Of a DNA stretch of 64,000 nt, positions 1 through 64,000 are shown piece after piece. The position numbers and the translations under genes are program-made. The notes beneath the pieces were generated by a model that worked only from the letters and a program-made list of their open reading frames with translations, searched no databases and was not told the origin of the DNA. The DNA comes from Tetradesmus obliquus (taxonomy: Eukaryota > Chlorophyta > Chlorophyceae > Sphaeropleales > Scenedesmaceae), in contig CP126192.1 in the NCBI GenBank assembly GCA_030272155.1, positions 6,916,501-6,980,500 on the forward strand, written 5' to 3'. Within the stretch, counting starts at the first letter, position 1. Every line of letters starts with the position of its first letter.

Positions 1-16
1 CTTTTTTTGTCCACAG

Positions 17-1160
17 GCCGATGTGCTGCTGCGCGTGACCAACACAGCCATCTGTGGCTCCGACCTGCACCTGTACGTGCACGGCATGCCAAGCATGAAG
101 AGCGGCGATGTGCTGGGCCACGAGTTCATGGGAGTGGTGGAAGAAGTGGGAGATGCCGTGACGAAAGTGAAGCGGTGAGTGCGTTGTTTCTATGTGTCTT
201 TGGATGTGGCTCTTGGACAAAGAGCAGTGATGTGCTGGGTCATGAGTTCATGGGCGTGGTGGAAGAAGCGGGGAAGGCCGTAACCAAGGTCAAGAGGTGA
301 GTGTTAAGAGGTTCAGAGGTTAGGGGTTAGGGGCGAGGGTTCTGGGCAGCAGCTCTGGGGCTGTAGGGCCACTAGCAAGAGAGTGGCAGAGGAGGTGGGC
401 AAGCCTTGCTGGGGGTTAGGGTTTAGTTGATCGTCACCACGGTCAAGCGGTGAGTGCGTTGTTGGGGTTTGGGGCTTTGGATCAAGGGCGTGTTCTGTTG
501 CAGGTCCAAAGTTCAATGTGGTAATGGCATGCCTGGCATGAAGGATGGAGATGTGCTGGGCCATGAGCTCATGTGCGTGGTGGGGGTAGTGGGCGGTGCA
601 TTGAACCAAAGTAAGCGGCGGGTGCAGGGTTTGGGGTTTGGGGTTTGGGGTGTATGGGGTTGAGGGTTTCAGGGGTATGAATGCAGGCGATGTGCTGGGC
701 TGCAAGTTTCAAGCGCGTAGGAGGAGGTGGGCAAGAGCGCCCATCAAGCAGGGATCGCACATTTACGTTGCTGCCAATGTGACAACAGTCTGGCGATCTT
801 GCGCCTAATGCTGGGCTTTGAATGCGACTCAAAGTCCAACTTTAGGCGCCAGGTCGCCAAACTCACCGATCAGCCTAGGGAAACACAGGGCCATACATAG
901 TATTATGAGTTGCAGCAAAGACATTGCATACTGGGACAGCATCAATGCAACATAATGCGTGCTCACATCTAGAAGGTAGGCCCCCTCGCCACCATGGCTG
1001 GTGCCATACATAGGCGCTGGGTTTCTTCTAGCAGAAATAGGTTGGTACTGGGCACTCCGGAGGGTCCTCAACTCAATCGCCTAGATGTTGTGACAATACA
1101 CAACTGCGCTTGCACACCATAGCGTCCGCGCAGCTGCACCTTGATTGAGCACTGCCTCGA

Positions 1161-1191
<31 letters not shown>

Positions 1192-4019
1192 CGCTGCTGT
1201 TGGCGCCTGCAGGGGTGACCGTGTGCTGGTGGCGTTTGACATTGCCTGTGGGCACTGCTTCTTCTGCAACCACGGCTACCAGAGCAGCTGCGACAGCACC
1301 AACCCCAGCAAGGTGTGTGTTTCTTGTTATGCTTTCTTGTTATGCTTTCTGTTGGCTGTGGAGTGTGAAATAGCCGTACAGTGTCACAGCACAGTTGTGC
1401 TCAAGTAGGTGTGCCAACCAGCTCCTCCAACCATGCAGCCCCGCTGCTTGGTTCATTTGTTTCACGATGCAGGTGCAGGAGTCCATGTATCGCCAGGCTG
1501 CAGGCGGCCTGTTTGACTGCAGCCACCTCACTGGGCGTGTATTAAATGCAAGGGCCCTCCAACCTCATGCCTTACATTTCTTTTGTCTTTGTTGGGCCAG
1601 GCAGCTGGTGGCTTCTTTGGCGTACAGCCACCTCTCATCAATCAATCAATTTCACCTCACATGGTGTGTTTGTATGTAATGCCAAACAACTGCACTGCAT
1701 ATTGCTGCTACTGATTGAATGTTGCAGTTGCACAAGACAATGTACGGCCAGGCAGCTGGCGGCTTCTTTGGCTACAGCCACCTCACATGGTGTCTTTGTT
1801 TGTAACATCAATCAACTGCACTGCAAACTCCCGCTACTGGTTCCTGCAGGTGTCGGAGGCTATGTACCGCAAGGCCATGGGTGGCGTCTTTGGCTGCAGC
1901 CACCTCACATGATATCTATGCTTTAGCACCAAGCAACTCGGTCGATTTCAATGTTGTTCGATGTTTGCGTTTGCAGATTTCGGAGGCCATGTACGGCCAG
2001 GCCATGGGTGGTGTCTTCGGCTACAGCCACCTTGCAGGCGGCTACCAGGGCGGCCAGGCCGACTACGTGAGGGTGCCTTTTGGTGAGAGCCGGATGCAGT
2101 AACAGCAGTGTGGACACATGTTTTCATGTTTGTGTTTGCAGGTGCAGGAGGCCATGTATGGCCAGGCTGCAGGCGGCTTCTTTGGCTACAGCCACCTCAC
2201 AGGCGGCTATCAGGGAGGGCAGGCGGACTTTGTGAGGGTGCCTTTTGGTGAGAGCTGGCAGCAGTGCTGTGGACGCAGCAGCAGTAGTTGCAACGCAGCA
2301 GCAGCAGCATTATTGCCGGCACGCCTGAGGTCTTTGAATAAGCAGGTGGTTGAAAAGGAGTTGCTGTAGAACGGCAGCAGCCATTTTGAACTCCCAGCCT
2401 CATTTTCCAGGACAGCCACCTCAACAGGCGGCTACCAGGGCGGGCAGGCTGACTATGTGAGGGTGCCTTTTGGTGAGAGCAGCAGCAGCAGCAGCGGCAG
2501 TCGTGAGGCAGCAGCAGCAGCAGCATGAAGCAGGCGGGCAGGCAGGCTATGCGAGGTTGCCCTTTTGTAACAGCCGGCAGCAGCCCAGCAGCAATGTAGC
2601 AGTAGTACAGGTGGTGCAGCACACCTGACGTGCTTCCAAACCAGCTGGTTGCAGGGTCCGCCTACTGTTCAACAGTGGCAGCACGCTTCAACCGCCTGAT
2701 TAGAAGGCAACCAAGCCTGTGTTGTTCGTGTGAGGGTTTGGCTGAGTATTTGTACAGCAGTGGCACTGCAGCAGTACTTGATGTCGCTGCATGTGAGGTA
2801 TGCTGTGCTGGTACACTTTGCTACGTAAACTGGCAGACTAACTACGCGAGGGTGCCCTTTGGTGAGCACAGCAGCAGCAGTGCAGCAGCAGCAGTGCAGC
2901 AGCAGCAGCGGCAGCAGCAGCAGCACTGCAGACATAGCAGCACATTCACGGTCCTTCGCAGCCAGGTGGTCGGGGTGCTGTTGCCTGTCAAAAGCAGCAG
3001 CCACTCTTGACTCCTAGACAGCTTGGAAGCATCGGGGCCTCTGTTGTTGCTGTAGAGTTTGCCTCATATGACGCTCCAGCCTGTCGCGTGATTTGCTGTG
3101 CTGCTACAGACAAGCTTTGCGCTCCTGCTGGCTTCGGCTGTTTCTTCTAGTTGTGTTTCATCTGTTTCATCCATGGTTCCAAACGTAGTTTGGTTTCAGA
3201 TGAAGCTGCATGGACATGCAGTGTGCGGTTGCATAACGTACACAACTGATGAGTGCTGTTCGGGGTTGGTTTGAAAATGCAGCACCGAATCTCTTGCTGC
3301 CCCAGAACCATCATACTCTCTGCTCTGCGCACCCTCTGCTGATGGTGCGCACGATGCTCCATAACAGGGGTAAAAGCGCAACCTGCAGGTGCTGTAACCC
3401 ACCTGTGGACTGCCTCGGCATTGTCTTGTGTGCGCTGTTCTGCAGGTGATGTGAACTGCCTGAAGGTGCCTGATGGCCTGGCTGATCATGATGTGCTGTC
3501 CTGACGGACATCCTGCCCACAGCTTGAGCACTGCTGCTGCTGCTGCCGCCGCCGTGTCACAATCATGCACCGCCTGCAGGTGACGTGAACTGCCTGAAGG
3601 TGCCTGATGGCCTTGCCGATCACGATGCGCTGTTCCTCACCGACATCCTGCCCACTGCGTGGCATGCAAACGAGATGGGCGAGGTGCATGAGGGGGATGT
3701 GGTGGCCATCTGGGGCGCAGGACCAGGTGGGTGGTGTAAATGCACATGGATATTGCAGTCTGCATCTTATTGTGAACAGTGAAGGAGAGGGCCGCGTGAT
3801 GCGCGAGGTGCATGAGGGGGACGTGGTGGCCATCTGGGGCGCGGGGCCAGGTGCGTAGCATGAGCTGCTTGATGAGTATGCAGCAGAGGGCTGCTCAGCT
3901 GTTGGTGGTCATCCTCAAACGTAGTCTGCACAATTTAATGTAGACACAAGGTGCGTGACGTAGCTGTGGGGTGTATTGCATGAGGCGATGCATTGTTGCC
4001 TACCTTGGATCACCCTGCA

Positions 4020-4054
<35 letters not shown>

Positions 4055-7000
4055 CTGCTGCTACTGCTGCTACTGCAGTGGGCATCCTGGCCGCGCACTG
4101 TGCCCAGCACAGGGGCGCGCGCCGTGTGATCATGATCGACAGCGTGCAGGACCGGCTGGACTTTGTCAAGAGGAAGCTGCCTGGCGTTGAGACGCTTAAC
4201 TTCAAGGAGAAGGAGACCGTGTCGGCGCTGAGGTGAGCTGACATGTTGCGCAACATGTTACATATGGGTATTTGACTGTGATTCGCAGCGTGCAGCATTC
4301 ACGGTGTCATTGTGCCAGCGCTCAGGCAGGTTTGATACAATTGTTGAGTGCAAGATGTTCATGTGCTATGTTGTGGTGTTGGACCGGCAGACTTTGTCAA
4401 GAGGAAGCTGCGAGGAGTTGAGACGCTGAACTACAAGGAGAAGGAGACTGTCTCAGCGCTGAGGTGGGTTTGTCATGTCATGACGCATTTGTTTTGTTTT
4501 GTGTTTTGCGAGTCAACATGCTACATGGTTTTGTGCAGCTGTTGGGCCGGCTGGACTTTGTCAAGAGGAAGCTGCCAGGGGTGGAGACACTGAACTTCAA
4601 GGAGAAGGAGACCGTCTCAGGGCTGAGGTGGGTTTATCATACATGCTTGAAGGTGTGCAGCTTTACATCTGCTGTATAAATATGTTCTTGATACATGTTT
4701 AATGCAAGAAGTACGTGTGCCGTGTTGTGTGGTTGACCGCTGGACTTTGTCAAGAGGGCGCTGCCAGGTGCGGAGATGCTCAACTTCAAGGAGAAGGAGA
4801 CTGTCTCAGGGATGAGGTGAGCTGGCACATTCCAAGAAGTCAACTGTTATGTCCTCTCATGGTCTTGGCAGTGGCAGGGGCATGGCGTGGAACTGCTTTC
4901 GTGGTTTGGTGCAAAACCACTTGTCAAGAAACTCGCATGCTATGCAGTGTTGACAAGCAGAGCCCGCATTTGGCGGGTGGGTAGGCGTTGCGTTGACAGC
5001 TTACGTGGCCCTCTACTCCTGCTGCTGCTGCTGCTGCCATTGCAGGGAGATGACGGCCAACGAGCCCGGGCATGGCCCTGATGTTGTCATTGAGGCGGCC
5101 GGCTTCCATTACAGCAAGTCCTGGCTGCATGCAATCGAAGATGAAGTTTCTGCTCCTGCTGCTGCTGGTGATGGTGCTGCTGCTGTTTCTGCTGCAGGGA
5201 GATGACCGCTAACGAGCCTGGGCGTGGCCCTGATGTGGTGATTGAGGCTGCCGGCTTCCACTACAGCAAGTCCTGGCTGCATGCCATTGAGATGAAGCTG
5301 CAGCTGGAGACCGACACTGCAGACATGCTGAACGAGATGATCACTGCTGTGCGCAAGGGCGGGCGCATCTCCATTGTGGGCGTGTACATCGGCTTCGTGA
5401 ACCACCTCAACATCGGTGAGCATAAGATAGCCACAAGTTTCATTTGAAGACAAGTGCGAGTGATGACCGGGGTTTGTCGCTTACGATTGTGCGAGTGGGA
5501 GTTTGCATTGGCTTTGTGAACCACCTCAACATCGGCGAGCGGGATGCTGTGGGCTTGTGTGGGGCTTTATGAAGAAAAAATTTCACCTGAACATGTGTCA
5601 TTGGGCTGCTGTGCATTGCTGGCATCTCCATTGTGGGCGTGTACATCGGCTTCGTGAACCATCTCAACATCCGTGAGCGAATGCCAGGAGTGTTGCCTGG
5701 TGAGTGGGTTGAGGCGCTTTGTCCCTGACATGAACATGTGCGAGTGGGCGTGAACCACCTCAACATCGGTGAATGGGGTTCTGTGGTATCCGGTGGGGTT
5801 TTGTGGCCCGCCTTTACATGAGTGAGTGGGCTTCTGTGCAGGACTCACACTTCCATCGTGGGCGTGTACATCGGCTTCGTGAACCACCTCAACATCGGTG
5901 AGCGGTTTGTGTGTTGGGGCAGTAACAGCCGCTGTCACGTCCGTAATTAGCATTGAGCACGCTGTGTGGCGACCTCAGCATTGATGAGTGGGAGTGTACA
6001 TCGGCTTCGTGAACCACCTCAACATCGGTGAGTGATGATCTGGGGCTTCGTTGGGTTGGGCCAATTCAATTTCACACACCATGTGCCTGAGTAGTTAACA
6101 AGCATCTAGCTGGCAGCCAGAGCTAAGTACCCTTGCTGCTGGTGAGTCACCTCAAGTGAGGCATAGTAACATAGTAATCAGGCATCAGCAGCTGTGCCGA
6201 TTGGCATAGCAGTCTGGTGGGGTGTGCCTGCTGCCATGGGGCAGTGCTGCGCTCACATACAATGCATGCTGTCTTCTGTGTCGGAGGCTTCCTGTGCCAT
6301 CCTCAGGGGCTCTGACACAGCAGATTGCACATCCTGTGCAGCGTGCTTTGCTTTCATTCTGGTGCTTGTCTGACCCATTGGATGGTTTGCGATGCTGTCT
6401 TCCTGTCTGAATCATGGTTCAGCTAGTTCATTGAGTTCAGCTGGTTGTTTGTCTGCTTATTGTTGTCTTCCCATTGCGGGTCCTACTAGCTCGTCACTCA
6501 GTGTAATCAGCCGGTTTTTCCGGTGTTGTGGAGCTTTGATTGAAATTTTGCAGTACTATGGTCGGGCAGCAGCAGCTGCTGCCTTTGATAGGCAGCGGCA
6601 CGTGCGGCGTGTACAATGTGGTACGTCAGTGCAGCATTAACAGCCAATGCTGTCTCTTGCTTCGCCGACTCCTGGTCATCCCGGCACTCAACGAAGCAGC
6701 AGACAACACAGCCTGTGAAGCGCTACTGTATATGTGTTGGCTCACCTCAGTGCATGGTGTGTGCTGCTCATAGCCCGAACCTTTGTCACCCGCTGCCAAT
6801 GCTCACCTCATCTCACCCCATCCGGCCTTGACTGCTTGACTGCCCAACATCAGGTGCATGCATGGAGAAGCAGCTGCCCTACTTGGCCTTTTGTGTTCTG
6901 GGTCCCTCCTTGGGATTGCCACGCCTGGCACTCTCACTCCAACCCCTGCTGGCTGCTCTCACTCGTCTCCAGTGCACCAGGTGCGTCAAATGAAGAGTCG

Positions 7001-7866
7001 CTGACAAATCCTGCTGCGCCTGCTCCTGCTGCTGCTGCTGCTGCTGCCACCCCCCAGGCGCGTTCATGGAGAAGCAGCTGACCATGCGTGGCGGTCAGAC
7101 GCCCGTGCAGCGCTACTGGCCCACGCTGCTGCCCAAGGTGCAGGCAGGTGAGACATGTAACAGCCTTGGCGGTTGCAGGGTTTCCTCTGAAAAGCACAAG
7201 ACAGACAGGGTCTTGTGCCTTTTGAAGGCAGCAGTTTTGGGGGTGCCAAGGAAAGTGCCAGATGGTTCAAATCAACCCCTGATGTGCTGCCCCCGAGCAT
7301 TCCTGCTTGCTGTTGCTGATGTGGCACAATGTGCATCCAGCTGCAGCTCCGCTTGATAGAACCTGCTTGTTATGGCCAGCACGCTCCCAAACTGCTGCTG
7401 ATGCTGCTGCTGCCGCTGCCGCTGCCACCGCTGAGGTGAGCTGGCATCTTCTATCATGAACACTCTCTTACGTGTTCAAGTTGCTGTAATCAGAGGCCAT
7501 TATGACTGCTGCTGCTGCTGCTGCCGATGCTGCCACTGCTCATTTGTGCAGGCGAGCTGGTGCCGTCCATGGTCATCATGCACGTGCTGCCCCTTGACCA
7601 GGCGCCCAAGGGCTATCAGATGATGAATGTGTGTGTGGTAATATCCTGCTGCTGCTGCTGCTGCTGTGACTGCTGCTGCTGCGGCTGCTGCCACCACACC
7701 CACAGGCGAGCTGGTGCCGTCTATGGTCATCACGCATGTGCTGCCGCTAGAGCAGGCCCCCAAGGGCTACAAGATCTTCAACGAGAAGAGTGACGGCTGC
7801 ATCAAGGTGGTGCTGCAGCCGGGGGCAACAGAGGCGGTCACACTTCCACCTGCCGGCAGGACATAA
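17..7866 (+). CDS. Zinc-dependent alcohol/formaldehyde dehydrogenase-like protein, 5' partial
   Basis: An MDR-family zinc dehydrogenase oxidising an alcohol or hydroxymethyl adduct with NAD(P); it is closest to the glutathione-independent formaldehyde-dehydrogenase-like subgroup. Exons chosen: 17-174, 1213-1312, 2142-2247 (or the twin 1977-2082), 3580-3726, 4079-4232, 5198-5415, 7058-7147, 7706-7866. All have GT-AG borders and agreeing phases, giving 377 residues to a TAA stop; about 10-30 N-terminal residues lie left of the window. Visible motifs are CGSDLH (catalytic-zinc Cys), GHEFMG (His/Glu), a four-Cys structural-zinc loop around CGHCFFC, and GAGPVG at the dinucleotide-binding turn. The C-terminal [14 protein letters not shown] fits the family. 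Its introns carry about 25 partial exon copies, described separately. Substrate is inferred from family resemblance only. Confidence 0.9.
205..614 (+). repeat. Echoes of the first visible dehydrogenase exon
   Basis: Three diverged copies of the 3' part of exon 17-174 lie in the following intron: about 205-298, a short one at 427-450, and 527-614. The first keeps the reading frame and ends in a usable AGAG|GTGAGT donor; the third has lost the GT (GCGG|GCGGGT). In the first copy about nine of twelve codon differences from the true exon are synonymous. Confidence 0.85.
1471..2870 (+). repeat. Echo array of the dehydrogenase YSHLTGG exon, with one complete twin exon
   Basis: Copies of the exon encoding the [21 protein letters not shown] segment recur at about 1471-1531, 1600-1635, 1733-1785, 1850-1912, 1977-2082, 2142-2247, 2414-2480, 2528-2568 and 2830-2866. 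Only 1977-2082 and 2142-2247 are complete: both are 106 nt, open, preceded by TTTGCAG and followed by GTGAGAGC. Copies left of them are 5' fragments and copies right of them are 3' fragments, as if the array grew outward in both directions. Confidence 0.9.
3444..3852 (+). repeat. Echoes flanking dehydrogenase exon 3580-3726
   Basis: A 5' fragment at about 3444-3530 repeats the [16 protein letters not shown] segment after its own CTGCAG acceptor but is broken by an indel. A 3' fragment at 3796-3852 repeats [15 protein letters not shown] and ends in CCAG|GTGCGT. Confidence 0.85.
4380..4817 (+). repeat. Three echoes of the 3' end of dehydrogenase exon 4079-4232
   Basis: About 80-85 bp encoding [20 protein letters not shown] recurs at 4380-4462, 4547-4628 and 4735-4816, each ending in a donor-like CTGAG|GTGGG or ATGAG|GTGAG. 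The middle copy is fully open and differs from the exon mostly at third codon positions. The first has a one-base deletion near its start. Confidence 0.9.
5041..6030 (+). repeat. Echoes on both sides of dehydrogenase exon 5198-5415
   Basis: One 5' copy (about 5045-5142, EMTANEPG to WLHAIE) precedes the exon with its own TTGCAG acceptor. Five 3' copies of the [13 protein letters not shown] end follow it, with boundary positions near 5534, 5672, 5768, 5897 and 6027 (true exon end 5415). Spacing is 96-138 bp. Most keep GTGAG after the boundary; the second has GCGAG. Confidence 0.9.
6030..7057 (+). other. Large dehydrogenase intron remainder
   Basis: After the last echo the intron continues for about 1 kb to the CCCCCCAG acceptor at 7057. 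It holds a short degenerate echo of the next exon (MEKQL, about 6852-6885), and the last 45 bp before the acceptor are CTG repeats. I see no gene on either strand. Confidence 0.6.
7551..7640 (+). repeat. Echo of the terminal dehydrogenase exon
   Basis: [22 protein letters not shown] is repeated 155 bp upstream of the true last exon (7706), preceded by GTGCAG. It diverges after the Gly-Tyr and lacks the KIFNEK end, so the 7706 copy is taken as the exon. Confidence 0.85.
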
Positions 7867-7990
7867 GATCTCAGTTCTTGCTGGCCCTGTGTGGGATGGT
7901 GTCAGGCAGTACCTGACTTCCACCTGCCGGCAGGACATAAGATCTCAGTTCTTGCTGGCCCTGTGTGGGATGCAGTCAGGTACTGCCTGA
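7843..7990 (+). repeat. Two-copy direct repeat across the dehydrogenase stop codon
   Basis: About 73 bp beginning CTTCCACCTGCCGGCAGG, containing the TAA stop and some 3' UTR, is repeated immediately downstream (about 7843-7916 and 7917-7990) with few differences. It shows the duplication habit also affects coding/UTR junctions. Confidence 0.85.
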
Positions 7991-9176
7991 CACAGGCGTG
8001 AGTGCAAAGGCACGCAGAGCGGGAGTGCGCAGGTCCTGCGCCTTGTGTTGCACCTGTTTTACAAGGTGGGGCAGCATCTGGCGTCCTAGTGCGTGGCGTT
8101 TGAGTGCTGCCCCACAGATGGTGCACTACGGGCTGTTATTGTATTTGCCATATGTTGACCACAATGCTGATGGCTTGTCATACATGGGGTACGTCAAGGC
8201 CCCGGTCGTTGCATGCATGGCATAGCATAAATGCGGCATCACGTTCTTGTGGTTCTGATGCAATTTGTTGAATTGTTGGGGGGGCTGCATAGCAGTTTAT
8301 GAATCACGAGTTGCTGTTGAGCTGCAGGGGTCAGCATTGAGCTGTGTTACACTGCCAAGGTTCGGTGCAGCTTTGCTCAAGCAGCTTTGCACGGTGGTGT
8401 TGTCTGCTCCAAGTCGCTGTTTGAAGGAATGCCACTTTGACCGTTGCATCACAGCAGTGCTGGCTGCTGCTGCTGTTGTGACGCATACTGCTTGCCACTG
8501 GCCAACACTGCGCTAGTGTGCAGTTGCACTAGCTGCACTGATGCTGGCGACATGTAGCCTCCAGATCTGGTGCGAAGTTGTTACTGAGCTATGTTTGAGA
8601 CTGTTGCAGGCCACGCCCCAACAAGCGGCGTGGTCACTCAACAGATGTCACGCCAACAGACCAAAGCAAGACACCACCAAACAATGCGGCTGCTTGCAGT
8701 CATTCACAGGGTCATATAGTCTTGATACAGCCGCCGTGATAATCATGCAGCAGACTCGGCTCCACCATATGAAGGTGGCCAAGTACTTCGGTACCATCGT
8801 AGCCACAAATCATTTTGTTACATCCGCAGCGCAGCAGTCTGCAGAAAAGGCCACCCATAATGGTATTTTGCCAAGTTGCCCCAATATCACACCAACCCAC
8901 AGATGTTATTGCAGTGCAGCTCTTCATCAGTGCACTAGACCAGGCATGCAGTAGCTACCAGGCATATAGTAAGGATCGCAGCCGCAGTGCTGCTGGTGGA
9001 CCTGCTGGAAGGATGCTGAATAAGGCAGCGCAGTCCTGCAACATTTAATCACGTATTTCCCAGAGTGCCATATGAGTTTGGCTCAATTCTTGGAAGTGCA
9101 CAAGGAAAGCATATGCCCGGTGAACCAGCTGACACCTGCTATTAATATATAACCGTACTACACGCCAGCTGCCAGA
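7991..9176. other. Convergent intergenic region
   Basis: This lies between the 3' ends of the dehydrogenase (+) and the hydroxylase (-). No convincing coding sequence is seen. TTACA at 8818-8822 reads TGTAA on the minus strand, about 360 bp past the hydroxylase stop, and is a candidate polyadenylation signal. Confidence 0.5.
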
Positions 9177-12100
9177 TCATGCTGCTGTCACCTCAGCTTC
9201 CGCCTGCCCCTGCTGCTGCTGCTGCCCCTCCCCCTCCCCCTTCCACTCCTTCAGCAAATGACACATGCCGCATGCCTTCAGGCAATGCCCCGGCGCATAC
9301 TTGCTGCCAATCATGTATGCCACGTTATTTGTGCACTCTCCGGTGCTAGCCCACGAGTCGCAAAAGTCATTATCGTCTTCGCAGGCGCCCTTGGTTTTTG
9401 GTATTTGGTGAACCTCCTGCTCAATGGCAATTGGGACTTCGCCGGCAGTTGCGTAGTGCCCTACGTGGATCCATTTTGCCATGGAGTACTTGACACCCTG
9501 CAGAAGCAGCAGGGCAGCGCAGGGCAGAGGGCAACACAAACCATTACGAACGCAGATCAATGGCTAAGCATGAAAGGATCAAGCCAGTCGCGCAGTGCTC
9601 CACGTGCAGCCACCTCGCCATGGACTACTAGACACCCTGCAGCAGCAGCAGCACGGGGAAGTCACAGAGCAGCACGGAGCACAGCGCAACACACCATTAA
9701 GACAGGCAGGACAACAACTAAGCAGAAATGATCCTCCCAGTCGCGCAGTGCTCCACGTGCAGCCACCTTGCCATGGAGATACTTGACACTCTGCATTAGC
9801 ATGGAGACAACAGGTCAGCTGCCTTGCCTGCCATTACGCGGCAAGCCAGCGAAACCTGGAGCGCGACTGCTGTGTGTGGTGCTGTTGCAACAGGTTGCCA
9901 AAACACACACCCCAAATTCAGCTGCCAACAGCAGGCATATGCAGTGGCTTGCATGGTTTGCGCATCAGCGCAGATATGTCACGCCACGCCAGGCCAGCGC
10001 ACCTTGATCACCGGGCATGCCGCGTGCAGGCTCTTCTTTTCAAACGCTCCGTGCGGTGCAATGGAGTGGAACAGCACAGCATCTCCCTTGCGCGGCCTCA
10101 CCGCCAGGTGCTACAAAACCAAAAGCCTTACCCATGCAGAGACCACATGCCGCTTGCAACTATGCTGCTGCTGCTGCTACTTCCAGCGAACACAACAGAA
10201 TGCGGCCACTTCACAGCAACTTGCTGCTGCTATGTCAGCGCACCTTTATCACAGGGCATGCCGCGTGCAGGCTCTTCTTTTCAAGCGCCCCGTGCGGTGC
10301 AATGGAGTGGAACAGCACAGCATCGCCCTTGCGCGGCCTCACCGCCAGGTGCATGCTTTGTTGCTGCTGCTGCTGCCAACACACACACACACACACACCC
10401 CAACATCCACATGGGAGAAGCAGTAAGCAAAAAACCACATAGCATGCTGTATGTATGAATGCTGGTCTTGCTGCCGCCAAGCCAGCGCACCTTGATCACC
10501 GGGCACGCCGCGTGCAGGCTGTTCTTTTCAAGCGCCCCGTGTCGAGCAATGGAGTGGAACAGCACAGCATCATCCTTGCGAGGCCTCCCTGCCAGGTGCT
10601 TGCTTTGTTGCTGCCGCCGCCAAGACGCACAACACAGCAACCACATTACAAAAGCAGGCAGCACAAACCAAACAGTGCGCCGCGTGTGCGAATGCTGGTC
10701 TTGCTGCCGCCAAAACAGCGCACCTTGATCACCGGGCACGCTGCGTGCAGGCTCTTCTTCTCAAGCGCCCCGTGCGGTGCAATGGAATGGAACAGCACAG
10801 CATCGCCCTTGCGCGGCCTCACCGCCAGGTGCTTGCGCGCACACTCGCTGAAGCCTACATTCTCCCCTCCAGGCGCAGGAATGTTGGGAAAGACCTGCGT
10901 GCAGTGGCAGCAGAGGCTGCTTCAGTGAGGGCACAGTAATAGGGTTGCCGTGTTGGTGTGCGCCCTCTAAGCACAGTGCCAACAGGTGCTTGCGTGCACA
11001 CTCGCTGAAGCCAACATTCTCCCCTCCAGGCGCAGGGATGTTAGGAAAGACCTGCGCATAGCAGCGGCTGCAGTGTGGGCCTCACGGTTTGCAGGTCACG
11101 CGGCCTCACTGCCAGGTGCTTGCGTGCACACCCGCTACAACCCGCGTTCTCCCCGCCCTGGAGCAGATATGTTGAGGAAGACCTGCATACAACATTGTGG
11201 GCTTGAATGGTTTGTGGTGTGGGCTTCAGTGCATGCACAGCAGGCAGTGCACCTTGACATCAAGTGCAGGCACGGCTATGCTTGCCATGCTACCCATCGG
11301 CTCGCAACTGTCTGCAAGCTTGTTTTGCTCGATGTCGTCATCAACTTGCTGCCCCAAGAACGGCCATACTTGTCATGCTTGCCATGCCCTGCTTTCCACA
11401 CACAAGCAGGACCGATGCTCAACTGCGCGGCTGACAAGGAAATAGAACCACGCGCCGACACTGCAGCACCGCTGCGCAGGTGCAGCTACCTCACCGTCTC
11501 TCCCCCTTCTTCCACATCAGACAGGTAGCTCAGCACGGTCGCGGCTCTGTTGCCGCCATTGGCGGTGCCCTCCTTGTGGAAGAAGTAGTCCCTGGCGGCA
11601 GCGGCAGCGGCAGCAGCAGCATGGCTGATTTGGTCGCACGACGTAAGTTGGTTGGAGGCCCTGGCGCAGCTGCTGACGCCACCACTAAGCATTATTGAAC
11701 GGCAGGCAGGACTGCCGGACTCTGTAGCAGGAGTATCACTGCGTGAAACATTTAACATCAAACGCCTGCTGCTGCTGCTCACCAGTGTGCGTCGTACTTC
11801 TGGCTCTTGTGGTAGCGCACCACAAGAGCCTGCAGCAGGAAGTGCATGCGCCAAAGGCTTGCTGCAATTTAACTGCTGTTGCTGCTGCTGCTGCTGCTGC
11901 TGCTCACTAGTGTGCGTCGTACTTCTGGCTCTTGTGGTAGCGCACCACAAGAGCCTGCAGCAGGAAGTGCATGCGCCAAAGGCTTGCTGCAATATAACAG
12001 CTGTTGCTGCTGCTGCTGCTGCTCACCAGTGTGCGTCGTCTTCTGGCTCTTGTGGTAGCGCAGCACAAGAGCCAGCAGCAGGAACTGCATGTGCCAAAGG

Positions 12101-13744
12101 CCTGAAATGTGACTGTTGCTGCTGCTGCTGCTGCTGCTCACCAGTGTGCGTCGTACTTCTGGCTCTTGTGGTAGCGCAGCACAAGAGCCAACAGCAGGAA
12201 CTGCATGTGCCAAACGCTTGCAACGTAACTGCTGTTGCTGCTGCTGCTCACCAGTGTGCTTCGTACTTCTGGCTCTTGCAGTAGCGCAGCACCAGAGCCA
12301 ACAGCAGGAACTGCAGGAGCTTTACGTGCCAAAAGCTTGCAAGCCGCCGCCGCTGCCACTGCTGCTGCTGCTGCTCACCAGTGTGCGTCGTACTTCTGGC
12401 TCTTGTGGTAGCGCAGCACCTGCAGCCCCTCGCCGTTGCCCACCGGCAGCAGCGTCCACGCCGCAATGCGCTGCTCAATGGCTGCAGACAGGCACACAAG
12501 CCAGTAACAGCAGTCAGCAAAAAATCACAGCAGCCAAACACGGCAGCATCCTGCCGTAGCCAACAGGCAGCAGCGTCCACGCTGCAATGCGCTGCTCAAT
12601 GGCTGCAGACAGGAACAGAAGATAAAAACAGCAGTCAGCAAGAGATCACAGCAGCCAAACACGGCAGCCCCGCGCCGTTGCCCACCGGCAGCAGCGTCCA
12701 CGCTGCGATGCGCTGCTCAATGGCTGCAGCGCAAACGAGACGAGACAAGAACAAAAGTGCGCAAGCAGCGGAAGCAATCAGACGGGTAGTCTAGTTGGGG
12801 TCTAGTGTGGTTCTTGCAGATGCTGCAATTTCAACCACCATGGCAGCTGCAGGAGCTGATGATTTGCCATACAGGCGCTGTGATCGGAACTGCGCATGGT
12901 TCGATGACAGGGCACACGCGGCAAAGCGCACGCAAGTGAGTTAGTGAGTGACTACCCAGGCAGCTCTGCAGCTCCTGGGTAAGTTAAGGCTTAGAGGGTG
13001 TGTGTGGCCAGGACGGCACCCCTGGGCTCCACACCCTCTACCTGAGCGCACGCATACTCACACCCTCTGCTGCGCATCCCTCTGCTGCGCACCCCGTACA
13101 ACCCGGACCTGCACCGCTCCTAGAGCCAGCCGCGGCTGGTGTGCATGTGCAGACGCCAGCAAATGCCGTCCTTAACCACATACAGGTTTTTCTCAGACGC
13201 TGATGCTCGCCCTTGACACCATCGTCCTGGCCTCTTTCCACTATCATGCCACTGCTGGTGCATATGTGCTGATGCCACAACATGCGAACCATTCTATCCA
13301 CTATCCACTGAACCAGCCAACTTCATGGTTGCGCTCACCCTTTACAACATCGTCCTGACCCCGCTCCAGAAACACGCCGCTGCTGGTGCGTATGTCGCTG
13401 ATGTCGCTGCCGCCGCTCTCCGTATTGACTACGCCGCTGCGTTGCAGCTGCGGGTCTGACAAAGCGATGATGTGGTCGCACTCCTCTGCAGCAGCAGCAG
13501 CGGCGGCGGCGGCGGCAGCAGCAGTGAGTGAGGTAACATAGGGCGTTGATCAGCAATTCCTGCAGGTGTAAATAGATACGGCAAGTACACTCTGCAGAGA
13601 TATTGCAGCTGCTGTACATGCAGGGTTCACAGCACACAAGGCATCCAGACAGAAGAGGTTTACAGAGTGGAAACATCAAAGCACAGCTCATGCAGTCGTG
13701 TGACACAATGCATAGCTTCCTGCTGCTGCTATGCCTTGACCGCA

Positions 13745-13782
<38 letters not shown>

Positions 13783-13951
13783 ACGATACACTGCAGCCCA
13801 CCGGGTGACAGGAAGCCCCTGAACAGGAAGATGCGGGCCTCCCCATCAAGCACCTGCACTCACACAACAGCACAGCAAGGATTGTCTTGCTGCTTAGCCA
13901 AGTCTTTTGTTCAGCAGCACGCCTGATAGTGCCGTTATGCTTCTGCCCCTG

Positions 13952-13993
<42 letters not shown>

Positions 13994-14558
13994 GTGGAGA
14001 TCATAGTGTTGCAGAGCCAGAGAGGAAGAAGCTGTGCATTGCAGCAAACACCTGCTGCACTGCTCCCATTCTGGGCAACACCATGGCAGTGCATTGAACA
14101 GGTTGAAGCCCCACACAAGCTAGCAAGGTTGATGTCTGGCAGTTGCTGCTGCCCAAAGCGGCTGCAGCAGCACACCTGCATGCGCTCTGTGCGGTGGCTC
14201 AGCACATCCGGTTGCACTGGTACTGCTGCTCCAGCTGAGGGCGGTTCAACTGATGGGTTTGAATCCAGATCACCGCCAGCCCAGTCTGCAATCCACGGTA
14301 GGTTGAGCACTGAAGAAACACATCAGCAGGTGCTGTGCAGACGCTGTACATATCAGGTTGCTCTGTGGCAGGCTGTTCTGCAGCACTTGCAGCAGCAGCA
14401 GGGATAGACGCTAAGCAGAGGACAGTACTGCAGGGCACGCATCGCACACCTGGTGGCGCAGCATCTTCATCGTACGCAGTGTTTGCATTTTTGGCAGCTG
14501 CCAGCAAACACAAGGCAGCCAATGAGAGCAACCTCAGTGTCGTGTCCCGTTTCGACAT
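9177..14558 (-). CDS. Prolyl 4-hydroxylase with C-terminal ShK domain
   Basis: A 2-oxoglutarate/Fe(II) dioxygenase that hydroxylates proline in secretory-pathway proteins. Eight exons: 14558-14450, 14285-14176, 13853-13802, 13485-13339, 12481-12379, 11591-11495, 10894-10724, 9497-9177. All phases agree, giving 369 residues and a TGA stop. The start at 14558 is followed by a hydrophobic leader (LLSLAALCLLAAA). The iron triad is the His-x-Asp of YDAHWDYF and the His of KKSLHAACPV; the Lys shortly after it would bind 2-oxoglutarate. The last exon carries a six-Cys ShK module (CEDDNDFC to CGMCHLL) and an acidic/Gln tail. The architecture is usual in plants and algae. Introns contain about 15 exon echoes. 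Confidence 0.92.
9590..9795 (-). repeat. Two echoes of the hydroxylase terminal exon start
   Basis: Copies of GVKYSMAKWIHV at about 9595-9645 and 9735-9790 lie in the intron upstream of the last exon. One has two consecutive TAG codons in place of Lys-Tyr; the other has a one-base insertion. They are decayed copies, unlike several clean echoes elsewhere. Confidence 0.8.
10000..11185 (-). repeat. Echo array around hydroxylase exon 10894-10724
   Basis: Three 3' copies (GDAVLFHSIAPHGALEKKSLH, ending before CACC on the + strand) lie at about 10000-10111, 10239-10352 and 10488-10598. Spacing is 236-249 bp, close to twice the 120-bp spacing seen elsewhere. Two 5' copies (FPNIPAPGGENVGFSECARK) lie at about 10985-11050 and 11115-11185. 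Only 10724-10894 contains both halves. Confidence 0.9.
11776..12330 (-). repeat. Five echoes of the hydroxylase LRYHKSQKYDAHW exon end, each with a hairpin
   Basis: The 3' end of exon 12481-12379 is repeated with its CACTG|GTGAGC donor. Boundaries are near 11779, 11903, 12022, 12138 and 12247 against 12375 for the true one (spacing 109-128 bp). In the first two, an 11-bp inverted repeat (GGCTCTTGTGG / CCACAAGAGCC, 7-base loop) follows the echo, at 11802-11830 and 11927-11955. The others keep imperfect versions. The true exon lacks the right arm. Confidence 0.88.
12550..12735 (-). repeat. Two 5' echoes of hydroxylase exon 12481-12379
   Basis: The segment IEQRIAAWTLLPVGNG with its CTGCAG acceptor recurs at about 12553-12612 and 12665-12732. 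Separation is 112-120 bp. Confidence 0.85.
13206..13270 (-). repeat. Echo of the hydroxylase TSSGVFLERGQDD exon end
   Basis: A single diverged copy (TSSGMIVERGQDDGVKGE) lies in the intron after exon 13485-13339. The junction reads GGCGAGC where the exon has GGGTGAGC, so the donor GT is gone. Confidence 0.8.
13748..13990 (+). repeat. Two (CTG)11 tracts in the hydroxylase intron
   Basis: Pure CTG runs at 13748-13780 and 13958-13990 flank exon 13853-13802. Further pure runs of 11-13 triplets occur at 41596-41634 (MLH1, CAG), 44548-44580 (RING gene, CTG read as Ala) and 47341-47373 (repeat-module gene, CAG). Confidence 0.95.
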
Positions 14559-15702
14559 TCTGTTTGTTTTGCTATCGAGCTGAGTCAATGGAGGGTACAC
14601 TGTTTGGTTGATATCACACTATTCATACATAAGAAACGAGCTGGCAAGCTATCGCAAGCAAGGCACGCGTAAATAGGTGAGGGATTGTTCACGTCAACAT
14701 AACAGATGACGAACAGCAACACTTGCATGCAAACCTGTTGTTACCAGGAAAACAAGCTAGGCTACGCCGAGCGCGCCTGCCATCATCAATTGCCTAGTAA
14801 AAAGTAGCTGTTGATGGCTGGTTCGTCGATTTTAAAGCTCCTGTAACGAATGGCATCTGTGGCAGTTTAGTCCTATCCACCTGCCAAACCCCTGCGAGAG
14901 CAGGCGTGCCAACGATCCACCGTCGGACAGCAAAATCAGAGCAGCAACACCACTCAAACAATTATATGTTGACGTGCATCTTGATTGCGCCGCGTCCCAC
15001 GTCGAGCCCGGCTTGCGTGTGTGACAACAGCTGACCCTCTGCCCTGGCAGTCCGCATACAGCTGCCCACGACCACCCCAAGCCCCACGCTTACTAAGAAC
15101 TTACTTGATATTATTAGCTTCTCGACTAAGAAAGCATTCGGTGTCCATGCTCGAGGCACGATCACCTGGCACCTGATCATGATCATGAACTGCTGTAAAG
15201 CAGAAAATCTCCTTCGTGTCTGCACTGTTCACAGCCGCGCGACGTGCGATAAATATGTTATCAACCCAGGGGGTGTGAACGAAGCCATCTCTAGAACGAA
15301 TGGCGCACTGTACGAGCGGGGAAAGACGAAAAGTGTGAAGAGAAGATCAATAGACGCGCATGGTGCCTATAGGCCTCGCCATAAATGGCAGGCCAACCAA
15401 TTCAGAAAGCAGCCATGCAGCCTGCATGATGCAGGATCATAGCGGATCAGTCACGTTGCTGCGGAGCGGTTGGCTGTAGCTTCTGCTACTGCTGCTCTGG
15501 CCCAGCTGACTACACCTGTCATCAACGCGAGCCCTGGTCAACAAACTCAGACAACGGCATGAAAAGCAATAATAACAGCGTAAAGGTAAGCCGTAAAACA
15601 CACTGCTGCAGCCAGCAGCTGCCCAGCACGGCAAATGTTGTGTGAGATGCCCACAGGTGAGCTGGATCACAGCCCCTCACTCTTCAACATCTCACTTTCC
15701 AA
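14559..15702. promoter_or_regulatory. Intergenic region upstream of the hydroxylase
   Basis: This 1.1-kb stretch separates the hydroxylase start from the stop of the PHD-GNAT gene, both on the minus strand. It should hold the hydroxylase promoter and the PHD-GNAT 3' UTR. I see no conserved motif I would name and no coding region. Confidence 0.4.
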
Positions 15703-18700
15703 TCAGTCAGACTCGCCGCCAGCAAAGGCAAACAGCGCAGCTGTGTCCAGCGCAGCATGCATGTCTTCCCCATCCCCACCAACACCCGCTGCTGCCACCG
15801 CAGCATCCTCATCTACCGCTGCTGCTGCCGCTGCTTCCACAGCTGCCGCTGCAGCTGCCTTTTCCTGCAAGCGCTGCTTGCCCTGCTTCATCAAGCTCCC
15901 TCCGCTGAGTGCACTCTGCCCTGCTGCACCCCTTGCTGCTGCCGCCGCTGCTGCTGCCGCCGCCTTTGCTGCTGGCAGCAAGCCATCTTTGACCATGTCT
16001 GCTGTCAGGTGCTCAAACAGCTCCCCGAGCTGTGTGCCCAGGCCCAATGACAAACCGGACCCTCCATCAGAACACAGACTCACCTCCCGCTGCTGCTGCT
16101 GCTGCTGCTGCTTGTGCTGCTGCTTGCAGCTGCCGTCCTTGCCTGCTTCCTGCAAGCCTGCCCCTGCGTCAACACCAGTTCCTGCAAGCGCCACGCCTGC
16201 TGCTGCATCTTCCTGGCTGCTGCCGCTGCCATCACCGCTGCTGCTGCCACCCCGCATGCTGCTGCTGCTGCCTCCTGGGCTACCGCTGCCAGGTGCACTG
16301 CTGCTGCCGCCGCTGCTGCTGTTGAGCTCAGATAAGCCACCCATCAGCGCCACATCGCCAAAGCACTCCAGCACAGCACTTGATGCACGCAGCCGTGACC
16401 TGCTGCTGCTGTGGTGCCGCCTGTGCCTCTTTCCAGACAGTGACTTGTTGCTCTGTGAGGCTCCAGCAGCGGCAGCAGCAGCAGCAGCTGGTGATGTAGG
16501 CAGCATGCCAGGATCGTCCGTGGGGCTGTAATCTACTTGAGACATTACTACCTCTGCCACTGCCGCAGCAGCAGGCACTGCGTTTTCTTTTCCGTCCTCG
16601 TCTGCCGCTGCTGCTGCATCATCTGCTGCAAGAGCTGCTGCTGGCTGCGATGGCTGTGAGCTGCCTGCTGCCTCTGCCTGTGAGGGGTGGAAAGACGCCT
16701 CCTCTGACTCAGCATCTGCTGGCACACCCGCTGTTTCTGCTGCAGCCGCAGCTGCTTCTACTAGTGGCCGCGGTGCTTCAACTGCATGCTGCTCCTGCTG
16801 AGCGCAAGGGCTGCCAGCGGCACGTAACAACTGCTGCTGCTGCCGCTGCAGCGGGCCCTGCACTGCAGGGGGTGAGTTGAGCAGGCAGCCCACCACATCA
16901 GGAAGCAGCCCTGACAGGAATGAGTCAGACAGCCTGCTGCTGCTGCGGCGTGCTGCTGCTGCAAGTGCTGGGGAAGCAGCAGCAGCTGGACTGCTGCTGG
17001 CCATCACAGGTGCTGCTGCTGCTGCTGGCTTGCTGCAGCGTGCCTCCTCTGCGTTGTCTGCATCTGCCTGTGCTGCTGCTGGGTCTGTTGGTGAAGCTGC
17101 TGGTGCTGTGGTAGGCGCTGCTGTGAAGGTTGATGTGTGGGGTGTGCATTGGAGGCTGCTGCCAGGTGCTGCTGCGGACTGCAGCTGACGTGGCACTCCA
17201 TCCTGGTCGCTGACACCGCTGCGCGGCGGCAGCGCTGCTGCTGCTGCTGCTGTAGCAGGCAGCTGGCTGGCTGCCTCAGCCAGCGTGCTCAGTGCTGGCT
17301 GCTCAACAGGGCTGCACTGCTTGGCTGCTGCAGCTGGCTTCGCTGCTACTGCTGCGACTGCATCCGCTGCAGCCAGCGTGTGCGTAGCTGTAACTGCAGC
17401 ACCAGGGCCCACCGGCAGTGCCGTTTGTGGGCTGTGCTGCTGCTGCTGCGCCTGCATGTCTTGCTCAGGCTGCCACTCCTCAGTGTATGCAACAAACTCC
17501 TCACAGTCCTCTGCAGGGCCAGTCTCAGCATCAAACCCCTGCTCAATCGCTGCTGCTGCTGCTGCTGCTGCTGGCAGGGCTGCTGCTGGTCCTACTCCAG
17601 CAGCAGCAGGCAGGTGATTGCCAGCTGCTGCTGCCTGTGCTGCTGCCAGCTGCTGCTGCAGCTGCCTCACTAGCTCATCTCGCTCCCGCAGCTGCTGCCT
17701 CAGCAAGCTCACTGCACCACAATCCACTGCTGCTGCTGCTGCTGCCGCTGCTGGTGGTGCAAGGTCTACAGGCATCACTGCAGCACTTGCAGCAGCAGGT
17801 GCCAGCAGAGGCTGCTGCAATGCAATCACCTCTGCTGGTGCTGCTGCCTTGCTGGCCAGCTGCTGCAGCGACCATGCGCTGTGTCTGCTGCCTGCCCCAA
17901 ACAGCAGCTTTGCTGGGGACTGCCAGCTGTGCAGTTTCGGGCTTAGTGGGCTGACCTCATCCTGCAGCAGATCCTGCTGCTGCTGCTGCTGGTGATGGTA
18001 CTGCTGCAGCTGCTGCAGGCGTGCCACGCTGCAGCTGCTGTGCCTGATGGTGAGTGCAGCAGCGATGGTGCTGTCAATGTCATCCATGCGTGCCTCTGCT
18101 GCTTCAATTTCAACCCTGCAAGCGCAGCAGGCGGCAAGAGCAGGACCTCAGCTACAGTACGGCACGCGTACCTCTACAAAACCCAACATAACAGATGCAA
18201 GAGGAATGATCTGATTATGCTGCCACAGGTCAAGCACTGCTCATTTTGGCAGCGCAGAGCTGCTCATATTCAGCTGTGGGTGCTGCTTATGCTGCATGTT
18301 TTAGTGCTGCTATGTGGGCTACTCACAGGGGTGTGCCTTGCAGTTGCTGCTGCTGGCTTGCAAGCTCCTGCAGCGCCTCGCTGTAGAACTTCTTGACAGC
18401 GACTGCACGCGGCAGCAGCAGCAGCAGCAGTGTAACATATCCGTGGCAGCAGCAACAGCAGGAGCAAGGGCACCACAAAGCAACAAGAAGATGCAACAGC
18501 AGCAACATCTCATCACAGCCGCAGTAATGATGCTTCAACACCCTAGCCTGGCCTGCCAGCCCCACCGTCATTGTTGCGTCGTGACCATAGCTCACCTGCC
18601 AGCCCCACTCCCAGTGTTGCATCCCGCAGCTTGCGGCGCAGCGCCCTGCCCTTGTTCCAGCAAGAATACAACACCACCATTACGCACAGAAGAAACAGCC

Positions 18701-21700
18701 TGCACTCTGCGCTTACATGCCAGCCCCACTCCCAGTGTGGCATCCTGCAGCTTGCACCGCAGCGCCCTGCCTGCCTTCACTACATGCAACAGCAGCAACA
18801 CCTCATCACAGCCACAACAGCCATCATGCTGTGAGCGCTGGCCTCACCTGCCAGGCCCAACCCCAAATGGCGTCCGGCGGCTTGCGCCGCAGCACCCTGC
18901 CCATAGTCCAGCAAGGATACCAGCAAAGAAAAAAAAACGGCCTGCACTCTGCTCTCACCTGCCAGCTCCACTCCCAGTGTTGCATCCCGCAGCTTGCGCC
19001 GCAGCGCCCTGCAATAATCCAGCAAGGATTCAAAACTTGGGCACAGTACATAACACGCACTCTGCTCTCACCTGCCAGCCCCACTCTCAGTGTGGCGTCC
19101 CGCAGCTTGCGCCGAAGCGCCCTGCCCTTGATCCAGCAAGAATACAACGCCAATACGCACAAAAGAAACAACCTGCACTCTGCTCTCACCTGCCAGCCCC
19201 AGTGCTGCGTCCCGCAGCTTGCGCCGCAGCGCCCTGCCTGCCTTCACTACAAGCAACAGCAGCAACACCTCATCACAGCCACAACAGTCCTTAAGCTTTG
19301 AGCCCTGGCCTCACCTGCCAGACCCACTCCTAAATGGTCCTGCCCATAATCCAGCTATCCATGGGCCTGCCCATAATCCGCATGGGCAGCGCTGCGGATA
19401 ATCAAGCTATCCAGCCGCAGCGCTTTGCCCTTCATCCAGCAAGATTACAACAACGCCACTACGCACAAAAGAAACGACCTGCACTCTGCTCTCACCTGCC
19501 AGCCCTACTCCCAGTGTGGCGTCCCGCAGCTTGCGCCGCAGCGCCCTGCTGATAATCCAGCAAGGATACATCACTGGGCACAAAGTTATGTACACAACAT
19601 GCACTTTGCTCTCACCTGCCAGGCCCACTCCCAGTGTTGCATCTCGCAGCTTGCGCCTCAGCGCCCTGCCAGCCTTCACTGCCCGCCGCCGCGCATCCAC
19701 AACCACAGGCCGACCAGCAGCACCGTCCCCTGCTGCTGTTGCGTGCCTGCTGCCAAGCGCTGCTGCTGCTGCTGCTGAGTGTCCAGCGTGCTGGCGTTTG
19801 GCGTGGGGGCCTGCAGCAGCAGCGGCGGCTGGCAGCGGCGGCCGCTTGCTGCCTGCTGCGGCTGCAGCAGCACCAGCTGCCGGCGCTGCACCTGCATGCA
19901 GAGGAAACAACCAGCAGATCAGTTACCAGGCATCAAATCAGCAGCAAAGTGACAGCCGCGGCCAGCCATGCGCTGATACTTGGCGCCTGCTGCCCACCAG
20001 CCAACCCTTCAGCCAACCAACCAGCCAACCAGCGCACGTGGTGTGCCGGCGCCTCATCTAGTCCCAGAGAGGTTACATTGATGTGTTCATGCCGCTACAC
20101 CATGACAGACACCTGGTCGTGCAGGAAGCTGCAAGCAACAGCTCTGTCCCAGGTGCTGCTTCACCAGCACCACGTCCCACAAAACAACACGCACCACCAG
20201 CCCACCACCAGCCCACCAGTCAGCCCACCAGCCAGCACCAACTGACCAACCAGCAGCCCACCAGCCAGCCCACCTGGCTTCTCCTCCAGCCCCAGGTGTC
20301 GCTTGGCATGCGGCACACTTCAAGAAAAGACACCCATCACCAGCCCACCAGCCAGCATAACTCATCAACAAACCAACCAGCCAGCCAGCCCACCTGGCTT
20401 CTCCTCCAGCCATAGGTGCCGCTTGACCTGCGGCACACTTCAAGCACCGACACCCATCACCAGCCCACCGGCCAGCATAACTCATCAACAAACCAACCAG
20501 CCAGCCAGCCCACCTGGCTTCTCCTCCAGGCCCAGGTGCCGCTTCACCTGCGCCGCGCCGCGGCACACCGTGCCATCAGGCGCGATAAACTGCTTGTCCC
20601 GCCTGCCGTTGGCCCGCGGTGCCATGAGCCGCACTTTCCAGTCCTCCCCGAGGGTCCCTCCTGCCTTTTCCACTTCCTTGCGCAGGGACTGCAGTGCAGC
20701 ATCAAGCTCTTGCTGCGTTGGCTGGCTGCCCTGCGCTGCAGCAGCAGCAGATGATATACCTGCTGCTGCTGCGCCTGCTGAGTTTGCTGGAGTTGCTGCT
20801 GCGCCAGGCAGGGCCTTGCGCTGCTGCTGCTGCTGCTGCTGCTGCTTCTTGTTGCGCACAAAGTCATCTTCATCTGCAGAGCCCACAATTACGTCTTCAT
20901 CTGAGTCAACCAGGTCATTGTCTGAATCGCTGCTGCTGCTGTCAGAGGCGGCACCTGCAGCAGCACGGGCAGCAGGAGCACTTTCAGCAAGCGTGTCCGC
21001 AGACGGCGCAGTAAAGCAAGGAGCACAGGCTACCTGTGTAACAGTGCTGCACGCTGCGCAAAACAGCAGATATGGGGCTGTGCAAACAGACACCGGCTGT
21101 AGCCACAAGCGTGACTTGCTGCCATAGCAGCTCTGTGCTTAGCCCACAGAAAGCCAGAAGCCACATGTTTGAACCCCTGCTTGAAGCAAAACTGCACTTA
21201 ACTACTGCTGTCTCACCGTCCCAGTCATCATCATTTTTGTCCTTGCCTGCCTTAACAGTCACACCACATCAGTTGGACCCACAGTCTTAGTCAATGGTTC
21301 AGTCACAAGTCATACGTCAAAACCCTGCTTCACCTTCCCAGTCATCGTCATCTTTGCCCTTGCCTGCCTTGCGCTTCTTCTTGGAGGGCCGCCTGCACTT
21401 GCGCCGCTTGCCACCTGCCAGCAGCACAATGGACAGCATAAACAGCAGCGCAGCACGACGCATGCGGCATGAGTGGAAGTGCGCTGCAATGCAGAATGCA
21501 AACTATGTGTGCGCCCAGCAATGCTTGCAGGAACAGGGCTGCCTACCCTTGCGCCGCCTGTCAGCAGCGTGATGGACAGCACGAAAGACAGCACACCAAG
21601 CAAGCAAGCAAGCAGCGAAGCAGGAAGCACACAGCTTGAGTAGAAATGTGCTGCATTGCCGCCTTCACCTCATGCGTGACCTGCAACGGCCTGCAGGAAC

Positions 21701-22193
21701 AGCGCCGCTGCTGCTGCTGCAGCAGGCAGTGTTCTGCCAGTCTGCATACATTTCAGGCACATGCAAAACTGCTCACTGATGTGCAAAAGCTCGTACAAGT
21801 TTCCTGCAAAGAGCACTGCTGTGCACACCAACACAGGCCACTGTCTGACACCAGCCTGTCTCACCATCGCTGTCATCATCAGATGAGTCATCCTCGCTGC
21901 TGCTGCTGTCCACCTGCTGCTTCTGCTGCTGCTCAAACAGCGCCCAGGCTGCCTCTGCTTCTGCCTGCTCCTCAGCCGCCCTCCTCGCATCATCATCACC
22001 AGCACCCGCTGCTGCTGCTGCTGCTGCTGCTGCTCCCTCATCCTCTCCATCAGAAGCCGCACCCCCTGTGGCACTGCTGCCAGCAGCAGCAGCAGCAGAT
22101 CCTGATCGCGCCCGGCGCCGCTTCGAGCCGCTGCCAAACCGCAGCTGCAGCCCCCTGCCCTTCGCTGCTGCTTTGCCATCAGCCCCACTGCCC

Positions 22194-22254
<61 letters not shown>

Positions 22255-25200
22255 CATTTTCCTGATCTGCTTCAGCCTCATCATCTCCATCACTGCCCTC
22301 TGCATCTGCACTGCTGGCACCACCCTTCGCTGCTGCTTGCCGCGTCACCCGCGTCTTGCCGCCCCTACCGCGCCCGCCACCGGCAGCAGCAGCAGCAGCA
22401 GCGCCGCCCGCCCTGCTGCCCCTGCCAGTACCTCCCCTCAGCGCAGCCAGCGGCGGCCACATTCGCTTCTTCAGCAGCTGCACAGTGCCGAAATCTGGGC
22501 TTATGATGTGCGACTCGAGCGCTGCCAGCTCTTGTAAAGTGAGTGGCATGAAGTTGAAGCTGTGCCGCCACATGCCCAGCACCTGCTTGACAGAGGGAAG
22601 CACCAGCCAGGCCACGCGCAGCCGGCGCAGCATGTCCTCAACTCCCTGCAGGACAACAGCAAATCCGATAGATCGGCAGTCAAGTACCGAAACAAAGATT
22701 TGCTTGGCAGATGTCAGCACCATCCAGGCCACGCGCAGTGGGCGCAGCATGTCTTCCACACCTTGCAGCAAATGTAACAAGTCGGTTGACATACACGCCA
22801 CATGCCCAGCACCTGCTTGACAGATGGCAGCACCAGCCATGCCACACGCAGCACCTGCTTGACAGATGGCGTAGCATGTCCTCCACGCCCTGCAAGACAG
22901 CAGCAGATGTGAACAGTCAGTAGACATGTACAGAAAATGAGGCATGGAGGGCAGCACCAGCCATGCCACGCGCAGTCAACGCAGCATGTCTTCCACACCC
23001 TGCAGGGCAGCAGCAGTTGTAGCAAGTCAGTTGAAGCTGTGGCGCCACATGCCTAGCCACCTGCTTGACAGAGGGCAGCACCAGCCAGGCCACGCGCAGC
23101 CGGCGCAGCATGTCTTCTACACCCTGCAGGGCAGCAGCTAATCTGACAGATCAGTATATTATATGCAAACAGGCACCTGCTTGACAGATGGCAGCACCAG
23201 CCAGGCCACGCGCAGCCGGCGCAGCATGTCTTCCACACCCCAGGACAGCAGGAGCATAGCAGTGAGGCACAGCAGCATGAGTAACAGGCCATACATGTAA
23301 GCATGTGGAGATGCCAGGAGACACCATCACAAGGATACTGCAATGCGCATTCATCCAGTCACTCGGCAGCATAGGTGCCTGGCGAAGGCAAACAAGCACA
23401 CGTACATGCCAAACGCGTGTCTGTCATTGCCCTCAGCAAAACAAATCTGCTGCTGCTGCAAGCAGGGCTGCTTCTCCAATGTCCTCACCTTCAGCAGCCG
23501 CCTGCAGTTGCCTGCGCGCCGCGCGTCCTTGCGCGTGGCCACGTACGGCATCTCAGCCAGGCTCGTGCCAAACAGCCTGCAGGAAACACCAGACAACCGC
23601 AGCAGCATCAAACACAGCACGCAGTACATGGGTGATTTGGCCAGCAGTGCAAACGAGAAGCAGATCGACAGCAAAGTTGCGCACACAGTTGGCCTGCCTG
23701 CTGCTAGCCTGCTGCGTGCGGGTCAGCATGCTCATGCAGCTGCATGTGTGCTTGTCTGCCCTGTCTGGTGGCTGGCTCAGCAACACACAGCTCCTGCTCC
23801 TGCCCATCCTGTGGCAGTAAAGCGTGCCGCGTCTCACCTGAGCGTAGCTACACTGACCACCAGCGGGCCCCTCCGCAGCGCCACCACACGGAATCCGGCT
23901 GCGGCACGCAGGCCACAATGGCAGCATGAACACGCACAACAGGGGCGGCAGCAGAAGCATGTCAGTTGTGGCGCTGTCTGGGTACTGATGAGGTACACAA
24001 TGTGCACATCCAGTGTGTAATAACCCACAAGCCGTTGAACCACAGTGCTGCTTGGCTTTGCATGAACCACCCGGATTAACATGACGAACAAGTGTTGTAG
24101 ACGCAACTCGCTGAAAAGGTGCATCTCTGCAGGCATGGGCAGTGCTAAATATAGGGAATGCTGCTGTTCATTGTTGACTAACATCATCACCTATCTGCGT
24201 CAGCTGAACAACGACAGCACCAAACGTGCAGCACAGCAGCACTAGCAAACAGACTCACAGAAGTCGAACTGCTCATCCTGCTCAGCGTCGCTGTCATCGC
24301 TGTCATCTGATGACGAAGATGATGCATCAGGCCCTGGGTTGGGGCTCTCATAGGCCCTGCAGCACATGGCAATGTAGTCCTGGCCATTGGGCATCATCAT
24401 GGTGCCTGCAGCAGCAGCACAGTATCAGCAGCAGCAGCAGCAGAGGCAGCATGTTCACAGCAGTTTCCCACCAGATGCACTTCAAAGCAGTGCCATGTGC
24501 ATTGCAGCATGCTGCGCCAGTCACGATGGTGTGTCCTGCAAACACGAAACGCTGCTCCCATGCTGCTGCGACGGTTTCCTGCAAGCAGCAGCGCTGCTGC
24601 GTCCCTAATGCTGCACTGCTACCCCTGTGCCCTCACCAAATGAGTCCTTGAAGATCTTGATTGCTGCCTCAACAACAGTGCGGGCACCTGCAGCAGCAAC
24701 CAAAACACAAAACACAGCAGCACATCATGCCAACATGCGCAACTACCACTGCTGCACTGTTCGTCACAGGCGACGCAAGTGCACACGTGCAGCAGCTGCA
24801 GCATGCTGACTCACCCCTGTTGGCTGGGTCGTGCCGCACCACCTGCAGGCTGTACTCCCTGACACAACATGTGCCAATAGCTGCAGTTGGTCAAGAAGAG
24901 ACACTAACACACGTTGCGCAGAAAACTGCTGACTCACCCCTGTTGGCTGGGTCAGGCGCACCACCTCCAGGCTGTACTCCCATGCCCCCACCCAACGCTG
25001 CTGCTTTCCACCCAGCACTGCTGCTTTCCAGCAAACATGTGTAAAAAAGCAGGTGACATGCTGACTCACCCCTGTTGGCTGGGTTGTGCTGCACCACCTC
25101 CAGGCTGTACTCCCATGTCCCTACCCAACGCTGCTGCTCTACAGCAAACATGTGCAGGGAATCAGGTGATACGGCGACTCACCCCTGTTAGCTGGGTCGT

Positions 25201-26315
25201 GCCGCACCACCTCCAGGCTGTACTCCCTGAGACATCCTCAAACGTAGCTCCTGTTGTTCAGGAAAACCATTTATACACATCGCGCTGCTTCACAAAACTG
25301 CTGATGAACCCCTGTTGGCTGGATCATGCCGTACCACCTCCTGACTGTGCTTACTCACGTGCCACGCACCCATGACCGCCACTGATATTAGAACAGCATG
25401 TGTAGCAGCCATATTCAACATGCTGACTCACCCCTATTTGCTGAGTCGTGCCGCACCACCTCCAGGCTGTACTCGCCAGACTCTCCCCGCAGCGGCAGCC
25501 GCTTGCCATTGTGCGACTCAAAGAAAGCAGACACCTGGCAGAGACACCAAGTGACCGATGTGAGGTTTCACCAGCATGGTGCGTGGTGTATGTGAGCATT
25601 GTGCGCGGGCTTGCATAGGGCAGCATGCCGACACAGCACATGATGCTGCGCTGAAAAACATGCACAGCAGCGAAGCCGTGCAGGCAGGGGCACCAGCTGC
25701 ATGCTTGCAGGACACTGAACACACCGCGCACATAAATGAACCACATACATGGCACTACTGCTGCTGCTGCTGCCGCTGCTCCTGGTGGTACTGCGCCACT
25801 GCAGGGCGGATGTGAACTGCATCCTGCTCACCTCCTCACAACCCTGCACGCATCAGGGATAAACAAACAAAGGGAAGCAGCAGACAACTCGTCAGTTGCG
25901 CATGTCAGTTGTGCATGTGTCTGTGTCAAGGTTTTACTCAACCTGTCACGGTAGCAGCTGTGGTTGCAAGCGCCGCTGATGTATGTAAGGTGTCTTGCTG
26001 TGCTGCAAACACTCAGTGACTGGCAAACTCCTGCAAGCCCTCTTTGCTACGCTGCACACCAGCTGCCGTGCTTCTGATAGACAAATGCTTAGTTGATACT
26101 TCACTTTTCACTTGTGCACACCCACCGTGCTGCAGAACCAGTCAGTGCCGCTGTCAAGGAACTCCTGTGTTAGGGTGTTGCCTGTGTGCTTCTGCAGGCA
26201 CTCCACATGAGTGCCCAAATTGTTGCAGCAGCTGCAGATGACCAGCGTTCTAGGCCCATAGCCGCTGCAAAAGTCATCTTTCTTGCAGTATATGCACTTG
26301 CTTTCCAGCTTGTAC
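15703..26315 (-). CDS. PHD finger / GNAT acetyltransferase (IDM1-type) with MBD-like segment, N-terminus unresolved
   Basis: Probable chromatin-reading histone acetyltransferase. Thirteen exons: 26315-26126, 25843-25832, 25534-25432, 24687-24637, 24405-24259, 23898-23838, 23576-23489, 22645-21865, 21414-21334, 20954-20514, 19891-19616, 18402-18327, 18115-15703. All phases agree, giving 1,572 residues. Domain order: PHD finger (CIYC, ICSCC, HVEC, WFCSTGC); a GNAT core resembling plant IDM1/PHD-GNAT proteins (VVSVATLRLFGTSLAEMPYV, ATRKDARRAG-CRRLL, a helix, then the LQELAALE region); acidic Ala/Lys-rich linkers; a segment around WKVRLMAPRANGRRDKQFI resembling a methyl-CpG-binding fold; a coiled segment near KKFYSEALQELASQ; and an 800-residue low-complexity tail. 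More N-terminal exons are expected because the first visible codon is split. That one locus covers both PHD-GNAT and MBD-like parts rests on phase continuity. Confidence 0.82.
18585..19560 (-). repeat. Eight echoes of the RALRRKLRDATLGVGLAG exon end
   Basis: The end of exon 19891-19616 is repeated downstream in the gene, with boundaries near 18591, 18711 (decayed), 18843, 18954, 19067, 19185, 19311 (partial) and 19491 versus 19611 for the true exon. Typical spacing is 111-130 bp. Most units keep the CTGGCAG|GTGAG donor, and several begin with a CAG|GGCGCTG junction that would serve as an acceptor, so each looks like a 50-nt cassette exon. Confidence 0.9.
20140..20440 (-). repeat. 120-bp tandem repeat of the VKRHLGLEEKPG exon end
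   Basis: The end of exon 20954-20514 plus about 80 bp of intron is repeated at 120-bp steps (boundaries near 20514, 20394 and 20274), with a fourth remnant (VKQHLG) near 20150-20165. The intron part is rich in CCAG/CCAAC. Confidence 0.88.
21221..21560 (-). repeat. Echoes of the lysine/aspartate-rich small exon
   Basis: Exon 21414-21334 (KKRKAGKGKDDDDWEG) has a recognisable copy at about 21217-21262 (KAGKDKNDDDWDG followed by GTGAG) and a short 5' fragment near 21540-21556. Confidence 0.75.
22195..22251 (-). repeat. (CTG)19, read as poly-Ala in the PHD-GNAT protein
   Basis: Nineteen uninterrupted CAG on the plus strand, the longest pure triplet tract I see. On the minus strand the frame is GCT, giving poly-Ala. 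Confidence 0.97.
22695..23245 (-). repeat. Five echoes of the GNAT GVEDMLRRLRVAWLVLPSVKQ segment
   Basis: Copies of the 5' part of exon 22645-21865, several with a CTGCAGG or CCTGGGG junction in front, occur at about 22695-22765, 22800-22895 (itself a scrambled double copy), 22944-23003, 23042-23130 and 23177-23243. Several encode the same peptide with few changes. Confidence 0.88.
24810..25350 (-). repeat. Five echoes of the EYSLEVVRHDPANRG exon end
   Basis: The 3' 45 bp of exon 25534-25432 with its AGGG|GTGAGTCAGC donor recurs with boundaries near 24811, 24934, 25066, 25179 and 25305 (the last without GT). Spacing to the true boundary near 25428 runs 113-132 bp. Confidence 0.9.
25832..25843 (-). 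other. 12-nt micro-exon of the PHD-GNAT gene
   Basis: GGTTGTGAGGAG (minus strand), flanked by CGTGCAG and GTGAGCAG, inserts Gly-Cys-Glu-Glu in phase 0 between WFCST and VSAFFES. It supplies the last Cys of the PHD pattern (C-x2-C spacing after WFC), which neither flanking exon provides. This is inference from motif completion and phase; no transcript is available. Confidence 0.65.
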
Positions 26316-28599
26316 CTGCGGCAGCAACGCAGCAGTGCAGCAGAACAGCAGCAGCACCAGTGGTTGTGATGGTGGCATGCTTGCAGTTTATGCCGTCTGC
26401 TTGCTGAGTTGCGGGCTCTATCTTGAAATAAAATCACATGGCGTACCAATCATTGTTGCTCTGCTGCTCAGCGACCTCTGGCATGGCTGATAGTCGATGG
26501 CAAGAGTCCTTTGGACAGATTCAAATCGAGCCTGGTGTTCCGTGGACGAAAGGTCGGCCTATAACTGAATGCACTATTCCATATTGCTGAGTAGCAACCA
26601 GATTCGGTGCTGATCAAGCATCGAGAGACCGCCGTTGATGCTCAACACAGCCCTTGGACGAGAGCTGAGTGTTGTTCGTTTGGTAAACAAACAGATGCTA
26701 CTTTTAAACGCGTTGGTGAAGACCCTTGTGCAGCAATCGATGTGAACGAGATGCTCTGCTCGGCCCAGATCAGCGTTCAAACCTCCTGCCACAGCAGCGA
26801 CCTGAACCCGCGCAACTTGAACTTGCCGTGTCACACAGCTGCCTCAAGTGCTTCAAACCTTGCATATATTTGACGGTGACATATGTTTTGTAAACCTGTA
26901 TCACATGCTGCTGCAGCTGGTCGGAAACAGCAGCTAACCAACAAAGACACTGCAGCAGCTGCAGCTTCATCCTCAGCCTGGGCGGCCCTGAGGGCACGCA
27001 GTACATCAAGATCTTGCAGGATGCTATGCTTACACTCTACCAATGCCTATCAATCAAATTTCATACGATGCAGCAAGAATCGAGCTTAACATCACACAGC
27101 AAGATAGCAGCCATCGACTGTTTACTGCATCAATGACTCATCAGCCAGGCTTGCCACGCCCATGGATGAAGCACTTGCTGTAGTGATGCCAGCAGCGCAT
27201 CCAAGCAATGATCAGCATAGCCAGCTCAAACAATGTCAATGACGCCAAAGCCTTGAAATTCACAGGACACAGAGCGTTGTCCCTGGCATTGCCAGCTGCA
27301 GTTTTGCACAACAAGTGCGTGCGGTGGTGTAGAACTGTACGACACCACAGCTGCAAGGGCATCAACATCAACCATTCAGCCAACCAACCATAGCAACTGC
27401 CTGCTGTTGTCACTGGGACTGTGGACCAGCTACAAGAGAGATAGCGACCGCATCACGTCGATGTGATATATGATGCTGCTGTGTACCACAGTGCGGCACT
27501 CATTCAACCACTGCTCAGCAGCAGCCCACCTAGTCATAACCTAAACACAGCGTCATCAGATTGCTGGACTGCTTACATACACCCAAATGCAATCCCTCTT
27601 ACAGTAAACAGCAGGCGAGGCTCAGCATGTTGGCCTGCAGCTTGCTTGACAGCTGGTGCTACTGTACACAAAAGTTCTCTGTCCCCTCTCAAATCATTGT
27701 CATCCTGCGAGTTATATAATGTCAAAACATGGCTGCAGCAAAGAATTGTCAAGCCAACAGCAAATGGTAGTGTACACTCTGCGCCTGCGCAGAGGTCAAC
27801 AGCTGCAACCGATATTCAACCACAACTTGATGGTGCATGAGTGTAGAAAGCAGCGCCTATACAGAACATGCAGCGCACTATTGCAGGACAGGCAGACAGC
27901 GTATATGCAGCTGCTGCAAAAGGGCCACGCGTGGAAGCAGGGAAATAGCAGATGCCTGCTCTCACAGCCCGCTAGGTGCCGCAAGTCAAGTCGGCTCATG
28001 CTAAGTCCAAACTATGACGCATCAGTCAGTCAGTCAGTCACAACTGCTGCAGGTGGCACTGCTGCCAGCAATGCCAACTTCAGGTTTAGATTCCAGCAAC
28101 CAGTCTCATGCATATAGCAGTTGAAAGCTGCTGTACACGAATCTGTCCAGGTGACCACTAAACACCATGCATGCAGCGCGTTGCTGCACATGCTGTGCAG
28201 CTGGGTCATGCCACTCATAGTTGTACAACGCTGCAGTATTCAGCAACCCTCCTAGGGCCGCAGGATGCAGCACAGGCTGCTCAGAGCACAACACTATCGC
28301 AATTAATTCAGAGTACAGGTATGTACAGCAGCCTGTCTTGCAGCCACAGAGCAGAAAGCACCACTGCCAGAGCAGCAAGAGATGGAACCCCGAACCATAG
28401 CACTGTCAACAAAGCCTCACCACAGCTCCACGCTGCGGCCTGTGTGTGACCAACCCATACAGTAGCAGCTGTTGCTGCAGACGTACACAGCATCTGCCGT
28501 GTCGGCCCTTCACTGTGCCAAAACTGGCTGCAACTGATGTGTAGCACCTGCTACAGGTGGCACCTGAAGAAACGCAGTTGCTCTCCCTTGTTATCAAAA
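26316..28599. other. Region upstream of the PHD-GNAT exons
   Basis: It must contain the missing 5' exon(s) and promoter of the PHD-GNAT gene. A minus-strand stretch near 26900-27040 (DLDVLRALRAAQAEDEAAAA) is the only coding-like segment I notice, but I cannot connect it with confident splice sites. A tetranucleotide run (CAGT)n is at 28021-28040. The rest shows nothing I can support. Confidence 0.3.
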
Positions 28600-28650
28600 G
28601 AGCATCAGAAGTAGTTGTGTTCCAGGTCGCTGCTGTGGCCATCATCGTAG
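28600..28650 (-). repeat. Echo of the Yippee terminal exon, including the stop
   Basis: About 110 bp beyond the stop of the Yippee-like gene the sequence again encodes DDGHSSDLEHNYF followed by TGA. The true C-terminus is FDGHSSDMDDHYF followed by TGA. The copy lies in the expected 3' UTR. Confidence 0.8.
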
Positions 28651-28715
28651 CTGAGGAGCTTGCCACAGCTTGCAATGCACGGGGTTTGAACGCTGGACAC
28701 CAACAGGCTGCAGCA

Positions 28716-30129
28716 TCAAAAGTAGTGGTCGTCCATGTCGCTGCTGTGCCCGTCAAAATAGCTGAGGGGAGGCACGCTGCTGTCATTTCTGCCTGGCGAG
28801 GGCGGCGGCTGTGCTGATGGGCTCGCCTCCACCACATGTGCTCTCTCCAGGATGAAGCGTCCCACCTTGTACTTTTGGCTCTCCTCATGCGCATCCTCCT
28901 GCAAGCATTGTTATAACACGAATGTTAGCATGAAGACAGACCGGCACATAACGCACGAGGCGGCTAGTGCGCTTTTCCTGTGAGGCGCCGCATGCCTCAG
29001 GCACAGTGGTACGCGCAGTGCAAAGATGCATATGTGGGTCGATTGCAACAGCGTGTGGCAAACTGCAGCGTGCTGAATGGATTGGCATCGCCAGTTCAGG
29101 TGCCGCTCTGGTGCATCCCAGGCCAACAGGCCGAATGGTTAGACAAAATTTATTTTCTCTGTTTCAACCTGTTGTCCAGCACACATCCAGCATGCACCTT
29201 GGCTGCTGTTGCAGCAGCTGCTGACTGAACTTCCTTGCACCCTGCCACGCACAGCCTCTATGCACCATGTAAATGCCGCAGCTGCCAGTCACTTGCTGCT
29301 TTTTGTTCAATCCTAATATGCTAAGATGCAGCCCGCACAGCTGCTGCAGCACCACTTACGTATTTCCAGCCCAGCAGCGCACAGCACTTTGTGCAGGAGA
29401 TGTCGCTGACAACGTGCATGCCTGTGGTCATCAGCCGGTCCTCTTTGGGCCCAGGAACAACGTTTATCACCTGACCAAACAGCCAGGCAGGCCCATTTTT
29501 GCTGTGAAATTGCTGCAGGTCAGAACAGCAACAGGCCAGGCAGGCAGCAGCAGTGGTAGCAGCAGTGGCAGCAGCAGCAGCAGAGGGCAGCAAGGCACAC
29601 GAGCGCAGTTCAGCGTTTAGTTGTAGCTGTGTCTCACGTGCCTACGCTGCTGTTTCAGCAGTACCTATCAGCAGGGGGTTTCTTTGCCGATGCCTTGCTG
29701 ACCATCTGCCAGGTCACTGCTGTCTGAAGGCAGCCCTCCTGGCTTACAAAAGCCACTACCAGCTTCTCATTCGTAGTACTCGTGTGTTAATCGTGTGATT
29801 GTCAGCCATCTGCGGGCTACAGCGCACACTCGCAACTGGCCACGACTAGGGTCACCACCGCAGAGATGGCACCTGACCTACGCCTGAGGAGCCCCTATAA
29901 TTGCGGGCAGCCCCCAATTTGCATCATTCTGATCGTCGAGGTCTGGTATTGCTGGTACTAAGCACGTAGACGGCAGGTTTGCTGAGTGGCAGGCCTGAAA
30001 TCCGCAACGGGCACATGTGATGCTGCTGCGCACCTTGCTCAACAGCTCCTCCACTTTGGCTAGATGTGTGCGGCAATACTTGCAACAGTAGGCCTTGCCG
30101 GAAAGATGCTCCACGAATACCCTTCCCAT
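28716..30129 (-). CDS. Yippee-like zinc-binding protein
   Basis: Small zinc-binding Yippee/Mis18/cereblon-fold protein; family members are nuclear or centrosomal and of poorly known function. Three exons: 30129-30034, 29512-29360, 28898-28716, all phase 0, 143 residues, TGA stop. The metal ligands are two CxxC pairs (Cys16/Cys19 in YCCKYCRTHLA and Cys72/Cys75 in DISCTKCCALLGWKY). The stretch GQVINVVPGPKEDRLMTTG followed by HVVSDI, and later KYKVGRFILERAHVVE, are family signatures. The C-terminal 30 residues form a Pro/Ser/Asp-rich extension. The ATG at 30129 is the natural start because the family begins MGR-F. The gene is divergent from the NT-C2 gene. Confidence 0.95.
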
Positions 30130-31177
30130 CTCGCGTCTCCTTGAAATTTGGCGTATACACAAGGCGAGCCTGGCAAAGAGCAAGAACAACGACAACAAAA
30201 ACTGTAAAAGATGCCATTAGCGTGCCTGTTTTCACAGATCGTTCAAGTATCCGACAATGACAGGGCCCTGGTGTCTGGAGGAATGCCCGCACTGGCAGCA
30301 GCCCAAAAGGCTAGAGAGAACATAATAAAACACAAGCCATTACATTTTCATGCAATGATGTGTCATTTTGCACGAACAGTGTGCGCCTGGTCCAAACTGC
30401 CACGTCAGGAACCTCACGAAGCAGGTGCTGCTTGGTGCCAAGGAGGGAGCACCCTGCCAGTGGGGCACCACCTAGTCAACTCAGCTATTCGGGTATGGTG
30501 AAGGAAACTTCGACAAACTGTTTGTTTACAAGGACTGCAAACTCACAAGCTATGTTTCTCACTGCGTGCACAAGCGTGTTGATGATATCATATGATATGG
30601 CTCTGCAGCGCTGCCATGGCATGGCCCAGCGGCCGCAGCAATATTGTTAATGCGATGTTGACATACTGCTCAATCAACCAGCACTTGACCTGCATATACA
30701 TGTCCCACGAATGCCAGCAGCTGACAGTTTCTGCAGTGTTACATAATCAGCCTGACCGCCAGGCCTGGTATGGCATGTGCTGCTATCGTATGTGCTGCTT
30801 GGTGTGTGGGCTCAGGCACAGCAGGATAGATTGCTTGGTGACACGACTACACACTTTTACAAGGGTGATGTAGTGCTTGAAAGGTCCCAGCAGATCATAA
30901 TCACCTCAAACATGCAGCAAGCTGCAGTGCACTGCAATGGTGGCAATTGCACACCTCCACAGCCTAGTGACCAGGTGTCACTAACATGTGTAGCTGCTGC
31001 AGTTCTTCAGTACTTTTAAAGCATTACGGCAAGTGTCTTCTGGTATCAGTTTTACTGCCACAAGACATCGTAAGGCATGTTGGCGGGAGTTTGCGACGCG
31101 AAGTGTTTCCCGCTCTTCTACTGTTCGTGTTCGTTCATACCCGCAAGCTGCAGCAGGTGAATCAAAGTATTGGAACC
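30130..31177. promoter_or_regulatory. Shared upstream region of divergent Yippee and NT-C2 genes
   Basis: About 1.05 kb separates two opposite start codons, so promoters for both must lie here, possibly shared. I see no clear TATA box or operator-like repeat and no coding region. 5' UTR introns cannot be excluded. Confidence 0.4.
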
Positions 31178-33780
31178 ATGTCTGCCACGCAACATAAGAC
31201 ACGTAAGCTGGTAGATATAGCACAGAAAGCACGGGGCAGGACACCCCTCAAGTATGAGCTGGAGGTCATCCCATTCTTTGCTGGAGAGCTGCCATCAGGC
31301 CTGGAAAAGGTTTCATTTGCATGGGAACGAGGCTCCAAGCTATTCACAACGGATGCACAGCCCGTGAATCCTCATACACGTGCTGTGTTTTGGAAGCAGT
31401 ACCTGCGCCAGGTGAGCAATGGTGTTCACAAATGGGACAGTAGCAGTGCATGTTCTGTTCTGTGTCCTGGCATACATGTACCAACGTCCACATTATGCAT
31501 GCTGTGACATGCTGATCTGTTGCTGTTTTGTGCAAGGGTTGGGATTTCATGCTGACCAGAGCAGCATAACTAGTGCACACACCATGCATACAAAGACAAG
31601 CGACCGACGGTTGTGCTGCCTTCCTGTTTGCAATACACCTGCAGACTGCTACGCTGTACAAGGAGGGCGGCCGCTTGCTGCCCAAAGAATACACGTTCAA
31701 AGTGCAGCATGTGCGTGGCAGCGACGATGGCGCCAACAGCAGCCGCAAAACCATCGGCAAGCTCAAACTCGACATGAGCACCTTCTGCAGCGAGGAGACA
31801 GCACCAGTGCCGCAGGAAGTTTTCCTGCAGCTCAAGTGAGCCGGATGCGTGGGGTTGGGCACCTGGCCCTGCACCAAACACTCTGCTTGCAGGAGCAGTA
31901 GCTGCCTGGCACAGCCTGCAACATGCTGAGCAGCTGTCAAATGGCCAGCAGGGGTTAAGGATCACATCCCACCTTGCAGAACCCCCCACCAGCACTGCAG
32001 CAGCCATCATGATGCGAGCACACAACATCTCAGCACGCTGCAGCAAGGTTGTGGCTTTGGACTGACCGCCTTTCCTTATTTCTTGCAGGCCTGCAGGAAA
32101 GCTCAAGGTGTCCATCAAGGCCAGCTGGCTGCAGGACGCAAAAGTGGACATGGAGGCGCTCACTGAGGCCAGCTTCACAACACACAAGAGCCGGGATGCA
32201 GCGCTGGCTGGGCTAGCAGAGGATGAGCAGGTGCGAGGACAGCTGCAGCTAGTAGCTATGGCAGCAACAGGCTCAGCAAAGGCCACTTGTGCGGTAGAAC
32301 CCATGCGGGCGAGGTGACTGACCACAGGCGGCAGCCCGCATGGTTGCAGGTTTGCAGGCAAGCAGCTGGGCCGGTGCAGCAGCAGCAGCTGCCGTGGTGC
32401 CTGCTGTGTATGAAACGTCCTCTTGTCGGAACCGCATACAATGCTGCAAGCAAAGTTGCGTGCTGCTGTTATCAATGGCGGCAAATATGCCGACTCTGTT
32501 CTCGTGTCTATTGTTTCGCTTGCAGGACCTGAGCGGCTTTGAAGCTGTGCACTTAGATCCACAAGAGCCACAGCAGCACCACATGCAGCAGCAGTGCCAT
32601 CACAGCAGGGGCATGAGCCAAGACAGGGGCAGCAGCGGCAGCCCAAAGACAGCAACAGGGCGTGGCAGTGGCAGCGGCGGCAGCAGCAACAGCATGCAAA
32701 AGCAGGGGCTAGGGCTGGGCGATAGCAGCAGCCAAGCTTCAACCTCTCCAAGAATAGCAGCAGCAGGTAATGGCTGCGGTTGCTGGGGGAAACAAAGGGT
32801 ACTGCTGCGGCACGGCAGCTGTCTTGCTCTGCACGCTCGTGCTCCTTCAGAAGACTATGGCTGCACAGCTACATGCACACATGAGGTACTCAGCTCATGC
32901 ACTGCATATGCCATGCCTTCAGTGCCCATGCCGCTGATGCTGATCTGCTGCTGCTGCTGCTGCTGCTACTCCTTTGCTGTTGCCAGGCGTGTACGGCAAG
33001 CAGGGCCCGCAGGTGCCAGGGGCCATCGGCGACTTCAGTGTGGGGCTGTCGCCAGACGAGGAGCGGGCAGCAGCAGAGCAGGAGAAGGCGCGGCTGGTGA
33101 GGGGCGTGCGCCTGCATCATGCACATTAAGCAAACGTACTACGCGCCGCGGTTGTCAGTATGTGCAGATGTTTCAATGTATTGTCAGCCTGCAGGAGGAC
33201 ACCTGTGTTGATGATTCTGCTGCAACAGCTGCACGACTTGGTGCCCCTGTAAGCCGCATGCAATGCGTGACGTCTGTTGCAAGGGCTGCTGTGTGCTGGC
33301 CCTGCTGGTGCAGGCTGCAATGAAGGAGGTTGAAGTGGAGCGCATGCGGCGCAACATTGAGGAGCAGCTGCGCTCGGAGCTCAATGATGCGCTGGCAAAG
33401 CACAACAAGACCACCTGGCGGGACATGTTCTGCTGCTGCTTCCCTCGCAAGCAAGGGGTGAGTGCACTGCCTAACCCAGTGATGACAGTGCAAGGCTCGA
33501 GGTGGTGCAGTTGGTGCATGCTGCCCTAGATGGCTGCATGCATTACTGCACCAGCCAAGGCAGTGCGTATATTGCTGGGCTCAGGATGGCGCAAGGTCGC
33601 TTCAGGGGCAGCTGCTTTGTGCTGTGATCATGCGGTGCTGTCGAACAAGCGTAGCAAGTCGCCCTGTTGCTGCTGTTGCTGCTGCTGTTGCTGCCGCTGC
33701 AGGTGCGCACAACCAATCAGGAGATGGGTGCCATGGATGATAATGAGAATGCATCGCTGGCACAGGGCGCCTACCTGTGA
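31178..33780 (+). CDS. NT-C2 (N-terminal C2) domain protein
   Basis: Probable membrane- or cytoskeleton-associated adaptor; NT-C2 domains occur in EEIG1/EHBP1-like and plant PMI1-like proteins. Eight exons: 31178-31411, 31645-31835, 32089-32230, 32526-32766, 32987-33096, 33195-33248, 33314-33457, 33703-33780. All phases agree, giving 397 residues and a TGA stop. The NT-C2 fold covers about residues 20-160 (KYELEVIPFFAGELPSGL, FAWERGSKLFT, LPKEYTFKV, GKLKLDMSTF, KLKVSIKASWL). A Gln/Ser/Gly linker follows, then a charged helix (EVERMRRNIEEQLRSELND) and a CCCFPRKQ cluster that could be lipidated. No exon echoes are visible here, in contrast to the neighbours. TGTAA at 34252-34256 is a candidate poly(A) signal. 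Confidence 0.9.
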
Positions 33781-35867
33781 CGTGATGTATTTGAAAGCAT
33801 GCTGAGCATCAGTGTTGTGGAAACTGTGAGCAGACTTGTGCACAAAAGGTTGTGATGAAAACAAAAATGCTGCCGTGCAGGGCGTGCAGCGTCCATGCTG
33901 GTAATGGATCAAAGTGCTGGATGTGACATGGTTGTTGTGTGCAATCTCTGCACAGCGTGTGCAGCCCAGTCAAGACTGGCATTCAGTATACAGTGTGTGT
34001 CAGAGGATGCCCTTCCTCATCATCAATGGATGCTGTCCTTGAGCTTACCACGTATGTACAGTTTGTGCCGTGTGAGCAGCTACAGTTTCTAGAAGCCAGA
34101 ACAAGTGTGGGCTGTGCGCTGGCTTTTCATGAGTGCAGACAAGTGCAGCAGCCATCGCTCTGCATGCCGCGCCAACGGGCTGGGGTCACGGTGGCGCGCT
34201 GGTTTAAGTGAATGAGCCTGTCATTGGCTCCCCAACGGGCGAGGTTACTCTTGTAACTTCCAAAATGTGAAAATGTGGTTTGCGTCATCAGCAACCGCTG
34301 TAGGGCGTCATCAGCAACACGGTTACCACGATGAGCTCTTATAGCACCATTTCAGCATCAGCGCCCCTTGGTTTTGCGTGACCTGCTGAGGATATGATTT
34401 AACCCCTAAGGTATTGCCACTGCCCATTGAACCTGTCATTAGGTATCCATTCAGTGAGCTTACCATTGCAGAGTTGGAAGGATAGGTGTGTACTCTGTTG
34501 CAATGCTTGGCTGGTGAGTAACTTACAGGCCTTCGGCTCTTGCTGAGAACTTGTTTAATTTGTCACCGGTGCCAGCATAAGCCAGCTGGCTTAACTTAAG
34601 CTTGAAGCATATGAACACACATACATGATCTTGCCGCACACATACAGCTTCTGTACATGCCCCATGTGGTGCAACTCGGTATGGCTTACAAGAAGACTAT
34701 TATTATGCCACATGTGGTGCAACTCGTGCATGGTTGGTAGGGTGAAGAGCCTGCCGCTGATATGCCTGTGCTTGGCATCGTGAGTGTTGAAGCACACTGT
34801 TCTAGACAACAGGACTGCTGATCAACCGCACAGACCGGCTGACAGGGCACATGCGCAAACTTTGCACACATATGTTACCTTGGCGTTATCATCCTTTGCA
34901 ACCCATGAAAGTGCCTTGCATCTTAATCTCCAGCAACCAAGAACAGAAGCGCAGCGACCATGGCCCATGGCCAGGCCACCTGCCACTTTGCAGTGGGCAA
35001 TGCAGCCAGGAAATGTATCGGCTGAGCACACACACACGCATCCATTCAGCAGAGCTGGCCGGTGCATGGGTCTCGCCAACATCATGTGTGTGCTGGAGTG
35101 GTCATACAATGATGTTGAACATCCTGCTGCTGCAGCACCTTGAAGGTGGACAATGCCCTCCGCTGCAGTAATCCTATGTGGAATATCCGTGCCAAAGCCA
35201 CTGCACTAAACCATCTCTGAAAATAAAATGCACAAATAAATACACACCACCACATCCTGCTGGCCGAGGTAAAGCATCATTACATATTTCAGTAACGCGC
35301 CCTAGGTTGCAGTGCAACTACTGCTGCAATCTGCTGCCAGTTGTCCTGTGGACAGTCTAGCACCTAAGGGATGCTCGGGGCCGCTGCAGCCAGCTTCACA
35401 CCTACCAGAGCGTGCATCCACGCCACAACAAAAGACACCAGTTGAATTTTACATGTGGATTTCCAGCAGGTGGGTGCAGGCATTGCTTGGGCAGCACATG
35501 CGCTGCACTACACGCCTGCTGCAATCCTCAAGAAAGGTAACGGCACTTTGCACACCAAGTATCAGCCACGATATCAGCATTTTAGCTGCTGCAAATACAT
35601 ATGAAATGTACAAATGGCAGCAAGCCGGCCAGCACGTCACCAGGCTGTGGTGCACCCTAGCCAGCAGAGTAATGGCTGCCGCTGGGCCTCCAAACACTAT
35701 TGCTGTTTGCATTGTAATCATACCTGTAACACCAAAATTTTAAGCAGCTCTCACACTCCCCAACACAGTGTCCCCGGATGCCTGCACCCTGCAGGACAGC
35801 TCTCACGCCGGCCAGACACTACGGCCACTACGGCTACGGCCACTGGACTTGCCGCACTGCCGATGTC
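33781..35867. other. Convergent intergenic region
   Basis: No gene seen. It carries TGTAA at 34252 (plus strand, NT-C2 gene) and TTACA at 35449-35453 (minus strand, four-TM gene) as candidate polyadenylation signals. A short duplicated CACATGTGGTGCAACTCG-type motif occurs near 34660-34725. Confidence 0.45.
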
Positions 35868-36790
35868 TTACACAGGCGCACTTGTCTGGAACTGAATAGC
35901 TGCGCTGTTGGTCTGCTGGTAGCTGTTGTGGGCTGCTGCATCGTAACCGAAGTCCTTGCCCAGCACGATGATCAGGACGAAGTTGGTCATGCCCAGCAGG
36001 ACAAAGCCTGCAGTTGCAGCGTTGTTGGCATCCTGACCTATATCACGCAGCATGATGGGCCCCAGCACAAGGGTGGTGATGAAGTCATGTGCTGACCACA
36101 TGATGCCCTGGGTGACCATCACGAAGAATGCCAGGAACACCAGGCGGCCACGCTTGAAGGCCTGCTCAATGAAGCTGGTGATGAACAGTGCCACCAGCAG
36201 CGCGAACTCGAACCACAGGTTCCACCACTCCCACTGCAGGTGACAAGACGTGACAGCAAGACAGTGCCAGGGGTGAGGTGTCTTGTCAGCTTGTTCGTAT
36301 GATGCAGCAGTAGCAATGTTGCAGCCAGCATCACAGCAGTGCTGGCCAAAGAGCATCTAGCACAGCCCTAAACGTGTGCCCCTCATTGTATGTGTCGCGC
36401 AGTTTTTATTAAAGCACGCATCATCTCAGCGGCAAAAGCTGCAGGCACTACTGTCCCGTGCGCAAGGTTGTTTGGTCAAACACAACCTTGGCTGCTTCAA
36501 GATGCTACTGCAGGGAGCTGGAAAAACTCTTGAATGTATAATGACTATGACGACTGCGATAGGCAAAGGCTTGCCACTAGAGGCAATGAGGTTGAACTGG
36601 GCAGCAAGTACAGACAGCACAGCGATAGGACATTGACGCTCACTTGGTATGTTTTCGCACAGTACTCATAGGAGTTGGTCGTCTGGCAGCTGTAAGTTGC
36701 CCCGCCAGTGCCTCCAAGAGCTATCACCCACACCAACAAGCCAAAGATGTTGAAGGCCAGGGCCAGAGGGTGGACTACAAGCTTAGCCAT
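35868..36790 (-). CDS. Four-transmembrane protein of unknown function
   Basis: Two exons, 36790-36644 and 36233-35868, both phase 0, encode 170 residues ending in TAA. Hydrophobic segments fall at about residues 8-27 (ALAFNIFGLLVWVIAL), 54-70 (WFEFALLVALFITSFI), 78-95 (LVFLAFFVMVTQGIMW) and 120-142 (AATAGFVLLGMTNFVLIIVL), giving a tetraspan layout. A Cys pair (YSCQ, YEYC) in the first loop could form a disulfide. The C-terminus is hydrophilic (QQTNSAAIQFQTSAPV). I do not recognise the family; MARVEL-like or CASP-like topology is possible but unproved. No exon echoes are seen. Confidence 0.78.
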
Positions 36791-37210
36791 GTCTAAAGCT
36801 TGTAGAATTTATTGACGAGCCTGTTGAAGCAGTCAAGAGCCCACAAAGTTCAATGACTAAAAGTTTGTTGCTACTGCCGCAGGCCGAAGGCCGCTCTTAG
36901 TTGCTGTAAAATGGCTAACATGATTAAATAGGTGTGCTGATTACATGTCAAAGTGAGAGCAGGCGCTGAAATGGTCGTGAGGGAGCGCCAATACTGACAT
37001 TGTCACCTGGGGTTGTACTCCACCTGGTTGTACTGCGCTCTTTCAACGCTACACGGTTGATGTGCTCGCCACTAAATACAGCACGCCATTAGTTGTCTTG
37101 CAAGCATTGAACTGGATCGCTGAGGTGACAGCCCTCACTCTGCAGCACGATGTAGGCATGCCAATTTCAAACGTGAAGAGTGCACAGCGCCGATAGAACA
37201 TTTGGGCGAC
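36791..37210. promoter_or_regulatory. 420-bp bidirectional upstream region (four-TM / MLH1)
   Basis: The start codons of the four-TM gene (minus) and MLH1 (plus) are only 420 bp apart, so promoter elements are probably shared. No named motif could be assigned by eye. Confidence 0.45.
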
Positions 37211-39581
37211 ATGGCAAGCCAGCCAGCAGCCGTTCCTGCAGCGATCCAGCGCCTGGATGATGCAGTGGTGCACCGCATCGCTGCAGGCGAGGTGGTGCAA
37301 AGGCCAGCTTCTGCCCTGAAGGAAATGCTGGAGAACTCGTTGGATGCTGGTGCCCGCCACATCACCGTGGTCTTGAAGGAGGGAGGCTTGAAGTACATGC
37401 AAATCCAGGATGATGGCTGTGGTGTCAGGCTGGAGGACATGCCTATACTGTGCCACAGGCACACCACCAGCAAGCTGCGGGCCTATGAGGACCTAGACAC
37501 AATCAGCACATTGGGCTTCCGTGGTGAAGCCCTGGCGAGCATCACCTTCGTATCACACGTCACAGTAACCACCATGACAGCCAGCATGCAGCATGGGTAC
37601 CGTGTCAGGTACTCAGATGGCGAGATGCTGCCACCAGGGCCGAAGCCTGTTGCTGCTGTGCCTGGCACCAGCAGCATCGTTGAGGTGCGTGTGCAGTTGT
37701 TGTGCAGCACTGTTGCAGCTGCAACAGCAGCAGCAGCAGCTGCTGCAGCAGCAGGAAAAACACACCACACACGTGCACGTTCAGGATGGCGCAGCAGCCA
37801 GCAGTATTGACCTGCCACCGCTGCCTGCATCATGTACAGTCAAAGGCATTGTTACTAATGCAGCAGCCGAGGCAGCAGCACAGCATGCAGGCAACAGCGC
37901 TGCACATGGTGCTTATGTTGCCTATCATTGGGCATGCACTGTGCAGCAGCGGTACATGGTAGCGCACAGCAGGGGCGCGCAGCAGCGAGCATGCGCTTGC
38001 TGGGTATTGGATGCAGAAACTCTTGCAGGAACAGCCGCCGCTGCTTGCTACCAACCATACATGCTTGCAGGATGCCCTTACTCATTCTTAACCTGCAACA
38101 AAACAAAGGCTTGTAACTTTGTGTCCACTGTTTTGGCTTGCAGGACATGTTCTACAACATGCTGCCACGCAAGCGTGCTTTCAGGCCTGGCCCTGAGGAG
38201 CACAACCTGTGCCTGGACGTGCTGCAAAAGTGGGTCCTGCAAGCTAGACATGCACACTGCGTATCGGCAAAGGGACAGGCAATCAAGCATGTGCATTAAC
38301 GTCGCTCTTGCAAGTATACTTGCCTGCTACATCATGTGCACTTCTTGTATCGCTGCGCTGTTTCGTTGTGCTATGCACGCTTGCACGGCCAGCACGCAAC
38401 TGCCAGCTCACAACCTTCGTGTTCCTGCAAGCACCACACCTCACCCAGTCGGTACCAACACACCTCCAACCCACGCACTATGTTGCTGCCGCCTGCAGGT
38501 ACGCCATATACAAGGCAGGCTCCGCAGGATTCACGCTCAAGCGCCAGGGAGAGGCACGCTCAGACTTACACACGCTGCCAACATCAACCCGCCTAAACGT
38601 CATCTGCAGCCTCCTTGGGCCTGACCTGGCAGCCAGCCTGCTGCCGCTGCAGCTGACTGGCGGCAGCGGGGATGTCAGTGCAGCTGTGCCTCTAGATGGA
38701 CCACTAGGGTTCAAGGTGGACGGCTTTGTCAGTAACCTAACACACATCGGGCGTCGCTCGACGCTGATCCTGTTCATCAACGGGCGGCCGGTAGATCAGG
38801 GGCAGCTGAAGCGGGCGCTAGAGGCGGTGTATGTAGCGCAGAACCCTAAGGCTAACAAGCCCTGGGTGTTTCTGGACCTGCAGTTGCCGCCGCGCCATGT
38901 GGAGGTGAATGTGCACCCTACCAAGAAGGAAGTCGGGTTTCTGCACCAGCAGGAGGTGATTGATGCCATCTGCGGTGCAGTGGAAGGCGTGCTGCGAGCC
39001 TCAATGAACAGCAGGAGCTTTGCAGTCAACAAACCCTCGCTGCTGGCAGCACCACCAGCAGCAGCAGCAGCAGCAGCAGCGGCAACAGCAGAGGAGCCAG
39101 GGGAAGCAGCAGCAGCTGCTGCTGACCAGCAGGATGCAGAAGCAGCTTCCCGGCCAGCTTCTGCGCGGCCAGGCTCTGCAACAGCTGCTGCTGGTACGTC
39201 GCAGCGGCCGCCTAGCAGCAGCAGCAAGAGCCAAAGCACAGCAGCGACGCAGCAGCAGACGCCCCAAACGCAGCCATACTACAGGCCTGAGAAGCTGGTC
39301 CGCACAGATCACAGGTCGCAGACCATTGATGGCTTCCTGGTGTCCCAGGCATCTGCTGCCGCGGTGGCGTCAGCAGCAGCAGCAGCTCCGCGGCGGCGGT
39401 CAAGTGCTGCTGCAGGCCGCAGCAGCGTTGGCGGTGCAGCGGATGGGGATGCTGGTGACGGTGCAGTGCTGCTGAGCAATGCCGCCCTGCACTTGCAGGC
39501 AGCAGCTGCAGAAGAGGCTGCTGCAGCAGCTGAGTGGCAGCAGCAGCAGCAGGGTGCGGATCGGCAGGGCCAGCAAGCGCC

Positions 39582-39628
<47 letters not shown>

Positions 39629-41592
39629 TGTTCATGCTGCGTGCTGCGCGGCAGCCGAAGCTACCACCTGTTGTGACGCAGCTGAGCAGTGTGCATGAGC
39701 TGCTGGATGAGGTGGCTGCTGCTGTGCATGGGGAGCTGCAGGAGCTGTTCAGGCAGCACACCTGGGTGGGCATGGTGAGTTGGGGCATACAACTCTGTGC
39801 TGCAGCTGTTGCTGTTTGGTGCGTGTGCTGGTGTCGTCATATGTGTTCCTGCAGCACACCTGGATGGGCATGGTGAGTTACGACGAACATTTGTTTGCTG
39901 CAGCTGTTGCTGTCCAGTTTATCCGTAAAATGTTGGAGTTGTGATCGTGTTCAGGCATACACCTGGGTGCGCACGGCGTGTTTGCTTGGGATGGGCGTGT
40001 GGTGATGCTACAGCTGTTGCTGGGACACACTGCAACGCTGCCATCCCCTCCCTGCACAGTTGCTCTGATCGCTGTCAAATAAATGAAAAAATGTGTAAAG
40101 GAATGTAGTATACACTGCCGCCCCACCATTGCACTCCCAAGCGAATGACAGGCTGGCGCTGTTGCCGCATGCTTCACGCTGCCTTTCTGCACCTAAACGG
40201 TCACAGTTACTTGTATTCTACCCTGCACTGCCTGCTCTGCAACCACACTTCCAGGCTGACGACAGGCTGGCGCTGCTGCTGCAGCACGGCACGCGCCTCT
40301 ACCTGGCCAACACACGAGTGTGTCTCACCCATCGCACGCCATCGCCAGCATTCCTCTATGATTACATCTGCTTGATTGATACATTGCACTGCCTGCACCA
40401 CCACTGCCCTGCCAGGCTGATGACAGGCTGGCGCTGCTGCAGCACGGCACGCGGCTGTACCTGGTGGACACCTCAGCCATCAGCAGGGACCTGTTCCGGC
40501 AGCTGCTGCTGGCGCGCTGGGAGGCGCCGCGCGTGATGGCGCTGGCGGAGCCGCTGCCAGTGAGGCAGCTCATGGCGGCAGCGCTGCAGTTGGAGGAGGC
40601 TGCCGGCAGGTGGCAGGTGCGCTATCCATCGCTGCTGCTGCTGTATTGTGTACGTCTGTTGTCAGTTTGTGAGTGCAGCAGGTCATGGCGGCAGCGCTGC
40701 AGTTGGAGGAGGCTGCCGGCAGGTGGCAGGTGCGCTATCCATCGCTGCTGCCGCTGTATTGTGTACGTCTGTTGTCAGTTTTTGAGTGCAGCAGGTCATG
40801 GTGGCAGTGCTGCAGTTGGAGGAGGCTGCCGGCAGGTGGCAGGTGCGCATCAAGCTTCTGCTGCTGCTGTGGTGCTGGGTTGTTCGAAGCCATCTGTTTC
40901 ATGGTGCTGCAGCCTTTGCCAGTTGGCACAATCACATCTTTTGCAAGTGCTGCGATGCCTATGCAGCACTGCTCTTTCTATAGCTGCACCATAGCCTTGC
41001 TGTGCCTCAAAGGTAATAAGGAACCTGGTTGGACAAGCCCTTTGTGTGACAACTGTCGCTGCACTGTTCTGCCTGTGCACTCTGCTGCTACTTCTGCCCT
41101 GCCTGCAGCCGGAACCTGGCAGCAGCAGACAGGAGCTGTGCGAGCTGGTGGAGGCACTGCTCACACAGAAAGCTGAGATGCTGCAGGAATATGTGGGCCT
41201 CACCTTCAGCAGCAACCCCAAAGCAGCAGCAGCAGCAGCAGCACAGCAGGATGCAGACCTGCCAGGGGACCAGCAGCAGCAGCAGCAGGTTGGGCTGCAT
41301 CTGACAGGGCTGCCCCTGCTGCTGGATGGCTATGTGCCTGATCTAGCAAGCTTGCCGCAGCTGGTGCTGCAGCTGGTGCGTGATGTGGATTGGGATACAG
41401 AGCAGGCATGCTTTTCCAGCCTAGCCTCTGTGCTAGCAGGCTTCTATGCGCTGCAGCCGCTGCTGCTGCCCAGCAAGCAGGACGGGGCAGCAGCAACGTC
41501 TGCAGGATCTGCAGCTGCAGGCGGCAGCAGCCGTCCTGCTGATGCAGCAGAGGATGGTGTTGGCAGTGTACAACCAATGGACATAGATGGTG

Positions 41593-41635
<43 letters not shown>

Positions 41636-41876
41636 GCCGTCAGTTGATGCGCCGACTCAAGTACCACCAGGCAAGGCAGCAGCATCTGCAGCAGCAGGCG
41701 GTTTGCTGGGTGCACACCGGGACCAGCAGCAGCGCGAGTGGCTGTTGCGGCATGTGGTGATGCCTGGCGTGAAGGCGATGTACAGGCCGCCAAAAGAGAG
41801 GGCGAGGGATGGCAGTGTCCTGCTGCTGACGTCCATGGAGAAGCTGTACAGGGTGTTTGAGCGCTGTGGCTGGTGA
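37211..41876 (+). CDS. MLH1: DNA mismatch repair protein MLH1
   Basis: MutL-homologue ATPase acting after MSH recognition of mismatches, in heterodimers with PMS-type partners in the nucleus. Five exons: 37211-37684, 38144-38229, 38499-39774, 40416-40616, 41109-41876. Phases agree; 934 residues, TGA stop. The GHKL ATPase has [31 protein letters not shown] and GFRGEAL. The transducer region includes [13 protein letters not shown] 200-residue Ala/Gln linker with a 15-codon CAG run precedes the C-terminal dimerisation domain ([29 protein letters not shown]). The protein ends [11 protein letters not shown], two residues past the FERC tail that is terminal in other MLH1 proteins. Exon echoes surround exon 40416-40616. 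No lesion is seen. Confidence 0.96.
39583..39627 (+). repeat. (CAG)15 in MLH1
   Basis: Fifteen uninterrupted CAG codons encode poly-Gln in the MLH1 linker. Being a triplet repeat, length change keeps the frame. Confidence 0.97.
39850..40330 (+). repeat. MLH1 echoes between exons 3 and 4
   Basis: The end of exon 3 (QHTWVGM with GTGAGT) is repeated at about 39853-39874 as QHTWMGM|GTGAGT, with a weaker copy near 39955-39985. The start of exon 4 ([15 protein letters not shown]) is repeated at about 40256-40318 with an extra Leu codon, and a degenerate copy is near 40141-40175. Confidence 0.85.
40670..40845 (+). repeat. Two echoes of the MLH1 exon 4 end
   Basis: [15 protein letters not shown] with its CAG|GTGCGC donor is repeated at about 40680-40733 and 40795-40841 (true end 40616), steps of 108-117 bp. 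The peptide is unchanged in the first copy and nearly so in the second. Confidence 0.9.
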
Positions 41877-42382
41877 GGGTGGTGGCAGTTGCATAGGGGC
41901 CATAGTTGCAGGATGTGTATCTTCCTGCGAATGAACAGCACTGGCTGCTGTTGCTGGTTTTGTCGTACAGAGGATCATTGGCATGTTGTGATAACATGTG
42001 CTGCTGAAACATGCAGCCATGCTCGTGCAATATGAATTACCCTACCTGGTTAAGACAGCCCTACCTGGTGTGCTGTGCTGAGTATGACAGCAGCACAGCC
42101 AGCCTTCCAAGGATGCCTGCTGGCATGCATGATGGCCTGACTTGCGCGACACTTGCTGAATCGTATGGGTGCAATTTTCAACGAGTTGTTTCTTTTCGGC
42201 TGTTTGTCATGTTGCTATGTCACCTGACACCTGCAGGTGTGCTTTGGCGCGGCTTCCATTTCGAATCGTCACAACCTCCCACTGCGCTGCCCTGCAATCA
42301 TAAAGTATTTCACAATAATACCCACACACTGTCATCGCAGACAGAAAAGCTTTTATCTATCCGCAAGCCATAGCCAACACAG
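41877..42382. other. Intergenic region
   Basis: Lies between the MLH1 stop and the next putative start. No coding signal is seen; a direct repeat of CCCTACCTGGT occurs near 42042-42070. Confidence 0.4.
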
Positions 42383-44546
42383 ATGCGTACCTTCAGGCTC
42401 AAGCACAGTGTGCTGCTCCTAGCCTCGCTTGCTGCTTTCACACCTGCGATACATGCATTCTCTGTCGCTTTTGAAACAGTTGATTATTCTTTGAGCACCA
42501 GCCACGTCGTTAGCGATGCGGAAAGCAGCAGCAGCAGCAGCTACCTTGCCAACCCCACCAACAGCTACCCATATCCCATCAAGCTAAATAGGCTTGCAGG
42601 ACTGGGCCAATGAGCAACATGGCCGACTGCAACCGCTGCGTTGGTGGATGGGCAAAACCTTACTTCATCAAAGACAAATTTTAAGGTGAAGCAGGGCTGG
42701 GGCAGCACGTGCGCAGCTGCTACCGCTGCAAGACCTCGCCGCATCCCTGGACCAACCAACGATCAGTGGATCTGTGTGTAGCAAACTCTTGCTTCATTCA
42801 CCATGGCATTCCTACGTCCCTAACCGGCCGGCCGCCAGAGCTAACAGAGCGCTGCTCAGTGGCCAAATGTGAAGCATGGATTGCAGACAACCCAGTGTTG
42901 GGTCCCCGCAGGGCTGCGCTAGACGCCAGTACAGCAGGTCTGCAGGCCTGCTACGCCTGCCAGCTTGAAATCAAAGCATGGCCGCAGACAGAAGATGGGC
43001 AGCGGGTATATGCTAAGCTGGCAAATCTGATGTTTGGCACAGTGTTGGCCCCTGCAAAGCAACTGGCAGCGGCAGCAGCAGCAGGCAGCAGGGAGGGGGC
43101 AGCTTGGGAGATGGCAGCATCAAAGCCTACCACAAAGGCATGCAACACATGTTATAACAACTTGCATGCGCAGCTGCGGTTGCGTATTGGGTTTCTGACA
43201 CACAACGAGGTCAGCACCTGCATTACCTGCCTGGAGGCACCAGACATCTTTGAGGATGCACTGCAGTTGATAACCAGTAAGGCTGCAGCAGTGTACTTCT
43301 TGCATACAGCTGGCCAAACACAGGCCCATGCTACAACACGTAAGCTTAGCACCCGCCTGCCATACAGCGGATGTGATATGTATATGAAGTGGGTTGCACA
43401 GCAGCCACATGAGCGCGTAAAAGACCTGCGAAGGCTGTTTCGCATTACAGACAGCATGCCAAAAGACATTTATCTGTCCAGAAGTGGCAGCCGCCAGCAC
43501 TGCAGCCGCTGCCTTGGTGATGTTACGTCAGCAGATGACAGGACAGCGCTGCTGCGCGCACGCGTGCATGTGCACACAGCCAGCATGCTATTAAACTCTT
43601 GCTTGAAGCGCGCTGAGAGCTCGCTAGTTCAGGTTGAGCGTGCCTACTGGGATACCCCAACTGCAGCTTCATGGGATGCGGCATTTACAGCAACAGATCG
43701 TACAAAGCAGGGTGCTGCAGAACAAGCTGCAGCACATGGCGGAGGTGATGTAGGGCAGGAGCACATGTTGTTTACTGCACTGAATTTGCAAGCAGTGCAC
43801 GAGTGGTTTGACGGGGTCTCGGACTATATGCCTGGGATGACAAGGTTTGATGTTGACTCGCCAGCTGCCTGGGGGTGTTGGTGGCTATGCTGGCTTGCTT
43901 TGCAGCGGTGCCGTGGCTGCATTGGCATTCAAGCAGCAAGCGCAGGCGGCGGCGAGTCACACTGCGGCAGCGGCTGACATCTGCTGTGCGGGACGGCTGC
44001 CGTTGTGTAGTTGAGTATGTGGCTGCGTTGTGTGCGTCAATCAGCAAAGTGACGGGGTGCAAAGTGGCAGTGTGGCTGACATACTGTGTTCTGCGTGTGC
44101 TGGCGTTGCGCTGTCTGCCAGGTGTGCTGGTGTTGGGTTCTGGCTATCAGCTGCAGCAGCCAAAGCTAGGTACTGTGTCGGATTACGCGGCTTTTGCTGT
44201 TATAATGTACTGGCCAACCCATGGCATTCTGTCAGGAGGCCTGGCTCAGGTGATCAGTGTACTGCTGGAAGACAAAGTCCTGGTGTGCAAAGCAGCAGCA
44301 TGCCTCGCCTACTTTGCTGTGCGCCTGTTTGCACTGCGGTATCACAAGCTTGTGCAGCTCTTGGGTTGGCATCGGTGGAGTCAGCAACAGCAGTTACTCT
44401 TTGATGTTTGGGTGGATTGCGCAGTGTCACTTGTGTGCTGTGCCTGGGTATTCCACGGCATTTTTCCAGCGGGATCGGTGCAGGAAGCGCCGCAGACATT
44501 AAATAGAACAGTGGAAGGGCGTAACCGCAGCAGCAGGAATGCAAGA

Positions 44547-44598
<52 letters not shown>

Positions 44599-46077
44599 GG
44601 GCGGCAACATCAGCAGCCCAGCAGCAAGGTGATGCTACAGCTTGCATGCAGAGGCAGCAGCAGCAGGAGCAGCCGCAGTCGATTGCGGCAGAACATGGCA
44701 AGGCTATGCAGAAGAGGAGGAAGAAGAAGAGTGATAACATCAAAGGGCGCATCAGCAACGGAGCAAGCAGCAGCAGCAGCACAGCAGCAGCAGCAGAATC
44801 AGTGCCGGAAGTTGCGCTGGCACCAGCAGCAGCTCTGACCGTGCTCAGCCCAAGCGCAGGAACAGCGCCTGTGCCTGCAGCTGATGCTCTTCAACGTAGC
44901 AGCAGCAACGGCAGCAGCAGCTTGAGGCGGGCAGGCACCACAGAGAATGAAATTCCGCCGCAAGGTGCGTGCAAGCCGACAGCTGCTGAGACACTCGTCA
45001 TATCCTCATTTTGGTTTGAGCAGAGCTTGCAGTCATTCTTGGCTGTGAAGTGTTTGCCAGGCGGCATGTCATACAGATCATGCTTCTAGCACCGCTGCAT
45101 TGCTTGCTGCATGGCTGGCTCAGGATAATGATTGCTCCAAGCCAGCATCAGGCAACAGTGCTGCACAACAAAATGCATGTTATACCTGTGCATGCATCCC
45201 GCTGGCTATCATGCTCGCCACAGTCCTGTGTCCACAACTTCCCTGCATTGCGTGCTGCTGTGATGGCCCTGCAGGCTGCAAGCAATGGCCGCTGCTTGGC
45301 CATGCCAGCCCACCAATCACCACACCTGCAGCCCCCACGCCACCTTCCACGCCACCAGCAGCAGCAGCGGCAGCAGCAGCAGCGGCAGCAGCACCAGCAC
45401 CAGCAGCGGCACAGCCATATCTAGCTGCAGCTGCTGACATGCTGCGGCCAGCAGCAGCACCACAGACTTTTGCAGGTGCAGCTGCTGAACGGTCAGCAGT
45501 AGCAAGCCGGCTGCACCACGAGGGCTGCGCCAGCAGGCCTGTGCTGCATCAGAGGCGGCGGCTGGCCCCCAGCTTCACAGGCCCTGCAGCAGCCAGCAGC
45601 GCATGGCACGGCAGCGCTGACAGCGGCGGCGGCCGCAGCAGCAGCATCAGAAGCAGCAGCAGCAATGGCAGGAGCAGTGCTGGCCAAATAACAGCCGCTG
45701 GTGTTACACCTGCTTACCCTGCCTTGCCAGTGGCAGGTACAAGGTTGAATGCAGCACACCAGCTGCAGTCGCAGCAGCAGCAGCAGCAGCAGCCGCTCGC
45801 TGCACCCAGCAGAGCAGTTTCCCCAGCGCCACTGCCACCCAGGACACCCAGCCAAACAGCAGCAGCAGCAGCAGCAGCATCCTGTGCTGGTGAAGAAGAG
45901 GCAGAGGAGGAGCAGCTGTGCATTGTGTGCCTGGAGGCGCCGCGCACTGTGATGTTTGTGCACGGCAATGCGGGCCACCTGTGCATGTGCGGGGCCTGCG
46001 CGGCGCGCTACGACTGGCAGGGGCGCGGCTGCGTGGCGTGCAGGCAGCCCGTGGAGCAGCGCGTGGACCTGGCCTGA
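42383..46077 (+). CDS. Cysteine-rich multi-pass membrane protein with C-terminal RING finger (frame lesions present)
   Basis: Probable membrane RING-type E3 ubiquitin ligase, or its pseudogene. A possible signal peptide starts at 42383 (VLLLASLAAFTPAIHA). A lumenal region of six CxxC modules follows (CNRC, CYRC, CYAC, CNTC, CITC, CSRC, to about 43850), then about five hydrophobic segments (43875-44470), a poly-Ala/Ser linker, an intron 44965-45274, and a RING ending at 46077 (CIVCLEAPRTVMF, GHLCMCGACAARY, CVACRQP). The intron joins the two frames correctly. Three problems remain: the signal-peptide frame meets TGA at 42611 one frame off the CxxC frame, there is an in-frame TAA at 42682, and a one-base slip sits in the G-run at 43871-43875. 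A single extra G there would fuse the Cys-rich part to the first membrane segment. The exact family is not recognised. Confidence 0.6.
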
Positions 46078-46420
46078 GCAGCAGGACGGCTGTACACATG
46101 TGGTGGTCAGTGGCGGTGTATTTGAGTGTTCTGCAGCTGCGCTGTTCTGTGCTGCTGCGCTTGCTGCGGAGCAGCTGGTCAACCAGGCCTGAGCAGCCTG
46201 ATGGGGCCAGCAGGTGGTGGTGGCAATCTTTGTTTTGTGGCAATCTTTTGATGCTTCATGATGCTGGCAGGCCTGCTGGACTGGCCTGAGCAGCCTGACG
46301 GGCCAGCAGTAGAGAGAATTGCAGGAAAAACAATACATTCTGCAATAGCTGCTTGCAACATATGGTTGTGGCAACCTTTTGATGCTTCATGATGCTGGCA
46401 AGCCTGCTGGACTGGGCAGG
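46060..46420 (+). repeat. Repeats past the RING gene stop
   Basis: The stop-codon context CCTGAGCAGC recurs at about 46190 and 46287, each followed by a variant of CTGATGGGGCCAGCAG. A 45-bp block (TTTTGATGCTTCATGATGC and flanks) occurs at about 46245-46285 and 46376-46418. These are direct repeats in the 3' UTR. Confidence 0.75.
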
Positions 46421-46494
46421 CAGCCGTGGCGTACTGGTGTGAAGAATTGCAGGAATTACATTGCATTCTGCAATCGCTGCATGCATCATATTGC

Positions 46495-46900
46495 TCACTC
46501 ACATATCTCGAAGGGGGCCCCCATGTTGGCCTGACCCATCCTGAACTTTGCAATCATCTGGTGCATGCCTGAGATCTTCAGCTGAAGTGAAGCTGCTTGT
46601 GGTTTCGTGTACTTTGATGCTGATGCTGATGGCAGCAACGCGTCGTTTGCAATCTTTCGTGTTTGGGCATGCAGTTCAGCCGTGTTGCTGGTGATGCTGG
46701 TGGGGACCCAGCCTTGTACTTCAACTGTACTGTCAGTGTGCATCTTCTGCCCGTCAGGGTACTGACTCATGTATGGGTGCATGAGAACGTTGGTTGAGCG
46801 GTAGCACAGCTGATCAAGCCTTTGATTGCGTGTATGTGTTGCCGTGCTGGCAATGTCTGGTACAACACCTGCGTCCACCAACCAAAAGACCTGGCAAGCC
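46495..46900 (-). CDS. Unassigned open frame, minus strand
   Basis: An open frame of about 135-150 codons ending in TGA at 46495, with no long low-complexity run and a protein-like composition (SQYPDGQKMHTDSTVEVQGW). It has no ATG at its open left limit, so it would need an upstream exon or start internally at MHPYMSQ. No homology is recognised. It could be a terminal exon, a fragment, or chance. Confidence 0.25.
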
Positions 46901-47118
46901 AGTGGCGTAGCGGGCCCTGGTAAGCATGAAGCTGCAGCTTGTCCTTCAGTTATGATCAATCTAATTGGAATAAGTGTATTATTCTTGTCCTTGTGCGATA
47001 CCTCCTGGCGTACACATGCTGAGCTGGACTCACGTGCCCTGGCCCTTCATACTAGTATCACCGACTCGCTCCTCGCAGAGGACGAAACCATCAACCATTG
47101 CGTGCATTTGCATCACAT

Positions 47119-47339
47119 ATGGTATTCGACCCGCTTGCCGGCCAGTGCCTGCTGCAACAGGAGGCAGATGCAGCAGGTGCAAGCAAACTCGCGACAGCAG
47201 AAGATCTGGGCTGTAGCAAGGCAGGTGCAGGGACATTTGACAGGATGCAGGTGGACCAAATTCAAATGAACCCCAGCAGCAACGGCTGTGGTTCTCTTCT
47301 GCTGGGCGTCGGTGAGGCAGATCTCAGCAACGTCTGGCT

Positions 47340-47375
<36 letters not shown>

Positions 47376-50300
47376 AGCGCATGGGACGCAAGCACAGGTA
47401 GCAGAGCTTGATTTGCTCCAGCTGGTGAATGACCTACCCCTGAGGCAGCAAGGTCAGCAGCGACAGCAGCTGCAGGTGCCGCAGGGTGGGATGCTTGAAC
47501 AGCAAGCAGCTGTTGCAACACCTTCCACGCGTGACGCACTCAGCTCACACTTGCAGCTGCTGCTGGCACCACAGCAGCACCAGCAGCAGCCAGTGTGTGA
47601 CTTGCAGGCACAGCTGCCAGCTGCAGCTGCTGTTGCTCAGTGTCCCACATCATCTGACGGCACCCCTGTGCAGCCACTGTTGCGGCCGCTGCCTCTGCAG
47701 CAGCAGGCTGAGGATGGCATGCAAGTGCAGCCAGCTATCACAGCCACACCTGTGAGCAGCGTGCTTTGCCACCCTACCCAGCAGCAGCAGCAGCAGCAAG
47801 AAGCTCGCCACGACCCACCGTGCCAGCAGGACGCCGATCAGCAGGCAGACCTTGCTGCTGCTGCCGCAGCTGGCAGCGATGCTGCAGCCACACCCGAGGC
47901 TGCTTCTCTGGCTGCTTGCGAGGCAACACCTACAGCCGCAGCAGGTGCAGCAGCAGTAGCACTCAGTGCAATGCGGCCACCCAGCGCCACTGCCGCAGCT
48001 GCAGCAGCACTCAGTGCCATGCGGCCGCTGAGCAGCGGGCGGCCAGCAGCCAGCGGCAGCAGGCGCAAGGGGCAGCCCCATAGGCTGCCCAAGGCAGCAG
48101 TAGCACTTGGAGGCAGCGCGCAATCACCAGACAGGTATGGCTCAGCAGCAGCAGCAGCAGCAGCAGCAGCACCAGCCGCACCACCACCAGCGGCAGCAGC
48201 AGCAGCAGCAGAAGCAACACTGCCGCTGCCTGCTGACCGCGCTGCTGCAGCGTTGGTTGACCCAGTAGATGCTGGTGACAGGCACACGCCAACCAGCACA
48301 CAGCAGCAGCAGCAGCAGCAGCAGGCTATTTGTGACCATTCGCAGCCTGCTATGACTGTAGCAGCGCTGCTGCTGCGGCTCACTGCTTCTAGCAGCATCA
48401 AGGCGTACCAGCTGGACAGCTTTCAGCGCCTGCTGAAGCTGCTATGCAGCCTAGCAGCACAGCCTGCAGCCACAGCAGATGCAGCAGCAGTGCTGGCAGC
48501 TGCGCCAGACCTGCTGCTGCCGCACCTGCTGCAAGCTGTGCAAGATGGAGATCTGAAGATCAAGTCGGTGCTGAATACGGTCGGCTACCTGCAGCAGATG
48601 CTGCAGCTGCAGGCAGGGCAGGCGCTGTTCGGTGCAGGTGTGTTGAAGGCACTGCAGGAGCGGGTGACAGCAGCCAGGTGTGTTGAAGGCACTGCAGGAT
48701 CGGGTGACAGCAGCCAGGTGTGTTGAAGGCACTGCAGGAGCGGGTGACAGCAGCCAGGTGTGTTGAAGGCACTGCAGGAGCGGGTGACAGCAGCCAGGTG
48801 TGTTGAAGGCACTGCAGGAGCGGGTGACAGCAGCCAGGTGTGTTGAAGGCACTGCAGGAGCGGGTGACAGCAGCCAGGCAAGATGTGGCAGCTCATTACA
48901 AGCAGGAGAAGGCACAGCAAAGCGCAGCGCTTGCAGCAGCTGGCGCAGCAAGCACGACAGCAGCTTTGGCAGCTGCTGACAAGGACAACAGCAGGCGCAC
49001 ACGGCAGCTGGAGCAGCAGCAGCAGCGGCAGCAGCAGGGGCTACAGCTGGAGCTGGGCTCTCCAGCCACACTCACTACGGCACAGCTACGCCTGCTGCTC
49101 CAGAATGCCAGCGCCACACCAATCCTTATGACCGTGTTCAACGTGTGGCAGCAGCTGTGCGGCACAGAAGATGTGGCTAGCCTGCTTGGGCGCTTTGACG
49201 AGCTGCAGCAGCACCTCAGCAGCAGCGGGCTGTCAAGCAAGACGCTGAGGTGCAACTACTTCTGGACGCTGCGGCAGGCTCTGCAGATCCCCCAGGTGCA
49301 GCAGCTGCTGCAACCAGATGACCTGCAGGGGCTGATAGCGCGGGTGGACGCTGCAGTAAAGGATCTTACAGCAGCAACAGCAGCAGCAGCAGAAGCAGCA
49401 GCAGAAGCACGCACAGCAGGTGCAGCGTCCAAGCCGCTAGCTGCTGCTGCTACTGCTGCTGCTGCTGGACGGCATGCGATGCTGCTGGATCAGCTGAAGC
49501 AGATGCTGGCAGACAGGTTCGAGAGCACATGGGCAGCACACAAGGCCACTTACGGATTCACTGTGTGGTCCAAGGTTTGTGGCAGCGATGACGTGGCAGT
49601 GCTGCTGAGCAACTTTGATGCACTGCTGCAGCACCTGAGCGCCGGCGATGTGGCGGGCGCCGCAGCAGCATACAGCAGCTCGACAGCGCAGCAGCACCTG
49701 CGCTACATATGCCAAGGCACTCGAGCTGCTGCCTGAGTTTCAGGAGCTAGCTGGTGGGGAGCGGCAGGTGCAGCAGCTGATGGGACGCATCAAGGCTGCT
49801 GTGGTTGAAATAAAAGGTGTGTAATCAGCACACTCCGCGGTGGCTTGCAGTGACAGTTGCTTTGTGTTCCTTGTGGCTGGAGTTTGACAGCATAGCAGCG
49901 GCAGCGGCAGTGGCAGCACTGGGCGCACTGTGTTTCACAACCGTCTCCTGTTTTCCTTGAATCTCAACTTGAAACCCGCCTTCCCTTGCCAGACTGCTGC
50001 TTGTGCGGAGCAGGAACACTACATAGCATACGAGCAACCGACAACAACGCGTTTCAGCCAACAGTTTCCATGCCAACACTGCGGTTTTGTTATGCAGGAC
50101 ATATCTGCCTGTTGTGTTGCGTCGAGTGTTGCTGTTTGACTGCTGGTCTTGTGCTGCAGGTGGAGTCCCAGGAGCAGCAGCAGCAGCAGCAAACAGCCCT
50201 CAACAGGCCAGCCATGACTCTTGAAGAGCTCAAGCAGGTGCTAGCAGCACAGCTCAACGCCGCCACTGCAGGCCAGGCAAATAACGCTTTCAGTCACCTG

Positions 50301-50914
50301 TCTGCAGCGTGCAGCAGCGCAGATGTGTCTGTCATGCTGCGGAGCATTAGCAGCTTGACACAGCGCCTCAAAGCCGTGACTCAGCAGGAAAGGCAGCGTT
50401 CGCACCTGCTACTGCGCTCAAGTATTTGCAAGTAATGGCGCATGCCCTGCAGCAGATTCCTAAGCTGCAGGAGCTGCTGAGCGAGCAGCAGCTGCAGGCA
50501 GTGCTGGCAGAGCTGCAGGCAGCAAAGAAGCAGTTTGCCCGACGGCCGGCAGCTGCAGCAGCTGCTGCTGGTAGCAATGCCGCTGCTGCTGCCGCCGCTG
50601 CTACTGCTGCTGCTGCTGCTGTTGATGTGCCACGCGTGCCAAGCATGAAGAGGCAAACTCAGCAGCAAGAGGTGAGCATCCGGCGCATGCAGTTGTTGCA
50701 AGCTGATACGTTGAAGGCTGCGAATGGCGGGGACTGGGGGTGTACCGGAAAGCCAAACATTTGTGAATGAAGGCGAATCAAGCAAGCACAACAAACGCAT
50801 GCTCTGCCCTGCCTGCCATATTCCAATGCAGCAGCAACCGGCAGGCGCTGCTTCAGTGCAGCAGGAAGAGCCTTCGCCCAAGAGGCAGCGCAGCAGCAAA
50901 CAGCAGCAGGAGCA

Positions 50915-50947
<33 letters not shown>

Positions 50948-53845
50948 GCAGAGGCCGGCTATGACCATTGAGCAGCTAAGGGCTGCAATGCAGCAGTACC
51001 ATCAGCTGGACAATGCAGGCACAACACGCAACATGCATGTATTTGCGCTGTGGTCAACTTGGTGTGGCAGCGATGACGTGGCGCAGCTGCTGCGCAGCTT
51101 TGACTTGCTGCTGCAGCGGCTGCAGGGCACAGGTGCAGCAGGAGGTACACAATACACTGCTGGAACATGCGAGGGTTTCATGCTGTATGTGTTCCGCGCG
51201 CTGCAGCTGCCAGCTGTGCAGCAGCTGCTGGGCGGCAAGGTGCCAACAGCCCAGCTGCAGCAGCGCGTCCTGCAAGCCAGGCAGGAGTTTGGCCTGCAAA
51301 GTTACACGGCTGTGAAACAGCAGCAGCCGGCAAAGCAGCAGCCGCTGCTTGCAGGAAGAGCCCGGCATGGAGGTGCGGGCAGCAGCGCTGCAGCAGCTGC
51401 AGCTGCTGCTGGATCTGGCGGCACAGGCGGTCACAAGAACTCCACGAGCTTGGTGAGTTGCGCTTGTGCTGTGATGCAGGGCAAGCCTTGGCAGCCTCTG
51501 GGTTTGTTGGTCTTCAGCGCTGTGCTGTTGCAATGCGTGCTGCATCATGTGCTGGCCGAGTGCTAGCATGCGGCATTCAACAAGCATGTATGCTATTCTG
51601 TTGCCGATGAACACTGACAGCTTGGCTCAGCTGCATCAGCTGGCTGTCGTGCAGCGTGCTTGGCATGAGCACACTCGATTTCTGCTGGTCAACGGTACAG
51701 CGGGGACTGCTGTTTGTGCGCAAGCCGCTGGGTAGAACTGGCATGGTTTCAGTTGCAGATCCATTTACTTTCCGTATCCAAATCATCTGCTGGTGGCTGT
51801 GCTTGCTTTTTCATGGATGCTGCTGCAGGGACAAGCACAGCAGCCAGTTGCCAAAGCACGCCGAACCTCACAGCAGCAGTCCAGTACACAGCTGCAGCAG
51901 CCAAGCAGCAGCAGCAGCATACAGCAGCGCTCCATGACGCTGCAGCAGCTGAAGGCGCTGCTGTTGGGACACAGTGGCAGCACACAAGTGGCACCCGGGC
52001 AGCTGAAGCCTCTCGGCCTGATCTCCAGAGCATGCAGCAGCGATGATGTGGCAGTGCTGTTGTGCAATGTTGAGGTGCTCGTGCAGCAGCTGAGCAGTGG
52101 TGCATATGCAGCCAGCACAGCGAAGCAGTACTTGTTTGATGTCAGGAGCTTGCTGCAGCTGCCACAGGTGCAGCAGCTGCTAGGAGACGAGCAGCTGCAG
52201 CAGGTGCAGAGGCAGGTTGGTGCAGCACTGAGCAGTTTAGTTGTAGCGGCTGAGCCTGCTGTATCAGCAGGGCCTGCAGACAGAGTCGAGCCCTTGCAGG
52301 AAGATGCTGCTGCTGCTGATGCACATGTAGGCCTGGCAGCAGCATTTCCTGCAAGACCAACTGCAGTGCCTGCAGGAGCACAGAGGCATGCTGCAGACAC
52401 CGGCACCGCAACAGCAGGGGACGCAGCCATGCTGCTCACAGGCGGCCGCAATGAAGAGCCCATGACACTGCAGCAGCTGAAGACGCTGCTGGGGGGCGGT
52501 AGCCAAGCGGCTGGCAGGCAGCTGATGCCGCTCAGGGTCATAAGCGTGCGGCACAGATGATGTGGCAGTGCTGCTGTGCAATGTTGAGGTACTGGTGCAG
52601 CAGGTCAGCAGCGGCGCATACGCAGCCAGCACCATCCTGCGGTGCCTGTACGATGTGAAGCGTGTGGTACAGCTGTCGGAGGTGCAGCAGCTGCTGGGAG
52701 CTGAGCAGCTGCAGCAGGTGCAGCGGCAGGTGCAAGCGGCACTGCGAAGCGTGAATGCAGCAGCAGCCGAGCCTGCTTCACCAGCAGGGGCTGCAGGAGG
52801 GGACGAGCTCTTGCAGGAAGCTGCTGCTGATGACGCACTTGTTAGTTTGGCAGCAGCTGAGGATCCTGCAAGAGCAACTGCAGTGTCCGTTGGCACAGAA
52901 TGGGGTGCTGCAAACAGCGACACCGCAACAGCAGAAGAGACAGGCATGGTGTGCACAGGCGGCCATACCAAAGAGTGTGCAGCAGCAGCAGGAGATGCAG
53001 CAGGACTTGCAGGAGCAGCAGAAATATCCGCCAGGGGCAGTGTGCGTGCAGCTGTTCTGGTAATCATTGAGCAGCTGGAGTTCCAAGATGATGATGCATA
53101 CTATGCAAGGTAAGACTACCTCAGCGGCAACCTCCTGCAAGCCGCAGACGACTGCAGCAGCAGCTTGGGGAAGCTGCAGGCGCTGCAGCAGGTGCTGGCC
53201 TGGCTGCAGCAGCTGCCCCCAGGTCAGGGCAGGGAGGTGGCGCTTGATGTGCTGCGGCAAGATGACCAATGGCTGCAGCAGCTGCTGCAGTGCTGGGCTG
53301 CAGAGGTGCAGCAGACAGGCTGTGGTGTGCAGCAGGCAGCAGCAGCAGCAGCTCAACGGTATGCAGCTGCTTTTGGTGACGGGTTCACAAAGGCGGAGGC
53401 TGGTGCTGAGGCAGGAACATCAGCAGCTGCTGCTGCTGTCGGCAGCAGGGCCGTAGGTGGCTACCTGGCTGGGCTGTGCCAGCTGCTGCTGCAGCTGCTG
53501 GGGACCTGCTGCGCGCAGGCTCTACCTGGCAGCGCAGAAGGAAGCGCACCTGATGCGCATCTAGATGTTCCGCAGCAAACTGATACAGGCGGTGACAGCA
53601 GTAGCTCTGCTGCTGTGCTGCGGCAGCTTGCAGGAGACCTGCTGAGAGGTACAGCTGCGCTGCTGCTGGTGCAGTGGCCGGCTGATGGCTTGCAGGAGCG
53701 CTGCACGCTAGCAGGCCTGTGGCGCAGGTGCCTGTGGGTGAACCTGCAGCGCTGCAGGGACGGCAAGGCTGGCGTGGGCAGTGTGGTGCGGCAGGTGCAG
53801 CAGCTGTGCAAGCATGTGCAGGCCAGTGTGCCGCCGCAAGAGTAA
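47119..53845 (+). CDS. Gln-rich protein with seven copies of an unrecognised repeat module (frame lesions present)
   Basis: A large protein of unknown function. The open frame can start at ATG 47119 (MVFDPLAGQ). A Gln/Ala-rich N-terminal part runs to about 48350, then seven modules of about 100 residues follow, mostly on separate exons and separated by poly-Gln linkers, and a Leu/Gln-rich C-terminal part ends at TAA 53845. Well-supported introns are 48679-48878 (made of a 40-bp tandem), 50672-50831 and 51453-51828, all phase-consistent. One-base frame shifts interrupt module 3 (near 49706), module 4 (near 50376) and module 7 (near 52548). The TAA at 53111 sits inside a perfect AG|GTAAG donor, so an intron there is likelier than a stop. 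The gene may be decaying, or these may be sequence errors. Confidence 0.6.
48352..52754 (+). repeat. Seven-copy protein repeat module (R1-R7)
   Basis: Module starts are near 48352, 49068, 49479, 50214, 50961, 51934 and 52462. Five begin Met-Thr-Leu/Ile-x-Gln/Glu-Leu or a close form. The core reads (W/A)-x-x-C-G/S-S/T-D-D-V-A-x-L-L, then x-L-x-Q-x-L-S-S-G, then Y-L-x-x-x-x-x-L-Q-L-P-x-V-Q-Q-L-L, and closes with QLQ-x-V-x-x-x-V-x-A-A. R6 and R7 are most alike (both contain AVLLCNVEVLVQQ). R1 is the most diverged. The pattern suggests an all-helical fold; no known domain comes to mind. Confidence 0.8.
48641..48878 (+). repeat. 40-bp tandem repeat, six copies, forming an apparent intron
   Basis: The unit TGTTGAAGGCACTGCAGGAG plus CGGGTGACAGCAGCCAGGTG starts at 48641, 48681, 48721, 48761, 48801 and 48841 with one mismatch in all. 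Five extra copies add 200 bp, which breaks the frame. Splicing from the CAG|GTGTG at the end of copy 1 to the CAG|GCAAG at the end of copy 6 removes exactly 200 bp and restores LQERVTAARQDVAAHY. Confidence 0.9.
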
Positions 53846-54854
53846 GGGCGGCGGTTTCTAGTTGTGGCCTTGCAGCATGAGTTGTTAGGCATGTAGGGGT
53901 GAGCCTGGCATCCCCAATTCAGCGATGTGGCTGTTTCCGCGTCATGTTGGTGTCTCAAAGTTTGGCTGTTGTCAAGGCTGTTGCAAGCTGTGATATGGGA
54001 AGGGGCTTGGCGCATGACTGCTATGCTAGGCCTGACTGCTATGCTAGGCACTGTCACAGTGCGACGAGCGCCTGGTCAGAGAGGAATAAGCATGTTAACA
54101 GATGCAGCTCTGCCTAAACTTGTTGAATAAACTGACTCCGCCAAGCTTTTCTTTGCACAGACCTGGCAGGGTGCACCCTCCCCTTGAACAGCTGCTGCCT
54201 TGAAAGACGTCCCTGAACTGCCAGTGCAAACAGCACCAAATTGCCTCTGCATTCATGCTTGCCCTGCTTTATCCTCTCGTTGATTCTGACTTGTCAACGC
54301 GTGCCGTCGCTGTGGGTGGAGTTGGTTGCCCAGGCTTCCAGTGAGTGGAGCGTTGGCGTGGCCATACATCAGTTGTATCCGCCTTGCTGTCCATAAATAT
54401 AGCAGAAAGCATTGTTTTTACTTTCAACAAGAATTTGGACTCACTTTAAATTAACAGCCACCGCAGCGGTTGAGTGCGGGCAGTTGTCAGTTCAGCTCCC
54501 AAAACGTTGGGGGCCGGCGGGTGATGTGACCAGCTGTACATTCACCAAGCACGATGATGGTTGAGTGTACCTTGGCCACAGGCATCACCGTCGCTGCAAT
54601 AATCAATGTGTGCATGCTTCCTTTCAGCTATGCACGTCCGTCCGACAGTGCAGCCACGCATGCAGTTTTCTGCTCTGCTTGGAGGACCGTGATCTTTGTC
54701 GAGCCTGTCAGAAACAAATAGGTATGATCTCTGCTGTTAAGCCTGATGCGGGCGTTGTGCGACAGGGAGTGGGAGGCGGTCACTTGCGCTAGCCCAAGCA
54801 CTGACGTCTTTGTCGCTCATTCCTGCAGGCCTGATCCCATAACCCGACTACTAG
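53846..54854. other. Intergenic region
   Basis: Separates the repeat-module gene from the VTC gene. It has an AATAAA-like GAATAAAC near 54125 and an AT-richer stretch around 54395-54455. Unresolved first exon(s) of the VTC gene may be in its right half; none is convincing. Confidence 0.4.
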
Positions 54855-57800
54855 TATTTTGAAACACTACCTCAGCTGGCTCTTAGAGCTCTCAGCCGAG
54901 CTAAGCAGCAGCCCTGACGCAAAACTGCTGAACAGCACCTGCCCAGTGGTGGGCCACCAGCACGGCACAGGGCAGCACAGCAGCGTCTTGGCAGCTCCCA
55001 GCTCGGCAGGCTATGCCCGCATTTATCGCAGCAGAGAGCAATGGGCTCATCAGACATTGCAGCAGCGCCACAGGATGCTACCCTGAGCGGCCATCAGTCC
55101 AGGCGTTGACTCTGGAAGCCAGGCTTTCTTTGGACACCAGGCCCGATCCTTGCTGTGCCATGCCAGCATCAGCTGCTGCAGCACCAGTTTCCGGCTTCAA
55201 CAGCAGCAGCAGCAACTGCAGTACGGGGGTAACACAGCTGCTGCAACAAGGCGCTCCCCGCACTGCAGCTCTTGAGGCGCTGCTGCACAAGGAGCTAGCA
55301 GAGCTTGCAGGAAACCAGGAGCGGCTCGCTTTAGTACGCCAGCTGCTGCAGCAACAGCAGCAGCAGGATGATCAGCGGCACCAGCACCAACAGCAGTGCA
55401 ATGGATCACCAGCAACAGCAACAGCTGCAGCAGCAGCAGCAGCAGCAGCAGTGCCATTGGGCGCTGGCAAATGCAGCAGCAGCGGCAGCAAGCAGGCAGG
55501 CAGGCAGCCCTTGCGCGTGCTGCCCTTGCTGGGCCTCACTCTCTCTCAGCTGGTGTCGCAGCTGCAGCAGCAGCTGCAGGAGCAGCATGACAAAGCCAAG
55601 GCCCGCACCCTTTCCCTGGACGCCACCCTGCTGCTGCAGGCCAGTGGCACCCCACTGGCTGCAGCACTGGGCTACAGCAGCTTCAACAGCATCAACGGCA
55701 GCAGCGGCAGCAGCAGCCCTTTCCTGCTGGCTCTGCATGCAGAGGTGCAGCGGGTGCGGCAGCTGGTGGCGGGATGCTACATGCAGCTAGAGGAAGCTGT
55801 AGCAGCCATTGGGCAGCAGCTGCCACCTGTGCAGGACAGCGACAGCAGCGAGGGTGGTGAAGCGGCTGTCGACATGGTCACTGCTGGCAGGAGGAGTGTG
55901 CGCGTCAGCAGCAGTGACAGTGTGTTGCTGAGCAGGCAGCCATCAGTCCATGCAACTACAGCAGCAATGCAGTATGCAGGCGGCAAGGACAGCAGCGCGA
56001 TCAACATGGAGTCCCTGCAAGCACGCGCAGCAGCAGTTGCACATGATCTGGTGCACTTGGATGATTTTATCAGCAGCGGCAAAGCACAGCTGGCTCACCT
56101 AGCCATAGAGTATGACACCCTACTCACTGCAGCAGCAGCAGACTGCGCTGCAGGCAGCGCCAGCAGGAGCAGCGGCAGCGGTGCAGTCAATGCAGCGTCA
56201 ACAGCTGCACCTGCTGGTAGCGCAGATGCTGGGGTATCTAGGCCAGGCGGCCTGCTGGGTATGCTTGGTAAGCGGCAGCAGGCCACATCACAGCAGCAGC
56301 AGCAGCAGCAGGGCGGCAACTTGCCGCGGGAGGCTGTGCAGTTCCTGCTGATGACTCCAGGCGTCTGCTCACACTCCAGCAGCCAGCAGGCAAACAAATA
56401 CATCGCAGGTGCGGGCTGCCTCTAGTCGTCGCACACTGTGGATTACAGGAGCAATTGGAACCGGCAGAGTCAGCTTTGTAGTGCGTTTAGCATGCCGAGG
56501 TGCAGCATTGTGCGCAAGTCTTTCAAGCTAAGGGCTGTCTCCTTCAGACTGGCACTATGGTGCATTGTGAGAAGGCAGTCGCAGTATTAAGGTGCATTGC
56601 ATGTTGCACACGGTCATCCGGTTGGCAAGGGCTCCTGCGCTGTACTTGCTGGCATGTACACGCACACCTCTTGCATGCCTGCCTGTTGCCCTGCTCTACA
56701 GGCGTGCCACCTGACGTGTACCACCAAGCCATCCACAAGCTGCTGACCCTGGGCGGTGGCAGCGAGCCGGCGCTGTGGGGCCTGTCTGTGGTGTATTCGC
56801 GCCTGCGGCATGCTGCAGAGGCGGCGGCTGCCGCTGCCGCTGCTGCAGCAGCTGCTGAGAGCGGCACAGCAGTCGGCCCTGCTGCTCATGCTGAGGCCAC
56901 AGAGTGGACTGCCCCTGACAAGGTGAGGGCAACTTATTGGTGTGCTCTCTTGTGTTGGAGGTTCTGCTCCGTGCGCTGTTTGTTATGTGAAAATTGTTGC
57001 GTTGCTGTGCTCTTTGGGTGTGCTAAGATCCTGTCTGCATCACCAGACCCTGCCCTAGCTGCTGTGCTGTTTTGTTTGTGCACTGTCCTTCGTCGTGCCG
57101 CCTATTTCTGGCAGGCCTTGTTCCTGCAAGCTGCGTTCGCTGCGTTTCCTTCCTTGCCACAAGGAATGAAATGCAGAGAACGCAGCTTGCTTGAGTCCTG
57201 GCAATGAGTTCTGGCAGCCAAGTGCTGCAGCCTTGCCGTATAGCAATAACAAATGCATAACTAATTAGTGACTCCGATTCTATCCATTGCAGCCGTTGCC
57301 TTTCCTCCCTGCCTCATTGCTGCTGCTGCAGTTCACGCGCGCCACCACCAAGTACTGGATGCACCCTGGTGCCGATCCTCGCCTTGTAGCATGCACATAA
57401 CTTCTGATCAAATGCCACTGCCCCATGCTGCTGCTGCCCATCCTTTCCTCCCTGCCTTGCTGCTGCAGTTCACGCGTGCCACCACCAAGTACTGGGTGCA
57501 CCCAGGCCACGTGATGCGGCTCAAGCTGGCACTGCTGCGCCACCTGCCGCTGCTGGTCTACGGCGCGGCTGACCCGGTGTACCGCGGGGACATCGCCAGC
57601 AGGGAGGCACTGCTGGCTGGCAGCAGCGGCGTGACCTCGCTCATCAGCTCAGGTGAGCCTCACAGTGTGCAGCTTATGGGGTGGAGTGAAGTAGCGTTGA
57701 CACGGCATTGCATCAATCCTTGCCAAATTAGTTTTGTGTAGCTGTGAGTTGAGCTAGAAGTGCTGGATTTGCGTTGCGCACTGCTGCCACCATCTATGAG

Positions 57801-60800
57801 GCTATTGCTCGCTTTGCTGGCATCCTGCACACATCGACAGGTCCAACAGCACAGCCGCATTGGCGCCAATTCTGCCTGAGCTTGATCATGCTATCTGTTG
57901 CTGACCTGCCATGCTTGCATTCACCCTGCAAACCTCCGTTGCCCGTCTCATCAATCTTCCTTCCTGCAGTCTACTTTGACAGCCCTGGGCTGGATGTTTA
58001 CCACACGCGCCTGGCCCGTGAGGACAACGCAAGGCTGGTGCGGGTGCGCTACTACGGCCCACGGCAGGCAGGGCCCCAGGGAGAGCAGCAGCCGGTGTTT
58101 GTGGAGCGCAAGACGCACCGGGAGAGGTGGACAGGCGAGCGAAGCGTAAAGGTGAGAACGCTGCAGAGTGGTGTGCTGCTCTTACAAGCTACAAGTCCTA
58201 CGCGTCAGAAGCAGGCAAGCCTGCTTGAGCCTATGCTCTTCCGCGCGTAAGTTCGCGGACAAGGACAGGCCTGGTATGGCCATGAGAGTTCTATCGTGAG
58301 AACTCATTCCTATCCTACTACGCTGGTGTGCTGCTGGTGGTTGGGCGCCTGTGAGTGTTTGTGGAGCGCAAGACACGCCGAGAGAGGTAGACAGGCGAGC
58401 GAAGCGTGAAGGTGAGATCGTTGCAGAGTGGTGTAAGCGAGCGAGGGGTTTGTCTGTGGTGGCTTGGAGGCTTTGAATGTTGGATTGCAGAGGCAACGAG
58501 TACGCCTAGAGTGGTCTGGTGATAGATGCATTGCAGCTTAACATCTGACCACTCTAGGCGTGCTCGCTGCAGTACCGGCAGCTGTGCACAGCTTGGTTCA
58601 CTTCGACTGCTATACCTCCAACAAATGCTGTGCGGCAGCTGCGCACGGCTTCGTTCACCTCCGCTGCTTTTGCCTTCAACAAATACAGTGCCAGGCAGCT
58701 ACGCACGGCTTCGTTCACCTCCACTGCTTTTGTCTCCAACAAACACAGTGCCAGGCAGCTACGCATGCGTAGCTTGCACAAGGCTTCGTTCACCTCCCCT
58801 GCTGTTGTCTCCAACAAAACACATGCCGGCAGCTGCGCACGACTTCATTCACCTCCACTGCTTTTGCCTCCAACAAATGCAGTGCTGGCACTTAGACACA
58901 GCTCAACGCGCTTCCGCTTCTGTTACATCTAACAAACAAAGTGCCGGAAGCTGCGCAAAGCTTTGTTTACCTTCACTGCGTTACCTCTGCTGCCGCCCCG
59001 TGTGCTGCTTGCAGGAGCGCGCCTCCCTGCTGCAGGGCCAGCTGTCCTCCTTCAATACTAATCTGTGTTTTTGGTCATCGTGTGCAGCCACCCCGGCGCT
59101 GACAGCTGCGCAAAGCTGTGCCTGGCTCTGATAGCAAACTTGAATGCTATCACCTCTGCTGCTGCCCCTTGTGCTGCTTGCAGGAGCGTGCCCCTCTGCT
59201 GCAGGGCCAGCTGCCCTCCTTTCTGGCAGGGACACTGCCTGAGACTGCCGGGGACAGCAGCAAGAACAAGAAGGAGCTGATGCAGCAGGTGCAGGAGTAC
59301 CTGGCAGGGTGGCAGCAGGTGAGCGCAGCCATGTGCTGCTGGCGTACTAGCTTTGGGGCGCTTTGGCCGGCTGCAGCTAGCGTTAGTGTGCCCTGCAGGC
59401 TGCATAACCACCACGGCAGCGTTACAGCTGTTGCATCTTGCCCGCAATCATCAAAGCAAGCGCCACGCGATTGCTTCTGCAACTCCAAATGCACCTTTAT
59501 TGAGAGTAGCAGCAGAGCAGGTATATCATTGCTCGCCTTTGCAACTCCTGCAGCTCCTAACCTGTGCCGTGCACTGGCCTGCTTTTGTCCCCTCCACCAT
59601 CCTGCAGTCCCCTGCTCTGCGCACGGAGTACTACCGCACCGCCTGGCAGCGCTACGACAGCAACAGCGTGCGGCTGTCGCTTGACGAGCACATGCTGCTG
59701 CTGCGAGAGGCTGGGCAGCCGGGGCAGTGGTGCGCTGAGCTGGAGGGCCAAGGGCAGCTGCCTGGGGGCGATGCTGTGCGCTTTCCGTATGGCATCTTGG
59801 AGATCAAGCTGCAGGAGGAGGCACCAGGTGGGTGCTTGCTGTTGTTTTGGATTCTGTTGGTTACGTGTTCTATGCTGTAGTGTTTGTGCCAGATGAACAA
59901 GACAGCATGCATCAAGTCGAATGGCACAGGGGTTTGTGCTACCCAATTGCCCTTTGACTTGCTGTTTGCTGCTTGCAACAAGTGCGCTTGCATGCTGCGC
60001 AGCCACATGTTGGCGCCATCATGCAGCTTGCATGCTGCATATGAGCAGCTTATGCGCTGCCTAAAGCTGCACTCAGCCGCCTTTCAACAGCCATGCTTTA
60101 CGCCGGCCGTCCTGCAAGCTGTTGCTGTGCTCTAAATGAAACTGCTGACATCTACACTCTGCTGTCTGCTGCTATCTGTGCTGCTGCCGCTGCTATCCTG
60201 CAGGCTGGGTGCGTCTTCTGGAATCAAGTGGCGTGCTGGTGCAGGTGCCGCGCTTCTCCAAGTTCCTGCACGGCATGGCGCTGCACCAATCTGCCCAAGT
60301 GCAAGTGCTCATTATCCTCACTCCCCGTTGCTGTACTGCATAGGTGCTGCTTGCTGTCGTACATGCCTGCAGGCTGGTTGCGTGAGTTGGGGCGTCAGGG
60401 TATGCTTGCCGCCTAACACAGTTTGCTGCGGTCTGCTGCTGCCTGCAGGCTGGGTGCGTGAGCTGGAGTCATCGGGCGTGCTGGTGCAGGTGCCGCGCTT
60501 CTCCAAGTTCCTGCACGGCATGGCGCTGCTGCACCCGGGCCGCTGTAGTGAGGCGCCACGCTGGTTCGTGTGGGATGAAGGCGCGGGCTGCGCTGTGCCT
60601 GCAGGCCTGGAGGAGGCTCGTGGTATCAGCGAGGAGCGGCTGGCGCTGAAGCAGCTGAACCAGCAGGTGCGTTCAGCTGTGCAAGCTGGGTGTGCATAGG
60701 TTTGCTCTGTTGTTGTATTGAAGTGCATCGGTTGCTCTTCTGCTGGCCTGGAGGAGGCGCGTGGTATCAGCGAGCAATGGCGCTGAAACAGCTGAACCAG

Positions 60801-63800
60801 CAGGTGGATGTTGAGCGGTGTGAAATGTTGGCGTGTGTCTTGTGGTTTGTTACACAGCGCCTGCTGGGCTGGAGGAGGCGCGCAATGTTAGCGAGGAGCA
60901 GCTCGCATTGAAGCAGCCGAACCAGCAGGTGGGTTCAGCATTGCAAGGTGTTGGTGCAATTGAAGATTTGTCTTGCTTGCTGCTGCGGGCGGTTTTGGGT
61001 GGTGTTTTTTGCATTGAGGATTCTTGATGGATGATCTTTGGGCTCTGGGGAAATCGGTAGGATGGTGTTCTTCAAGAGTGCAACGGGCGGATGAAGACAT
61101 ATCGCAAAAGCTGCTTGGGGTCTCCTTGCATTGATGTTGCCTAGGGACGCGCATTGTCTACCTACTCTGTGCGCAGCCGTGCTGCTCGCGCCAACCAGAT
61201 GCCGTTGTCCTGAACTCTGCGGTGCTCACACGTCATTGGCTTGGCTGCCCTCCGTCCCACCTTGCAGGACGCTGCATGGGAGGCTGCTCAGGCAGCAACT
61301 GGAAGGACCACCAGCAGCAGCAGCACAGCACCACCGCCACCTACCCTAACACTGCCTGGAGAGACCACCAGCTTGGCACCCCTCAGGATCCCACGCTTGT
61401 CATATGACAGTGCGGCACCGCGTTTGAACGGCGCAACGACAGCTGGCACGACACCACTGCTAGCTCCCACAGCAGCAGCAGCTGCTGTGCTGCCAGGTGG
61501 TGCTGCTATCACTACACACAGCACCAGGGCTGCTAGAGCAGCAGCTGCTGCTGCGCTGCCTGCTGATGCAGCTCACTTCTCTCTGCTTGAAACACATGCA
61601 GCACATGATGCAGGCATCCTGCATGGAGCAGGCATGCACACACCAGTGTACAGGTCAGCTGCGGCTGTGCAGGAGACTGGGTTTGGCCCTGCTGGCAGCA
61701 GCAACAGCAGCAGCGGCGGCAGCAGCACTGGCAATGGTGCCGGCAGACAAGTCTGCGCTGGTGGTGGCAGTGGTCCCTTTAATGCAGGCATCAACAGCAG
61801 CAGCAGCGCCGTGGGAAGATCAAGCGACACTGGCAGCACCAGCAGCAGCAGCAGCTGGCGCGCTGCACAGGAGGCAGCAGGCAGAGGCGGTGCATCAGCT
61901 GCAGGTGATGTCGAAGCAATGCAGATTGACCAGCAGCAGAGGAGGCCTAGCGGTGGAAGCTCAGCTTCCAGCATCCACGGGGAGGCCAGGCAGGACGAGC
62001 AATACAAGCAATCTCCTGCAGGCGGAGATGCAGCAGCAGCAGCAGGGCCGGGCGGCTTCAGGCGGCTGGTGGGGTTAGTGACAGGGTCTGGCAAGAACAA
62101 GCTGCGCGGCTCAAGCATTGATGAGTCTTTGGGCGGCCAGGCTGCAGCAGCCACAGCAGCTGTTGGGGGGCAGGGCGCTGCAGCTGGCACTGCTGGTGTA
62201 AATGATGATGGTGCGTGCCGCTGCTGCTGTTCGACCGCTGCTGCGACAGCCACTGCATGCCTAAAAGCACTGCAGGAAAGCTGATCATAATGCTACGCCT
62301 GGGAGCACAGCACAACTTGCGTTGAGCACTGCAGCGTGTCGGCGCTGATCAGCTTGATTCAATGTGACGACTGTCTCTCTGCACACCTGTATACAGCTTC
62401 CTTGCTGCTGATCGACTGCTGCACAAGTTGAAGCACATGGTTTGACTTATATGCATTGTAACACACGTGCTACTTCCCTGTCTCCTGCAGGCCCCCCGCT
62501 GGTTGTCACGCATCCGCTGGACCTGCTCTGCAGCCGTGCCACTGAGCCGCATGCCGCCAAGTGCCTCAGCCGCAGCAGCATGTCTTCCCAGGACACTGTC
62601 ACCACAGGCAGCGGAATACTGATCAACCTAGACAGGAGCCATGGCCACAGCTGCAGCAGCCCACTGACAGCAGCAGCAGCAGCTGAGCAGCAGCATGCAG
62701 ACAGCGCAATTAGCGTCGCTGCTGCTGCCGGATGTGACGATGGCAGGGCGCACACTGGCGGCAGTATTGAGCGGTTGATGGATGTCCATGCAGCTGGCGG
62801 GGCAGCAAGCAAGGCAGCGTTTGGCACAGCTAGCAGCCTGCCAGGCAGCAGCAACAGCAGCTGGCAGCTTGCATCTGGCGCTGATGCCAGGGCTGCAGTC
62901 GGTGCAGCACCAACGTCCTGCAAGGACACCGCCCTGCTGCTGCCAGATCTGCAGCAGCTGCTGACACATCCGCTGGGAGCAGCAGCAGCGCAGCAGCTGC
63001 TGCTGCCGCAGCACCATATGATCCAGGTGAACTATGCGCTACAGGACCCTGCACAGGCATACCTGCTGGAGCATGCACCAACGCCTGCTGTGTCAAGCTT
63101 TGAGCTCGTGCGTGAACCAGCAGCACGTGAAGCCAAGTCAGTGCAGCAGCTGCAGGGCCTGCTGCCATCTGTCGGTGCCAGCCAAGCAGCCGTCACAGCA
63201 GGAGCAGCAGCAGACGCAGCGGCAGCCAAGAACATCGAACACGGCAGCAGTGCCAGCAGCAGCGCCGAGAGGATCCCTTCTGGCAGGGGTGGGAGGCTGG
63301 GGCGGCCGCTGCTGCTGCTGCGCCAGCTGCGGGCGGCTGGCAGGCGCTTGCGGGGCAAGCAGGGGGCTGCGGCCAAGGCAGGCAGCCAGCAAAGCGAGCA
63401 CCTGCTGGGCTTCTCAGGTGCGTGCAGCTGCACCTGCAGTAGCGTTCAGTTTTCTGCCCTATTTCAGCGTCCTTGCTGGCATTGGCTTCGGATGTCTATG
63501 CCATGTTGTGATAGCAGGTGTATTGGTTTAGCTGTCACGTGCAGATGAGATTCCAGCCATCTCTTGCATTCCTTGTCTCTGCACAGCCTGGGTCTCGCCA
63601 CTCTCTCCAGTCAGTGCAGTATCACGTGCCGTATCCTGCGCGTGCAGCTGCAGTCAAGTGCAGCTACACACAAATGCAGGTTGCGCTGCCTGCGACTGTT
63701 GTACATGTTCACTCTGTGCCGCTGCTTACATGTACCTCTGCTGTGACGTGTTTGCAGGCAGCGGGCCTCCCGGCCGCACGCTCATCCGCACGCGCGTGGA

Positions 63801-63849
63801 GCCCAAGACCTTCTTTGCCAACGAGCGCACCTTCCTCGCCTGGCTGCAG
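54855..63849 (+). CDS. SPX-VTC polyphosphate polymerase (Vtc4-like), both ends incomplete
   Basis: Makes polyphosphate from ATP at the acidocalcisome/vacuole membrane; the SPX domain senses inositol pyrophosphates. SPX pieces are LKHYLSWLLELSAELSS (from about 54855) and, in a long exon ending 56408, EVQRVRQLV and NMESLQARAAAVAHDLVHLD. Later exons: 56702-56922, 57469-57652, 57970-58151, 59184-59318, 59608-59827, 60449-60666, 61268-62210, 62491-63417, 63759-63849; phases agree from 56408 onward. The catalytic tunnel shows TTKYWVHP, LVRVRYYG, VFVERKTHRERWTGERSVK, FPYGILEIKL and FSKFLHGM. A roughly 620-residue Ala/Ser/Gly linker precedes RVEPKTFFANERTFLAWL, the start of the DUF202 membrane part, which runs off the window. 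The first exon(s) and the join between 54855 and about 55100 are unresolved. Confidence 0.9.
57318..57380 (+). repeat. Echo of the VTC exon 57469 start
   Basis: CTGCTGCAG|TTCACGCGC and the peptide FTRATTKYWMHPG appear about 140 bp before the true exon, ending in CTG|GTGCCG. Confidence 0.85.
58350..58415 (+). repeat. Echo of the VTC FVERKTHRERWTGERSVK exon end
   Basis: A copy of the last 50-60 bp of exon 57970-58151 with AAG|GTGAG; the Trp codon is TAG, so it cannot be read through. Confidence 0.88.
58565..58985 (+). repeat. About 60-bp minisatellite in a VTC intron
   Basis: Six to seven diverged units of a GGCAGCTGCGCACGGCTTCG-type sequence followed by TTCACCTCC and CCAACAAA. Units are roughly 57-65 bp. 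There is no coding signal and no resemblance to the neighbouring exons. Confidence 0.85.
59005..59065 (+). repeat. Echo of the VTC exon 59184 start
   Basis: TGCTTGCAG|GAGCGCGCC and the peptide ERASLLQGQLSSF are repeated about 170 bp before the true exon, together with the upstream intron end CTCTGCTGCCGCCCCG. Confidence 0.88.
60190..60410 (+). repeat. Two echoes of the VTC exon 60449 start
   Basis: CCTGCAG|GCTGGGTGCG and the segment through FSKFLHGMAL recur at about 60202-60300 (long, diverged at the start) and 60370-60400 (short), before the true exon. Confidence 0.88.
60745..60935 (+). repeat. Two echoes of the VTC exon 60449-60666 end
   Basis: The LEEARGISEERLALKQLNQQ end with CAGCAG|GTG recurs at about 60748-60806 (small internal deletion) and 60867-60929 (LEEARNVSEEQLALKQPNQQ, open). 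Steps are about 120-140 bp. Confidence 0.88.
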
Positions 63850-64000
63850 GTGTGGTGCGGGGCACTGCCAGTGAGATACGGTATCTACTGTGTCACTGTG
63901 TCACAAGTTGTGTTGTATTGTTGAAAAGATTGTGCATGCACGGCAGTGGCCGCAACTTCTGCAGGGATGCTGATCCAACTTTGCCACCTGTTGCGGCCAG

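Follow-up and report, generated by a model that had tools for sequence, protein, structure and literature searches.

What becomes of an intron when the edge of the exon beside it is copied into it again and again? The question is raised by a 64,000-nucleotide stretch of the Tetradesmus obliquus genome (the window), in which a preliminary description, made from the sequence alone, claimed about eighty diverged copies of exon starts and ends (here called echoes) in the introns of unrelated genes on both strands. Exon-edge copies in T. obliquus introns are confirmed as real and widespread, and the arrays that they form look like a by-product of local duplication, not a source of working exons.

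Echo arrays in the window and in random loci

A masked self-comparison of the window returned 110 direct pairs lying no more than 1.5 kb apart and no inverted pairs at that range, and each of 10 shuffled versions of the window gave no local direct pairs. The local direct pairs form 34 arrays with about 89 extra copies, by a rough rule that takes in a few non-echo arrays, against the eighty or so first claimed. A stricter search found 93 direct pairs at most 3 kb apart and one farther, together with six inverted pairs, none of them local, and 19 random loci (described below) gave 191 direct versus 7 inverted pairs. The density of arrays is uneven, the masked self-comparison finding none at 31.5–36.9 kb.

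Three genes were modelled by spliced alignment of database proteins, which gave 18 introns and 36 borders. The first is a Zn-dependent dehydrogenase gene (17..7863, plus strand; the genome's own annotated protein OEZ86_000999, P0121) whose 5′ end lies off the window; 377/377 residues of the in-window part were aligned, placing exons at 17-174, 1213-1312, 2142-2247, 3580-3726, 4079-4232, 5198-5415, 7058-7147 and 7706-7863. On the same strand, the end of exon 1 is copied at +122 and +443 (83..625), and exon 3 (1468..2925) has start copies upstream at shifts of 165, 292, 414 and 669, the first covering almost the whole exon, and an end copy downstream at 225. Single echoes belong to the start of exon 4 (3440..3661, shift 134), its end (3671..3856, shift 124), the start of exon 6 (5020..5305, shift 152) and the start of exon 8 (7506..7775, shift 154); the end of exon 5 (4149..4827) recurs at shifts of 231, 395 and 584, and the end of exon 6 (5365..6045) in five copies. 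A further 74-bp tandem copy (7842..7991, plus strand) runs over the stop codon into the 3′ end, where there is no intron. The second gene, for a prolyl 4-hydroxylase (9180..14558, minus strand; likewise an own annotated protein, OEZ86_001000, P0241), has 8 exons by spliced alignment of 369/369 residues and carries minus-strand echoes of the start of exon 8 (9446..9801), the end of exon 7 (9987..10836, comprising the exon end and three echoes in the next intron), the start of exon 7 (10812..11186), exon 5 (11766..12729; five copies of the end and two of the start) and the end of exon 4 (13205..13403). The third, MLH1 (37211..41873, plus strand; 5 exons), was placed with P0001, a T. obliquus protein from another source, by spliced alignment with 14 gap steps; its plus-strand echoes are of the end of exon 3 (39746..39982), the start of exon 4 (40113..40464) and the end of exon 4 (40559..40870), the last with a unit of 113 and first two spacers 96% alike, the outer flank being 63% alike.

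Predicted exon models add a minus-strand gene, perhaps several merged, with an IDM1 C-terminal domain (PF23209; 15703..26378), which is the PHD-GNAT gene of the preliminary description and holds six arrays (18491-19680, 19992-20552, 21213-21370, 21444-21708, 22552-23254 and 24784-25474, minus strand), and a plus-strand VTC-domain gene (PF09359; 57299..60958), also with six (57299-57506, 58095-58434, 58570-58982, 58983-59221, 60179-60529 and 60597-60958, plus strand). Among the predicted proteins that were tested, which are a subset, the RING domain match fell under the Pfam cut-off. The repeat-module gene, previously counted as an echo case, has to be set apart: at 49578-52964 it has long direct repeats, with smallest shifts of 528 and 1485, within a mostly predicted-coding stretch, which is another phenomenon, and a 40-bp minisatellite occupies 48635-48878.

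Copies of the adjoining exon occur in 13 of the 18 introns of the three modelled genes and at 18 of their 36 borders. The alignment of exons to adjoining introns, proposed earlier as a genome-wide check against shuffled introns, was run on these three genes and yielded 47 matches at E ≤ 0.01 in 19 of the 36 adjoining exon–intron pairs, at identities of 76–100%, against 0–3 matches per set in 20 sets of shuffled introns; the minus strand of the same pairs gave no matches. Non-adjoining pairs gave 25 short matches (at most 36 letters) in 19 of 342 pairs, and 24 on their minus strand. At E ≤ 1e-4, 40 of 42 matches come within 6 nt of the exon border that faces the intron, the other two being unanchored, and the 40 echoes so defined extend 20–124 nt from one border, with a single one (dehydrogenase exon 3, shift 165) covering a whole exon. 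It had been claimed that copies keep both the border and its splice site, and they do: the 25 echo donors comprise 21 GT and four GC, and 14 of the 15 echo acceptors are AG. In the gene models the copies sit within the intron, past the splice site in use, and in the matches listed for the 18 introns those of the upstream exon lie toward the donor and those of the downstream exon toward the acceptor. Each of the 17 self-similar arrays takes in a coding border, none lying wholly within an intron. Of 12849 intron bases, 6207 (48%) fall within array spans, and introns with echoes average 871 bp (n = 13) versus 306 bp for those without (n = 5).

Of 20 random 10-kb loci drawn, 19 were used, L002 being all N. 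Their border labels come from a self-trained ab initio gene finder, which served for this labelling alone, and are noisy: training drifted to CAG repeats and genes were over-split, and at iteration 2 the finder recovered 33 of the 36 true splice positions yet predicted 105 in the three genes. By these labels 62 of 80 arrays lie at predicted borders, 9 are intronic, 6 exonic and 3 intergenic, with up to seven copies per array. Border arrays appear on 13 of 17 contigs, window included. Among 181 of 272 matches (leaving out 82 that do not include the facing border, 5 terminal and 4 with short flanks), the splice dinucleotide AG survives in 78/89 and GT in 69/92, with a further 7 GC. Two loci have peculiar labels, L005 with stop codons within the printed frame and L016 with “border” arrays largely in sequence labelled intergenic. 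The picture of a widespread habit, found on both strands and in unrelated gene families, holds in the three genes and recurs in the random loci. The density is uneven there too, border arrays not being found in 5 of the 19.

The arrays are also local. In the 104.7-Mb assembly, searched with very common words skipped, the prolyl 4-hydroxylase exon-7 block and the dehydrogenase exon-6 block matched at their own loci only (4/4 and 6/6 matches), and one spacer matched itself alone. The smallest shift per array has a median of 125 bp (quartiles 109–157; 114 arrays), the distribution of unit sizes has a second peak at about twice 125 bp, and 15 of the 114 arrays are noncoding. An assembly artefact is barely credible: mis-joined copies would be identical, whereas these mostly differ (76–100% identity) and carry private changes, and the border arrays are spread over 13 of 17 contigs.

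The mutation process envisaged in the preliminary description survives as local direct duplication with a unit of about 125 bp, and loses its suggested priming by CAG/CTG repeats. Such priming would draw on CAG repeats that are extremely common in the T. obliquus genome, and in prolyl 4-hydroxylase exon 5 the flanks of the copies do start with a CAG run after the donor, the homology of the last copy stopping there. However, CAG/CTG lies near 18 of 29 distinct interior edges against a background of 0.72, and the share of simple repeats is lower in echo introns (0.060) than in echo-free ones (0.120), so that priming of this kind is very improbable.

Exon-derived and intron-derived halves of the units

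Between used exon and echo in the three genes, similarity on the exon side is 0.87–0.91 over the first 36 nt and 0.79 over 36–48 nt, whereas on the intron side it is 0.62–0.64 from +6 onward, unrelated sequence giving 0.59. The exon half stays about 89% alike and the intron half is often at background past the splice hexamer, which was unexpected. Because echoes were located via their exon part, the search favours that part, though the gap is bigger than we would expect from this bias alone. Intron-side homology extends only 3–8 nt in 17 of the 40 echoes, and for 24 of the 40 no homologous intron sequence turns up on extending outward from the border; the tandem origin of these 24 is therefore surmised from spacing and from the other arrays.

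In the three genes the flanks of adjacent copies match at z ≥ 3 in 11 of 22 inner pairs, 1 of 18 outermost pairs (z 3.4) and 7 of 181 controls, the outermost flanks as a group lying slightly above control (p 0.005); in the random loci, after setting aside matches under 78% identity, borders without GT/AG and arrays with short flanks, they match in 46 of 66 inner pairs, 25 of 78 outermost pairs and 3 of 224 controls. Local alignment with simple repeats masked finds homologous flanks in 18 of 40 exon–echo and 16 of 39 echo–echo pairs, and in 97 of 181 in the random loci; with whole spacers aligned, 10 of the 40 adjacent pairs reach z ≥ 3. By the counts of matching flanks, many units carry an intron part.

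We favour, at about an even chance of its being right, an account that combines tandem duplication over the border, amplification by unequal exchange, similarity maintained by the exon and decay of the intron part. Segments of about 125 bp spanning an exon–intron border would be duplicated head to tail, each unit consisting of an exon-derived and an intron-derived half. At a donor border the first donor would stay in use and at an acceptor border the last acceptor, so that the extra copy would be intronic and the protein unchanged. Copies might then multiply via unequal exchange among the repeats, lengthening the intron. The intron-derived half, having no constrained copy anywhere, would decay past recognition, and the exon-derived half may be renewed, through exchange or gene conversion, from the real exon, the sole copy that selection maintains. 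Every array would on this account be tandem in origin and most copies would be neutral; the divergence of exon parts versus spacers suggests concerted evolution among them. The persisting blocks, at 20–124 nt, are small for conversion tracts, which counts against refreshment.

Duplication could also be random and everywhere, with a selection filter purging copies within exons and border copies absorbed, with neither refreshment nor targeting. With units of about 125 bp and introns near 300 bp, most in-gene placements would touch a border (by estimate about 0.6), GT in 21 of 25 and AG in 14 of 15 copies is the expectation of neutral decay at about 0.057 per site, and noncoding arrays do occur (15 of 114). 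Yet purely intronic arrays number 0 of 17 and intergenic ones 3 of 80, despite about a quarter of random sequence being labelled intergenic (a noisy label); an echo divergence of about 0.06 would leave intron halves about 0.89 alike, whereas the three-gene average is close to background; and most outermost flanks fail to match. We give random duplication a modest chance.

Another route would be anchored on the splice junction, placing the exon edge and about 6 nt of splice site in the intron beside unrelated spacer, for instance from an RNA or cDNA template. Intron-side homology of only 3–8 nt in 17 of 40 echoes is what it predicts, as is the dehydrogenase exon-6 array: with exon and flank together as the genome query, the matches of its five echoes all stop 4–6 nt past the junction, and spacer alignment found no mutual similarity among its spacers. 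The matching inner spacers (11/22 and 46/66) and random-locus outermost spacers (25/78) speak against such copying, and since the splice hexamer is a consensus common to introns, what looks like an edge past the junction may coincide with the end of the exon itself. We consider it unlikely. The broader proposition, that junction-keyed duplication or homogenisation (e.g., RNA- or cDNA-templated and exonic only) rewrites exon edges into introns genome-wide and drove intron growth, is doubtful.

Codon, frame and splice-site tests of the copies

Alternatively, selection might keep echoes either as alternative exons that function or as decoy splice sites with a regulatory role. The excess of third-codon-position mismatches between used exon and echo is 3.47 in the three genes (bootstrap 2.47–4.87), above the factor of 2 expected for neutral echoes. 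In random loci it is 1.70 (1.25–2.35) for all framed matches, border or not, and 2.80 (1.99–3.78; 26 clusters) for border-including matches with a positive coding score (≥0), running with the score threshold from 2.99 at ≥5 (22 clusters) through 2.63 at ≥10 (9) to 1.28 at ≥15 (4). Donor scores of 19 of 25 echoes fall inside the true range, 13 of 25 donor echoes have an acceptor-like site close to their inner edge, versus 0.21 by chance (the copies not being independent), and P0121 stands for a cluster of 11 proteins and P0241 for one of 7, possibly isoforms.

The remaining tests point the other way. Of the 16 indels that the copies carry, one has a length divisible by three and the other 15 shift the frame; relatives agree with the used exon at 84 of 90 amino-acid differences, two of the differences being stops; acceptor echoes show no enrichment of donors close to their inner edge (1/15 versus 0.12); and the database proteins aligned to the three genes each draw on a single copy. 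No sign of mutually exclusive use was found. The codon-position ratio had pointed to echoes being selected as coding exons; the indel, residue and splice-motif tests oppose this, and the reading as working exons or decoy sites is quite improbable. As a rule, the earlier idea of a source of alternative exons is not supported. The third-position excess is at odds with neutral echoes, and exchange with the exons of other alleles might account for it. Splice-site retention was likewise considered as a sign of selection and rejected, since arithmetic on the counts shows it to agree with neutral decay at the rate seen in echoes.

Intron growth and comparison with known systems

Border duplication with exchange would give introns a specific way to grow that needs no transposons. 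Mean intron length in T. obliquus is 462 bp, the longest of five chlorophytes tabulated, the rest having 230, 302, 284 and 270 bp (excerpts of PMC5966456), and echo arrays may help explain these unusually long introns. Gene finders would be misled by echoes, as our own ab initio model called many of them exons. The arrays also provide a large set of natural experiments, both on how splice sites are chosen and on exchange over short distances where one copy is under selection and the other is not.

The titles and abstract openings of the literature matches listed contain no report of an exon-edge-copy habit in Tetradesmus or Scenedesmus, and the word “intron” was not found in the main text, as excerpted, of two Scenedesmaceae genome papers (PMC7590803, PMC7955037). 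Tandem exon duplication, in which exon sequence is repeated with splice sites in the neighbouring intron (excerpts of PMC9013439), is alike in that respect. It differs in repeating a whole exon with both splice sites and the reading frame kept: here the copy is mostly a partial exon with one splice site, in up to seven copies and with the frame lost (1/40 echoes covers a whole exon; 1/16 indels is a multiple of three). A second comparable system is the gain of introns when an exon segment containing AG/GT is duplicated in tandem (excerpts of PMC2891723), including the potato RdRp case in which the duplication crosses an intron–exon boundary (excerpts of PMC4974935); common to both is a local direct duplication of coding sequence that is absorbed by splicing. 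That model needs a downstream-exon copy at the intron start and an upstream-exon copy at its end, and among the matches listed the reverse is seen; here existing introns grow, with upstream-exon copies on the donor side and downstream-exon copies on the acceptor side. Tandem duplication over an exon–intron border, which gives a direct repeat of exon end plus adjoining intron beside the original, fits: 17 of 17 arrays contain a coding border, and the intron part is homologous in the random loci for 46/66 inner and 25/78 outermost pairs, though not in every array (no homologous intron part was found for 24/40 echoes). Intronic tandem repeats and minisatellites are likewise direct arrays able to change copy number; in T. 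obliquus, by contrast, the unit is the adjoining exon edge and is locus-specific, and the exon part persists as the spacer decays. Finally, when tandem repeats evolve in concert, through unequal crossing-over and gene conversion, copies stay alike and the outermost parts diverge; what would set these arrays apart is a master copy that is itself a coding exon of the same gene.

Echoes at the borders of three genes

All 18 introns and 36 borders considered here derive from database proteins, possibly themselves predictions, rather than from an ab initio gene finder, and were placed by spliced protein-to-DNA alignment with a purpose-written aligner; the assembly searched comprises 104.66 Mb in 17 contigs, with the window on contig C2 at 6,916,501–6,980,500. 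The dehydrogenase and prolyl hydroxylase of the window are the Tetradesmus obliquus proteins OEZ86_000999 (8 exons, 377 of 377 residues placed from residue 66 on, the remainder lying outside the window) and OEZ86_001000 (8 exons, 369 of 369 residues). A composite MLH1 query gave a 98% match to T. obliquus proteins, and its model has 5 exons and 14 gap steps, across which the position-by-position identity of 462/920 is not meaningful. The dehydrogenase protein cluster (P0121) has 11 members, the hydroxylase cluster (P0241) seven and the T. obliquus MLH1 clusters one each; the extra members of the first two may be annotated isoforms or come from other strains.

When each exon was compared with its adjoining introns, 47 matches were found in 19 of 36 pairs, as against none on the minus strand of these pairs, 0–3 per set in 20 sets of shuffled introns, and 25 short matches (in 19 pairs) among 342 non-adjoining exon–intron pairs. 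Such echoes, diverged copies of an exon edge, occupy 13 of the 18 introns and, counted per border with matches at E<=1e-4, 18 of the 36 borders; their copy counts are rough. The intron-facing border was reached by 40 of 42 strong matches. Self-comparison of the three genes, blind to exons, returned 17 arrays of local direct copies, every one of which contains a coding border (16 exon–intron, one stop codon), and thus, of the repeated sites, splicing uses the first where they are donors and the last where they are acceptors, the copies lying within the intron.

Divergence within the repeated unit

Between used exon and echo, third codon positions mismatch at 3.47 times the per-site rate of the first two (2.47–4.87 when bootstrapped by array), where 2 is predicted if the exon is constrained and its echo neutral; between echoes the ratio is 2.28 (1.44–3.63). 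At random loci the ratio was 1.70 over matches with a frame and 2.80 for border-including matches in exons with a positive coding score. The possibility that the echoes are working exons is opposed by three observations: 15 of 16 indels in echoes shift the frame; at 90 residue differences between used exon and echo, relatives side with the used exon in 84, with the echo in 3 and with neither in 3; and donor sites are not enriched at the inner edges of acceptor echoes. On balance, most copies are judged not to be working exons, although the third-position excess points the other way.

The two halves of the unit have diverged differently. In a comparison whose echoes were detected through their exon part, used exon and echo are 0.87–0.91 alike up to 36 nt into the exon, 0.79 at 36–48 nt and about 0.9 in the splice hexamer, falling to 0.62–0.64 on the intron side from +6, where unrelated sequence gives 0.59; a comparable drop is seen between echoes (0.853 over 30 nt of exon, 0.660 for the intron). 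Flanks that can be aligned are about as similar as the exon part (echo–echo 0.900 and 0.900; exon–echo 0.857 and 0.915), and in many pairs they cannot be aligned at all. The layout is mostly edge and spacer repeated, closing with an edge. In the three genes, inner spacers matched in 11 of 22 adjacent pairs and outermost flanks in 1 of 18, against 7 of 181 controls; at random loci the counts were 46 of 66, 25 of 78 and 3 of 224, the latter indicating that many arrays once included the intron part and that it disappears from the outer end of the array first. At the first two codon positions echoes change at a rate of 0.057, at which two free spacer copies should still be near 0.89 alike. Intron halves in the three genes nevertheless average close to background, and the exon-derived part therefore appears to be kept young in some way, be it by exchange with the exon, by selection, or by copying limited to exon edges. 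A junction-anchored copying process may instead be at work: each of the five echoes in the dehydrogenase exon-6 array ends 4–6 nt beyond the junction, though the exon parts of four of them are 97–100% alike.

Extent in the genome and intron length

In a random sample of 19 loci of 10 kb each (190 kb), left from 20 after one consisting wholly of N was set aside, local direct duplication covers 24.6 kb, and 62 of 80 arrays fall at exon borders, with 9 intronic, 6 exonic and 3 intergenic, by noisy labels from an over-predicting gene finder. Predicted genes with repeated peptides at these loci include, by Pfam, a cyclophilin, an SGT1-like protein, a short-chain dehydrogenase and an ATP/ADP transporter. 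The density of border arrays seems uneven between genes, with none in L001, L004, L007, L008 and L017 and 8 to 10 each in L005, L014, L016 and L020. Across 114 arrays from window and random loci, the smallest shift per array has a median of 125 bp (quartiles 109–157). Searched against the whole assembly, two echo blocks matched only their own locus (4/4 and 6/6 matches), and one spacer matched only itself.

Arrays span 6207 of the 12,849 intron bases of the three genes, and introns with echoes average 871 bp (n = 13) versus 306 bp for the others (n = 5). Among five chlorophytes tabulated in PMC5966456, T. obliquus has the longest mean intron, to which the arrays may be linked.

Proposed origin and other repeats

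Most support goes to tandem duplication across the border plus unequal exchange, with the selected exon as master. A duplication spanning the border would be tolerated, the intron absorbing the extra copy; units would then be multiplied by unequal exchange, itself an inferred step, while the selected exon would keep its own copies recognisable. This account would also explain why purely intronic and intergenic arrays, being without a master, are scarce.

Stretches like GGGTTAGGG and GGGTTTG at 300–680, in dehydrogenase intron 1, adjoin the exon-1 echoes and resemble interstitial telomere-type repeats. Genome-wide, (CAG)7 has 101,829 forward and 103,641 reverse matches, overlapping places counted, and the pattern read backwards 3 and 0. 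Long direct repeats at 49578–52964, with smallest shifts of about 528 and 1485 bp, are largely predicted coding sequence of the repeat-module gene and are another kind of duplication than the echoes. A minisatellite at 48635–48878, near or inside the RING/repeat-module gene, has a 40-bp unit in 6.1 copies at 99% identity; its copies are nearly identical, whereas the echoes are not.
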